The notes under the pieces: model-generated
Seen by the model: the letters and a program-made list of their open reading frames with translations, nothing else
Database searches by the model: none
Told to the model about the DNA's origin: nothing
NCBI GenBank assembly: GCA_916610825.1
Contig: OU744446.1
Span: 8,892,309-8,956,308 of the forward strand
Direction: 5' to 3'
DNA from: Haliclystus octoradiatus
Taxonomy: Eukaryota; Cnidaria; Staurozoa; Stauromedusae; Haliclystidae
DNA length: 64,000 bases
Position numbers and translations under genes: made by a program
Part shown: piece after piece, positions 1-64,000 of the stretch
Layout of the letters: each line of letters opens with the position of its first letter
Numbering within the stretch: position 1 is the first letter of the stretch

Positions 1-54
1 TCATAGATTCAATTATAATAAGGTTTTTTCACTCTATCATAATTTCTCTTCAAG

Positions 55-318
55 ATTTGGGAAATGTTTTGTTTACCATTCCAAACCCAAGAACAGCTGG
101 TACTGCATTGGTATTGGGATGTACTGCACCAGACAGTAATCCTGAAGCAACGATTTCTTACACTATTTCTCGTCTGGATGGTATAGGATCAATAGCAATT
201 TCAGATCCTTACATACCAGCATATTCAGACACTGGCGCAACAGTGACATGCAAGGTGAAGCATAATGGCGTTGGAGGGTTTGGACCGAACACCAAGAACA
301 CGACTTTAATTGTCCAGA
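55..318 (+). CDS. Gene 0 Ig-like exon A (partial gene, upstream exons outside window)
   Basis: This is an Ig-like domain exon bounded by an AG acceptor (53-54) and a GTAAGT donor (319), phase 1 at both ends, 264 nt. It encodes an I/C2-type Ig fold with the two core cysteines (in LGCTAP and TCKVKH), a DTGAT-TC motif corresponding to the usual D-x-G-x-x-x-C before the second cysteine, and a C-terminal LIVQS strand; the core Trp is replaced by Tyr (ISYTISR). It is closely similar to gene 2 exon A. Its PAN, microexon and Ig-B exons would lie left of the window. Domain assignment is from motif; the role is unknown. Confidence 0.82.
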
Positions 319-540
319 GTAAGTATACAGTGCATTTCAATTTTTTTTTATGCCACAATATGTGGATGATTTAATGAATCCAGCAGTACACAAATGTTAA
401 TATACCCGAGCAATTTCCATGCATAGAATAGTGTCTTGGAATATTCAGACTGTACTTCCTATCTACCGAGAGTTACAAATTGAAATTATGCTGCAAGGTG
501 AGGCTAATGGATAGTAAGATGCTTAATAAATATGGCTACA
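319..540 (+). repeat. Intronic segment duplicated downstream of gene 2 exon A
   Basis: From about 350 to 540 the sequence matches 25370-25562 almost base for base, including a stretch of about 75 identical bases (about 394-466). The right copy has a ~10-base insertion. The duplication includes the preceding exon and the pyrimidine tract upstream of it (from about 30). Confidence 0.88.
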
Positions 541-984
541 TTGCAGAAAGTACAGGAAGTAATAATATCTCAAACAATGGTCAATAACGTCATTAAACAT
601 TTCATTTGAATTGTAAACAGAACATCCAATAATTTCTTGAAAGGCCAAACAATGGGACGACGTTGTTTGGATCCTGAATCTGACCATTACGAATGTGATA
701 TCCGCTATTGCACAACTATCCACAATCCACTGACAACAAAAATGCTGAGAACAAGATTGGAATGAGCATGCAATAACATGGTTTAGATAGCTGCACCCGC
801 AGGGCTTGCAGCCATAAAAACTTCTCGGTGAATCAACATCCTGAGATAGCCACGAATACTTAGGATAAGAGTTTTAGGATGGAGTAACTTTTCAAGACAA
901 GACTAAAATGGAGATCCATGATTTGAGGGTACAGGAGCCCGAAACTAGTCATTATCTGACCAGTGGGCTAACTTGTGACTAATC

Positions 985-1150
985 TGACTCGTGTGACTCT
1001 GCTATGAAACTTGTTGAAATTGATCTGCAATGTCGCGGTTGATATCAATGAAGATCGTTTAAAACCAATGCTTTCAGCGAAAGAGCCACTCATCTAGAAA
1101 TAGAGGAGTGGTACGGGTGCCTTTGGTAGGATGATACCGTCTCAATTACT
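985..1150 (+). repeat. 3' part of a tRNA-derived SINE (diverged copy)
   Basis: Matches the body and tail of the SINE at 53548-54521: a CTGC-ATGAAA-TGTTGAAATT block, then a short hairpin around TCTAGAAATAGAGGAG and the tail ending in GATACCGTCTCAATTACT. This copy has no hAT insertion at the site occupied in the right copy. I see no clear tRNA head, so it is 5'-truncated or too diverged. Confidence 0.7.
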
Positions 1151-3067
1151 ATATAATCGCGTATTGCGATTTATACTTTTATCATCGTGTAGCCTTAATA
1201 TGGATGCTAGAGAATCTGAGATCGGATCTGATATATTTTTCAAGAAGCCTACCTCAAGATTCAATTGTCTTATTTATACACGATTGTCTTATTTATTACA
1301 CTGATTGGTTAAGAAGTGTTATTTTCAATGTAGCAATAAAATATTTTGTGGTTTACTGGTGAAGTAGCAACTTTACGACATTTTACGGTGAATAAAAATC
1401 CTGTACATCAATCATAATTAATTAATAAATCAATTTATGCACCTTGCTCCGCTCTCTATCTGATTTTTACTTTGATGTGGTGATATTCATCAAAACCTTG
1501 GGCTGCAAAATTAAGTTAAATTATAAGCTAGAATGGTAACATCATATAAAGGGAAAACCAAAAAACTGGTCCACATGAACAACAAACTGAAAACAGACAT
1601 CGTTGCTTTATGTAAAACGAAACAATATAATAAACAATCATCAATTATAAATGAATGGTTTCTCAGCCTTTATAGAAAAAGTCTCACTTATATTACAGGA
1701 TGGGGGATGATTTATTATGTATATTAATTAAAGTGTCGTATTTAGACGACTGAAAACATAAGTAATCGACGAGATCTGAAATTTTGTATTAAGAAACAGA
1801 CCATTATACTGACGAACAAACCATGAACTAAAGCATTGAACGACCACCTAAATTCCCTGAGCAGAGTAGTTGAAATTATGTTGAAATCTAGATCTGAAAT
1901 AGTTTTATTTTTTAATCGCAATTGTGGCCTCACGAAGAACCCTAGATAGGCCTGCATCAGTTGTTCTAATTCATGAACACATTTGCATTCACAAATCTTA
2001 TCAATGAACAAACAAGACTATCCATAGTGAGATTGATTGATGTAATGCTTGTAACCTAGGGGAAAGAAATTTAACATCGAATAACATCGCTGCTACAGGT
2101 GCATCAGACCATATAGTATATGTTGCGTAAATTACACAACCGAACTACGAAGGACACAACCTAAGCTGATAAAGTACAGAAAACAAATAATACTAACTTA
2201 CTACGGGAGATAGATTGGAAACTAGTCTAAATAAGTCACAGAGAAGAATTAGTAGCAGCACTACGACAAGCAGTTGTATTCTGGTACAAATGGTTTACTG
2301 CGGAGTTTAGTGCAGTAATAAAAAAGTAATCGCCAAAATAATAACAAAATTTATAAAGGTGAAAATAAACCGTGAATCAGTGCAGAGATCAATGAGGTCA
2401 TATAAATGCAGGACAAAATTTCACAATTACAAAAAACGATGAAAATGTCTCTCAATTTAGAATTGAAAGATACCTATTACCAACATTTATACGGAAACGA
2501 TTAAAAGAATATGTGGAAAAAGAAGCCTTCAAGATTTCATCGCAATTTCTGTAGATTACCAGAATTGGAATAGCAAAAGTGCTACAATTTTCAAATTTGA
2601 TAAATTACACGAGTTGTCTGATTACACACTCAAACCCAACAGAAACAATTCTTAGTAATAACTTTACCACGTATTGCACAATCCTTTGAATTGGACTGTA
2701 CCCGTTTCTTCTATTATTTTAGGTCAATTGATTCAAAAATTATAGACTGTTTCGTGTTAAAAAGGAATCACATTTCTAACAAGCAAAGCGTATCTATGAC
2801 ATATCAATAAAACAAGAGGTAAGAGCAAATGAAATTGTTAGATAATGCTTGTTTGTAGAGTGACTCTCATTGTAGGATCATATTGCATGGTATGGTATCT
2901 GATATTATACGTGCAATACAAATTAATATCGAGACCTATATCTATATATAGTATAGAATTGCGTATTACATATTTAGCTAAAAAATGGATAGCATCGTGA
3001 CTACTTCCTATATTTAACGGTGGCTGTTTTTAATAATTCCCCACATAAAATAAGTTATAATGGGTAG

Positions 3068-3378
3068 AGATATTTGAAGGAGTAAATTGCTACCACAAGA
3101 TACAGCTTTACTACACTTCTGCATATATTAGGTGCAATATTATCTACCCAGCAATTCCATTTGGTTGTTTATTTATCGAATATGTGAAAATGACAGTGGA
3201 GATAATTAATAATGGAAATGGAATGCTTTCCACATCTTATGCTGCTGACAGATTAGGTGTTTATTCTTCAAGAGTAATCTCAATCAATATAATCTTCTTC
3301 ACAAAGGCTTCCCAGTACCGCATCTGGCATATGGATATATGGATATATGGATATATCGAAACTGGCAGAATTGAATGA
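3068..3378 (+). pseudogene. Gene 0 CTD exon, decayed
   Basis: This stretch is clearly related to the CTD exon of gene 2: it encodes YKIQL-type, PFGCLF, NGNGML, AADRLG and SQYRIWH segments in one open frame. A TAG at 3065-3067 could act as acceptor with the right phase (two bases then codons). The first conserved cysteine (CYAP start) is gone. After RIWH the conserved EEDRTG...DNSGRSCAS ending is replaced by a short GGATATAT tandem repeat and a stop at 3376-3378. I read it as a pseudogenised terminal exon, though a truncated secreted product cannot be excluded. Confidence 0.72.
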
Positions 3379-4976
3379 AATTGAATATCAAATTAATGAA
3401 AATATAGTAAATTAAATCAAATGAAAATTGAAGTCGTAAAAAATATAAGGGAAAATATTCGAATACTTGCAAAAAAATACAGAGAGGCAAAGCCAGAAAA
3501 ACAAATGCATTTTATGCATCGAATAAAGATGAAATTAATCCAGATAAGTCAATGTTCTCTCTACCTAGTCCAACAATTATTAATAAACAATCAAAAGAAG
3601 AAAAGAAAATATTTTGTACATTTGAAAAAGTCAGACCATATGAAAAAAATGTACACTCATATTCTGCAAATGTCAGGCAAACGAAATAGACCATATGGAT
3701 CATGTAATAATGTCGCTCCTCACTAAGAGACTGTTGTTGCGGTGCTAGGGGTGAGTGTTTCGTACGTCATAATCCATAATTAGAATTCTATTGTTTAGTT
3801 AATTAAGTTTCATATTTAAGACGCATCATACTTTATTTCCCAAAACAGAATATTACAAAGCTACTTTGCACTGGATATATTTTCAACTTTGGAAAACAGT
3901 AACACACTTTACGAGTCATTTCACATTTCCTTTTAGCCTAATTCATATCTTCTTTTATTTGGAAGGTTGTCACTTAACGTTCAAAACGATTGTTAGGGTC
4001 CACTGAAGGTGAGAAAGTCTCGAATGTATGAAAGATTATTTTTACGTGGTGACTATATGGTGAGAATGATACTATATTGATATTACTATCAAACTCGGAA
4101 ACAGTAAGAACTTACCAATTAAAAAAATGTTCAAAATTTTCATTCCTATGAGCATCTCATCTGCTGTGGGAGTTTGTTTTGTTGACCTTCAGAACTTTCG
4201 AATTCAAAAGGAGCAATTTTCTATTGTACGTCTCCTCTAGTTGCAAAAGTGCCGCAAAATAAAGGTTGTGTTTCCTTTATATAGAGAAAATAATACCAAT
4301 TAAGCAAATCCCTAGGGATGATACAGAAATGGATTATCGTTCCGATAAGCTATACATTTGGTGTTGAATTTGCACCGTTTTTATGAACACTTCGAAATTA
4401 TTTTTACTTTGCGAAACTAGACTCAACAGCAAAATGAATAGCACATAGTATTTATATTGTTATTACCTGTTCAATTTTATCTGTAAATAGAAAATTTTCT
4501 ACAATTCTTCGTCTAACATGAACTACTGGTTGAAATTTAGCAACCAACGAGTATTATTCTCGTTCGAAGATGTTCCAATTCAATCATAACAATTCACATG
4601 TACACTATTCCTATCATAACGGTTTGCAAAGCTAAATCATACGTTGTGTTGTGAATGGGGTTGTGAAAGGAAGGAACGTTAGAGTGATTGAATAAAAAAT
4701 GAACAGACAAACAACCAAAAACCATACGTTTAACGTTTTCAAATTAGATCGTTGTGATATTTGTATTCGGCAAGAATAAATCGCACGGTCACTGTATGAT
4801 TGGTTGATATAAAATATCAAATTGTAAAACCTAACTTTCAAATTAAATATAAACAGTTCATACGAACGCTTGTTATATCCTAATATCTCACGACAAAAGG
4901 GAATCAAATATCGTTTACTTCATTATTCTACATTATATTAACATATTTACTACAATAATGCTACAAAGTATCTCTA

Positions 4977-5362
4977 TTATTGTAGTGAAATGACGACAAA
5001 TGAGAGCGAGGCACACGAGCGTCCACTGTTGTCGCTTTCCACACTTCCAGTTCGATCTTCTTCGTGCCAGATACGATATTGTTTTCCATTTTCAAGATAA
5101 ATGACATCTTTAGAAATCACAATATTGGCTGAAGGTCCTAATCCATCAGCAGCTTCAAATGTTGACAGCAGCCCATCTACATTGTCAGTAATCTCTACCA
5201 TAAGCCTTACCCAACCAGGAAATAAGCAGCCGAATGGAGCCACTGGGTGAGTAAGACTGCATTTTATAGCACCTGATGTATGAGTAAGTATTATCTTGTA
5301 GTAATCAGTAGCACCAGCAAATATAAAGGGGCCAAACCGACTGAGTGTTGGAGCATAGCATA
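4977..5362 (-). CDS. Gene 1 exon 5: C-terminal four-Cys domain
   Basis: The acceptor is at 5363-5364 and the stop at 4977-4979. It encodes a domain beginning CYAPTLSRFGPF, with conserved PFGCLFPGWVRLMVEI, AADGLG and QYRIWHEEDRTGS blocks and a DNSGRSCAS ending. Four cysteines are conserved with genes 2 and 3. I cannot assign it to a named family with confidence. Confidence 0.85.
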
Positions 5363-8300
5363 CTATAATCAAAACAACAAAATGTCATAAATACAACAAG
5401 ATTTCGCTGATCTATTTATAGATGAAACAACAAACTGATGATAATGATTTGGACATTCTGAACAAAATTGGATGTCAATCTCACTCAAAAGTGTCCCTTC
5501 ACATTTGTCCCCTAATATGGCCGCTTTTGGCTCTGTTGTGTAATGTAATTTGTAATCGTCAAGCTATTATCTCTTGTACATGTGAACTTGTATTATATGT
5601 GTAACGTCATCACCCTACGTGAATCCTGTAATATCCATGTATAATGTTGAATAATAAATCAGTTCCAGTTTGACTGTCGTTGTGTTCGCTGGGACTCAGA
5701 GTCGTTTATAGCAGATCCTGCTATACGAAAATTTGGCGTCCCTTATTGGGCATCAACTCCAATCAATTCGAAGTATAAGCAATTTATCAAGTTGAATAAC
5801 CTCTGTTTATGGTTTAATTAAAAGAAACACAAGGGGATATCAAGGGAAGAGCACGTTAAAATCACCTCTGCTAAGACACCGGCCAACAAGAACACAACGA
5901 GATGAAGTGAAATAATAAAACTATATAAAAGACACAATGACACTATTGAAAATGCTTAAACAAGCAAGCAAATTGCTGAAACATGCAATGGACTATTAAA
6001 CTGCTGAAACACGCAGGGAATTGTGTAGAAAATGAAAGGTTGTGTTTGATGATGTTTATGTTTTAAATTTTAGACTAATTTTAGGTAATCTTATTTGAAT
6101 AATTTGTTTGAAGTAGTTGTTTGTTGAGGTTTGAAAATTATTGCCGCTCCTTAAAGTCGGAAGGGGGATGTTTTGTAATTTAATTTGTAATCGCCAAGCT
6201 GTTATCTCTTGTATATGTGAACTTGTATTATATGTGTAACGTCGTCACCCTATGTGAATCCTGTAATATCTATGTATAATGTTGAATAATAAATCAGTTC
6301 CAGTTTGATCGTCGTTGTGTTCACTGGGACTCAGAGTCGTTTATAGCCGATCCTGCTATACGACAGGCTCCTCATATGCAAGCAGCCCATAGATGTTAGA
6401 ACAATGAACCTGAGAAACTGCATCAGATAAATAGAACGATCAATCTTAATGCAGTTTATATGTTTGTTTGTGTATAGCTATAAGCTAAACAAAATCTCAA
6501 ATAAGCCACGATATGAAGCTCTTCAAACCAACATAGATTAGCATGAATTATTCTTCATGAAAGCGAGCGATAGCTACATTAAGTAAGCATTGTTCACAAG
6601 GATTGAGTTTTTCCAGATAATGAGAGGAAATTTAAATATCATATTTACCTTGAACGACTATAGTGATACTTTTATTATAAGGTCCATAGTCACCAACTCC
6701 ATTATGCACTACTTGACATGTGATAGTTGCACCATTGTCCATATATGTTGGTAAATAAGGATCCGAGATATTGGTTGGGCCCGTACCATTGACTCGAGTT
6801 ATTGTGTAGGAAACTGTCTCCTGTGGATTACTATTAGGTGCTATACAACCTAATGTAAGCCACTCACCAGCAGTGACTAGGTTGCTGATGTTGAATTGTA
6901 TATCTCCAAAATCTATAACAATGATTCAATATATATCATGTTATCGAACATACTATTATTATTCAGAATTGGAGCTGAAATTCTCATTTTGAGCAACAAT
7001 GGTATAATATTGCAAATACCAATTTGCTCGACACATGAAATATAATTTTGAACAGCTAATGGTTTTGATAAGCACATATTTGTACGCACATTTCTGCTTA
7101 CCATGCATCAATCTGAATTACTGTGTTCATCCTGCCTTGCATTATACCATGCCGTAGCACAATCTACTGAAGTTTAGGATGAAAGCAATACCAGCAATCA
7201 ACTGATGAAGCCTCGTAACAAAGCTTTACGATTACAAGTTAATGATGACTGTTCAATTTTATGGAGATATTTAGAAAACAGTGATGGATGGTCCATGTCA
7301 GAAAGCTAATATCAAGACTACTCTATATTCAAAAGGAGTAAATCAAATGTTTTACTTTTGGAATGCTTCGTACTATATAGGTATATTAAATGTTACTTGT
7401 GTCTTGGCAAATTTAAGAACAGGGTTAAACAAATGTTCCAGTGATGTTTATATGCTCTTGAAATTCGACACAATACTTATTCGGTATTGCTAAATAGAGA
7501 GCGAAATAAACATCGAAGCATGTCTGAATCACGACTGGAAAGCAACTATTCTATATATGATATACTAAAATATCTTGCCTGTAAAGTGAATCAGCACACA
7601 GCGGAAAACTGGACAGACAAACACCACATACACAGACTGTCGCATATTTTTTCTGCATTCTCAAGCGCTTTCACGTTTTCTTCGTGAAATTTTAACACAA
7701 TTACAATGCTTTTCCATATAATTTAATTGTAGGAGGAAAAGGATGATCGCAAGCTACCACATTCAAAATTATAATCTTGCAGTAAAACGTTTCGAATATT
7801 GCCTTATAGTTAAAAAGTGGACCTATCACGACCCCGGAAATATTATGGATTCTGTAGGCGAGCTTTACAACAGAAATCGGTCCAAATTACTAATCGAGAA
7901 GCAAGGAAACAGTCGTGGTAGAATCTTTCAAAAACAATATCTTTTTTATTCAACTGACTATATATATATTTTTTCAATGCCAAAATTTTGATTGACTTAC
8001 AACAGACTCTGTTTTTGAATCGTCGATTTGATAGCACAACATGTGTGATAATATTAACAAGCTACGTACAACCCTCAAATGTTTGGCACTTTTTTTCGTT
8101 TGGTAACATGAAAGTCCCCAAGCAAGAGAAAAGGAAAAACCATTACAACCATAATTTAGGTTACATATACTTACTATGAACAGTCAAATTCACACTTATA
8201 TTCTTTCTTCCAAACTCATTTCCGCATTCATACTCTCCTTTACAGGTGATGATTGCATTGTTATCTGCTATTGTTGGGGTGTATGGGCTGGATACAGAAG

Positions 8301-9777
8301 TAGCATTTATATCACCAGGACGAAAAATTGTGTAAGAAATAATGTTCTGTGGATGAACACCGTGTCCAATGCAACCCAACTCTAATGCGACATTAGCTAT
8401 AACAGGATTGGCAATTTTGAAAGTAATTCCACCCATTTCTAGAGATTGAAGCATATCAATAGAATATTATTCATAGATTTTGATTCAATAATGAACATAT
8501 ATATGTTTTAATCTAACCTTACACGAAAAAGATTAAAACACCTCACAAGATGTCTAATTCTTATATAAGATTCCTACTTTACGATAGAAATAGGGTATGT
8601 ATATTGAATATCAGAAGAACTTGGACATTATAACTGGATTCCGCAAAGTATTTACGAAAAGACATGGGATGGGACAGAACAAAGGAGCAAGCTACCAGGC
8701 TCCATTCTGTGATGAATAGATCGGTTCTGTGCTGCAAGCTTCCAAAAATAGTCATTTTCACAAATTCATGCAGAGGAATCAAAACATAACTACAGCAAAG
8801 AGACAGGTTATCTAAGAATGTACAAAATAGTTGACATGAAATGTTCACGTACCTTTTTCTGGAAGTTTCTAGAAAATAGAAAGACAAAAAGGTTAGTTAA
8901 TATCCAAATAGCATTTGAGGATGAAATAAAGGTTTCATGAATGTCTAATGATATTTTCTAATAATAGTAACAGAAATCATAGAATATATCCAGCATTTGT
9001 ACCCTATCGTTGGCACCTATCAGTTGAACTGGTATTTCTATCTGATACATAGAATGTCTGTATAGTTCGACGTATTTCTTTCATTGTCAATACAACTGAT
9101 TCAACTTGCTACATAGTTCACTCCTACCATCAATATTCTGGCATTGAGAAATTCTCTTGTCAATCTAATTTGAATCGTCAATTGAAATGGAAGTCTCATA
9201 AGTAGATTAATAATAGAACGTGGAATTACTTTCCACTAAGTATTATATGAAGTTTATTCCATCACACATTTCAGAGTGAGTCATGGTGGTAGCTCTTCGT
9301 TCCTCTTTCCATAAATATACCCGCTACCAACGATGACTTAACTCCGTTAATTGTTAACTAAATATCTAAGGAATAAACGGGTAATGAGACTTTCAGCAGC
9401 TATATTGGACAAGTATACTATTTATCGAGTATATCATCACATAGCTCCTATCTTCAAATATTCATTTATAAATTATAGTAAATGCTGATTGAGCTCACCT
9501 TCAGATTTGCTCCATTCATAGAGAGAACTTCTCTTCTGTCTGCTGATGATAGTAGAATACAATGGTTTTTCCTCTCGAATCTTAGAAAGTTAATTGCTTG
9601 GCAACAGGGATTAGCAGAACATGAACTGACACAACCTTGTAATATTGAAGAGGTATTCTTCTCAATGACATTTCCCATTTCTTCTAAAATAAATCCAATG
9701 GTGTTTACATAATGTATGCTGATTGAGTATATACCTCCCATATGAAATAGATATATCAATACCATAGACATATTCAT
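4977..9777 (-). CDS. Gene 1: secreted PAN-Ig-Ig-CTD protein (402 aa, five exons)
   Basis: Multi-exon gene read on the minus strand: exon 1 9499-9777, microexon 8853-8868, Ig-B 8175-8438, Ig-A 6649-6912, CTD 4977-5362. All boundaries are AG/GT, phases are 0,1,1,1, and the 1209-nt product joins without stop. The start was chosen at 9777 because it aligns with the signal peptides of genes 2 and 3; an in-frame ATG exists at 9843. The protein has a hydrophobic leader, a PAN/apple-like module with C-x3-C-x5-C-x13-C, two Ig-like domains and a four-Cys CTD, with no transmembrane segment, so it is probably extracellular. It lies tail to tail with gene 0 and head to head with gene 2. A TRIM retroelement sits in the last intron. 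Function is not known; recognition, adhesion or matrix roles are inference. Confidence 0.82.
5534..5730. repeat. TRIM 5' LTR
   Basis: Left 197-bp LTR. It begins TGTTGTGTAATG and ends CTATACGAAA immediately before the primer-binding-like site. Confidence 0.9.
6169..6365. repeat. TRIM 3' LTR
   Basis: Right 197-bp LTR, preceded by a purine tract and followed directly by the GGCTC target duplication. Confidence 0.9.
6649..6912 (-). CDS. Gene 1 exon 4: Ig-like domain A
   Basis: The acceptor is at 6913-6914 and a GTAAAT donor begins at 6648. The exon is 264 nt, phase 1-1, fully open, but it has no ATG of its own. It encodes FGDIQF..LGCIAPNSNPQ..SYTITR..ISDPYLPTY..DNGATITCQ, matching the A exons of the other copies. 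An NGTG/NISD region offers possible N-glycosylation. Confidence 0.85.
8175..8438 (-). CDS. Gene 1 exon 3: Ig-like domain B
   Basis: The acceptor is at 8439-8440 and the GTAAGT donor begins at 8174. The exon is 264 nt, phase 1-1. Ig-like, with LGCIGHGVHPQ and IITCKGEYECG; the CKGEY signature after the second core cysteine distinguishes B from A exons. Confidence 0.86.
8853..8868 (-). CDS. Gene 1 exon 2: 16-nt microexon
   Basis: A sequence of 16 nt encoding KLPEK plus one base, flanked by TAG acceptor and GTACGT donor. It is required to convert the phase-0 end of exon 1 to the phase-1 start of Ig-B. The same 16-nt unit occurs at the equivalent place in genes 2 and 3. Confidence 0.83.
9499..9777 (-). 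CDS. Gene 1 exon 1: signal peptide and PAN/apple-like module
   Basis: It encodes a hydrophobic leader (MNMSMVLIYLFHMGG then IYSIS) and a small module with C-x3-C-x5-C-x13-C ending HCILLSS, like the core of PAN/apple domains. The donor AAG|GTGAGC ends it in phase 0. An upstream in-frame ATG (9843) would add 22 polar residues ahead of the leader and is less likely. Confidence 0.8.
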
Positions 9778-9843
9778 AGTAAAATCTGTTTGGTCTAGAA
9801 TAGATTGCCCCACTATGTAAGTTAAATAATCGTTCCTTCTCAA

Positions 9844-11337
9844 TTTAACTGATCAAATAGTTTTATCAATACATTTTTCTTCGTGTTTATTTTGCGGTAT
9901 AGACTTGCTATATTTGATGATCTACTTTTGATCGAAAGCTTCAACACTGGACTTCAATATACTATTCTCAAATTTCTCAGCTTACATGCGTATAGCATAT
10001 GTATATTAAAAACGATTTAGAGCAATAACAAATAACAATGTATGGTTAAGTCAACATATTTATTAACTGATTCACACGTTATCATTCGAATAACGTATTA
10101 AACATATGCCGCGGTTGCCATTTACGTCATTGAAACGGATAAACGTGTGATCATCGCTTTTTATCTGCAATGCATAATATTCAGTCAATGTTGAAATTAT
10201 ATTCATGTATATTCCATTTACGAAAAATATGAACTCATTATTTTTTTCTTTTTTGAATAAATATTATATTATTTTATGTAGTTGCGTATATTATACCAAG
10301 GTATGAATGTTAAATTCACAAAAAACTTTTTGAGATAGCAAAAAATGTACTACCTGTTAATTGAATCGTTTGAGACACAAACAAGTTTACTCCAGTGAAA
10401 AAGAGAATTATACCAAACAAATTGTTAGTGCTTCGCAAGTTGTATTGAAACATGGTAGTTAAACAAACAATATCATTCGGTTTAATTCTAAATTGATTGT
10501 GCTGTCTTGGACTGATTGCATTGCCTATACAGACAAAGACATATTCAGCGTTAATAAACATGATTGGCATCAGATTGCGATCAAGGCTTGCTCAGCAGAA
10601 TTCCAAACGTGGATAATTGATTGTGTTTGAAAAAGACAGTTTCAAAACTAGATCGCTCATCTTGACATCAAATCATTAAAAAGTATACTGTATCAATTAA
10701 ACATCTTTCAAGTAGATAGATAACGCCTAATTATGGTGGGATGGGGAACTGAATATGGGATTGTGAATCAAAAGAAACCTGTATATCAAATATTTCTGAT
10801 TAAAAACTATCATAAGTACTATATATTCACTTAACAACGCTGTTTTCTCTTAGAGTCTCAATTCCAAACAGTAATTGACAGGAAATTAAATTTCGTTATT
10901 ATCGGAATGACGTAAATCTCTCTGCTCTTCTTTTCCTGATGAATTTAAAAAATTTACATTATTGCTGATTTTGAATTTTGTGTTTTACCTTCCAACTTAG
11001 AAGGAAAATCTTTGCAATAGCTTCAAAAGGCAAAACCAGTTGTGGTGATTACGCCTGATATTTATAAGGCGACCTTTATTATTTTTTGTAGACAAAGGCC
11101 TGGCACTAGTTGAAGTGTACAGTTTTTATAGTTTTTCTCTCCTGATTGACTTATATTAGTCTAGTGAACCATTCTGAATCGTTCAAAATTCTTCTGAAAT
11201 TCAATATTTAGTAGCTGCACGATCAAACCCGTCCACATTCATAACTTCATTATAATAGTTAGAACCCTTTAAAATTATGAAACTGTTAGACTGTTAACTG
11301 AGCCAATATGACTGGCTTAGAATCACGTACGTGCGTG
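9844..11337. other. Head-to-head spacer between genes 1 and 2, left part
   Basis: AT-rich sequence without a supportable gene. It should hold the promoter of gene 1, but no clear TATA or initiator could be chosen. Confidence 0.4.
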
Positions 11338-11485
11338 TGTAGAGTTTTGTATGTGATTATATTTGATAGATGTTGACTCCACAAAGGTTGACATAGAAAG
11401 AGAGAGATTACATATTACAGTGATTATTTACATGTAGAGAAAGATTGATACAAACGGATTGTTACAATATATATAAACCACCACA
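11338..11485 (-). repeat. Copia-like LTR (3' LTR with purine tract)
   Basis: A 148-bp unit that on the minus strand begins TGTGGTGGTTTATAT and ends CTCTACA. On that strand it is directly preceded by a GGGGGGACATC purine tract (11486-11497), as expected for a 3' LTR. A second copy is at 56321-56470. No element interior survives, so the rest has been lost. Confidence 0.65.
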
Positions 11486-11499
11486 GATGTCCCCCCTAC

Positions 11500-12839
11500 G
11501 GAGACGGAGTCACAATAAACAAAAACAAATACTTTATATGAAATTTTAAATTAAACATAAAGTAAATAATGAGTATGATAAAAATATGTTCATTTATCAA
11601 AAACGACAGTCCACATTGAAGTAACTATATTTTGAAAATTGTAACAAAACACCACACCTCCTAAAGACTTAGTCTAAGCATAGTCGGCATGGTTGAAGCG
11701 TATTTAAAACAGTCACGCACCTTCAATAACCAGCAGCGATAACCCGCTTAGACGAAGTCGCCAAGAGGTGTTAATCGCGTGAGCACTTGAGTGAGAAAAA
11801 TCCAAGACTAAAAACTTGACTTGAGAGGCTTAAATCTCTTTACCTGGATCTTGAATATTGATCAAATATAGCTCTAAATCTTGAGCTGAACGTTGAAAAC
11901 TTCATTCCGAAAGCAGATTGTCATTTGATTCAGCAGTTTTTTATTTAGAGACAATTTAGTAAAATGTTTAGTGTTTTTTCCAGTGTAAACCCTCTTGTGG
12001 AAAATAAACGGTTTCCTGTTGGAGAAAAAAGAATGAGACACATAATCGTAACTTTGGTTGCAATTTTGAAGGAGAAATGCTTGCGTAAAGTAAAAATACA
12101 AGAATACCATGTACTAATAGAAAATTTTTCTCTATCTAAAGAAGCAATCTCCCAATATCCAGGATATACTAGTTAAGCAAAAATGATGCATCGCATGGAA
12201 TATAGTCAGCGACAAAATATTTAGTACATCATATTTTAGTATGTATACATGTTACGGACTCAGCACATTCTAGAGAGCACATTCCTTTCATGGGAGAAAA
12301 ATTACAATAATTAAAAGATATATCATTTTCTTGGCAGGATTACCCGACTTTTAGCAGTAAAACCATTACCTTTTGAGAATATTACTATGTATGAACTAGC
12401 AATGAGTGTAGGTCCAATACTAGACCTCGGATGACAAAAGTTTCAGATTACAGAATAGCTAGATTAGAACAATTACGATTACGCTCTAATCTGCTATCAT
12501 ATACATTTGAGTTTATTACTTATATTTTTTCATACTAAGCTTTCTTCCATCGTTTCATTACTAATTGTATTTATTGATGTAATAAATCGCGATCATAATT
12601 TGATAATGGAAATCTGCTACATCTTATTGTCAATATTTCTAGACGTACTACTTACACAAATATACAGCTGTCCAATGAGAGGCAAGATGATTATGAATAC
12701 TAATTAGTTGTTTTGATAGGAAACCAGAACATCTCATGGTGCTGTCAGACTTGTAAATATGCATATTTATTCAGAAATTCTTGAAAGGGTTTCGTAGATT
12801 CGTTGATTGGTATATGCTTAGTACTATATACTTAGTGCT
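11500..12839. other. Intergenic sequence, no gene seen
   Basis: AT-rich spacer. Its short ORFs have no recognisable motifs. Confidence 0.4.
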
Positions 12840-14462
12840 TGTCATACCATTCTTTTTTCAAAACTATCCCATTACGGTCTCCAAGGTATAGAACTTGATT
12901 GGATGACTAATTACCCATCTAATCGAAAACAGATGGTTTGTTATGATGGACATGTGTCAACTCCACAAACTATTACCTGTGGTGTCCCCCAAGGGAGCAT
13001 CCTAGGTCCATTATTATTTCTAATTTTTGTCAACGATCTTCCCCAGTCAACAACCTTTAATACCAATCTATTTGCTGATGATACAACCCCTCAGCTTCAA
13101 GTTCAAATCTTTCTGATCTCGAATCAAACGTCAACAGAGAATTAATTAATGTACAGCAATGGTTTTCTGATAATCAACTTACCATCCATCCTCAAAAATG
13201 TAAATATATGTTATTTTGTAATGCCAAATCACCACCTCTAAATTTACAGCTAGATGGACATTTGATGGAACAATCTGGCACAGACTTTCAAACAAAGAAT
13301 ATAAAATTCCTTGGATTACTAATAGACGAGAAGTTGAAGTGGAAGGATCATATCAATTTCGTTTGTATGAAAGTCAGGAGACATGTATATACACTAATTA
13401 AACTCAAAAAGTTCCTATCGACTAAATATAAACTGAAAATTTACAATGCAATAATTAAACCACATGTTGATTACTGTATACCCATATGGGGACACAGCAA
13501 TAGTATGACCATCCTCAACAAGTTTTTCAAAAAATGTATAAGAATAGTTACAAACATGCCCTGGAACACACACACCGAACCTTTGCTAAAGCAATTGGGG
13601 ATTTTAAAATTATCAGACCTTCATTTGACCAGTATTTCATCGTTTTTACACAAAGTTATTTTAGAAAAAGTGCCCTGCACTTATGCAAGAAAATTTCTTT
13701 TTTATACCATACCAAAAGCGTCAAAGTAATATTTTTGAAGTACCTTTTGCACGTTCTACTTACCTTCAAAACTTACCAGCTTACAAATTTCCATCGATCT
13801 GGAATCAGGTAGTCAATCTACCAGAAATTCCAATTTCGAGAGCACGATTCGTGAATCATTTGAAATCCATGATCCTTTTCAAATATTATAGTGAATGTAC
13901 ACTGAAATGTTGCTACATATGCTGTAAACAAACGTATCAGCAGCCAAAAGTGCTCATTGAAAAAAAATAGTCAAACATTGAAATAATAGAAATAATAATA
14001 ATGATAATAATAATAGTAATAATAATAACAATACCAATCATATATAGCAAAACAAGTAATAAAATTAATCATAAACCCCATCAATTTTTCTCATTTACAA
14101 TAAAACACACAAATTAATAGCCTATCATCCTCCAAATGCATATCCTTCGCAAAAATAACACCCATAATTATCTCACCTATAACAACTCTTTCAATCTCAT
14201 ATCACTTTAATCAGATTTTTAATTTTATTTCGTACCATGAATATCATTCATTGCAAAGCTTGGAAATCCTGCTTATTATAATTTCAACTGCTTCTAACTA
14301 CAGCACACTCCTATCACTTTCCACTCTATGCTTTTGCGACTCTGATTGAAAATTCCAGCTGACATCGATTTCTCTCATTTTTACTTCAAACCATAAACAA
14401 TGTTACCTATATTACCTATATTAGACTGTGCCCTAAATAAACAAGCATTAGTGCTTACAGGG
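12840..14462 (+). mobile_element. 5'-truncated LINE, family L1 of this window (RT fragment plus 3' UTR)
   Basis: Frameshifted reverse-transcriptase sequence: KLSHYGLQG and CGVPQGSILGPLLF (motif B region) followed by LFADDT (motif C), then thumb and C-terminal segments (FLGLLIDEKLKWKDHI, PHVDYCIPIWG, KSNIFEVPFARS, YKFPSIWN). Frameshifts lie near 13143 and 13727. The 3' UTR contains an AAT-rich microsatellite (13978-14035) and a terminal stem-loop (14431-14462). It resembles jockey/Rex/CR1-type LINEs; I cannot name the clade. Related copies are at 52940-53535 and, interrupted, at 31893-36840. Confidence 0.85.
14431..14462 (+). other. Conserved 3' stem-loop of the LINE family
   Basis: CCCT pairs with AGGG and an inner AAGCA/TGCTT stem closes a TTAG loop. 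The same structure, with slight changes, occurs at 52954-52986 in the other copy, in the same position relative to the coding end. Confidence 0.7.
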
Positions 14463-14499
14463 TTACAGCAACCATAGAATACAACTAATTGTAATTACT

Positions 14500-17400
14500 T
14501 AAAATTATCACCTGTATCAATTATCTTCTATGTGGTTGAAATATATATATCTATCTATATGTTTATTAGCTTCAAAGATATGTATAAACACTTTACCTGA
14601 TGGTAACATCTAAATTGACAGGTTGTGCTGTCTGATGAAAAAGATTTACTTACATAGAAAATGAATTTACGTTACCATGCTTTGGATCACGATATGAAAT
14701 CTATCTTATTCTGAATTATTTGGAATAAAAGACAAACGGTAAGTTACATTTTAATAAAGAACAGATGTCTACTATGATCGACTATGACTACGCAGACATT
14801 GAATGAAGTTGTAAAATATTTTTTATATTATTTATCACAAATCAACTTTAATTTTGTTGAATTAGATATACTTGAGCTTAACTTCATTTTGTTGATAAAC
14901 AATAAGCATGAGATACACTATTTTCAATTTTCAAACTGTAGCAAAACGTTTACCATTGCTTTACGTTTACCAAAGTCAATTTTAAAACAGATGGTCTTAT
15001 TTTCCCACAAATTATATAATAAAGAAATCCTTTTCAAAGAAGCGAAATGTTTGTATTTTATGTTTTTGGGAAAGTAGTCAACGGAATTTATTTTATTGAT
15101 AATTTAAGGACCTGAAACCGGTCTAATTTTCAAAGCATTTGCGCTCCACTCTGGACTATTGATTTCATAACAAATTCGAAATAATATTTCTCATCAACCA
15201 TTGTTAGCATGAAGTAGAAATAAAATAGCATATTATCAACAGCACAATGAAATGCATTGGAAACTCACAGCTTCTAAATAAAATTGCAGATGTGAAAGAA
15301 ATGTCTCGTTGTTCTGTTTTTGTTGTTTTTGAATAGTAACAATAAATATTATACAAGATTTAAACTGGTGCCCCAGAAAAATTATCCTTAATGGAATATT
15401 CTTAACATAAGAATTCCATTGAAAGTGGAGCAGTTAAAACAATTAAGATTCAAGAATAAATTTCCTTCTAAATATTATCTCCATTGTTAGAATTCTTATT
15501 CTCAAATAAATAGTTTAAGAATAAATCTTCTTAGTACACGGGAATTACCTATATATTCTAACATTGAGAATAGAGTCTATTCCTAATTTCTACAAACAGA
15601 AGATATATTGCAAAATATACTTAGAATAAGAACCCACCCCTTTTCTGTGTATCGAGAATTATTCTATTACTAGTTTTTGCTCCAGTGGCTGATTAAAAAA
15701 ATGTTAACTTCATAGAGACTATACAACTCAAACATCAAACTACCGATATTTTCCTAAAGTTTAATGTATTTTATGGCTTATACGGAAATATATAGGTTGC
15801 CGTGTAAAAGTTAATTAATAAAAACTTTAATCAAAATCAATCAAACCATATAATAGGTACAGAGATATACATAAGAATAGTGTAACGACTCTGGTGAAAA
15901 GCTACACAAACTAAATCAAAGTTTGCCGTGAAAAAATCAACAGCATAATTTGTTTGAATTCAAAATCATTTGTACCTAACATTGAAATATTACACTTGAT
16001 GTCAAATCATGATTTTAGATATGTGTTTTCTGACCCAGTGAAATTGGAATTTGGTAAGAAGACAGGTTGAGTTTACTTGCAGTTTGCCTTTTGCAAACAA
16101 TTTATCTATAGGTTAATCATCGCACATATAGCAATAAAAACATGTTCAACTGAGTAGAAATGAAGTCCATATATGAACAGATGGTAAGACTAGAGCTCAG
16201 TTTAATAAGTAAATAGAGAAGATTAAATCTATAAATTGCTCTGTTTTGTGGTATAGTAAAATATATAGTTCAATTGATATTTTGCATGAGTTATATGATA
16301 TAAACATCCACTAATTGTCACGTAATTGGCGAATGATTATATTATTTCTGAATCACCTTTGATAGAGCTTCTGATAAATTTTAATGATGCCTGAGAAAAC
16401 AAAATATGGGATGAACAATCCTTCATCGTGTTTTCATCATTCACCGCTGTGGTTTTGCATCGATACGACAGTGATCAGAGACATTGGTACATTGGTATTG
16501 GAGCAATTAGTATCCAATGCCGAGCAAAACACGTGTCAGTAACTACGAAAAGATGCGCAGCATCCAATCAGATTGCAGATCATCGAATAATACCCTAGTC
16601 GGTTTCGACTAAATAAATGATCTTGAAACACAAACGTGTGAATTCTGTTTCATCTGATTGTCTAGATCATTTCCAGACCTGTAATACACCTGTTAGAAAG
16701 GTCAACATGTGGGAAACGGATTTCACGACAATATGCTTTGTAAAAATGGTACTAAATCAAGTTTAAATATTGATCTTTTTTATTTCAAACAAAGAAATTA
16801 TATTTACGTTGATTTTATGTCATTAGTCCAAAAGTAACATCAAAATCACTGAAAATGGCTCCATACGACACAGTGCATTTTGATGCTTTGCAGTGCAATA
16901 CTCATTATCGATCAGAGAAAATGCCCAAAATGTTTTCCCATCTTGATCCCAAAATGTATTTAAAAAACGATACTCCAAAACTAGAAACTTTTTCAAATCT
17001 ATATACCTGATCAACATTAGCTCTAGATTTTGTCGCGGAGACCGTAGTTAAAATAATTTACTTGAATTGCAGTGAATAACTACACACATAAACTTAAAGT
17101 CAAGGAATTCGGTTTATGCTGCTATTCAGGTGCAAATTGTATAAACATGATAGAATGAATATGCAGAATAATAAAACAAAGTATTTTCAACTTAGACAGG
17201 TCCGAATAGCTTTCTAATGACGGGTGTTAAAGGGTCAAACAAGACCGGCAGCCCTTGTATAGAATTTTTTGAAATTTGATCTCGAAGTTTTTTATTTACG
17301 TCATGTTATTTCAGTGAGTTGATGATATTTGAGCAGTTAATTCTGAAACCAATTTCTAATATTGTAAAAGTTTTTGAAATACACAATCAGGGTTTCAAAT

Positions 17401-18784
17401 ATGACATATGTCTATCATCATTCAAAGCGAACAAGTCTGAAATTTTATTAGAATATTTTTTACTAAAAACATCGTGGTTCGAAACGCAGACAAACGAACG
17501 ACTGGGCAAGGGTCAGTAATTAAATTCAGTTGGAATCAATTTTGTAGCAAACAATCATATCCAAACACCAAATAAATCACATATGATGTTCATTTTGTTT
17601 CGATTGAGATTCAGTAATGTCAGTGTAATTGAGCTACAGAAACATAAGCCGTTGTGTTGATGTTGTCAAAATGAAGCTAGATTCGAAATGTTTCTTCTTA
17701 GCAAGAAAAATCACATTCATAGATGTGTAAACAAAAAAAAAACAGTATCAAATGTGCACAATTATCTACATTACAAACGGTCTTAGAAAATCACAAAACA
17801 CTTCTTTGTAGTTTTTCTGCCATCGAAACATTTCTCGCGATATATTCCACTTACCAGATTTCATCGCTATGAAAACTCAAATCAGAGTTGGTGATGTCAA
17901 AACTGGTGTTTGAAAATGAGGTTTTGAAAAAATGTATTCTTTAAAACAATTATCGCCTGTCAATCATGCCCCTTTAAGAGCAATATTCAAATGTTATTGA
18001 TCTAATTTTGAAGAAAGCATACTCTCAATTATCTTTCATTACTTTCCATCATATCAATTGACATTTGCAAATATTAAATAGCACTGAAGTGATATAGACA
18101 ACAAAATAACGTACTTATAATTTCTTTATATTTTTTTTCCATTCGTCATTGATTCTGTTCAAGTTCGAAAATCAGAGAATAAGGACAACGCTTTATATAA
18201 TTAACTTGCGTTTTTTCAAGTGATGATTAAATACTATTAAATAACACAGGAAGGATTCACTGTTTTGTGGCTATTTTGAAACATTCAGAATTATGCTATT
18301 GCTATCGCACAGAAGGACAATTCAACGTGAATCAAACATCTCAAAATAGGAACGGGTGCTGTTGGATACCGTCTTGCTGTGATAACAATAATATTTATGT
18401 TTCGCCATAGCAATAAGCACTGTTATACAATTAAATTGAATAATATTCTCTAGTTCGGATATTCTCTGATTGATCCATTCAAATTTTGTTGACGATCGTT
18501 AATCGAGCCACCAGATTTTAACTATACAGTATAAAGCATTGAGCATAATATCGATACAGTTCTCACATTAAATGCATATTATATAAGTGATTATCTCTAT
18601 AACAGTTATTTTTCAAAACTTTGATGATCTAATTTTGATACATCTCTACGTGAAAGGATCAACAAGCCTTGTCAGACGACCTCAGACGCATACGTTCGAA
18701 TTTGAGATTTCTGATGATATATCGTGAGACGAAAACAGAGACTATGTAATTTGAATAACTATCAATAATTTAGTACAAGTATTT
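14500..18784. other. Intergenic sequence upstream of gene 2
   Basis: No supportable gene. A repeat at about 17050-17225 recurs at 19955-20135 in the first intron of gene 2. A weak MITE-like segment at about 15365-15690 is discussed under rejected items. Confidence 0.4.
17050..17225 (+). repeat. Dispersed direct repeat, copy 1
   Basis: Shares the series AAGGAATTCGG, TATGCTGCTATTCAGG, GATAGAATGAATAT and CAGACAGGT with 19955-20135, in the same order and orientation. Identity unknown. Confidence 0.6.
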
Positions 18785-18851
18785 ACAAATCATACAGAAC
18801 TATTTTTTACTAAACGAAATGTCAAATTGCATCAAGACAGATTTATCAGAC

Positions 18852-19136
18852 ATGTATATTCCTAACATTTGGATGTTATTATTTATACTACAAATTAAAA
18901 AAGTTTACTCCATTAGTCTTCATTTTACCAACATCGATGGGGTGGTGTTGGATGAAACCGGTATTCTTATTCGAAAGGCATCTATCTCATCAATACAAAA
19001 GTGCGGAGCTTTATGCTCACAGAACCCTATTTGCCTAGCTGCAAACTTTTATAAGCTGTCTAGGAGAAACAATTGTGTATTGTTATCGTCTGAGGATAAT
19101 AAGCAAATATCATCTTCAACTGGCGCACTGATGAGG
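18852..19136 (+). CDS. Gene 2 exon 1: signal peptide and PAN/apple-like module
   Basis: Leader MYIPNIWMLLFILQIKK followed by VYSISLHF and a C-x3-C-x5-C-x13-C module ending NNCVLLSS. The donor is AGG|GTGAGT, phase 0. Confidence 0.82.
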
Positions 19137-22100
19137 GTGAGTATTTGTTCGTTAAAAAACACTATAATTCTTGTTTTGCTTCGAATCTGCTATAGTTTGG
19201 TTTGAAGCTGAGGATAAGGCTAATCAGCAATTTTGAAACATCTTTATCGTCGTCATTCATTATTAAGATTCTTATAAGAAGCCATTACTCATTGTAAATA
19301 TTTAGAATTGAGAGTTCAAGTATATATATCGCCTTTCGGGACACAACGGATTTGGATAGAACTTTGTTTTCCATCCGTACTTCTCACTGTTGCGTTTTTG
19401 CGTAGGGTGACCCTTTCCCCGACGGTCAAATTTGGTGTTGAACATGGAATTTTTGAGATTCTCGGGTTACACTTTTGGAAACCAAATAATCAACGAAATT
19501 ATTTCACAGGAGAATAGAAATTGACCCTGATTTTCGGTCAACATTCCACGTTTTAATTGCTACAGGCAAAACGAAAGTCGAAATCGTTTAATTAATTCAT
19601 AAAGTATTTGAGTTTTCATACCGATCCTGCTAGCTACCTTTCTTATAGTCTAATCTATTCCAAAAAGAGCTATATACCTCCAAAGTTGTAGCTATTTGTT
19701 TTACCATTTTCTAGCACATACTTATCGCTCGCATCAGCAGTGTATCATGTTGCTATGCAACGCTGATGGAAGGTTTTCGTCTCAAAATTAATCTCAAATC
19801 AATTCCTGTCATATTTAACAAGACTACCAGTTTCATTGCGTAGCTCTATCGTCATTTATAGTTGTTATTTACAGAACGTCAGATATTTTGAGGCAATCAA
19901 TCTCAAATATCAATCTCAAGCACATTTTGAAGAGCAACCGACGGAACTAGCTCAAACTATATTTACATAATTTGCTGAATTAATTTAAAGTGATAACTGC
20001 ATACAATAACTTCACGTAAAGGAATTTGGTATATGCTGCTGTTCAGGCGTCAATGTATAAATAGGATAGAATGAATATTCAAGATAATCAAACAAAGCAT
20101 TTTTAACTCAGACAGGTTAGAATAATCTACTGGTGACCCTGATGGAATCAAATATCGAAATATTATTGATTTTAATTATTAATCGAGTTGTTTTCTTACA
20201 AAACCCGATGTATATAGACAAGTTTATTTAGCGATTCAACTCTCAATTCTAACTATTTACAATGAATAGTGGCTTCTTATAACAAACTCCATTAATGAAT
20301 GACAATGATAAAGATGTTTCATATATAGGATATTCTAAGTGTCTATTCTACGAAAAGGCCACGACGTCACTTTTCATTTTTTTTAGGTTATAAACTATGC
20401 CATGGATACGCGTTACGAAGTTATAAAATATGCCTTTACGCGTTACGTGTCTATCCAAAGGGACCTAACACGGCATCAAGGCTAATTTTATTCTCTAAAA
20501 AAATGTAGTAGGAATGAGCCTCGAATGTGTTCAAAGGTATTGTTCTGATAATTTGAAAATTGATATTGAATTTTTACAAAATTTTGAGATACACTTTTTC
20601 TTCGGGGTTCAGCTTTATATGCCTCCTCGGAGGTCCTTGTCAGTTTCATATTTTCCATTGTTAATACCAGTCCGTAGGAAAAATGCGGGATAAATCTAAA
20701 ACACGTTATTGGTATAGACTATATAGGTGATAGATTAAATAATGTAACCCTGTGCACTGATCTACACATACTATCAAACCATGCCTGTCAACAGTGTCAA
20801 TTATAATATGACGAGACGTAGACAACTAAATTAAACTTGAATCTTGACTCTGAAGCCTTTTGTTTGATCGAAATCCACATTGGATATCTATAAATAAATT
20901 TTACATAGCATTTTTTTGTAGCAATTTATATCAGTATTAATTATAAATGTTTAATTGCATTTCAGAAAGTTCCAGAAAAAGGTATGATGAGTTGTCATTG
21001 TTATCTACTTTACGCTATTTCCATTTGTATGTCTGTAGTATGTAAGGCGGGGATTCACGATACCGTTTTAGATGCAATATACTTGAAACAAATATCAATG
21101 GATTCATCATTAACCAGAGGGGTACATGGCCGGCTTCATTTTTTAAATAAATACATCTAAGTTAAGAATTACCATATTCCATATTCCATATTTATTTGTA
21201 TCGAGGAGTGGAGTTTTATGTAATTATTAAAGGTTTTAGAAAAAATTCCTAGCCACATTTCTGCTGAGTTCTGATTAAAACTTCTTTGTCTACCTAAAAA
21301 GATATTTCCAATATTCTCGCAACTTTTCATGTTTTCGTCGTAATCGTCGTTTTTCTTTTGATTCAGTCAATGGGATTGGCATTCTGTGTAAATCTATATA
21401 GTCTGTATAGAAATCCCATGTTACTTCCGTATAGAGTCTACTCGGGCATTTCGTATGGATATACCATTTCAAAATACGATTTAGAATGGAATTTCTAGTA
21501 GTTTGAACAAGATCCAGGCTTAGATTCTTAGATTGGAGGAGTTAAGCAAAGTGTTAAGTTTGTCAGGTCGAAGTATAATTTAATTTCAAAGTCTCAATCA
21601 GCAATACCGATAAAGGTCTCCCAACAGGTATACAGTAATTAGTTATCAATTTTCGTTGGTTTCGATATTAACCTGCTTATCTGAGCTTTACTGCAGTATA
21701 TTGAAACAACTGTTGCAACGTTTTTAAAATACGATTTTTCGCTCAATTATTTCAGCTGGTAGGCTCTGGTTAATACTAAATAGCTATTGGTGTCCAATTT
21801 ATTGTATCATTACAAAGTGAGAATATAATATTTAATATTCTACTAGCAGGCCAATACGAAAATCGAGCAAATCGATTGGCAAGTTGTAGGCCTATTGAAC
21901 GGTCGCTTCTTATTTTTCCCTCTATGGCATAATAAAGACACAACGGATGATTGCGTTTTTGATGCTTTTAAATCAATTAAAACTCATGGTATGATTATAT
22001 ATAACAAAAGAATGCTAACAAAGGTTTCAAAACATTTAGAATTACTTTATTGTGTCAATATTTTACTGTAATTTACATGTTAAAAATCTGAGATAATTTT

Positions 22101-25100
22101 ACTTGATAAAATCAATAAATTTTAAAATTGACAAAGTATATATATGTAATGGCTGATTATTATTATTCTACAGAACTTTGCTATATAACTAAACATTAAG
22201 AAAATTAAATAAATTCTATGCAAGTATTTAAAGATAACCAGAAGCTTTACTTTCTAATATTACCGTATAATAGTATGTGCCGTTGACGTCTGCATGCCGA
22301 GTCCATCTGCAAACTGATTTTTTTTATGCTAAGCCATGATGACCATCTGAGGAAACATAAGTGTTGCAATTGCAGACATCTTGATCATAAATTTTCAAAC
22401 CGAAACGAAGCGATATGGCAAAGCTTACTATTCTGTAAAGAAAAGATGGAGCGATATTGATGATAGTGTGTTAATCCAAGCATTTGCTTCCATTTCCTTG
22501 GTACCAAATGGGCGTGTTTTGCCTTCGACTGTTGTATCGATTGAGTGAAGGGTATCGTTTCCAACTTTTTCAATTCCTTCTCCCAACATTTTTGCTTGGA
22601 GGAATGATTTTCTGCGAGGATGATGCTACATACTGCATTGATTGATGGTTTCTTCAAATCCTAGTGTTGTACAGCTTTTAAAGACTGCAGGGATAAGTGA
22701 AGATACTAGAGATGAAGTCCCATCTACTGAGGCAGCAAATTCACATGGAGGGATTAACTGTGTTCAACGAATGCCAATACTACAAAGCGAGATTGGTAAT
22801 GATGCCTAGATTCATGAGTTACCGTCGAGATGGATGTTTAAAACTTCTTGTGATGCATCTTTACATACTTCGTTCCAATTTTTGCAATTCTTTTGAGTCG
22901 TAACAAGGACTACTCCTTAAAATATGGAGGTTTTGGCGTTTAAAAGCAGTTTTGTTGTAAATATGAGCCATGTTGGGCGTCCAGAGATTTCAAGGGAGGT
23001 GACATTATGCTTAAAGCAGTTTTAGAGTTGTCTCCAATATGGCTGCACCCAGCAATTGAAGATATGTGGAATGGATTTTCTTAAAATCTTCTATTGTACT
23101 CAAAATTGCGGTCTCTGTGTGCATGATTACTTTACATGTTGAACAATTAAGTGACAGCCCAATGTTGTATCCACAAAATTCAATCAAGGCTAATGGCGAC
23201 AGTTGATCTATGACTCGTTGTAAAGTCAAACTGAACAGTGAGGGGCCGAGAGGATCGCCTTGTTGCACTACTTCCGAATCTTGACATGTTAAGTATAAGG
23301 GTACAAAGTTACTTTAATAAGCAGGCAATTTAGTTAAAAATAAATGCTTGTAACCTCTTGTATAGCCTACGAACGAAATTTCTTACGATCAGATTAACTA
23401 TTGAGACGCAGTTTATCTTCCTTCTTTTTTCAGATTTGGGTGGAATTGTTTTTGATCATCCTAATCCTGCTCCATCTGGAAGCCCGTTGGCTCTATTATG
23501 TTCTGCAGAAGGAGTAAATCCTCAAGAGGTGTTTTCTTATTCAATCGAACGACTTGACGGTAGCACCCCAACAAATATATCTGATCCATATACACCCACA
23601 CCTGGAGACAATGGAGCAACAATCACTTGCAAGGGAGAGTACGTTTGTGGTGGTGGATATGGGACAAAAACTAAAGAAACAACTTTAATTGTTCATTGTA
23701 AGTAGAAATATCTACACAAGCATGTTTTTTCAGATACGAAGAAGCCTTTTTCTGTCAAAACATTATCAAAAACATCCCCGAGCTTCAATTGTTACTGAAC
23801 AGTCAATATAATACAACGAAAGGTTTGGTTATAGGATTGTTGGTCCTCATTCTTGAATGTTCATTGTAAAACTTATACGAACAGAAAAGGATCCCTGAAG
23901 GTTTAAGACTATCCAATTATAATTCATTGAATCAAAGCCTGGGAACGAAGTCTATAAAACCACAGTTAATACGCTGACTTAGAATCGTTGCAGAAGCATT
24001 AAATACTCTCTCAGAATTGCAAAGAGATATTTCATGTCTAATATGAGGATTACATTTTTGAATAGTGATACGATTCATATACGATTACTTTTCTATAAAT
24101 AATCATTTTATATAGAACGTCCTTAGATGGGTTGATCCGTGATAGAGCCTTGGATTGGTTTATGTTCATATCTGAAACAAACAATTTATGAAATTTCAAT
24201 GTTTCATTTGCTAAATTGGAATAGTTCTTGGTTATTAAAAGTCGTCAAATTGAGTTAATTTGATATATACTCCGTGGTATACGCTGCATATAGTCGTATA
24301 GAAGTCACGGGTTATTACCGTATAGAGTCTATTCAGGCGTTTTGTATGGATAGATTGACTTCCTGCTGCAAACTGTCCAGTTTCCATCTGCGAATCAACT
24401 TTCGATCTGTGTACTTCCTGCCGTGAGGTTCTCTAATGGTATGTTGGATGCAAAAAGACAATAATTAATACAGGGTTTTGCAATTCTGGTATTCTTGCTA
24501 GCAAACCTTTCAATTTATGGGTGCTAGCGAGATCATCCACATAGCACACCCCACGCAAAAGATACGAAAGTAACCCCTTCTGGTTTGAGATCTCCCTTTG
24601 GTCATCCAAGTTATCATTCATCAGTTAATATTGATTCATATATAAAACAAAGTGTAGGGGTACAACGGATATCACATTTGACCAATCGAAATGACCTACC
24701 ATTAAAACAGGAGGTTGAGGACCTAATGTTACTATGGTGCCCACACCATTAAATATTTTAAATGAGTTTAAGGAGGTTTGGAACAGTAGATCCAAAATTT
24801 TCTTCTGTTGAATTTTCTTAAATTATTTCAGAGAAAAAAACGCAAAAACAGATTAATGGTCACATCATTTTAATGAAGCAACACAAACAGTAAAAGATAA
24901 ACGTCTTTGGAATATTATTTTAAAATCATAATTGTTATTGCTTTTTTACTTTGAAGATAACTAACACACATGGAATTTCAGTAGCAGTAATGCAAATAAA
25001 TAATTTATTTTACTTCTATTTTTTTCTCCTTTCATTATATATTGCCCTTTTTTACTCTATCGTAATTTCTCTTTAAGATTTGGGAAATGTTTTGTTTACA

Positions 25101-28100
25101 ATTCCAAACCCTAAAACAGCTGGCGCTGCATTGGCATTGGGATGCACTGCACCAGACAGTAATCCTGAAGCAACGATTTCTTACACTATTTCTCGTCTGG
25201 ATGGTACAGGATCAATAGCAATTTCAGATTCTTACATACCAGTATATTCAGACACTGGAGCAACAGTGACATGTAAGGCGAAGCATAATGGCGTTGGAGA
25301 ATTGGGACCGAACACTAAGAACACAACTCTAATTGTTCAGAGTAAGTTAATTTCATTTTTAATTTATGCCACAATATGTGGGTGATTTAATGAATCCAGC
25401 GGTACACAAATTTTAATATACCCGAGCAATTTCCATGCATAGAATAGTGTCTTGGAATATTCAGACTGTACTTCCTATCTACCGAGACTTAACTGAGTTA
25501 CAAATTGAAATTATGCTGCAAGGTGAGGTTACTTGATAGTAAGATGCTTGATAAATACAGCTTCTCAAAAATTGCGTAAAATAGAATAGATCATATGTGT
25601 GTAACTTTATAGTTCTACACAACATGTATGGATTATAGTTGATGGAGACTACGAATCCGTTCACTTCCAGTAGTCTTTTATAATAATAATAATGGTTTTA
25701 CTTACATGTAAATTACTTCTTCTGTTCTTATCTGTCATTGATTCATTCAACCTGTAACTGAATATGATCATAGCCTTCTTATCATTAGGTAGTTGATGTA
25801 TCTCCAAGGAACGATACTTCAAAAGGCAAGCAGCTTATACGTGGAATTGTTCAAAATTAAAAGATCACTTGATAAGTAAATTGAAGTAAAAAGCAATCTT
25901 AAGTGTGAAGCTTAGTATTTGGAACACCATTTTAGCGAGTTTCTACTACGCTTCCATTCTCAAGTTAAAATGTAACATATTCAAAATGTATATATATAGA
26001 GAGAAAGTGATAGAGTTAACACATTTATTTCACCCATTCAGGGTAGACTTTTAGTTGGCACTAAAGGTTACATTTCAGACTATTTACATATATATTGTTG
26101 ATAAAAATAAGAATAAGAGTTGTTGTTTTTTTTTTAATTTTATTATTATTATGATTTTTATTTTTTTATTTATTTAATTTTTATTTTTTTTTTCTATTTA
26201 TTTATTTATTCATTTAACTATTCAATTGTGTTGCTCTCGTCTTTTTACAAATGCTTGATAGCTGGGTATTGCGAGACATGATAGAATATGAAGGTAATTT
26301 GAAGCCTCTTTTCCACATTCATTACAATGACATTTATTTGTTGGTTTATGATACGTTTGCACATCACATATTAAATGATGAAAACCATGCATCGATAAGC
26401 GAGTAATAATGTGCTTGTTGGGTTGGTTTGATAGTTTCCACCAAGTAATGTTGGCCATAGGAGATAATAGTGCACCAGCAGTGATCCATTGTCTAATTTT
26501 TGCCGACAAGTTATTATTTACAGTATTAAGTGCAGATTGATTTAGACAGAATTAGAAAGTTCAGTGGATAGTGTTGGGACTTGCGTGAGGAAATGAGTTA
26601 AAGAGTTTGATGAATAAATAGAAACTTTGAGTGATCGTTTAATAAAATGACTTTTGACGGTGTTTAGATCGGCTAATTGTGATGACGTTAAGTAAAAGGA
26701 AATGACTTGGAAAGCGTATGTTAGGAGAGGATATATTTTCATTTGGAATATTTCAAGAGCAACAGAGAAGGATATTTTGTGGAGATGTTGTAGTGTAGCA
26801 ATTGCTAGCATAGCCTTCTGTTTCTTTGCTTTAATGTGATTGTGGAAAGACAATGCTTGTGTTAAAACGATACCTAGATACGTGTATTCTTTTACAAATT
26901 CGATTTTCTGATCATATAAATAGAATGTGTTATGAGATGGTATGTAGCCACCTTTGCGGAATTTGATTGCTTTGGTTTTATTCATATTTACAAGTAATTT
27001 GTTTTTTCTTGACCAATCTTCCAGGAATAAGAGGCCATCTTTGATGGTTGAATGATCTTTGGAATAGATAACTAGGTCATCAGCAAAAAATAGTGACGTA
27101 AGATTTGGTATAGAATCCAGACCAGTGGCAAGGTCAGCAATATATAATATGAATAGTGTTGGTGAGAGGCTATCTCCTTGTGCAACGCCGTGATGCTGTA
27201 ATATTGATTCGGTGTAGGAAACTCCGTCATCTAATTTGATAGCATTCCATTTAAGGAGATCTGTGATGACGTTAAGAATCTGTCCTTTAATATCAAATTG
27301 ATTGTGTAATTTCTGAATCAGGAGTTTCCTACTAACCGAATCGAAAGCCTTGCTAAAATCTACAAAAACTGACAGAAGAGTACCTTGTTTCTCTTTAAAT
27401 TTTGATTTAATGTCATTGATAAGGATGCGTAAGGGTATAAAGGTGTTTTTACCTTCTTGGAAGCCGAATTGATTCCATGGAATCTTCTCAAAAACATTTT
27501 CAACAATTCTCCTATTTACGAGAGAGGTAAACACTTTCATCGGGCAGCAAAGTAGAGCTATTCCTCTGTAGTTACCAGGCTCTGATTTCATTCCTTTACC
27601 TTTGTAAAGTATTTTCATTATGCTGTCTTTCCATCGAACAGGAATCCGTCCAGTTTTTAAACATAAGTTGAATAGTTTGGTCCACAATGGTACCAACTGA
27701 TCCGCTGATAAATATAGGTGCTCGTTAGTAATGAGATCCGCTCCTGGAGCTTTTTTCTCTGATGTTTTGAGAATAGAGTTCAAGACATCTTCTTCAATGA
27801 ATGGACAGTTGTACCATAAAGTTTCATCAATGGCGTTGTCATTATAACTATCAAGTATTGGTGGACTGTTTTCTGGATCTAATAAATTTTTGAAATGGTT
27901 TATTAGTACTTGCTGAGGGATAGCAATTGCCTGTTTATTTGGTTTTGTCTTAAACAGAGTCCAGGGCTTTTTCTCTACCTTTTCCAAGTGATTTATTGTT
28001 TGTTTTTCTTCGAACTCTGTCTTTTTCAATTTCAATAGCCTTACGTAAATGTTTCTTTGATTGTGGTATTGGTCTCTGAGAACTTGATCATTTGGGTTAA

Positions 28101-30228
28101 ACTTTACTTCGTTAAATATTTGTAGGGTTTTTCTTTTCACAAGTTTACAGTCATAGTCGAACCATGGTTTGTGTTTTTGTTTTTTATTATTAAAAGTTGG
28201 GCATGAAGATATTAATGCCTGCTCAATGTGGCATAGAGCATTTTCCAAATTTCCTTTTTCTAATTCCTCTTCAGCTTTACGACGTGATGGATGTCTAATT
28301 AGTTTTTCTATGTCTACTTCGCGTTTTAATCTTGGACGATGATCTACAGCAGTGATGATATCAGCAGGAAAATTCCATAATGTATTGATCTGATGATGTT
28401 TGCGTGTAACAATAGGTGTAATATCGATGGCTTCAAAATAATCACATGGTGCGTTTGAGAAAAACAGATCGATAGTGCTGCTTCCATTTGGACTAGTATA
28501 AGTATGTTCATCTGGATTGTTTAATAAGGTTAGATCTAAGGATATCAAATGTTGCATAAGTTTCAAACCACGGTTTGACTTATCAATTCTACAATTGAAA
28601 TCGCCAGCTATAATGATTGGATTGTTATTACTAATAAGCGAAGTAACCTTGATAATTTCATGTAGTATAATATCAATCGCTGTATTTGGACGGAAGTAAA
28701 AGCAAATAACATTTGCAATGCTAGTTTCAATAGCAATATAGTTGTGGTCTGTTATTATTAATTTTGGTTTCAGAAAGTCTTTGCAGAACAGCAACAGACC
28801 TTGACGTGGACATCGGTCATTTTCATTAGATTTAATTGCTGGAGATATGTAGGAGTAGTATTTATCAATATATGGACTTTCAGTCATGTACGTTTCTGTA
28901 AGCATAATAATGTCCGAGTCAGGAAATGGACTTTTCAATGGAGTTTTATTCATATATCCTCGATATCCTTCAATGTTCCATAATAGAATGGATATTTTAG
29001 AAGCGTTTAGTCAATCTTGAGAGAAAACTGAAGCAATGGGGAATTCAACAACTTTTCCAGAACTAATTTTGAAAATAAGGTTTGGAAATTCTTGTCGTTT
29101 TCGTCTTAATTCACATCTCAATTCATAGGCAACTTTTTGCTCTGTAGGTGTAAGATCTGGGGAGATGAACACCCCATCATATTTTGGGAGTGTTCGAAGA
29201 TTCCTCGAAACTTGCATTATCTGCCTTCTCTTATCAATATTTAATTTTGCAAGAATACGCTGAGGTCTACCTGGATTAAGTGATAGTGATAGAGAAAGTG
29301 AGAGAGATCGATAGGTTAGAAAGGAGATCTTTTTTAGTGGTTCAATTTTTAATGTCAGACAAGAGGTGAATTGTGATTGTACATATCATTTTTCTCACAA
29401 CCGATAAACCTCGCATGCGGCATTTGATTTGATGTATTATTCTCTTCGCATGTAAAAAATCGATACACGTCTCCGATTGGCTAAGATAAAAGCAAACCCA
29501 ACTTATCGCAGCAGGTAAAGAAAGGAAAATCTCGCTAGGTATAATGTAAATAAGATAAATTACTGATTCAGAACACCAGAGATTTGATGGAGTTCTCCTG
29601 CGTGCTATGTGTTTAGAGAGGGTTTAATTTATTTGTACACATCATTTCATAGTTAAACAGTCCTTATTGAGCTTACATTTTCTAAGAAAATATTTAATCA
29701 ATGTGAAATTACTCCATCGACTGCAAAGTCTAAATAGATGCTTGACATCACGCTGCCGGTTTAGAATAATTTCCCAAATAAAATAATGTCATTTATTAAA
29801 ATTTTCCCTATATGAATAGTTCAATATTACAGTTGTTATGTTTAATTTCAGTTTGCTACGCCCCAACAGCGAGCCGGTTTGGTCGGTTTGTATTCGACGG
29901 AGAAAGTGGTAACTACAAGATACAGCTTACTCACACTTCTGGATATATCAAGTGCAGTATAGCCTATGGACGAGTTCCATTCGGTTGTTTATTTCCCGGA
30001 TGGGTAAGACTGATGGTGGAGATCACAAATAGTGGAAATGGAGTGCTATCCAAATTTTATGCTGCTGATGGACTAGGTGCTCGTTCTGCCAGAGTAATCT
30101 CAATTAATACTATTCTTTTCACAAAGGGTACTCAGTACCGCATATGGCATGAAGAAGATCGTACAGGCTCGGTTGAAGGGGACAACTCAGGACGCTCATG
30201 CGCCTCAATCACTTTTATTGCAATATAG
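18852..30228 (+). CDS. Gene 2: secreted PAN-Ig-Ig-CTD protein (401 aa, five exons)
   Basis: Exons: 18852-19136, 20966-20981, 23434-23697, 25078-25341, 29852-30228; the sum is 1206 nt, in frame to TAG. Predicted residues: signal peptide and PAN-like module 1-95, microexon linker 96-100, Ig-B 101-188, Ig-A 189-276, CTD 277-401. The PAN-like cysteines are C51, C55, C61 and C75. There is no membrane anchor, so secretion is likely. The start at 18852 aligns with the leaders of genes 1 and 3; an upstream in-frame ATG at 18819 is possible. Introns hold a LINE RT fragment (23.0 kb) and a nearly full LINE (26.1-29.3 kb). Exon A and its downstream intron are a recent duplicate of gene 0. The molecular role is unknown. 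Confidence 0.85.
19955..20135 (+). repeat. Dispersed direct repeat, copy 2
   Basis: Partner of 17050-17225. The two copies bracket exon 1 of gene 2. Confidence 0.6.
20966..20981 (+). CDS. Gene 2 exon 2: 16-nt microexon
   Basis: Sixteen nucleotides (KVPEK plus one base) between TTTCAG and GTATGA. Changes phase 0 to 1 as in genes 1 and 3. Confidence 0.85.
21397..21462 (+). repeat. Short dispersed repeat shared with 24293-24352
   Basis: Both copies contain GTATAGAAGTC/GTATAGAAATC, then CCGTATAGAGTCTA and TTTCGTATGGATA/TTTTGTATGGATA. Unknown element. Confidence 0.55.
23011..23290 (-). mobile_element. LINE reverse-transcriptase fragment
   Basis: Encodes VVQQGDPLGPSLFSLTLQ, the QGDPLGP motif-B region of a non-LTR reverse transcriptase, then decays before motif C. 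A fragment with the preceding RT motif (KKDFSNAFNEIRRDT) at 58882-59070 may be the same family. Pseudogenic. Confidence 0.75.
23434..23697 (+). CDS. Gene 2 exon 3: Ig-like domain B
   Basis: TTTTTTCAG acceptor and GTAAGT donor, 264 nt, phase 1-1. It encodes LGGIVFDHPNP, LLCSAEGVNPQ, YSIERLDG, ISDPYTPTPGDNGATITC and CKGEYVCGGGYG. Confidence 0.88.
25078..25341 (+). CDS. Gene 2 exon 4: Ig-like domain A
   Basis: TTTAAG acceptor and GTAAGT donor, 264 nt, phase 1-1. About 92% identical to 55-318 by hand count (about 21 differences, 9 of them changing residues). Confidence 0.88.
25342..25562 (+). repeat. Duplicate of gene 0 intron segment
   Basis: Partner of 319-540. Roughly 7 substitutions and one ~10-base indel over about 200 aligned bases. 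Confidence 0.85.
26222..26541 (-). pseudogene. LINE ORF2 C-terminal region, frameshifted
   Basis: Encodes NQSALNTVNNNLSAKIRQW and later a CHCNECGKEASNYLHILSC zinc-knuckle-like motif. It should continue ORF2 but is out of frame with it by one frameshift near 26545. Confidence 0.8.
26542..29010 (-). CDS. LINE ORF2: endonuclease-reverse transcriptase
   Basis: An 803-residue frame from the first ATG (28953), open a further 19 codons upstream to the ORF1 stop. The endonuclease motif LLWNIEG lies in those 19 codons, before the first Met. Then come LTET (E20), GDFN (117-120) and TYTSPNGSSTIDLFF. Where the usual SDH is expected the sequence reads RKHHQ, so the last catalytic Asp appears lost. RT motifs: KAPGADLITNEHL, VDFSKAFDSVSR (A), GVAQGDSLSPTLF (B), LFFADDLVIYS (C). 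A frameshift just after the stop at 26542 separates the C-terminal zinc-knuckle region. The enzyme would nick DNA and reverse transcribe its own RNA; this copy is probably dead. Confidence 0.9.
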   Translation of the reverse strand, partial: LNASKISILLWNIEGYRGYMNKTPLKSPFPDSDIIMLTETYMTESPYIDKYYSYISPAIKSNENDRCPRQGLLLFCKDFLKPKLIITDHNYIAIETSIANVICFYFRPNTAIDIILHEIIKVTSLISNNNPIIIAGDFNCRIDKSNRGLKLMQHLISLDLTLLNNPDEHTYTSPNGSSTIDLFFSNAPCDYFEAIDITPIVTRKHHQINTLWNFPADIITAVDHRPRLKREVDIEKLIRHPSRRKAEEELEKGNLENALCHIEQALISSCPTFNNKKQKHKPWFDYDCKLVKRKTLQIFNEVKFNPNDQVLRDQYHNQRNIYVRLLKLKKTEFEEKQTINHLEKVEKKPWTLFKTKPNKQAIAIPQQVLINHFKNLLDPENSPPILDSYNDNAIDETLWYNCPFIEEDVLNSILKTSEKKAPGADLITNEHLYLSADQLVPLWTKLFNLCLKTGRIPVRWKDSIMKILYKGKGMKSEPGNYRGIALLCCPMKVFTSLVNRRIVENVFEKIPWNQFGFQEGKNTFIPLRILINDIKSKFKEKQGTLLSVFVDFSKAFDSVSRKLLIQKLHNQFDIKGQILNVITDLLKWNAIKLDDGVSYTESILQHHGVAQGDSLSPTLFILYIADLATGLDSIPNLTSLFFADDLVIYSKDHSTIKDGLLFLEDWSRKNKLLVNMNKTKAIKFRKGGYIPSHNTFYLYDQKIEFVKEYTYLGIVLTQALSFHNHIKAKKQKAMLAIATLQHLHKISFSVALEIFQMKIYPLLTYAFQVISFYLTSSQLADLNTVKSHFIKRSLKVSIYSSNSLTHFLTQVPTLSTELSNSV
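29011..29312 (-). CDS. LINE ORF1, C-terminal part
   Basis: An open frame encoding NPGRPQRILAKLNIDKRRQI, then VFISPDLTPTEQK and KISSGKVVEFP. This matches the RRM end and C-terminal domain of L1-like ORF1 RNA-binding proteins (GRPQ/RPR..ILVKF; DLTPxE). It ends in TGA (29011-29013), followed in the same frame by ORF2. The N-terminal coiled-coil half is missing. Confidence 0.78.
29852..30228 (+). CDS. Gene 2 exon 5: C-terminal four-Cys domain
   Basis: TTTCAG acceptor at 29846-29851 and TAG stop. Encodes CYAPTASRFGRFVF, YKIQLTHTSG, KCS, PFGCLFPGWVRLMVEI, AADGLG, QYRIWHEEDRTGSVEGDNSG and RSCAS. No transmembrane or GPI-like tail. Confidence 0.88.
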
Positions 30229-31128
30229 CCGAATACAACAAATATTATATACAGCTGGTAAATTATCAGACTGAGATTCACAAATTTGAAACGGCATGAT
30301 ATTTTCCCGTTTCTTATTTTGATCAAACATTTTATGGAGCTCACAAACAATAAATTTACGTATCAATTTATTGTCAGAATCATCTTCATTCATTGAATTC
30401 GATAAGCTGTGGGGAAAACAAAAGAATCGATACCATATAAAGCTCACATGTTACATTTTCTCAAAATGCTGAGAATGCCAATTGATTTCTTTGATACGTG
30501 TGCCCTTGGATGTCGATTTGTATGGTACATCTCTTCACATTAGTGTTCCTTCGATGTTATTTACGTCCAATTTATATGGATTACGAACGATGTAAAAACA
30601 CTATAATGAGCACTTAAAAGCATCAATTTGATCATAAATAATCCTTATCAATTTAGCTAAGATGCTTCCTGCTCTTTTGGTTAGGAGATATTTCCTAAGT
30701 AGATTGATAAATATAACAGTGTTTTGTGGATTTTTCATATTTATAGTAAAACATGTTATGAAGCACAATCCGTGTTTTCTCCCCCAAACAAAATCTACCT
30801 CATTTTCAATCATTTTGCTCGAAAATAGAGATCATGTTTTTGTTGTAAACGTCTTAAATCAAGTCTACAAAGACATATAGTTTTGAAGATGTTATCAATT
30901 TCGCCCGAAGAAACAGATTCTAGAATTGAATCACTCAATATTTGAATATGTCATAGTTACAGTTTAATTGGATTATATACGCAAATGTAAGATAATATTA
31001 TAACCTTTTAAAACTCCTGATAACGCGAATTTTAGTTGCACAATCTTATAGTTCTCTTTATGCTATCTTTATACTGTGTCTACAGCGCTTGACACAATAT
31101 ACACATATCGAAATGTTTAAAGACAATA
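30229..31128. other. Spacer downstream of gene 2
   Basis: Presumed 3' UTR of gene 2 followed by AT-rich sequence; AATAAATTT at about 30349 could serve polyadenylation. No gene supported. Confidence 0.4.
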
Positions 31129-31515
31129 GAATGACCAGCGGCCTTTGCAAATTTTTGTCTTTGAAATCTGGACCCAGATTTCAGTCATTCGTTTTCATGA
31201 TACATGGCCCGCCTTTGTGTCTCCTTTGCACACACACGTGATTTTGCAAAACATTTCGCAAAGCGAACATGGAAGCATCTCTGCCAAGTTATCTATCAAC
31301 GAACTGGTTTGGAAAGTTACAAGAGCAATAGAGATGGACGTCGTAACTTGGGCTTTCAACGCTTGAAGAAATGTGTGCCACGAAAATCAATTCACTTGCT
31401 ACTAGCCTCATACGAATTGAGTCCTCTGACGTTGGCACTGACGTCACTTTCCAGAGAATTAGCCTCGTTTCTTGTAATCAAAACAACAAAACAAAGCAAA
31501 GGCTGCTGGTCATTC
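31129..31515. mobile_element. Short element with ~20-bp terminal inverted repeats (MITE)
   Basis: Ends are GAATGACCAGCGGCCTTTGC and the inverse of GAATGACCAGCAGCCTTTGC, 387 bp apart. The interior is locally GC-richer than its flanks and has overlapping ORFs in several frames with no known motif. I could not see a target duplication, so the superfamily is open. Confidence 0.7.
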
Positions 31516-31892
31516 GAAACTCTTTAAATGCCAGCAGAAAGAGACTTCTTCGAAACAGCGATCACCACAGATTGATTTCATTTTTGTACCTATCGCAAAA
31601 TTGTAAATGCTCAAAAACTGAACCATACAGATAATTAATACCATCTTCAAGTACCATTACACATGAATTACCTATATCTAAATATTTATTTTTCACATTA
31701 ACATTTGCCTTCTAGCTAATAAATAAGATCCGAAGAATTTGTAATATTGATATTTTGAAACTGCAAAATATTTTTGAAATACGATCAATCAAGTGTGAAA
31801 TTCCCTTTCGATTCGTATAATTTTATTACATTAAAATTTGCAAGATAAAGCAATTTTTATTATTTATTTAGCAATTTAAGATTGACCAATAA

Positions 31893-32006
31893 AATTCAAA
31901 TCAAATTCAATGGCCAAATTTTAGAACAATGTCGTCAAAACAAAACCAATAAAAGATCAAAATCCTTGGCCTGTTGATTGACGACAAAGTGAATTGGAAA
32001 GCAGAT
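31893..32006 (+). mobile_element. LINE fragment, left of foldback insertion
   Basis: Encodes KFNGQILEQ and, after a frameshift, KILGLLIDDKVNWKAD. It matches the thumb region of the LINE at 12840-14462. Coding continues at 36506 on the other side of the foldback element. Confidence 0.82.
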
Positions 32007-32493
32007 TATGAGGCGCCATAGCGGACTAAAGTCATCTTCATTTTTATGGACTAAAAAGTCAAGTACAAAAAAATTATGATCTAAATCAGACAATAAATTT
32101 TGTCACATAAGATTATTAAAAATTATAGTCTAAATCCGACAATAAATTTTGTCACATAAGAAGATTATTGTCTAAAACAGAGCATAAAATGTTATATAAT
32201 AACTTCGACATAAAAAAATTTGCAGAACATTTTTATGACGCGAGCAATAACATTATGGCACGAATATAAAACAGTATGGCGCGATCAAGCTTTGCAGCGG
32301 ATGACGCGTGATTTCATGCAGTGCTCAACTATGGACCAACAGCTACGTGCTAATTGCTAATTATCTCAGTGAAACCAAAAGCTGCATCATATTTATTTCT
32401 ATTTACTTTATTTACAAATTTTCACAGCGAGCACCATCGCTCGCTCATCTCTCAAATGTCTCTCACGCTAAAACGAGTGTAACAATTCATTTC

Positions 32494-33720
32494 ATTTCTT
32501 GATATTTCATACTCAGACATGCATCGAAATGATTCAAAAAAGCTAGATGAAAATAGATCAAGTCTATATTCAGTAACATCCATTTAGGTTGGCCTAAGTG
32601 TGATTTCATGTCTTTTCAGATTTTGAGAAAAGCCGGTTTTTTATGTTTTTCAAATTTAAATGTCTCTCACACTAAAACAAGAGATACAATTCACTTTATT
32701 TCTTGATACGTCATACTCAGACATGTATCGAAGTGATTTAAAAAAAGTAGATGAAAAAATCTTAAGTTTATGTTTAGTAACAGCCATTTAGGTTGGCCTA
32801 AGTGTGATTTCATGTCTTTTTTAATTCAGATTTTGAAAACAGCCGGTTTCATACTTTTTCGAATTTAAATGTCTCTGACACTGAAACGAGCGATACAATT
32901 CACTGTTTATCTTATTATCTTATGTACTTCGATACATGTCTGAGTATAATATGCTAAGATAAACAGTGAATTGTATCGCTCGTTTCAGTGTGAGAGACAT
33001 TTAAATTCGATAAATTGAAACACAGGCTTTTTTCAAAATCTGAAAAGAAGTCAATTCACACTTAGGTCAACCTAAACGGCTGTTACTTACTATACACTTG
33101 ATATATTTTCAACTAGTTCTTTTAAATCACTTTGATACATGTCTGAGTATGACGTTTCAAGAAATGAAGTTAATTGCATCTCCCCTTTTAGTATGAGAGA
33201 CATTTAAAATTGAAAAACATAAAAAACCTGCTTTTCTCAACAATTTGAAAGGATATGAAATCACACTTAGGCCAACCTAAATGGCTGTTACTGAATATAG
33301 ACTTGATATATTTTCATCTATTTTTTTTAAATCACTTTGATACATGTCTGAGTATGAGATATCAAGAAATGAAGTGAATAATATCGCTCGTTTTAGCGTG
33401 AGAAATATTTGAAGTCGAGAAAGTATAAAACCGGCTATTTTCAAAATCTGAAAAGACATGAAATCACTCTTAGGTCTACCTAGATGGATGTTACTGAATA
33501 TAGACTTGATATATTTTTATCTAGCTTTTTTGAATCACATCGATACATGTCTGAGTATTTGAAGTCGAGAAAGTATAAAACCGGCTTTTTCAAAATCTGA
33601 AAAGACATCTAATCACATTTAGGCCAACCTAACTGGATGTTACTGAATATAGACTTGATCTATTTTCATCTAGCTTTTTTGAATCATTTCGATGCATGTC
33701 TGAGTATGAAATATCAAGAA
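32494..33720. repeat. Tandem ~190-bp subrepeats in both foldback arms
   Basis: A unit containing ATACTCAGACATG, TAGTAACAGCCATTTAGG, TTGGCCTAAGTGTGATTTC and a GCCGGTTT block recurs about three times in the left arm. It recurs in inverted orientation about four to five times in the right arm. Confidence 0.85.
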
Positions 33721-33942
33721 ATGAAATGAATTGTTACGCTCATTTTAGTGTGAGAGACATTTGAGAGATGAGCGAGCGATGGTGCTCGTTGTGAAAATTT
33801 GTAAATGAAGTAAATAGAAATAAACATGATGCAGCTTTTGGTTTCACTGAGATAATTAGCAATTAGCACGTAGCTGTTGGTCCATGGTTGAGCAATGCAT
33901 GAAATCACGTGTCATCCGCTGCAAAGCTTGATCGCGCCATAA

Positions 33943-36220
33943 TCTACTATATAAACGTCGATGTATGTCTGTTTGTATTAACAGTATTCGAGATTCACGC
34001 TTCTCCTGGTAAACGTATCAAAACCAAACTTTTCGTGGGGTATCATATAATTATTTGTCACAACATAGGCCATGTTTCGTGTCCGTATCTTTATATTCCT
34101 TCAATTGACGTCCGAAGCGTAATTTTTTCGTAGGATTTCTCTTGCGGCTCCACAGAAAGAATGAATTACATTCTCATGTTCGTCACGTTACGTATTTCAC
34201 ACCCGACTGACATTCAGTTCTATTGTTTATTTATCAATTGGGCTATTTCCGCTCATGCATTTATCTTTCATCATTCATTTAGGATTGAATCCAATTATTT
34301 GTTTATGATTGTATTTTTAGTAGATTATACTAAATACAATGTAATAGAGAATGAAATTCAAAATGATGTTTTTTATTCCAAAATTTATTAATTCAATGTT
34401 TTGAACTTTTGATATCTTAATTCAAAGTTGATATCGCCCAGTGCAGTCGCTCTGTTTTTTACTTCGTTCTGTAATTCAGAACGTTCGCTGCTCTGTTTTG
34501 TCTACATCGTTTTGTAATTCAGAACGTTCGTCGCTCTGGTTTGTTCACATCATTTCGTAATTCAAAACCTATTTAAAATCAACGTTCGAATCGAATTATT
34601 CGCCATGCAACTTGACACCTACATAATATACTCATGATCTACGACTATGTGTAGCCTCCTGATCTTTAGTTTTCATTTGCTTGGATGGGAAACAATCGGC
34701 AAAATCCGATTAATCGACTGATTGTTATGACTAATCGGCGGCAAATTAATCGGCATCGAACATCGGTAAATTTCATCATCGTCTCACCCCTAAAACAGAT
34801 GTCTGCAATTATATAATAGACTGTTATACATTTTACTGGAGATATTAAATATTAGCTGTATTTATTAACTTTCCTTCAAGTATTCTTAATGTAAGAGATT
34901 GACTTTGTCAATCAATTCTCAAATATTTATTTACTGTATAAAATTTTCAATAATGAGAATGCCCAGAATAAATGATGATGATAAAAAATGCGTGTGCAAT
35001 GCGGTATGTACTTTATCCGCTAATACTATACAGCCCCCCCCCCCCCATATTTATTCGTGACACGGTGTTTGCCTATATTTTGAGCGTGAATTCGTGAAAA
35101 GGCAATTTTTATACGCCTTATTACGTGAATGAAAGTTTCTGCGTTATACTAAATATAAACCTATTTAAAGAGCTTTTGAGGACTTTTGAGTTATAGCATA
35201 GGGTTTTTCACAGATTGTGACATCACACTTTAAAAATATTTCCCGGAGGTGCACCCCTGGACCCCATTTGCATGGACAATAACCTATATTGCATGCTTGC
35301 GATTCACACACTTTTCAAATTCTGTAAAACACATTTCTTTCAGCTATAATAATTTCGCCACTGAAGCTCGAAAATATTTCAAATCCGAATGGTCTAAATT
35401 AAATCGTCATCAAGGGTTATTGGCTGAATACGTGAGAATTGAATTTCTACTGCGTTATGCGTGAAGTTGTGAAAATGAAGTGCGTGTTTGCGTTATTGCC
35501 AAGGTATATAAGGGCCCGTATACAGTAACATAAAAATGAGTCATTTTACACGATAGATATTTGAAGAACGATTTGATTTAACTAAATTATTAATTATGTT
35601 ATTCAGCTATTTATGCAATTCAGAGAAAAACAGCAATTATATGGTTATTCATAAACCAACATAAATATTTTAAGGATAATTCAAATATTTCAGCAATTCA
35701 TCAGATTTTATATATGAGTGTCAGCGGTATTAGTATAATGAGCGTAGTCATATTCAATTTGTTTAAAAGTGGCCTATAAATGACTGCATGGCCATGGCCT
35801 GAGTGATGCCTCGGAAAAGAAATTCAAATCTTAGTCAAACTTTTTTGAATCAGACCAATAAAAATTTGACATGTGTGGTTCACGATCCTTGGTGTTGTTA
35901 AATCTAAGCTTATGGAACACTTTAAAGCCATTTTTAGATGGAAATTTTGGGAAAAAGTACTTTTAGGTTATCTATGTTATTTTCTTAATTTTGTTATCTT
36001 ACGAAGAATAATATAATCTCTATATATAATATATAAATACATCAGTTTTTGGTTAAGCATTGATAATTTCATGCTTATGTTAACATGCAAATTAATTGTC
36101 AATCTACTTTATCAATCACAATTCGAAGTACAAGTGCATTATATTTCAACTTCTAGCAATTAATGTTCTGTATTTTTTTATATTTAAATTTCACCCAGCG
36201 GAGCGGGTACACTTCACTAG
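33943..36220 (+). mobile_element. Non-autonomous Helitron inside the foldback element
   Basis: The 5' end is TCTACTATATAAACG and the 3' end CACTAG. A GC-rich hairpin (CCCAGCGGAGCGGG, stem with one bulged A) lies 11 bases before the terminal CTAG. It is inserted between A (33942) and T (36221) with no target duplication. Length is 2278 bp. Removing it restores the foldback palindrome exactly. No Rep/helicase ORF is present. It contains a ~50-bp minisatellite with AGAACGTTCG cores (34447-34570) and a poly-C run near 35034-35046. Confidence 0.9.
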
Positions 36221-36228
36221 TGTTTTAT

Positions 36229-36325
36229 ATTCGCGCCATAATTTTCACCCTCGCGCCATAACTTTTTATATTCGCGCCATAATTTTTACACTCGCGCCAT
36301 AATTTTTTTGCTCGCGTCATAAAAA
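36229..36325 (+). repeat. Short tandem repeat, CGCGCCATAATTTT unit
   Basis: About five copies of a ~20-bp unit in the right foldback arm. The matching place in the left arm (about 32250-32280) has fewer copies. Confidence 0.75.
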
Positions 36326-36505
36326 TGTTCTGCAATTTTTTTTATGTCGAAGTTATTATATAAAATAATATTCTCTGTTTTAGACAATAATCTTCTTATG
36401 TAACAAAATTTATTGTCTGATTTAGACCATAATTTTTTTGTACTTGACTTTTTAGACCATAAAAATGAAGTTGACTTTAGTCCGCTATGGCGTCTCATAG
36501 CAGAT

Positions 36506-36840
36506 ACCATTATTGTATTTTCCAAAATTAGGAAGAATATATAAACCCTAGCTAACTCGCTTGAAGCATATACTCTTTCGATGAATCACAAATTGGGGAT
36601 TTCTACAGTCATAATAAAGCTACATCTAGATTATGGTCTGATAATATTGGGAAACATCCTCCATATGAAAATTATACCTAAGCTCCATAAAAGATGTATT
36701 CGATTACTTTTTGAATCAAGATGTAATGCACAAACCGAACTCCTAATAAAAGCCCATAAAATGTTGAACCTAAAACAACTTTAGTTACTTCGAGATATGC
36801 CTTTTCTACACACAAGTATTTATCAAACTTATCCTATATA
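36506..36840 (+). mobile_element. LINE fragment, right of foldback insertion
   Basis: Continues the LINE broken at 32006: DTIIVFSKIRKNI aligns with DHINFVCMKVRRHV of the 12.8-kb copy, followed by LHLDYGLIILGN and RCIRLLFESRCN. It has internal stops and is decayed. Confidence 0.8.
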
Positions 36841-38020
36841 AATCTCAAATGTTTGTTGGATGACTGTTACAAGTCCTGTTCAAGTTAACCTTTTCAATCA
36901 TCAGGCCTATATTTCATTTTCACAAATCATCATTTCCTTGGAATATAATTTGACATTCTTTTCATTTTCATTTGGTCTTTGTCACTATCAACAATTGTAA
37001 ATATTACAACATTTATTACTCTTGTCGGTTTGTCTTCTAAATTCTCCACTTCGGAATTGTTCATTTTTTCTACTCCACTGCCACTCATTCTTGTCACTAG
37101 CTTATTCAAGTTATATTTTCATTTTTATGTTATCTTATAAGGAACATTTATAACATAATTAACATAAAACAGATTTTTACTAAATTGAAAACTTACAGTT
37201 GTGTGTCATCCAAATAAGCAAGAAAAACTTGTGCATTAAAGCCATGTACATATTTTCTAAATTGATATATGGTTGAGATGCATACATACATACTCAGATA
37301 TATGCTGGATTGTTTGATTTGATAGCTAACGTTTTCTGCATTTTCTTTCCCTTGTAGACTTATCCTGGGGCTACTTCCATTTAGGCGATACACGGGATGT
37401 GCCATTTTTATTGGGTGCCGGTTTGGCAGCATGATGAAAATTTCGAGGTATCAAATCTAAATTTTGGGATTCTGCTGTGAAATTTCCAATTTGTAACTGT
37501 GAAACCGGTAATTTTCCCAGTGGGATGTGCCCGGATTCCTTCTCTGAGACGACAAAATGGCATTTTTAATAAAAAGTACCAGGCAATAATACAATTTTTT
37601 GCAAATTTAGGCGATGATTTCCAGCAAAACATGCATTTTTGGAGTGATAACGGTATTTTCGAAATGGCACACTCCCGTAAAGAAAGTATAGAATTTCCCC
37701 CTCCCCGCCGGAGGCTTACAATACTCTTAATCCTGCGAATCAATTCTACTTTCAACTTGCATAAATGTTTCTTGTTCTGTAAGCGCGAGGCATCAATCAT
37801 TGTACTGTTTCACATTGGACGCCCTCGTTATGATCGCTCACATTTGAGAAATCCCATTATTAATTTACACGCAATCCGTATGTGGCAGTATTATCAATTC
37901 TTTGAAAATGGAAATAGAAACATTTTCCCTGTTATTCCTCAAAACATTAATAATTATTATAGTATGAGGACATGGACGGCATGTGGTTTGTTTCTGCTTT
38001 TCAATTATTTGCAATAGACC
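36841..38020. other. Spacer before the ISL2EU-like element
   Basis: The first ~300 bases may be LINE 3' UTR. At 37330-37760 there is a more GC-balanced stretch with overlapping ORFs on both strands and no known domain. I make no gene call. Confidence 0.4.
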
Positions 38021-38092
38021 ACTTCAAGGTTTTGACCGCCATGACTCAGGGGGTGCAAAAGCATTGGGGCGAGTGCGCGGTCAAACAGTGTT
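38021..38092 (+). repeat. Terminal segment of ISL2EU-like element, copy 1
   Basis: About 70 bases starting CCACTTCAAGGTTTTGACCG and including GGTGCAAAAGCATTGGGGCG recur at 42831-42897 in the same orientation. In each case an element gene starts shortly downstream. Confidence 0.8.
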
Positions 38093-38129
38093 TTGCATAT
38101 GGCCGACGAACGTTTTTACCGATTTAATC

Positions 38130-39417
38130 ATGCCTAATCACGCTCGTTGTGCTGTTGGTTATTGCGATAATGATAAAAGATATCCAGATTTAATTGTTAA
38201 AAGGTCTCATGTTGATGTTTTACGTTTTCGTAAATGGCCCAAGGATCCAGTTTTATCGGAGGTTTGGCGTAAACATATTGTGAAAAGCAGGTCTGATGAG
38301 TTTAATCCTGTCCCTGGAGCACAAGGTACGTTCATTTGCTCAAACCATCTCCAACCTTCATTTCCTCTGTTTTTATGACTATAACTGAATATTTACGTGA
38401 TAATTCACCAAAAAAACCTCGCTTAAATCCTTCATGAAAAAGGTTTATTCCAGCATCGTGTTCGTCATCTACAGTTTTAATCAATCCTATCGTTGAGCCA
38501 GTGCAACCAACGGAGAGAATATCTCTTACATTTGAACATTTTACAAGGGAATGTGATGTGAAATTTTACTGTAGTGTGCCATCAACAGACGCTTTTAAAT
38601 GCTTGTTCAATTATCTTTTACCTAAAGCAAATGGAATGCAATATTGGAGAGGTACAAAACAAACCACGCGAGAGGCAGCCACCAAGATGACAAAGTTTCC
38701 GAAGTTTGCTGGGCCAAGCTCAGGAAGAAGAGGGCCATCAAGAAAGTTGGCTTTAGAGCAGGAGTTTCTTTTAGTTCTGATGAAAGTTTTACTCGCATTG
38801 TTGATTGATGACTTGGCCTTCAGATTCAAGATATCTACTGGCACAACATCTAGTATCTTCGTTACTTGGATTAAGTTCTGTGCCAGGGAGCTATCTGTTC
38901 TTATTATATGGCCAAGTCATGTTTTGAATATTTTACTGAAACACCTAGTGGATTAGACCTCGCAGCAACAATGTGGAGTGAGTATAAGCACCATTACACA
39001 GTTAAAGTACTAGTTGATATTACTCCTAATAGAACAATTTCTTATGTCTCACCAGCTTATAGTGGTAGAGCAAGTGACATTTTTATCGTTAGTGATAGTG
39101 GTTTTCTAAATTATTCAGAAACTTATGATGAATTAATGGCAGATAGGGGTTTTAAAATTTGTGATGAACTGATGCTCCGAATGGTTACCCTTTGCATTCC
39201 TCCAAGCAAAGCCGCTGCGATGCAAATGCTGCCATCAGATGTTAGAAAAACATCCAGTGTTGCTAATGTGCGCATTTACGTTGAACAAGCTATTGGACGA
39301 ATCAAGGTTTTTCAAATTTTGAAACAGGAGCTACCTATAAATTTATTGCCTGTTGCTGATGATATTGTCAAAGTTTGTTGTAGTCTATGTAATTTATTGC
39401 CCCCTTTGTATAAATAG
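38130..39417 (+). pseudogene. ISL2EU/IS4EU-like transposase (THAP + DDE_Tnp_4), inactivated
   Basis: The N-terminal THAP zinc-binding domain (38130-38370) starts MPNHARCAVGYC and ends with the ICSNHL C-x2-H pair. After frameshifts come a helix-turn-helix (KLALEQEFLLVLMKVLLAL, FRFKISTGTTS) and then the DDE_Tnp_4 core: WSEYKHHYTVKVLVDITPN, YSGRASDIFI, LMADRGF, YVEQAIGRIK. The ~30-residue stretch that should carry the first catalytic Asp, between IIWPSH and TPSGLDL, is missing. THAP presumably bound the element ends. The copy is dead. Family naming is from memory of the THAP/DDE_4 combination. Confidence 0.85.
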
Positions 39418-39419
39418 CT

Positions 39420-39958
39420 ATCCCCAGTTTGATTATACTATTTATGTTGAAAATCATAACAATCAAACCTGTTATAACGGTCATCTTTATACCGCAGCCA
39501 CCTGTCTATAGTGGTCACTCTTGCAATGTCTAAATTAGTATTTTTTATTGAATCAACCCTGTATATAAAGACCACCTACATATAGTGGTCAATTTTTCTA
39601 TCTCTAATTCACAGTTGGTTGTTATATAAAGGCTTCACTGTAATATTTTCCTTAGTCTTTGTTTAAATTAATCATTATTTTTAGTTTATTTTTACAATTT
39701 CTGAAGCACTTAGAACCTAACGCTATATAAATCTATATTTATTGACCTTTATTTCTATCATATTTGATTTTATGTGTAGGTCTAAATACAGCGCATTGGA
39801 CGGGTGATAAAATGTTACATAAAAAACGCAATCTCAAGTTTTCAAAAATTTGTATTTTTCTATATTATATTGTTGATTTACTTTTGAACTCAATCCATTA
39901 ACAAACACTATTTATGTATGATGATGTACTATTGACTAAAATATATTACAGAGGTCAC
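39420..39958. other. AT-rich spacer inside the ISL2EU-like element
   Basis: Contains two short GGTCA-rich repeats (CTATAGTGGTCACT near 39508 and CATATAGTGGTCAA near 39571). No gene seen. Confidence 0.4.
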
Positions 39959-40447
39959 TTATAATAGACAATAATTACATAGAAGCTTTGCTGAGTCAGT
40001 GATGTCTTCATGATTGCTGCACCAAGCATGAACTGCAATCTTGCAGCTGGTACACATATGCTGCCCATGCACAGGATTGCTATCGAGCAAGCAAACAGAA
40101 CAGACACCTGCGGTTGAGTCAGACGCAGGCTGCGAAGCCTGTGGCGAAGAAGAATCTACATGAATATTGTCATCTAAATCAAGGATTTCGTCTATGTCAA
40201 CAAAGTCATCCATAGGAGCACTTGGGGTAGCTGTATCCGCCAAACAAGCAAAACAAAGTCATACATCTGTGGGCTCGGTGTCAAAGGTGCTTAACTGAGC
40301 ACATTTTAGGTGCCAATACGTACCGCAGCTTCTGCAGCATATGCTGCCTTCATCGTTGTGCTTATTAATCTCAGATTTTTTAATAACAACTTCTTCACAA
40401 TGTGGGCACTGGTATATGTGATTTATACTCAATACAAAAGGTAACAT
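39959..40447 (-). pseudogene. Zinc-finger C-terminus of the element's second gene, convergent to the transposase
   Basis: Two open pieces on the minus strand. The upstream one (40447-40259) encodes CPHCEEV and then SICCRSCGTYWHLKC; the downstream one (40243-39959) encodes an acidic stretch (VDIDEILDLDDN) and VCSVCLLDSN, HMCTSCKIAVHAWC, LLCNYC. They look like PHD/treble-clef-type zinc fingers found at the end of transposon YqaJ-type proteins, and they face the transposase gene. The rest of the protein is cut off at about 40490. A functional host gene is possible but less likely. Confidence 0.55.
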
Positions 40448-40487
40448 ATATGTTTTAAAAAATAACGTTAAATTATTGGCAACTTAT

Positions 40488-42640
40488 AAAAGATATTTGT
40501 TTTCGTCACGAGGCAATATGATATCGTAAGGCTAGGGTTATATGGACGCACCGAACTCAATTGATTCATTCATTCGAATTAAATCTCATGATAGCGCGCT
40601 TCGTATAACATCATTCGGTTCATCAACATTCCTCAAAAAACATTAAGTGCGTCAAGCTAGCTCCGCACGTCAAGCCTTGACGTGCAGAGCTCTTCTCCAT
40701 GAATTAAATTCATCACCGCGTTATATGAGCGAGCTATCATCGCACCGAACTAAATACATTCCACTCACGGTGCCGTGACTGAGCTCCTATATCTACCTTA
40801 TATGGCAATAAACCGGGGGATGTGCAAATCATAAATCATTTTAAAGGATGTTTCCATGGCATTGCGATGGAAAGAACATCGCCTTTGGGAAGTTGTTATG
40901 GTGACTTGTTTATACATGATTGAAAGATGGCTGACAGGGAAGCTGATGTTTTCCAAAATCATGATTCAAAGCATTTAAAAACGCTTTCTTCTAGTCAATA
41001 ACAATGCATCAGCACTAGAATTGGGGTCGCTTTTATCATAATACGTTATCTAAATGGAAATTCGCATTTAATTTGCTCTGAGTACTATGCCTTGCTAGAA
41101 CAAAAACTTTCTCCCCTAAAAATGCTTGCAAACCTTCGAGATTACTACTTCATACAAGTTTCAAACTATAGATAGGCAAAATAGAACTGAAAAATCGCTG
41201 GAAATGAAAAATAATGCAAACAAAACACTCTGGTTTCAAACCATGCGGTATAATTCCAAAAAAACTACTTCCTATCACGTGACATTTTGGCCAGTTTTTA
41301 TAGATCGTCGACATTTGGTTCGTCTGTATAACCCCAAATGCGAATTTAATGCTATTCGGTGTCGCACCTAATTCGAATTGAGTGCGGTGCGTCCATATAA
41401 CCCTAGCCTAAGTTTATTCAAAAATTATAAACAAAGTCGTGGAAGGAAATCGTTCGCTTTTTCTGTGATTTGTTACAAGCCATGTTCAAGATAATAATCA
41501 ACATACAGAAGCAATAAACATACGCTGTTCAAGAAATACCCATTGGAAATAAAAAATTACAAACCTAGCTTTGCGATAATGTCGAGAAGAGCTTGCATTT
41601 AAGTAACTATGAAATTTTATTTAAATACAATCAAAATGTGAATGTTTTGAGATTTGATTACTGTATTGCATTTTTAAGTCCATGTTTCTGATTTCCAATG
41701 ATATACAAAATAAAATATATATCAGCCTTGAAGACCATTGAATTATGAAATAAATGATTGATAAAAGAGAATGAACAATTTGTTGTACTTCGATCCCTGC
41801 TCATTTGTATTTGTTGTTCATTGAACCCTTTCCAAGGAGTTGCTATGCTGTTGCCATGCAACTACGTCTAAACGAGACAAATTAAATGTTTAAACCCCCG
41901 TCTTTGTTGAAATAATTTACGAATAATCAAGGATTATTATAGAATTACCAAGGATGGCGTTTTATCCGCTTTCATTTTCGCCTGCATAGTTCAAAGGCGT
42001 ATTTGAGAGGTGTCGAAGGCGTAAGGCTGATAGGCCTAAGGCTATGGCTATACGGCGTATTTTGAGCGAAAATAATGCAGGCGTATTTAATTCGAGCATT
42101 ATTTACGCCTAAAATACGCCTGGAGAACGCCTTATAGTGCGCATTGAATACGCCTGTTGCATTTTAATCGGTTAAAATGCCAAAATACGCCTTGGCTAGG
42201 CGTATTTAAATGCAAATACGCCTTCGACACCTCTCAAATACGCCTTTGAACTATGCAGGCGAAAATGAAGGCGGATAAAACGCAATCCTTGGTAATTCGG
42301 TAATTTTATATCATTGGAAATCAGAAACATGGACTTGAAAATGCAATAATCAAATCTCAAAACATTCACATTTTGATTGTATTTAATTAAAAATTCATAG
42401 TTACTTAAATGCAAACTCTTCTCGACATTATCGCAAAGCTAAGTTTGTAATTTTTATTTCCAATGGGTATTCTTGAACAGCGTATGTTTATTGCTTCTGT
42501 GTGTTGATTATTATCTTGAACATGGCTTGTAACAATCACAGAAAAAGTGAACGATTTCCTTCCACGACTTTCATAATTTTTGAATAAACTAACGATATCA
42601 TATTGCCTCATGACGAAAACAAATATCTTGTCTCATGCCG
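40488..42640. repeat. Large imperfect palindrome with AGGCGTATTT motifs
   Basis: The left arm (40488-40529 plus 41409 to about 42021) is the inverse of the right arm (about 42218-42640). The left arm is interrupted by the element at 40530-41408. The centre (about 42000-42260) holds a dozen or so AGGCGTATTT/AAATACGCCT words in both orientations. Confidence 0.85.
40530..41408. mobile_element. PIF/Harbinger-like element with TAA duplication
   Basis: Ends GGCTAGGGTTATATGGACGC on both sides in inverse orientation, flanked by TAA (40527-40529 and 41409-41411). Length is 879 bp. The other palindrome arm carries the empty site. No transposase ORF, so non-autonomous. Confidence 0.88.
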
Positions 42641-42813
42641 TGGAGAACAATAGTTTGTTTGTGTAAAACGCACTAATCAGAAAATTTGATTTATTTCCGC
42701 CTGTTTAGCGCGCTTCAAGTTTTCAAACATCTCGAAGGCGTATTTCGAGGCGTAAATAATGCATTAAATACGCCTGCATTGTTTCGCTCAAAATACGCCG
42801 TATAGCCATAGCC
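42040..42813. mobile_element. Second TAA-flanked element (related termini)
   Basis: Inverted ends GGCTATGGCTATACGGCGTA, flanked by TAA (42037-42039 and 42814-42816). Length is 774 bp. Its termini resemble those of 40530-41408 (GGCTA-GG-TATA-GG). It contains the right arm of the palindrome. Confidence 0.82.
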
Positions 42814-42830
42814 TAAGATTCCTATAAGCC

Positions 42831-42897
42831 ACTTCAAGGTTTTGACCGCCATGTCTCAGTGGGTGCAAAAGCATTGGGGCGAGAGCGCGGTCAAAAG
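42831..42897 (+). repeat. Terminal segment of ISL2EU-like element, copy 2
   Basis: Near-identical to 38021-38092 and in direct orientation. It precedes the SAP-SWIM-YqaJ gene. Confidence 0.8.
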
Positions 42898-43192
42898 GCA
42901 TTTTGCTTTATTTTCAACACAAACTCTACCACGATAAGGTCGTTTCGGATTGTTATGAAAGGTATACAAAGCCTCATGGTAAGTATATAAGTTTATGTAT
43001 AAATATTTATGTAGTTCTAACAGGGAATTTCGAAATAAGATATTGTGTCAACAAACCCATGCATCTATATTGCGCATCTGGTCTCAATATTTCGAACGTC
43101 GATGTCGTCAATCACAATATCTATCATATTTTGGACAAACTGTCGTGGCTACGAAACGTTGAAATTCATTTGTTAGCTTTCATGATTTTAAC

Positions 43193-44580
43193 ATGACTGG
43201 TAAACAACCTGAAAAAACTTTATCGTATGATGATATATTAAACTGGACTGTAAGCTCTTTGAAAGACTTTCTTGCTCTTCGTGACTTGAACCAAGGAGGT
43301 AAGAAAGCTGAACTTGTCGCGAGAGCATTCGGTGCTCACAAGCTCAAAGCTCCAATAAAATTTAGTCAGGAACAAATTTATAAAAAAGTAAAAGAAGAAT
43401 ATTCTCGACGTCTGCTGAAGTATGGAAACAAAACCGACCCCAATACTATTCCACACGATGACTGGAAAGATGATGTAGCGAGCTGGCCAGAGGTAGACGA
43501 TGGGAAATTATTTAGCTATATTTTAAAAGTTAAAGCTGTTGACGTGGACTAAATTGGGAAATATAAAGACCAAAAGGCGTATTCGTATTGGATGAGTGGG
43601 TTTTTTGACACCATTCTTGTTTCTAAATGCTCTGTGGATTCACTATATTTACTTCTGAAAGGAAAGGTATGCCCTTCACAACGAATACGAAGCGATCCTC
43701 ATTGTATATGGATTTGTATTAAAAACAAAACGAATTGCTCTATGTTTCTCCTGCCTGTACAAGCATACCCCAGGGCTGAAATATAGGAACCAGGAAAGAA
43801 GTAACCCCTAATCAGATTTCTAGCCTGCATTTCAGGAAGGACATGTAAACAAAATCAGTCCCTGGAGAGGAACAATCTGATAAACTTGACAGCCAAAGTT
43901 TGAGGCAAAAGTTTGACCCCAGAAAGGAATCAGATAGAGCTATATCCAATGAACAAGTCTCCTCCTTAATTAGTAATATCAAATCGATACTCCTAAAATC
44001 ATGCGTCTTATACTCTGTAGAGCATGGTACTGATGATGAACTTCCCCCTCCTTTGAATGAGATGGCGCTTCAATTTGCTAGTAAGATGTCGTTGCCCCAT
44101 AAGCCACTTGAGGAGATAGCCCCATTATTGATTCAGCACTGCCAGCTATCTACAGACCAGATCAGAAGCATTGAAAAATCCACCCGGGGACAGTTCCGAA
44201 ACCAAAATTGGAGCATCCAAAGGCGTGGCAGAATTACATCCTCAAATTTCCATTCTATCCACACAAGGTTGAATCAATGATGAGAAAATCAAACGCAAGA
44301 AAGTGGATACCCCCTTAGTTTCCTCCCTTATTAGCCCATCAAAGGATTTGTCTGGAATTCCTGCAATAGCCTGGGGTGTTAATCATGAGAAAGATGGGGT
44401 GAAAGCGTTTATGTCTGAAATTGCAATTGCAATAAGAATGGATTACTTGGTTTCAAAGGATGTGGTCTTTTTGTGAAAAATGGATACCCGTACCTCGCTG
44501 CCAGCCCAGACGGGATATTTAATTGTAAATGTTGTCCTGCAGCCACAATTGAAGTGAATTTCCCTTATAGTACATTCGTT
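43193..44580 (+). pseudogene. SAP-SWIM-YqaJ nuclease gene of an ISL2EU-like element, inactivated
   Basis: The first frame (43193-43552) has a SAP DNA-binding motif: WTVSSLKDFLALRDLNQGGK, KAELVARAF. A second segment (about 43560-43790) encodes AYSYWMSGFFDTILVSKC and a SWIM-like region. A third (43900-44280) has FDPRKESDRAIS and STRGQFRNQNWSIQRRGRIT. The fourth (44290-44580) has PAIAWGVNHE, FVKNGYPYLAASPDG and TIEVNFPYS, the YqaJ/lambda-exonuclease core. Several frameshifts and stops separate the pieces, and the expected catalytic lysine of the ExK motif is Asn (IEVN). Such nucleases accompany ISL2EU-type transposases (recalled, not checked). The copy is non-functional. Confidence 0.8.
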
Positions 44581-44975
44581 TATTATGTTTCCATCTCGGG
44601 CCTGTGCTATTTTTGATAAAATATTAGAAAAATTTTATGTTTGATTGACCTATTTTATGAAGAAAGGAAATAGTCGATTAGATTTTGAGACATGTTAATT
44701 CTGTAATGTGGTTGTCAATAAAAAGCCCGGAGGGTAACTTCCATTGCGCTTCGATGGGGTCGTTCAAATGGTGCTTTGACAGAATGACCATAAAATTTTC
44801 CACATGATGAAAAAGATACCCCAAATATATTTTTATGAATGACAGACTCAACCGAAACAAAGGAAAAATAAAAACTCATAGGCAAAATTTGTTTTGCAAA
44901 ATGGAAAAATTGCAAAGTGTCAAAAATCAAAAATGTTTTCTCGATTTTGAAAAAGGTACCCATTAATATTTGAAC

Positions 44976-44995
44976 CCGCCCCCCCCCCCCCCCCG
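44976..44995 (+). repeat. Poly-C tract
   Basis: An uninterrupted run of about 17 C after CCCG. A similar run is at 35034-35046 inside the Helitron. Confidence 0.85.
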
Positions 44996-45208
44996 TATAC
45001 CAAAAGTATGGAAGTTACCCCCCGCGATAAAAGGTGAACTAAAATAAGTTTACATTGGTTTCCGTATAATCGCAGTGCATATATCGTTTCTTACATGAAT
45101 ATAATTTATCTGATGCGTAGTCTCTAGATACAGCATGGCTTCGGTGCAGGTACTCAAACAATATTACTTTACTAGATGAAAGTACAGATTATGCAGTTTT
45201 AATGTCAT

Positions 45209-45588
45209 CTAAGCCACAATAAAAGATAAAGAAGCACACGTTGTTCCAGTGTTGTCATCTTCAAAAAAATTCGTACGATCTTCTTCGTGCCATATCTTGT
45301 ATTGCTGGCCATTTTCGAAATAAATAACGCTTTTCGAAATTACTATTTTAGCAGAAAGACCCAGTCCATCATAGGCTTCAAATATTGATAGCAAGGTCCT
45401 TCCGCTGTCACTAATTTCCACCATGAGCCTTTCAAATCCAAAGACGAAACAACCAAATGGAGCTACTGAGAGAGAGATCCCTTGACATTTAGCGTATCCT
45501 TCTGTATGAGTAAGCTTTATTTTGTAGTTACCAGTTGCACCAGTAAACACGAATTGGCCAAATTGTTCATCCCGACCCCCATAGCAAA
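45209..45588 (-). CDS. Gene 3 exon 5: C-terminal four-Cys domain
   Basis: TTTTAG acceptor at 45589-45590. Begins CYGGRDEQFGQFVF, then YKIKLTHTEG, AKC, PFGCFVFGFERLMVEI, AYDGLG, QQYKIWHEEDRTN, DNTGTTCAS. The usual CLFPGWVR is changed to CFVFGFER. Confidence 0.85.
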
Positions 45589-48500
45589 CTAAAATTCAAT
45601 TACAAAATGATGGAATAAGATATGAAACTATAATCAGTCTTATCAGTTTCATCAAGAAAGTAAGTTTGTTTGTTTGATAATCTAAGCCCCGGAAATTTTT
45701 CCGCATCGAAATGAGATGATCTTAAAATAACTTTTGAGGCCTATTCTCAGTGATTTTGCCGTGGAAAAACAGATCAAATTGTTTGGAATTGATCGATATT
45801 GGGTCAACAAATATAGACTTTTGAGGATGTTATTGATGTCGGACAAAGACGTCGTTTTTAAATTTGAATTATTCAATGCTTGAGAATGTTAAATACAATT
45901 TATTTGGTTGATTTAGACAGAGGTAAGATAATATTATAGTCTGTTTAAAACTCTTTAAAACCCAAATCTGAGTTAGACTATCTTGGTTCTATTATAATAT
46001 CTTGGTTTCATCTATTGTGCATTTTTAAGGATTTGAGAAGAAAAGCAACATATAGTGTTGGAGTGAGGTGGAATTTAGCTTTTATTTCGTTAAGGAGGTT
46101 TTGAAAAACAGACAACATTTGAAATTTGAATGAATGAATGAATGAATATAATTTCACTATTTATGATGATGGCTGAAAAACCCTCAATAACAAGCAAGAA
46201 CACTAGATTTCCTCAACAGTCATCTTCCAACTAAAGCAAAACAGATCCGCAGAACAGCAAGCCCAAAGGGATATGGGATATACCTCAAGATTAACGGAGT
46301 TTGGATAAGCAACAGCAAGCTCAGAACTCTCCACTCTAAGCATTGATAACGCAGAAAAATCCTCCACCGGTGGCTCCCCATCATCGGGTTATCACTTGGT
46401 CATTAACAAATCTCTGACACCGACTCTACTCAACGATATTACAAATCACAATATCTCTATCGGATTTATTCGCCAGTTTCCAACACTGGAATTACTATGC
46501 TGAACTTCTGGCATAACGGATTTTTTCCTTAGGTTACTGGAGTCAATATCCACAAAACTATTAATAACTTTATAACAAAGTAATAGGTCAGTAAATTAAG
46601 TAGTCTTCTACTTTCAAGTGTTACGATATTCAAATTCACGATGCTTTCTTTATAAATTAAATCGTATTGATACCGCAATGTTTTCGAAAATCGTCGCTGC
46701 ACAGATTCTAGCAATTTGATATCTTTTATCAAAATTGGTGACCAAACCTCACTGGCATATTCAAGGATGGGACGCACATACGTCTTAAATAGTTTGATTT
46801 TAAATGAACAGTCTATGCTATGAAATACACGATTAATCATTCTGAAACGAATAGCTGCGTTTTTTACAATTGTTGTTATATGTGTAGAAAAATTTAACGT
46901 TGATGTCATAAAAACACCTAGATCTTTGATTTTATCAACAGATTTCTAAATCTACTTCTCCAAGATGATAATTTTGCTTTAGATTATATTTTCCAAAATG
47001 TAATACTTCGCATGTCATTTTTAGCTGGTTATGAGTGGCCCACTGCATGATGTTGTCTAAATCAGCTTGCAAGGTAATATGATCAGCATTTGAGTCACAC
47101 GTAAAGAACAGCTTACAATCGTTTGCATATAATTTGATACTGCTATGTTTCATTATTTCAACAATGTCATTAATATATATCAAAAATAATACTGGCCCTA
47201 GTACAGAGCCTTGGGGTACACCAGTTTGAATGGTTTCCATTGACAACGGGTATTTGGCGCCTGTTAGTGAGGAATGCTTCTATCCAGTCTTATAATATAC
47301 CTTTAATTCCATAAGATTTTATTTTTTGCAACAGTTTAGAATGTGAAACAGTATCAAATGCTTTTGCACAATCTAAATTAATAACATCAACATAATGCTG
47401 ACGATCGACAAGAGTAGACCATACATTAATTGCTTCTACTAATTGCTTCACAATCGATCGGGTGACATAAATCCATGTTGAAAACAAGATATTAATCCGT
47501 TATCACGTAGATGATCGACAATTGCTTCTTTAATAATACGTTCCATGAGTCGAAATATATTTGATGTAAGGCTAATGGTCTGTATAGAGTGAAATTTGTG
47601 CTTGGACTAGGTGTTTTAGACATCGGCATGATATCAGCTAATAGCCAATTCATCGGTAACTGTGACCTCTCAAATGAAACATTAGAAAATATGTATAGTG
47701 GATAGCACAAATATTCTATATATCGCTTGATGAATGCAGCTGGGATTAAGTCTGTTCCAGATGATAGCTTGGGCTGTAGTTTGATGACATTATGTTTTAT
47801 CTTGGCCAGGCTGAAATCAACAAACTTTTAGGTTGGTTTTAACAACTTGAGGTGGTAATATTGAGGGTGTATTGTTGTCTTCTATAAAAGCAGAGACAAA
47901 TTGATTGTTTAATAAATGGGCAATGTCACTGTCAGTTTCAGCAATAACTGACCCTGGGCCATGAAGTGATGCGTTGACGGTTACTGAATCGAGACTTGAC
48001 AATGACCAGAACGACTTAGAAGAGGAGAATTTAGAAATAAAACTATTCTCTTTAGATCTCATATTATTTCGAATTAATTTACGAAGTACACCTTGCGATT
48101 GCCTCCATATTGCTTTAGACTTAACATCACCTGTACTTTTGTAAAGACGGCACAGTCTTCTGGTTTCTTTATTTTGAGCCTTGAATTTGGGTGAGCATGA
48201 ATGCATGGGACTTTGCTTAGTGAGAGGGACGAAGTTGCTTAAGATGATAGTGTAGACAGCGATAAAGGCAGTCCAGAACTGGGCAATGGTCGAACAACGG
48301 AAAAATGTTATTGACCAATTGATATTTTCGAAATATGTAGTAATTGAGGTGTGGTCAGCGGACGAAAATTGTAAACTGAAGGTTCAACAGGCGAGGTTCT
48401 ATTACATGGCTGTGAGGTTTCCATGTCCACAGAAGAATGGTCACTATTAGCAAACGGTGTATTTGTAGCTGCTTTTGTTACAATAGTTGAATCAGAAATA

Positions 48501-51500
48501 ACTAAATCCAAAACATTTTTACCTCTTGTAGGCTGCAATACAAATTGTGATAAACCAGATGATAAAATAAAATATAAAAATTCTTTCTCTAGCGTAGTTG
48601 CATGTTTATGAGGAGAATAATCGGACCAGCTTATGTTTGGAAAATAGAAGTCTCCCACAATCAATACACGATGATTAGTTAATAAATGAATGTTGATAAA
48701 TATGAGAAGAGTTGCTAAGCAACCACCATTAGGTGGACGATATACATTGATAATAGTTAGCTGATAATGAAAATTAATCTTCACAGTTACTGCTACAGCT
48801 TCACATGATGAATCACATAACATAGAGGTTACTTTGGCAATATAAATAGACGGAAGAAATATAAGAAGGCCACCACCTCGTTTTTCTTGTCGACCCTGAC
48901 GAAATATATGATGAGATGTCCCTTGTAATTGTAAAGAGGCCGATGGAACGGAATCATCAAGCCATGTTTCAGTGCAACAAACTATTGAATTCGAATAATC
49001 CGAAGACAACATAAAATTCAGTAAATCCAAGTGAGATTTTATAGATCTAGCATTGAAGTAGTGTATGGTAATCATAGATTTTGATTTTGATAATACTGAA
49101 CAATCAGTTTAATCAACATTTTTATAATTAGGTTTAAAGCAGGAGAGTAATGATATCATTATACTGTGCATATGTAGATGACTTTGTGAATCATTTGAAT
49201 TAAGTCAGGTTTCTGTAGCGGCTGATTTTGATCTTGTTAATGTTACTAGAGATGAGTCAGATAACGTAGTAGAAGTTTGAACAGACTGATCCATTGACAT
49301 GTCAAGTGGTGTGATGCAGGTTTTATGTCATCTGTCATCAACCTTAATCCCTGCAATCTGAAACGCTTCCCTTGTGATTTCGCAAGTTTTATTTTTCCAT
49401 ATTTCTCTTTTCAATTTTTATTTTAACCGGCGATTTATCATTAACAACTGCTATCCTAGAGCTTTTTAATTTTTTAACATTACTCATAATTGCATTCTTA
49501 AATGACATACCGTTTGTTGGGATGAGTGATGGGCGAGGTCTATAACTGCTGTTTGAGGAATTTGTATTGCGCCGACAAAGTGTGTATGCGTGCTCCAAAT
49601 CAGTCTTCAAATCAATAAATTTTGGTTTAGTACAGGATCTTGTAGTCCAACGATTGTCTCCGTTAGCGCCATAATATGGCTTTCGTAAAGCCTTGTACGA
49701 CTTTCAAGTTCTGCTTTCAATGCAGCTACTTTAAAGAAATATTTAATCTCAGAGGTCTGAGCTGCTATTGCAGCAGTATAATCTGAAACCTTGAAAGGCA
49801 TGATTTACTACAAATTTATAAAATGTATCCTCAGAAACTAAGCGATAGTGGAGAGTAGAAAATTCACATCTGACACCATACGACACCTCGTAGATTTCCC
49901 TTGACATTGATTGACATAATGACATTGAGTTGCGTAAAACACTGTTTTTAACACAAATTACTGTCTTTAATTGATTGTATTGATATTTGTGAGACTTTTC
50001 AGGAATCTTCAAGAATGATTCAAAACAATTATCATTGGAATCGTCTGTTGCTTTTGTCAACGCAGCAGCATCAAACACACATAACTCTAGAAAACCAGTA
50101 TAAACTCTACAGACAATTTACAAGCACAAATAAAATGCATTGGATGTGGTGGGAAGCGTACACACAGGAAAAACGTAGTTCTTGATTTGAGTAAAAATTT
50201 GCTCAATATAAGTATATAATTACTTGAAATGAGTAATTTATTCTATGTCCAACTTCTGGCGTTCTTTTACTTGTTAAGACCAGCGTTCTTTGTAAGGTTA
50301 CTTTACTAAGTACAAAGTACTTGAAAAAAGAATGAAATATCAAGATTCAGACACGCTAGATCTGCTACATGTTTGTAAGCACCCTAAAAACAAAAAGACT
50401 TGTACAGAAGCATTGTCCGGGGTCCAATATCAAGCTACAGCTCTGATGTGTAAAAAAACTATATAAGTTAAAAGTTAATAAGCTGGGGGGACAACGGGAT
50501 GGCTTAAATGCTGATCCCTCTGGCTCATAGTAAACTTTCCATGCAATGTGTCTCCCAACATTCTTTCTTATGTCATTTAATTAGAAATAAAAACAAAACC
50601 AATTGTATAGGAACCCGTTAGATAGTGATATGCAATACACTCCAATTTAAAACTTAAACTAACAGAGTGAGTATTAGCTTGACTAGTAATTTGTTAATAA
50701 AATGTTCTTATTAGAATTATAAAATTCTGAGTAAGACAAAACTGCTATAGTAGTCTTGAAATAAGAACGATGTGTTTATTCCAAGACCTATGAGAATTCT
50801 TGGCAAGAATCAAGAATTCTGAAACAAGTAAAATCATCTCTATAAAGGAGCCGTTTTTCCTGTGCAGCGCCCACATAGTGTCCCAGATTGGGAAAACAAC
50901 TCCATACTTGATACATCAAAGTTTTTATCGGTTGATGAGAGCCGCTTAGCACGATCAAGCATGGTAATCAATAATGCCTTTTTATAACTAGAATCTACAT
51001 GACTCTGATAATGTAATAATGTAAAAGTAGACCGTTTTCAGTAGCTTTGTGATGAACACTAGTTTCAATTATATTATTTGTAAACTCCATTGAGACGCCG
51101 AGAAAAGGCAACTTATTCTGTTTCCGCTATTCCCATTGTAAATTTCAATGCATGATGTTCATTGTTTAACTTTTGAAGTAGATTATTTGCTTCGTATAGG
51201 TTTGGCATAATTGTCAAAGTATCATCAACATGATAATGATAATAATGATTAGGGAGATTGTTAGTTTCTCTTAGTCTGTCTTCTATATGACACACGTTCG
51301 CCATTAAGGGACCCAAAGGCGAACCCATCGCTACGCCATCTATCTGTTCGTATAGCTCTCCTTGAAAAGTAAATAATTTATCTTTTGTGACAATTTGAAG
51401 TAATTCTTTAAGATCATTAAACCAGTTATTCAGGAATGCTAAACATAGAAGACAGATTAAGAGAAAATAACAATCTCCCTGATCATTATTATCGTTATAT

Positions 51501-54500
51501 TGATGATACTTTGACAATTATGCCAAACCTATACGAAGCAAATAATCTACTTCAAAAGTTAAGCAATGAACATCCTGCATTGAAATTTACAATGGAAATA
51601 GTGGAACAGAATAAGTTGCCTTTTCTCGGCGTCTTAATGGAGTTTACTAATAATATATTTGAAACTAGTGTTATACATATTACATTATTAGAGTCATGTA
51701 GATTCTAGTTATAAAAAGGCATTATTGATTTACCATGCTTGATCGTGCTAATCGGCTCTCATCAACAAATAAAAACTTTGATAAAGAATGTGTTATAATA
51801 CGTTAGTAGATTTTTAGCTTTAAAATATCCAAGTCAATTGATCGAATTTTATATCAACAAATTTAAAAAGCAGCGTTTTGAGGTACACTTGATCTGCCAA
51901 TCGCAAGCAGGAGTAACAATGATATTAACATATCTTTACCCTTTAAGGACCAAATTTCATCAAATACATTAAAAAAAAAACAGTTATCAAACTTAAGTGG
52001 TAATATCGGCCAAGTTGTAAGACCGATTTTTAATACTAGAAAACTTGTCGATGATTTGCAATTACTTGATCCTAAGCCACTGATCTTGTCTCGTCAATGC
52101 GTTGTCTATTGTTTTCAATGTGACTTGTGTGATGCAAGTTATGTTGGCTTCACTTGCCAACACTTACATCAACGCATTGACGGACATAGCGGATCAGCTA
52201 TTGGATCACAACTTCGACATTCTCATGGTATCATTGTCCACGATTGCCCTGATACCAACACTTTGTCTGCTTTGAGACACTCAAGAGGCCAAATCCCTCG
52301 CCTGATGGCTGATCATTGTTTAAGCCTCTTTCAATTCTCATTACGCACCGAGCGTAATCGTATCAGAGTGTTGAGTGTCGTATTTTCCCCGTGGGTTGTT
52401 TTCCTATTCAGATAACAAGATATAGCTATTCTCGTGCCAGCAAGAATCAAAATGATGTTTCCATGTTTACCAAATTATTCGTACTTACTCTGCACTACTA
52501 TTATTATGGTTTTAGTGTGCGGTTCAAATTCACCAACACCGGTGTGCTCCACTTTACATGTGATTTTTGCATCATTGTCTGCATACGTCGGAATATACGG
52601 ATCGGAAATAGCAGTTGGAACACTACTTCCAAGACGAGTAATGGTGTAGGAAATTGCCTCTGTCGGATTTGAATTAGGCGCAGTACAATCCATTATTAAG
52701 GAAACGCCAGCTGTTAATGGATTGATAATTTTGAAACTAACTTCTCCTAGATCTGAATAGGAAATAAAAAGGTATAAATTAAATAACATGGTTTCACATA
52801 CTCTCATACAAAACTTATTTTCTTCTAAATTATGATTGTCTTGTTGAATGCCTAACGTGATTAAAGCGTTAATTAAATTTCTCATATGATGATGATGATG
52901 AATATATATTTCAATCAAGTAATTACTAAATAACAATTACATGATTGTAGTCTCCCCGTAAGCACAAATGCTTGTTTATTTGGGGGACTAACTAATTTAT
53001 ACATATTAATATGTATACATTTTTATTTTATTTATTTTTATTTTTCTACAAATGAGATAAATTAAATTAGCTGAGTGGGAGTGTGAGTGGTAGTCATTTC
53101 ATTAAAGAAAGAATGAGGAGTAGAATGAAACAAGAGAGATAGATCAAAGATGATGAACGAAAAAATAAATTATGATTTTGATAAAATAGGAAATTTCAAA
53201 GATAGTTGAAAGCAAAGGAAAATGTTGTTGTGAAAGAGTGTTAGAATTGATTAATTTGAACATACAAAGCAACTGTTTTGTGAGCATGAAGCGGAATAGT
53301 TTTGAATGAAAACTGTTTTTAAATGTTTAAGAAAGGACTTTCTTGATATGCTGATATCAAGTGTGTGGGAGCAATTATTCCAGAGAGTAGGAAATTGATA
53401 TATGGGTAAACGTTGAAGATAGGAAGTTCTGGCAAAAGGTACAAAAAACGTATTGGTTTGGCGGTGTTTATTTAAAATAAAATGGAAATTGTCAAGTAAA
53501 ACAGATGGGGATTTTTTCAATATGATATTATAAAGATTATAGCATACGGATTAGCTCAGATGGCAGAGCAATCAAGGTTATCATATTTGATCGACTGTGT
53601 TTCAAATCCCCTGAAGGTCAACATCAACAGATGCATTATATCTATAACATCAAATTAATACCATCTAGGGATCTCGGACGGAATGGTCCAAAGGGAATTG
53701 CATTGTGATTAGCCGCAGCGCATCGTTGCACATTGACAATCAAGGCCTATCTGCCATGAAATCTGTTGAAATTTTGAAATTGATCTTCGGTTTCGTGGCT
53801 GGGAGTATTCAGCATCATTGTTCTGGGCAAAAAGGGCCACTCCTCTAGAAATAGAGGAGTCGTACTGGTCAGAGCCATCTATTTACAAGAGTTGGGACAC
53901 GATTTCATGTGCCGCTATCGTCTTCTATTGGACAGATGCCAATCACGTGATTTTTAAGACGTCATTCGTGTTCTTTCGGCACCAGGATTCTTGTTCTTTT
54001 GGTACCAGGTTTCCTGTTTTAAGCGAAGCGCGCGGAAAAATACAGCTTTTATCAGTGAAAACAAACATAGACTATTAAATTATTAATTGTTGTGTTAATA
54101 GACGAAATAGTAATCGAAATAAAAGCATCGTTTACTATTCCAACTGGGGACAAGAACTAGAAAAAAGTTGTCTTTGACTGCAAAGAATAAGCGTAAGAGC
54201 GTAAGAGATGTAGCAACATGCTGATGAGATCGATAACAAAGTATACATTGAAGTAAATTTTTATTCTAATTTTGAAAGTCCAGCAAATATGGAGAAAGAC
54301 AATTAATAATGGCTATAATACTCTTGTTAAACGATCGCAAACCATTTCACACAGTTCCAAAATGGCTGAAAAAACACAACATTCTCTTGCACATGCGCAC
54401 TGCTGTTATAAACGTGCTCGGGTCCAGGCCAAAAAACTCAAATGGCATGAGTGTCCCAACTCTTGTAAATAGATGGCTCTGGTACTGGTGCCTTTGGTAG

Positions 54501-57500
54501 GGCGATACCGTCTCAATTACTTTATTTAAATTACTGTGCAACTATTTTCGGATCAAACTTTTTGCTGAATCTGGAATCATATCCCTTGCTGACTGTAGCA
54601 ATTTATTTCTCTCACTTACAATGAACGCTGAGTTGCACTTCTTTTTTCCTAGTGCCGTAAGCGGAGCCATGGAAATATTCTCCTTTACATGTGATCATTG
54701 CAGCGTTATCTTCAGTTGTCGGTGTGAAAGGATCAGAAATAGCTGCTTGAGTTAGACTTCCACTACGAACAATGGAATAAGAGACAATCTGCTGATGATT
54801 GACTCCATGAGAATTGCAGTCTAAATTCATTGGAACATCAGCAGGGACAGGTTCAGGATGATTAAATGCAATTCCTCTCAAATCTGAAACTGAAATACGG
54901 ATAGATTATCTCATCAGTTCCAAAGTATGAATCAAAGCAAGTCAAAGATGAGATATATATACTGTTCTCAGATTGGTCAAGTTTGTTCGCAAATTTTGAA
55001 AATATAAGACATGAAAACCTTGGCTAGGATGATCATCATGCTCAAAATAAAAATCAAAGCACATCAATACAGGGTTAATGTACCACTATCATTTGCTTCA
55101 AGACTGATGCATCATTAACATTGAAAGTAGTCAATGAAACCATTAGGTATATTTGTAACATTAATTTACCATACTGATTAGCAAAATTGACAAAATTAAT
55201 TCTCTGAATAATACAATCAAATCAGGTATTATAAATGAAGCAAGTCAAATACATACAAGAAATCAAGCCTTTATTTATATATATATATATCATACCTCCA
55301 TCTGTAATTTTCTGAAACAAAAAGGTACAAACAAAAATAGTTAAAATCTTCAAAATGTAAATACCAGAGAACTATAATTGAAGTTAACAATTTGCATGGT
55401 TCTAAACTACTTCGCTGTAATAACGCAAATAATTACAATTTAAAATTGAAGCAACCTTATAGGAGTATACAGCAGTTGGAAGCTCTGGGATTTATCGATC
55501 CTCTTGGATATTGTGATAACGCTATAGAGAAGTACTGATCAAAATTTATTGGTACCAACCTCTTTGCAGGTGACCTTGGAAATGATGGGAACGAACTGCA
55601 AATCCTGCAATCCTGAAAAGACTGGACAGCAGGTTCATATATTTGAGAGGAGAAATTGATCCATCAGATCAATGGTCAAGATACATTTTTTATTTTCTCC
55701 AATACTTTATATCAATTTGCTGTAATCCTAATGGCCTAAAACCTATATGACTTTTTCTATAAGTATTCAACTTTCTATACTTGAAACTGTCGAAATTTGA
55801 TGTTCAATTTGCCTGTTTTAAAAGCATGTTTATTTCATCTAGTGTTATTGCCCATGTGCATGTAAAAAAAATTAACCCGGGTTCGACCCTAGTTTGCATT
55901 CGTACTACAACTAACCCAGGTCGAACCCACATTAACTAGGGTCGAACCCACCTCATTGAGATGGGTTAAAACTAACCCGGGTTAACGCTGATAACCCCGG
56001 TTAGTTGAATTCACACTACTTACTTGTAACACTGGTTAGCGTTAACCCGGGTTAAAAGTGTGTAGTGTGAAAAGGGCTTACATCTATACTATATTTGCAA
56101 ACAGGAAGACTGCACAATGAACTCTTATACTAACGAGAAATTCAGTGAAATGCATTACATTTTACAAGTTCAGGTGTAAGCCATGTCACAAACAGCACAA
56201 TAAATTATCCCATTGCTCTCAAATATATTGTCTACACATTGTCATTTTCATACGATAGATATAGTATATACAGTTTACTGAATATTTAAAAGGATGCAAA
56301 ATTTAGAATAAATGTGAGACTGTAGAGTTTTGTATGAGATTATATTTAATATATGTTGACTCTACAAAGGTTGAGATAGAAAAAGAGAGATTACATATTG
56401 CAGTGATAATTTACGTGTAGAGAAAGACTTATACAACTACGGAAGTTACAATATATAATAAACCATTACAATACGTGCTTATTTTATAAAACATGGGAAA
56501 AAGTTTATTGAAAATATTTTATCCTATTATACATTTTTCAGATCTGCAAACTTAGTTACCATGTTTACTAATAATGATTTTGCTGGTGCTGTCCTATACA
56601 GATGTTCCAATGATTTTATTCCCTGCTGGTTTAGTATAGCTATTTCTATTAAGTAAAAATATTTTGAAACCAGCATGAACATATATGCTTTCAATAGATC
56701 TGTGTTTAGAGTGCGCTTTGGAGTACTTTTTCGACTATAATATATCGATAGATTTCATTTTCCAGTATGCGTTGTCTGTCCAGCTAGATAATTCTCTCAG
56801 AAATCTGTTAATAGACAACTTTTAAGCTAGAACATGTCGGGAGCTATCTACTATAGGATCTGAAATATTACTGCATCGTTACTTTTAAGTACATCGTTAC
56901 TTGTTATACTTTTCAAAATATATTATTAACAAAACAGGGTCCCTAAATCTGCATTTATAGGTTCTTGTTCCATTTCATTGCTTGTGTACATTTTTTTGTT
57001 TTCATATAAAATGAAGGAATGATTGGCGGCACAAAATACCCCCTACAATCGAATACAAGAGATTAATAATCACTAGAAAAAACGCAGTCCATATTTGGAG
57101 GATTTGTGCCACGTGATTTAAATTTATGACAAGAAAATTTACGACATTCAACGGCAACCACTAGACGTATATGAGTTTTCTTGCTATTTCGGGTATATAC
57201 CGTACAGGATATAGGTCTATATATATAGCCGCACGGCTTCAATCCAACGGCTAGAACACATATTTTGAAAACAGCGAAGAAGAGATGCGATAAATTGAAT
57301 AATTTTCATAAAATCAAATCAAATGTATTCTGTGATTAAAATTTCAACCTGGAATTCAAAAAAATTAACAGCCTGGGTGTTGCGGCATTCAGATGTAGCT
57401 ATTTTTTATTAATAAAAACATTTTAAGGGTTTGAAAACCATTATGTCGGATTCTTCGCGTTCTATTTTGAAATGAAGTAGAAAACAAAATATTGTTGTGG

Positions 57501-58026
57501 TGAAATGGATGAGAGATAATTGATATTCCAGAAAAACGTTATGCTACGTGATTAATAAAATGATTGCATCACTCTTGTTCGTAGCGGGCCATCGTGATGT
57601 AATCCCTTATTAATTAATGGAAATAGGCATCACCTTTGTTAAAAACTTCAACTGGACTTGTTAATTATTAAGTAGAAATCGTATGTTAATATATATTTAC
57701 TCTATACATGTTTATATGTGATCAGTATAGAAGAAGTAGCATACCTTGAGAAATACACCATTTGAAGAAATGAGTTTATAATCGGTTGAAAAAGTGAGTA
57801 GGATGCAATTGTTCATCTTTATTAAATACAAGAAATTCGCTGCACCACAAGAAGGAATTGCAGAACACAGTATTCCACATTTTCGTTGTGATGACGATGT
57901 CTTCCTGGCAATAACACTGTCGCATTCATCTGAAACATATCCATCAGTTATAATAAAATGAAAACTTATTGAATATATTCTTCCCAGTTGAAACAGCATT
58001 ACTGCTAACAGAACATTAGTATACAT
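45209..58026 (-). CDS. Gene 3: secreted PAN-Ig-Ig-CTD protein (401 aa, five exons)
   Basis: Minus-strand exons: 57745-58026, 55296-55311, 54620-54883, 52489-52752, 45209-45588. The total is 1206 nt, in frame to the stop, with phases 0,1,1,1 as in genes 1 and 2. Signal peptide MYTNVLLAVMLFQLG, PAN-like module with C-x3-C-x5-C-x13-C, Ig-B, Ig-A, CTD with four conserved cysteines. It is tail to tail with gene 2. It is the most expanded copy: the last intron (~6.9 kb) holds a CR1/jockey-like LINE and a Penelope-like element, and the Ig-B/Ig-A intron holds a LINE fragment and a SINE. Protein sequence differs considerably from genes 1 and 2, so it is an older paralogue. Function unknown. Confidence 0.83.
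46120..50110 (-). mobile_element. Decayed CR1/jockey-like LINE in gene 3 intron 4
   Basis: Minus-strand pieces in order: ORF1-like (about 50078-49389, charged, no sure motif); endonuclease 49075-48308 (YFNARSIKSHLDLLN, CCTETWLDD, INVYRPPNG, VGDFYFPNISW, NSDHSSV); linker 48206-47817; and RT 47710-46529 (NLDCAKAFDTVSH, QTGVPQGSVLGPVLFLIYIND, LYANDCKLFF in place of YADD, TYVRPILEYASEVWSP). The 3' end is an ATTC microsatellite (GAAT repeat on plus at about 46122-46146). Many stops; the catalytic YADD reads YAND. Confidence 0.88.
50163..50864. mobile_element. MITE-like segment with CACAGGAAAAACG ends
   Basis: A 13-bp inverted repeat (CACAGGAAAAACG / CGTTTTTCCTGTG) bounds 702 bp of AT-rich non-coding sequence. 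No convincing target duplication, so moderate confidence only. Confidence 0.5.
50865..52440. mobile_element. Penelope-like element, inverted copies
   Basis: A minus-strand reverse-transcriptase fragment (51517-51113: EQIDGVAMGSPLGPLMANV, HVDDTLTIMPNLYEANN) faces a plus-strand copy (51436-51708: RYIDDTLTIMPNLYEANN, KLPFLGVLMEF). The plus copy continues to a GIY-YIG endonuclease region at 52056-52330 (VVYCFQCDLCDASYVGFTC, HLHQRIDGH). The arms at about 50926-51420 and 51440-51780 are inverse copies; the right arm has a short internal deletion. GVAMGSPLGP and the CxxC before YVG are characteristic of Penelope-like elements. Stops make it inactive. It ends about 50 bases from the Ig-A exon of gene 3. 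Confidence 0.88.
52489..52752 (-). CDS. Gene 3 exon 4: Ig-like domain A
   Basis: TTCAG acceptor at 52753-52755, GTAAGT donor at 52488, 264 nt, phase 1-1. LGEVSFKIINPLTAG, MDCTAPNSNPT, SYTITRLG, ISDPYIPTYADNDAKITC. The DNG of other copies is DND here. Confidence 0.87.
52940..53535 (-). mobile_element. 5'-truncated LINE 3' end (same family as 12840-14462)
   Basis: Encodes FFVPFARTSYLQRLPIYQFP, TLWNN and SISRKSFLKHLKTV up to a stop at 53251, matching the C-terminus of the 12.8-kb copy. It then has a 3' UTR ending in the shared stem-loop (52954-52986). Its 5' end abuts the SINE head at 53548. Confidence 0.82.
52954..52986 (-). other. LINE 3' stem-loop, copy 2
   Basis: CCCC/GGGG outer and AAGCA/TGCTT inner pairing, with an AAATAAACAAGC strand as in 14431-14462. 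Confidence 0.7.
53548..54521 (+). mobile_element. tRNA-derived SINE interrupted by a hAT-type MITE
   Basis: The head is tRNA-like, starting GGATTAGCTCAGATGG, with a box A (TAGCTCAGATGG, 53552-53563) and a box B (GTTTCAAATCC, 53599-53609). A body and a tail ending GATACCGTCTCAATTACT follow. Without the insertion the SINE is about 354 bp. The tRNA part is not a functional tRNA: the arms do not fold well and there is no matching 3' acceptor. Confidence 0.8.
53870..54481. mobile_element. hAT-like MITE in the SINE
   Basis: Inverted ends CAGAGCCATCTATTTACAAG (the repeat runs on for about 30 bp), 612 bp, flanked by the 8-bp duplication GTACTGGT (53862-53869 and 54482-54489). The SINE copy at 1110 shows the unoccupied site as GTACGGGT. 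CAGAG ends and an 8-bp duplication fit the hAT superfamily. No transposase. Confidence 0.92.
54620..54883 (-). CDS. Gene 3 exon 3: Ig-like domain B
   Basis: TTTCAG acceptor, GTAAGT donor at 54619, 264 nt, phase 1-1. LRGIAFNHPEP, LDCNSHGVNHQ, YSIVRSG, ISDPFTPTTEDNAAMITC and CKGEYFHGSAYG. Confidence 0.87.
55296..55311 (-). CDS. Gene 3 exon 2: 16-nt microexon
   Basis: Sixteen nucleotides (KITDG plus one base) between TTTCAG and GTATGA, in the same place and phase as in genes 1 and 2 although the encoded residues differ. Confidence 0.83.
55850..56082. repeat. MITE-like palindromic repeat with TTAACCCGGGTT words
   Basis: TTAACCCGGGTT occurs near both ends and AACCCGGGTTAA in the middle, with degenerate GCCC...TTTAACCCGGG termini in inverse orientation. 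Variants such as AACTAGGGTCGAACCC occur between. No target duplication assigned. Confidence 0.65.
56321..56470 (-). repeat. Solo copia-like LTR
   Basis: Second copy of 11338-11485. On the minus strand it starts TGTAATGGTTTATTATATAT, followed by TGTAACTTCC, and ends CTCTACA. No internal element sequence on either side. In the first intron of gene 3. Confidence 0.65.
57745..58026 (-). CDS. Gene 3 exon 1: signal peptide and PAN/apple-like module
   Basis: ATG at 58024-58026; leader MYTNVLLAVMLFQLG then RIYSISFHF; KCGILC, PSC, NNCILL cysteines; donor AAG|GTATGC, phase 0. Confidence 0.84.
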
Positions 58027-58499
58027 ATCCAGTCGATTTGTTTACTATTGCTTTGAAAATTTTGCTCAATGAATGTTAGAAAAAATGACTGTAATATATA
58101 GTAAGATGAGACGCTATCTTACCAAATTAATTATTTATAAAAATAAATTATTTATTTGCTCAAATCAAGATTTGAAATACCAAACTATAAGTAAGTTGTC
58201 TGCAATACGTTACCTCGACACATAGTTTTACGCTGCGACGCGCTGTATTCGATAGGTGCATGAACGTGAAGAAAGAATACTCATGCTAGCGAGCTCAAGT
58301 TGCATATACCAAATAGCGTAAATTTATTCACTCTGATGCTTGATGCAAGATTGTAGCAAATATGATCTCGATTATCCCCACAATGCAATGTTTATATACA
58401 TATAGACCAAACTCTTTCTGATTTAAAAGGCTCATTTGGTTACTGTCGAAATTTTTAGACTATCATTAAGGTTTAAAAAAGTTTTCAAAGTTACCTGCT

Positions 58500-58640
58500 A
58501 AACACACAACGTCATTCCGACCAATTCCGATCTACGTGCTGGTCGGAGTTCGTCGGAACATGGTAGGAACAAGTTTGTTGGTCGGAAATCCGTCGAGAGT
58601 TTGTCGGAAAACTTGCTGGTAAGAAATCCGTACAATGCTA
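58500..58640. repeat. Cluster of GTCGGAA words upstream of gene 3
   Basis: GGTCGGA/GTCGGAA recurs about five times in ~110 bases (for example GGTCGGAGTTCGTCGGAA and GGTCGGAAATCCGTCG). Origin unknown. Confidence 0.6.
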
Positions 58641-58881
58641 TTTACGCAAGACTCAATCAAAGCGATTTATTCCTCACATTTCTAGGGGATGGGTCACTGG
58701 CTAATGTACCATCATCAAAATACCATGTGTTTCGTGGGCTTTCAAGCGCTCTATGAATTGTTGTAAAGTCGAGTTGAATAGATCGATCGAGGATCAACCT
58801 AGAGGATCGAATTGTTTCACTTGTTCCTGAGAGAAGATAAGAGGGTACTGTGTATTCTTGATATGTGTATAGTTATATATT

Positions 58882-59070
58882 TCAGGGAAGTGCGTTATTG
58901 TCTCTTTCTTCCGGAATTGTGTCTCTTCTGATTTCATTGAAGGCATTACTGAAGTCTTTTTTAACAAGTATATCGTTTTCCAAACGATTTTCGAAGGGTA
59001 GAGACGTTACATGAAATGCACCCTGTGGCGTCCCATCTCCAATGAAACTTAACTGAAACTGAAGCTTCAT
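58882..59070 (-). mobile_element. LINE reverse-transcriptase fragment (motif A region)
   Basis: Encodes GDGTPQGAFHV and ILVKKDFSNAFNEIRRDTI, the motif-A region of a non-LTR reverse transcriptase. It probably belongs to the same family as 23011-23290. Only this piece remains. Confidence 0.68.
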
Positions 59071-59342
59071 ACATTTTTGACCTTAGTGGTCAACCTTTTT
59101 TGCTTATTGTTTTCATTTGATTTATAAAGTTGTTGTTTATACGGAATCTGGGGTTACAAAACAAAAGAGTATTCATCCAGGCCGTTTCACTGCTAATTTC
59201 AAGTGCAGTGTGATCCACTTAGGAAGGACCTCAGCTGCTAACGATCTTGCTTCTCTAGGTTTGAACTCCATTTTTCTACTTCTTGGATATGTGAATCGAT
59301 TGATATTCCACTTAACTATGATAACAGCCTCCTGTAATAAAA

Positions 59343-62144
59343 TTAGAAGACTTTCTGTAGAAAATGCTCTTTCAATTCTATCACAGTTAACTTTGAAAGG
59401 CTGTTTTGATCGCCTTGGTTATCATCATTTTGAACATCCGTAATTGTATTGTTCTTCAAATTGTAAGATGGATCTTCTGAATTCTCACTGGAAGAAATAT
59501 GTAGATGATTGAGTTCTTCTATGATGAGGAAGTTATTTTCGTGCCCCATCTGCTAAATTTAGGTGGTTAACTTTCCTAAGTAATAAGACTATCTAAATTC
59601 CCATTCCCTGGTCTTTTTGTAGCATCTTCTCGACATCAAAAATCTTTGCGCAGGTTCCCAGTGAGTCCTTCGAGGAATATTTAAAAAAAGATTGGTAATC
59701 CAGGTGTTGTACATTGAAAATACCATGATATCGGGATGCACTGTTATGTAACACCAACATGGCCAACATTGGCTAAACCTACTCATCAACACCATTTTAT
59801 AATCTTTGTTGACAAGTAGGCATTCTTGCAACTCCAAGGCACTGGAAGTTGCAAGAATAATGCGAGACTGCGCTGTAATCCAAACTGGATTAATTTCGTC
59901 CTCAATGCCAAGTTCATAAAACAGTTCAATGATTTCTCTTAAGAAAGAAACCACCTCTTCATGCTTAGCAGTGTCAAATAGACTGAAAACCATTGCTGGC
60001 GATCTCCATGTCATGAGGTCGAACCATTTACCAATTGCGTCTCAAAACCAAGCAGTTGTTATACAGCACAATGGTAATATTTCTTGTTGAACCAAAATTC
60101 GAAATGCTGCCACTGTTTTTCTGGACAACAAATTTGCAGCAAGGCTGACTTTCATTTTCTCAAAATGACCGGGGTATAAAGACTTTTCTGTTAGATTTGG
60201 GGCAACTTTCAGGCTGTTTGCTGCATCAAACTCAATCAACTGCTTAAAATCAGAGGATGACACCATGTTTGTCGGTAACTTGTATTTATCGACTATATTT
60301 GCTGGCAAAAGTATTGTCTGTCCACAGGTGAGATGATTTCTCAAACTTTTTAATAGATGTGGAACATTTGGCATAAAATTTAAATTCTCATTTTCCATCA
60401 CAGGGTGGAAACAAGAATACTGCAACTTTCGTTTGATCACTTCACGTTTGACGTCATTCGGTTCTAAATAAGAAACATATTTAATATTTTAAATAATCAA
60501 ATCAATAATATTTCACTTTTCGATATTGCTATCAAATGAACAGCTATGCATAAATCACCTCCATGTTTCCTTTTCCTCTTTTCTACTTTACGGGATATTC
60601 CGAACTTCCTAAGCACAGCCTGGTTCCCACCTCCCATGTCCACGGTGACGTTTGGATTTCTCAGTCCTGCCTCATGTGCTTCTTTGATAATTTGTTTGAT
60701 GATAGTTTTCACAGAGAAAGGGCAAAATGAATCTCCTGTGGAGTCGTATGTGACCACTTGCTTCCATCTGGTTGTTATCTGTGTAGCCATGGTTTGAAAT
60801 AGTCACCTGAACTTGGTTTGATTGTACAATTTCCGATGATGGATCCTGATCTCTGATCAAAGTCAATAGATGGTTGGATGGCCATTTCATCTAGCAGCAA
60901 GAAACAATCTTTTTCTTGAATGCTCATTGAATGTGACGAAATAGATTAATATCAGTATTGATGCAGGCTAGCTGTTAGATGTGCTAAGAAAGCTGTAATC
61001 TTATATTTTAATCTATCATTATTGTATCATTCTCACCTGCTGAAAGAGAGCAAAAAATATTTCCCTGATTATACCAGGAGAGAACTCAATATTTTCCATG
61101 CGGCGGTTCAACGTTCTTATTGATGGCATAGGGAATTTGCATCTAACGGAATTTCATAGCCAGTTGCACCACAAACGTATCGTAGTTTGATAGATTTTTC
61201 CACAGTTGAATCAGACCATTTAACTAGAATTAGGGCATGATATTTAAGTTTAGGACAGACTGTACTAGGTATGATTGCAATCATGTTATGATCTGATCAA
61301 TAATAAAGATTGAATATCAATGTATTTATTACCTATGCCAGTACAAGCAACTTTTTCTAAAAATCTTACTTGATCATCATTAAACAGGGTTTTTATATTT
61401 TTGATAGAACTTCATTCTTATTTTCTTCTATTTTTAGTTTTACTCTCAATGAATTGTAAGCTTTCTTTAGAGCATCTAAGGGTTCTGCTGCACTTGTATG
61501 CTCTTGAAATTCTTCTTGAACAATTTACTAAAGGGGTATCATTACCCTTATCACCAGGCTGATATGGACTAGTCATTTGGGTTTCTTCAGTAGGGGAATC
61601 AACATCCTCATTTAGCTCTGGAATTTAATAAGCACATTGTATTATCTATCCTTTATCTCTTATATAAAAACAAAAACTTGCTAAAAACTATTTGAAATGC
61701 AGTATGATGTTTGATGAATGTTATTACCCTTCTCCAGAGTCCCCTTTGTAGGGCTTTTTCTCCTTTTCACTATTGTTTTATGTGAAAATATAGTTGGTAC
61801 AGCAGAGCGTGTTAATATTTCGAGTTTGCAACAAATGAATTTTTTTCGAAATGTACCTATTTGGTAGCAGATGAGATATTGAATTAAAAAGAACTTATTT
61901 TAAATTTACAAGATGGAATTCATGTGAACAATCATGCCACCAGGGTTGATGCTTACTCAAAATGCAGAAAAGATAAGTATTCTGGCCTCACCACGCAGAG
62001 TTTTGCGTATTTTGGGTCATACTTCTTCCTGTTTATAGCAGGTAACCAAGCAGTTCGTTTTTTCAGATTCCGCTTTCCAGACGGAATACTAAAAAGTTTA
62101 AACTTTGGATACCTGTTGCATCCAAATGCCCAACAACATCCCAT
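59343..62144 (-). pseudogene. P-element/THAP9-like transposase, broken
   Basis: Minus-strand pieces in order: a THAP domain (62144-61953: CCWAFGCNRYPKFKLFSIP, KRTAWLPAINRK); an acidic linker near 61620-61400; a DEM block near 60935-60840 (LLLDEMAIQPSIDFD); then TQITTRWKQVVTYDSTG, VTVDMGGGNQAVLRKFGISR, HPVMENENLNFMPNVPHLLK, SLRNHLTCGQTILLP, NLTEKSLYPGHFEKMKVSLA, and LFDTAKHEEVVSFLREII. This is the conserved order of P-element transposases. Frameshifts near 60860, 60500 and 60040 and stops break it. Terminal inverted repeats were not found by eye. Confidence 0.88.
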
Positions 62145-62599
62145 AATGGACTATAGAGATAAAACAAAGCAGAGATCAAGACATCATAATAACTTTTACA
62201 AGAGTAATCTTCATAAATCGTCCCACATGTTTGAGCAATTTCGGCGAGAAAATTCAAGTCAGCGCTAACTATTCTAGCGGTACAACACAAACTAAAATAG
62301 CTACCCTTCAAAAATTTAAATAAATTACTTCCAGACCAAAAAATCTAAATTTAACAACAGTTTCATAACAACAATTAGATTTAGCAGCACATAGTGCATC
62401 TCAAAGTTTTATAACAGTGGATTACATAGATAAATATCGCAAAAATAGAGCCAATAGCTTATTTTTTAGTACAAACTCTGTTATACGAAAACCGAAGCGT
62501 TGGACCAAATTCCAGCGGAAATGTCACGTGTGACTCTTAATCCAATCAACGCTGTTAGCGGCGACTTCACTAATTTACTCAACTCTTTTACATAGAAGG

Positions 62600-63267
62600 C
62601 TCTGGGTTGGGGTTAATTAATTTTACCTTTTTTATTTGATTCATTATTTGGATATATTTTTTTCTGATAGTTTTACTCTACTTTCTTTTACTTTTTCCAA
62701 TTTTATTCTATTATTCCATTCTTAATATCTATCTATATTTTTTATTTATTTTATTAATCTAACTTATAGAATAATTATATTGGTTTGATTAATTTTCTTT
62801 GCTTTGATTTTTTTGTTTTAATTTATTTGATTTGATTGTTTAATTTATGCTATTTTATTAGACTTTCAATATGGGAATACAGTATACGTGTATTGATTTG
62901 AATTATGTATTTGCAAAAAGTTTTGAGACGTTTCGATTCATTTATCATGGCTGGAAATATAATTTCAAGAGTAATTTTGGAAAATACAAATGGCAACTTT
63001 GAAACATTCTAAAATTCTAGACCGTTCAACATTTGCAGGTGATGCGTTTAGAAATCCAGTCAAGCATGTAGCATTGCAAATCTGAAGAAGTTAATGGGAA
63101 ATCAGAATTAAATGGTGGTCGGCGTAATGTTATTGTATATATTGTTTTATTCAATTAAATGGCTGTTTTAATCAACTTTTTGATTGATAAACAATAAATA
63201 TAATTGGATAATTGGCTACAGCAAGAAAGTAGTTACTTATCAACAAGGACTGTGCGGCTATGGTAAA
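62600..63267. other. T-rich spacer upstream of the Serinc-like gene
   Basis: T-rich plus strand (62620-62860), then ordinary AT-rich sequence. It should contain the Serinc-like promoter, but no element could be assigned. Confidence 0.4.
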
Positions 63268-64000
63268 ATGGCACTAACTGAGTTTTGCAACTGCTTTCTG
63301 CATTTACTGTTTTCAAGTCTTGCTTTTTTGATGTTACACAAGCCATATCACGATGGAATATACTCTAAATGTACTGATAAACTAAGCGATCGAATATGTC
63401 AACATTTCTTTGGACTGGAAGGCGCTTATAGGTTAACTGCAAGCTACATGCTTTATAATATACTTAATACCTTGAGTACAATTGAAATGCGTTTAATATC
63501 ACGTTCTTTAGAGTGTAATCCACACGGTTGCTGTTGGCCTATTAGATTACTCTTCTTGATTATTTCATGTGTTATTTCATTTATTACACCGATCAATCCT
63601 TTTGGTATGGAAGCATTATACGTTATTTATCTAGCGGCTGGTTCCATATTCTTGCTTATAGCATCATTTATCATGATTGAATTCGCTTATGCATGGAAAA
63701 TGTTATGGTTAGAGTCTGCTCATAGAAATAAAAATGAGCCTACATGCTATTTAGGCACATGGCTGTTTGCAATTCATTTGATGACATCTTTCTCTTATGC
63801 TGTCAGTTTAGATATTATTATCGCTTTTTTTTTATTTAATCCAATCAGTAATTGTTGGTCAACAATAGCCTTACTATTAACAAACATTGTTTTGGTGTTA
63901 ATATGTTTTGGATTAGCCCAGCATAAACACATTAAGACAGTAAAACTCAACACGCAACTCGTTACTGCTTTGTTTATGTTTTATGTAACATTTTCATCTT
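63268..64000 (+). CDS. Serinc (serine incorporator) family membrane protein, N-terminal part
   Basis: Open frame from ATG (63268) to the window edge, 244 codons, no intron. It begins MALTEFCNCFLHLLFSSLAF, then GIYSKCTDKLSD, FFGLEGAYRLTASYMLYNIL, CCWPIRLLFLIISCVISFI, FIMIEFAYAWKMLWLES, CYLGTWLFAIHL and NCWSTIALLLTNIVLVLIC. The order, the G-A-Y-R-L segment, the acidic/aromatic FAYAW-W-ES motif and the run of at least five membrane segments match the Serinc/TMS1/TDE family (multi-pass proteins linked to serine-derived lipid synthesis). The usual N-terminal CxCGSAxC-CCP cluster is reduced to FCNCF. It continues beyond 64000. No intron within 730 bp hints at a retrocopy, but this is inference. Confidence 0.85.
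   Translation, partial: MALTEFCNCFLHLLFSSLAFLMLHKPYHDGIYSKCTDKLSDRICQHFFGLEGAYRLTASYMLYNILNTLSTIEMRLISRSLECNPHGCCWPIRLLFLIISCVISFITPINPFGMEALYVIYLAAGSIFLLIASFIMIEFAYAWKMLWLESAHRNKNEPTCYLGTWLFAIHLMTSFSYAVSLDIIIAFFLFNPISNCWSTIALLLTNIVLVLICFGLAQHKHIKTVKLNTQLVTALFMFYVTFSS

What the first reader, a model, noticed from the sequence alone, without database searches (positions are those of the whole stretch)
1..58026. Clustered family of secreted PAN - microexon - Ig-B - Ig-A - novel CTD genes
Three complete five-exon genes and one decaying copy share an unusual domain order and join in frame to 401-402 residues. I do not recognise this architecture as a described family. The set has the look of a lineage-specific, rapidly duplicating extracellular recognition or matrix family (immunity, allorecognition, gamete or tissue adhesion are possibilities, not shown). 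Splice signals, phases and lengths are read directly; the biological role is inference.
Basis: partly seen in the sequence, partly recalled or inferred. Interest (0 to 1): 0.93.

Follow-up and report, generated by a model that had tools for sequence, protein, structure and literature searches.

The report
Stalked-jellyfish modular secreted lectin family
A stalked jellyfish carries a cluster of genes for apparently secreted proteins that join a PAN domain and two immunoglobulin-like domains to a lectin-type sugar-binding domain known from a sea anemone; they belong to a very large family in this animal and may serve to recognise sugars on microbes or other cells.

Summary
Three complete genes (PAN exon, 16-nt microexon, Ig-B, Ig-A, C-terminal exon) join in frame to 402, 412 (401 from its second ATG) and 401 aa. 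The decaying copy continues upstream of the window. The "novel CTD" is an AJLec-type lectin domain (sea anemone, PDB 6a56; profile E 3.1e-13): four disulfide Cys in 17 of 17 copies, Ca2+ ligands in 15, 14 and 17 of 17. It is hugely expanded: at least 232 places. All 28 PAN exons found have a lectin exon downstream (24 distinct; chance 0.3). Nine loci read, all on chromosome 1, have Ig exons between; six are open. Two-domain PAN-microexon-lectin genes and a PAN-TSP1-Ig-lectin order use the same phase-1 slot, so exon shuffling fits. Replacements concentrate in loops that bind sugar in AJLec, though not in every pair. Best reading: secreted, diversified glycan-recognition proteins, similar in plan to snail VIgL proteins but built independently. 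Sugar binding, expression and role are untested.

The parts
9499..9777 (-). G1 exon 1: signal-like N-terminus and PAN domain
   Evidence: PAN_1 E 0.0028, below the curated cut-off
8853..8868 (-). G1 16-nt microexon (KLPEK)
8175..8438 (-). G1 Ig-B exon, phase 1-1
6649..6912 (-). G1 Ig-A exon, phase 1-1
   Evidence: a row of the alignment behind the G2 Ig-A model
4977..5362 (-). G1 AJLec-type lectin exon with stop
18819..19136 (+). G2 exon 1: PAN (second in-frame ATG at 18852)
   Evidence: PAN_1 E 8.8e-7, above cut-off
20966..20981 (+). G2 16-nt microexon (KVPEK)
23434..23697 (+). G2 Ig-B exon, phase 1-1
25078..25341 (+). G2 Ig-A exon, phase 1-1; the Ig exon that was modelled
29852..30228 (+). 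G2 AJLec-type lectin exon with stop
57745..58026 (-). G3 exon 1: PAN
   Evidence: PAN_1 E 0.024, below cut-off
55296..55311 (-). G3 16-nt microexon (KITDG)
54620..54883 (-). G3 Ig-B exon, phase 1-1
52489..52752 (-). G3 Ig-A exon, phase 1-1
45209..45588 (-). G3 AJLec-type lectin exon with stop
54..317 (+). Decayed copy: Ig-A exon, still open; 90% identical to G2 Ig-A at protein level
3064..3363 (+). Decayed copy: lectin exon with no acceptor at the usual place; an 8-bp repeat (3329-3356) stands where the Ca2+-site motif should follow, and the motif and last Cys are absent from that frame

Best explanation
These are secreted, multi-domain Ca2+-dependent lectins. An ancestral gene PAN - 16-nt microexon - AJLec-type lectin gained Ig exons of phase 1-1 in its phase-1 intron and gave PAN-Ig-B-Ig-A-lectin proteins. 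The lectin head binds a sugar through a protein-held Ca2+; its surrounding loops vary between copies, so different copies should prefer different glycans. The Ig pair and PAN act as spacer, partner-binding or oligomerising parts. The most likely role is recognition of foreign (microbial) or other cell-surface glycans outside the cell, an innate-immune use like the snail VIgL/FREP proteins. Shown by sequence: exon joins, lectin homology, kept Ca2+ ligands and cysteines, shared intron slot, copy number. Indicated: loop diversification and recombination. Inferred: secretion, sugar binding, spacer role, direction of the domain gain, immune use.
Against: No expression, binding or localisation data. 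The galactose-contact Tyr97 has no Tyr counterpart in 17 rows by an ungapped extrapolation, and Arg64 lies in a loop of different length, so the sugar is unknown and binding could be lost. The CTD model is weak (pLDDT 60.7) and AJLec is not among the rows shown in its fold searches. The loop test uses strands from that weak model, and the loops were chosen from AJLec after the alignment had been seen; without the two C6 pairs it falls to p 0.03, and one pair (C10x/C5x) goes the other way. G1/G2 show no loop enrichment (p 0.22) and purifying selection overall (CTD dN 0.25, dS 2.4). No counterpart of AJLec's inter-chain Cys122 is seen in the window CTDs, which have four Cys each. In G1 the C-terminal 11-aa stretch is more hydrophobic (2.29) than the N-terminal one (1.84).
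Confidence: 0.55

Rival explanations
1. Adhesive or mucus matrix lectins: the proteins cross-link glycans in mucus or in the attachment glue of a sessile stalked jellyfish, not foreign targets.
For: Apparently secreted multi-domain lectin-type proteins with PAN and TSP1 modules; the species is sessile on seaweed (PMC9975415).
Against: Replacements concentrated in sugar loops in 9 of 12 pairs, and a C6 pair with 23 amino-acid changes and no synonymous-only codon, fit recognition better than a structural glue.
Confidence: 0.2
2. Self/non-self or gamete recognition proteins, with the Ig pair as the recognition surface.
For: Ig-B is on the whole less conserved than Ig-A or the lectin exon between window genes (45-55% against 56-58% and 55-67%); one copy is a mosaic of two neighbours.
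Against: No membrane-length stretch in G1-G3, so not receptors by themselves; PAN is even less conserved (43-44%); polymorphism was not testable.
Confidence: 0.12
3. Nematocyst or venom-associated lectins.
For: Cnidarian, apparently secreted, repeated duplication; no direct evidence in any call.
Against: Capsule targeting was not tested.
Confidence: 0.08
4. The exon chain is a chance arrangement or mostly pseudogenes.
For: 3 of 9 loci are broken; no transcripts.
Against: 6 of 9 loci are open end to end; phases and the 16-nt microexon repeat; 51 of 54 listed exon pairs have dN/dS below 1.
Confidence: 0.05

Closest known systems
AJLec, galactose lectin of the sea anemone Anthopleura japonica (PDB 6a56; PMC6070535)
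   Same: Homologous lectin domain: four disulfide Cys, Ca2+ ligands, two collinear aligned stretches.
   Different: AJLec is a lone 164-aa domain that forms a disulfide dimer; here it is the C-terminal part of a PAN-Ig-Ig protein, in a medusozoan, with other sugar-contact residues. That paper's BLAST reported homologues in anemone and coral only (7 in Nematostella, 29 in Stylophora).
Snail VIgL proteins (FREP, CREP, GREP; passages of PMC5433772)
   Same: Plasma proteins with one or two Ig domains and a C-terminal lectin-type domain, multigene and diverse.
   Different: Lectin domain is fibrinogen-like, C-type or galectin, not AJLec-type; no N-terminal PAN in the passages seen; molluscs. Similar plan, not kin.
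Two-domain PAN-AJLec genes of the same genome (C10:17145426-17147495, C5:7286348-7289210)
   Same: Related PAN, a 16-nt microexon with the same phases, related lectin exon.
   Different: No Ig exons; 235 and 258 aa.
Hydractinia Alr allorecognition proteins (recalled; one search is a listing only)
   Same: Clustered cnidarian Ig-domain genes.
   Different: Recalled as transmembrane receptors; here no membrane-length stretch, and PAN and lectin domains are present.

Membership tests
AJLec-type lectin domain | Sequence homology to AJLec | tested here: met
   E 3.6e-4 for one CTD, 3.1e-13 for the 17-row profile; next hits E 0.98 and 0.57
AJLec-type lectin domain | Two intra-domain disulfides (Cys15-156, Cys48-61) | tested here: met
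   All four Cys in 17 of 17 rows
AJLec-type lectin domain | Ca2+ ligands of the sugar site (E141, D150, N151 side chains) | tested here: met
   3 of 3 window genes; overall 15/17, 14/17, 17/17
AJLec-type lectin domain | Jelly-roll fold | tested here: inconclusive
   All-beta model at pLDDT 60.7; AJLec not in the rows shown
AJLec itself (galactose lectin) | Galactose-contact residues Arg64, Tyr97 | tested here: inconclusive
   Leans to no: Tyr97 column, extrapolated ungapped, holds no Tyr in 17 rows; the Arg64 loop differs in length. Bears on galactose specificity, not on the domain family
AJLec-type lectin domain | Ca2+-dependent sugar binding | not testable with these tools
   Needs protein
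PAN domain | PAN_1 profile | tested here: met
   G2 29.1 bits against cut-off 21.4; G1 17.9 and G3 14.9 are below it but 43-44% identical to G2 and each other
Immunoglobulin fold | Ig beta-sandwich | tested here: met
Immunoglobulin fold | Ig Pfam profile | tested here: inconclusive
   Only sub-threshold hits
VIgL (FREP/CREP/GREP) | Lectin domain of fibrinogen, C-type or galectin kind | tested here: not met
   Lectin is AJLec-type; no such Pfam hit
VIgL (FREP/CREP/GREP) | Secreted, one or two Ig domains before a C-terminal lectin | tested here: met
   G1-G3, with an additional PAN; secretion by hydropathy only
Alr-like allorecognition receptors | Transmembrane receptor (feature recalled) | tested here: not met
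   Best 19-aa hydropathy after residue 60 is 1.04-1.36 in G1-G3

The most novel reading that the evidence does not exclude
A cnidarian counterpart of the snail VIgL system that arose independently: a medusozoan turned the AJLec lectin into a repertoire of over 200 secreted recognition proteins, by repeated duplication, by swapping phase-1 modules (Ig, TSP1) into one intron slot behind a PAN microexon, by recombination between neighbours, and by positive selection on the sugar-binding loops.
Probability: 0.35. Interest if true: 0.82.

Novelty: new variant of a known kind. Interest (0 to 1): 0.62.

Why it matters
It names a domain that looked orphan, extends AJLec-type lectin domains from anemones and corals (the range given in PMC6070535) to a stalked jellyfish, and shows them as heads of modular, apparently secreted proteins in large numbers. 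Ig-plus-lectin proteins with diversification are best known from snails. A second origin in a non-bilaterian would make it testable whether diversified humoral lectins are a repeated solution in animals without adaptive immunity.

Tried and rejected
'Novel CTD' rejected: AJLec homology. The Pfam scan gave no CTD hit up to E 10 in G1-G3. Protein searches of the large prokaryote/metagenome set found nothing, for G2 whole (5980 candidates, none at E <= 1) and for the CTD profile (321 candidates, none), so distribution in other animals could not be tested here. The CTD fold searches did not show AJLec; the model is weak and this is not used against it. 'Window genes are young' rejected: CTD dS near saturation. 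A single clean tree was not obtained: PAN separates the chromosome 1 Ig genes from two-domain genes (98/97), but the CTD tree leaves G1-G3, C6 and the other chromosome 1 genes unresolved. Exon-faster-than-intron between loci 8.23 and 8.85 was tested and is not significant over all aligned non-exon bases (CTD 8.0% against 6.2%, p 0.18), although within one 3.4-kb block the 3' half of the lectin exon stands out (12-13 mismatches per 100 against 0-6).

Full report
1. What was checked. The three five-exon genes are real open chains. Exon borders, phases (0,1,1,1 cumulative) and lengths were recomputed: 402 aa (G1), 412 aa from the first ATG or 401 from the second (G2), 401 aa (G3). Each gene has a 16-nt microexon between the PAN and Ig-B exons. 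A loose scan of the window for that microexon (up to 5 mismatches, AG and GT around it) gave these three and one other place, 53423-53438 (+), that belongs to no gene here.

2. Where it is. The window is G000:C1:8892309-8956308. G000 has 33 contigs and 261,861,806 bases; three contig lengths (39,977,743; 28,991,210; 20,733,292) equal the longest, N50 and N90 scaffolds of the Haliclystus octoradiatus assembly, which has 33 scaffolds and 261,898,343 bp (PMC9975415, part 1 of 2 read). The small difference in total was not explained. The window is therefore chromosome 1 of this stalked jellyfish (Cnidaria, Staurozoa).

3. The C-terminal domain. Against the PDB, one CTD hits AJLec (6a56) at E 3.6e-4; the next hit has E 0.98. 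A 17-row profile hits it at 3.1e-13 in two collinear stretches. AJLec residue numbers come from PMC6070535 (parts 1-3 of 6 read) and from the alignments, counted by hand. The four intra-domain Cys are kept in 17 of 17 rows; E141 in 15, D150 in 14, N151 in 17, Phe103 in 17; Tyr97 in 0 (column extrapolated); second-site D142 in 14, E148 in 9, N145 in 5, N21 in 2. The paper describes the same mix in AJLec homologues of Nematostella and Stylophora. I therefore file the CTD in the AJLec domain family, but not as a galactose lectin. The Pfam scan gave no hit for it.

5. The family in the genome. Two searches with different members give 150 places each (each capped at 150 scored of 372 candidates), 232 distinct places together; 171 lie in groups with gaps under 60 kb and 61 are alone; a run of 31 lies at C10:6.58-7.01 Mb. 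This is a lower bound and counts exon matches, some partial or with stops, not proven genes. PAN exons like G2's: 28 matches of 41 candidates. All 28 have a same-strand lectin exon within 35 kb downstream; four C10 and two C5 PAN exons share a nearest one, so 24 lectin exons are involved. In 2000 random placements (chromosome lengths of C2 and C4 approximate) the mean was 0.32 and the maximum 3. A reading frame between two C10 array lectin exons also looks PAN-like by eye.

6. Architectures. Nine PAN-Ig-lectin loci were read, all on chromosome 1: 8.23 Mb, 8.85-8.95 Mb (five), 16.86-16.92 Mb (three). For the other 19 PAN exons no Ig match lies between PAN and lectin, which scored 150 of 460 and 150 of 382 candidates; only some of these places were fetched. 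A 16-nt microexon candidate is found in 9 of 9 Ig loci. Six loci are open: G1, G2, G3, 8.23 (three Ig, 493 aa), 16.86 (413 aa), 16.92 (409 aa). Three are broken: the copy at the window's left edge (CTD; no acceptor at the usual place), 8.85 (stop and frame change in Ig-B) and 16.90 (stop in PAN). Of four two-domain candidates, C10x and C5x show a 16-nt candidate (IRQDK; for C10x it ranked second, and was taken because it matches the top one of C5x), C10:17164093 shows one (IIPEK), and C10:17139449 shows none that convinces. C10x and C5x join open to 235 and 258 aa when the lectin acceptor is picked to fit the frame. A C6 stretch has a PAN-like first exon (PAN_1 E 0.0035, below cut-off), a TSP1 exon (E 1.1e-4, above cut-off), an Ig exon and a lectin exon in order; TSP1 and Ig are of phase 1-1 read by eye; no microexon was sought there. 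The simplest history is a PAN-microexon-lectin gene whose phase-1 intron received Ig and TSP1 exons; loss of Ig in the two-domain genes is not excluded. Tandem Ig exons of the same type lie about 145-320 kb beyond the window's end (C1:9.10-9.28 Mb) and also on C6; the source is not settled.

7. Recombination. In the decayed copy the best match is G1 over PAN (80.6%), the microexon area (73.5%) and Ig-B (81.8%), and G2 over Ig-A (90.5%) and lectin (77.9%); the only other matches at E 1e-6 were to G3 at 67-69%. It looks like a mosaic with a join between C1:8887785 and 8892333; which copy is the recombinant is not proven.

8. Selection. Of the 54 pairs listed, 51 have dN/dS below 1 (0.10-0.92). 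The three exceptions: the lectin exons of C6d/C6e (3.97; 29 nucleotide changes in 23 codons, every one of them residue-changing, no synonymous-only codon), Ig-C of 8.23/8.85 (dN 0.053, dS 0.017) and c8.85/c16.90 CTD (1.38). The sugar loops were set from AJLec in the script that first printed the C6 pair, but after the alignment had been seen. C6d/C6e: 13 of 27 loop and 10 of 98 other residues changed, p 4e-5; C6a/C6b: 16/28 and 8/98, p 1e-7; 9 of 12 pairs (not independent, no correction) reach p < 0.05. In seven separate pairs the loops exceed other non-strand sites (74/190 against 52/258, Cys and Ca ligands left out), p 1e-5, or p 0.03 without the C6 pairs; C10x/C5x goes against it. Of the three window pairs, G1/G3 and G2/G3 show the enrichment and G1/G2 does not (p 0.22).

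9. Function. An apparently secreted protein with a Ca2+-type lectin head, varying around the sugar site, on a stalk of Ig and PAN domains, is most easily read as a glycan-recognition protein. In plan it works like snail VIgL proteins (passages of PMC5433772), but it fails their lectin-type criterion, so it is not a member. A 2021 survey of cnidarian pattern-recognition receptors names Ig and PAN among domains fused to C-type lectin domains (passages of PMC8260672); AJLec-type ones are not in those passages. A 2023 review (passages of PMC10377782) says that AJLec homologues are found only in cnidarians such as anemones and corals. 'AJLec' with 'lectin' occurs in only 4 of 5.39 million papers of the held library; passages of the other two hold it in a reference list only. 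I found no paper that describes PAN-Ig-AJLec proteins (one search listed 12 of 26), which covers open-access text only.

10. Verdict. Observation confirmed; interpretation partly supported; a new variant of a known kind, of good interest because of the scale and the module shuffling.

Noticed in passing
window 26542-29010 (-): LINE-like ORF of 822 aa with endonuclease and reverse transcriptase, inside the last intron of G2, opposite strand.
   Followed up: partly
window 46529-49108 (-) and 51421-52415 (+): Broken LINE-like endonuclease and RT pieces, and a stretch that by eye looks Penelope-like (no Pfam hit for 51882-52415), inside the last intron of G3.
   Followed up: partly
window 13082-13729 (+): Reverse transcriptase piece, below the Pfam cut-off.
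   Followed up: partly
window 37968-39417 (+): THAP-like domain (just below cut-off) followed by a DDE_Tnp_4 transposase.
   Followed up: partly
window 43163-43552 (+), 39959-40258 (-) and 60042-60488 (-): SAP-domain ORF, weak PHD/SCAND3-type zinc finger ORF and TNP-like transposase piece, probably further mobile elements.
   Followed up: no
window 32454-33707: Tandem satellite-like array of about 204-bp units.
   Followed up: no
window about 5545-5722 and 6195-6358: By eye, two nearly identical stretches in the last intron of G1, like ends of a short terminal-repeat element.
   Followed up: no
L007 and L008 (C6:24.53 Mb): Two neighbouring lectin exons differ at 29 bases with no synonymous-only codon, while 300-bp flanks in a forced alignment differ by 29% and 43%. 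This is unexplained; exon conversion followed by selection is one idea.
   Followed up: partly
L009 1443-1817 against L011 3310-3690: In a 95% identical 3.4-kb block the 3' half of the lectin exon has 12-13 mismatches per 100 bases, the other 100-base pieces shown 0-6; perhaps a conversion tract.
   Followed up: partly
C10:6.58-7.01 Mb: Run of about 31 lectin exons, four of them identical at protein level, in repeated blocks; looks like recent segmental duplication.
   Followed up: no
C10:2010229-2015052: Ig-B and Ig-A exons with no PAN or lectin exon found in the stretch read, C10:2006000-2024999; a partial copy.
   Followed up: no
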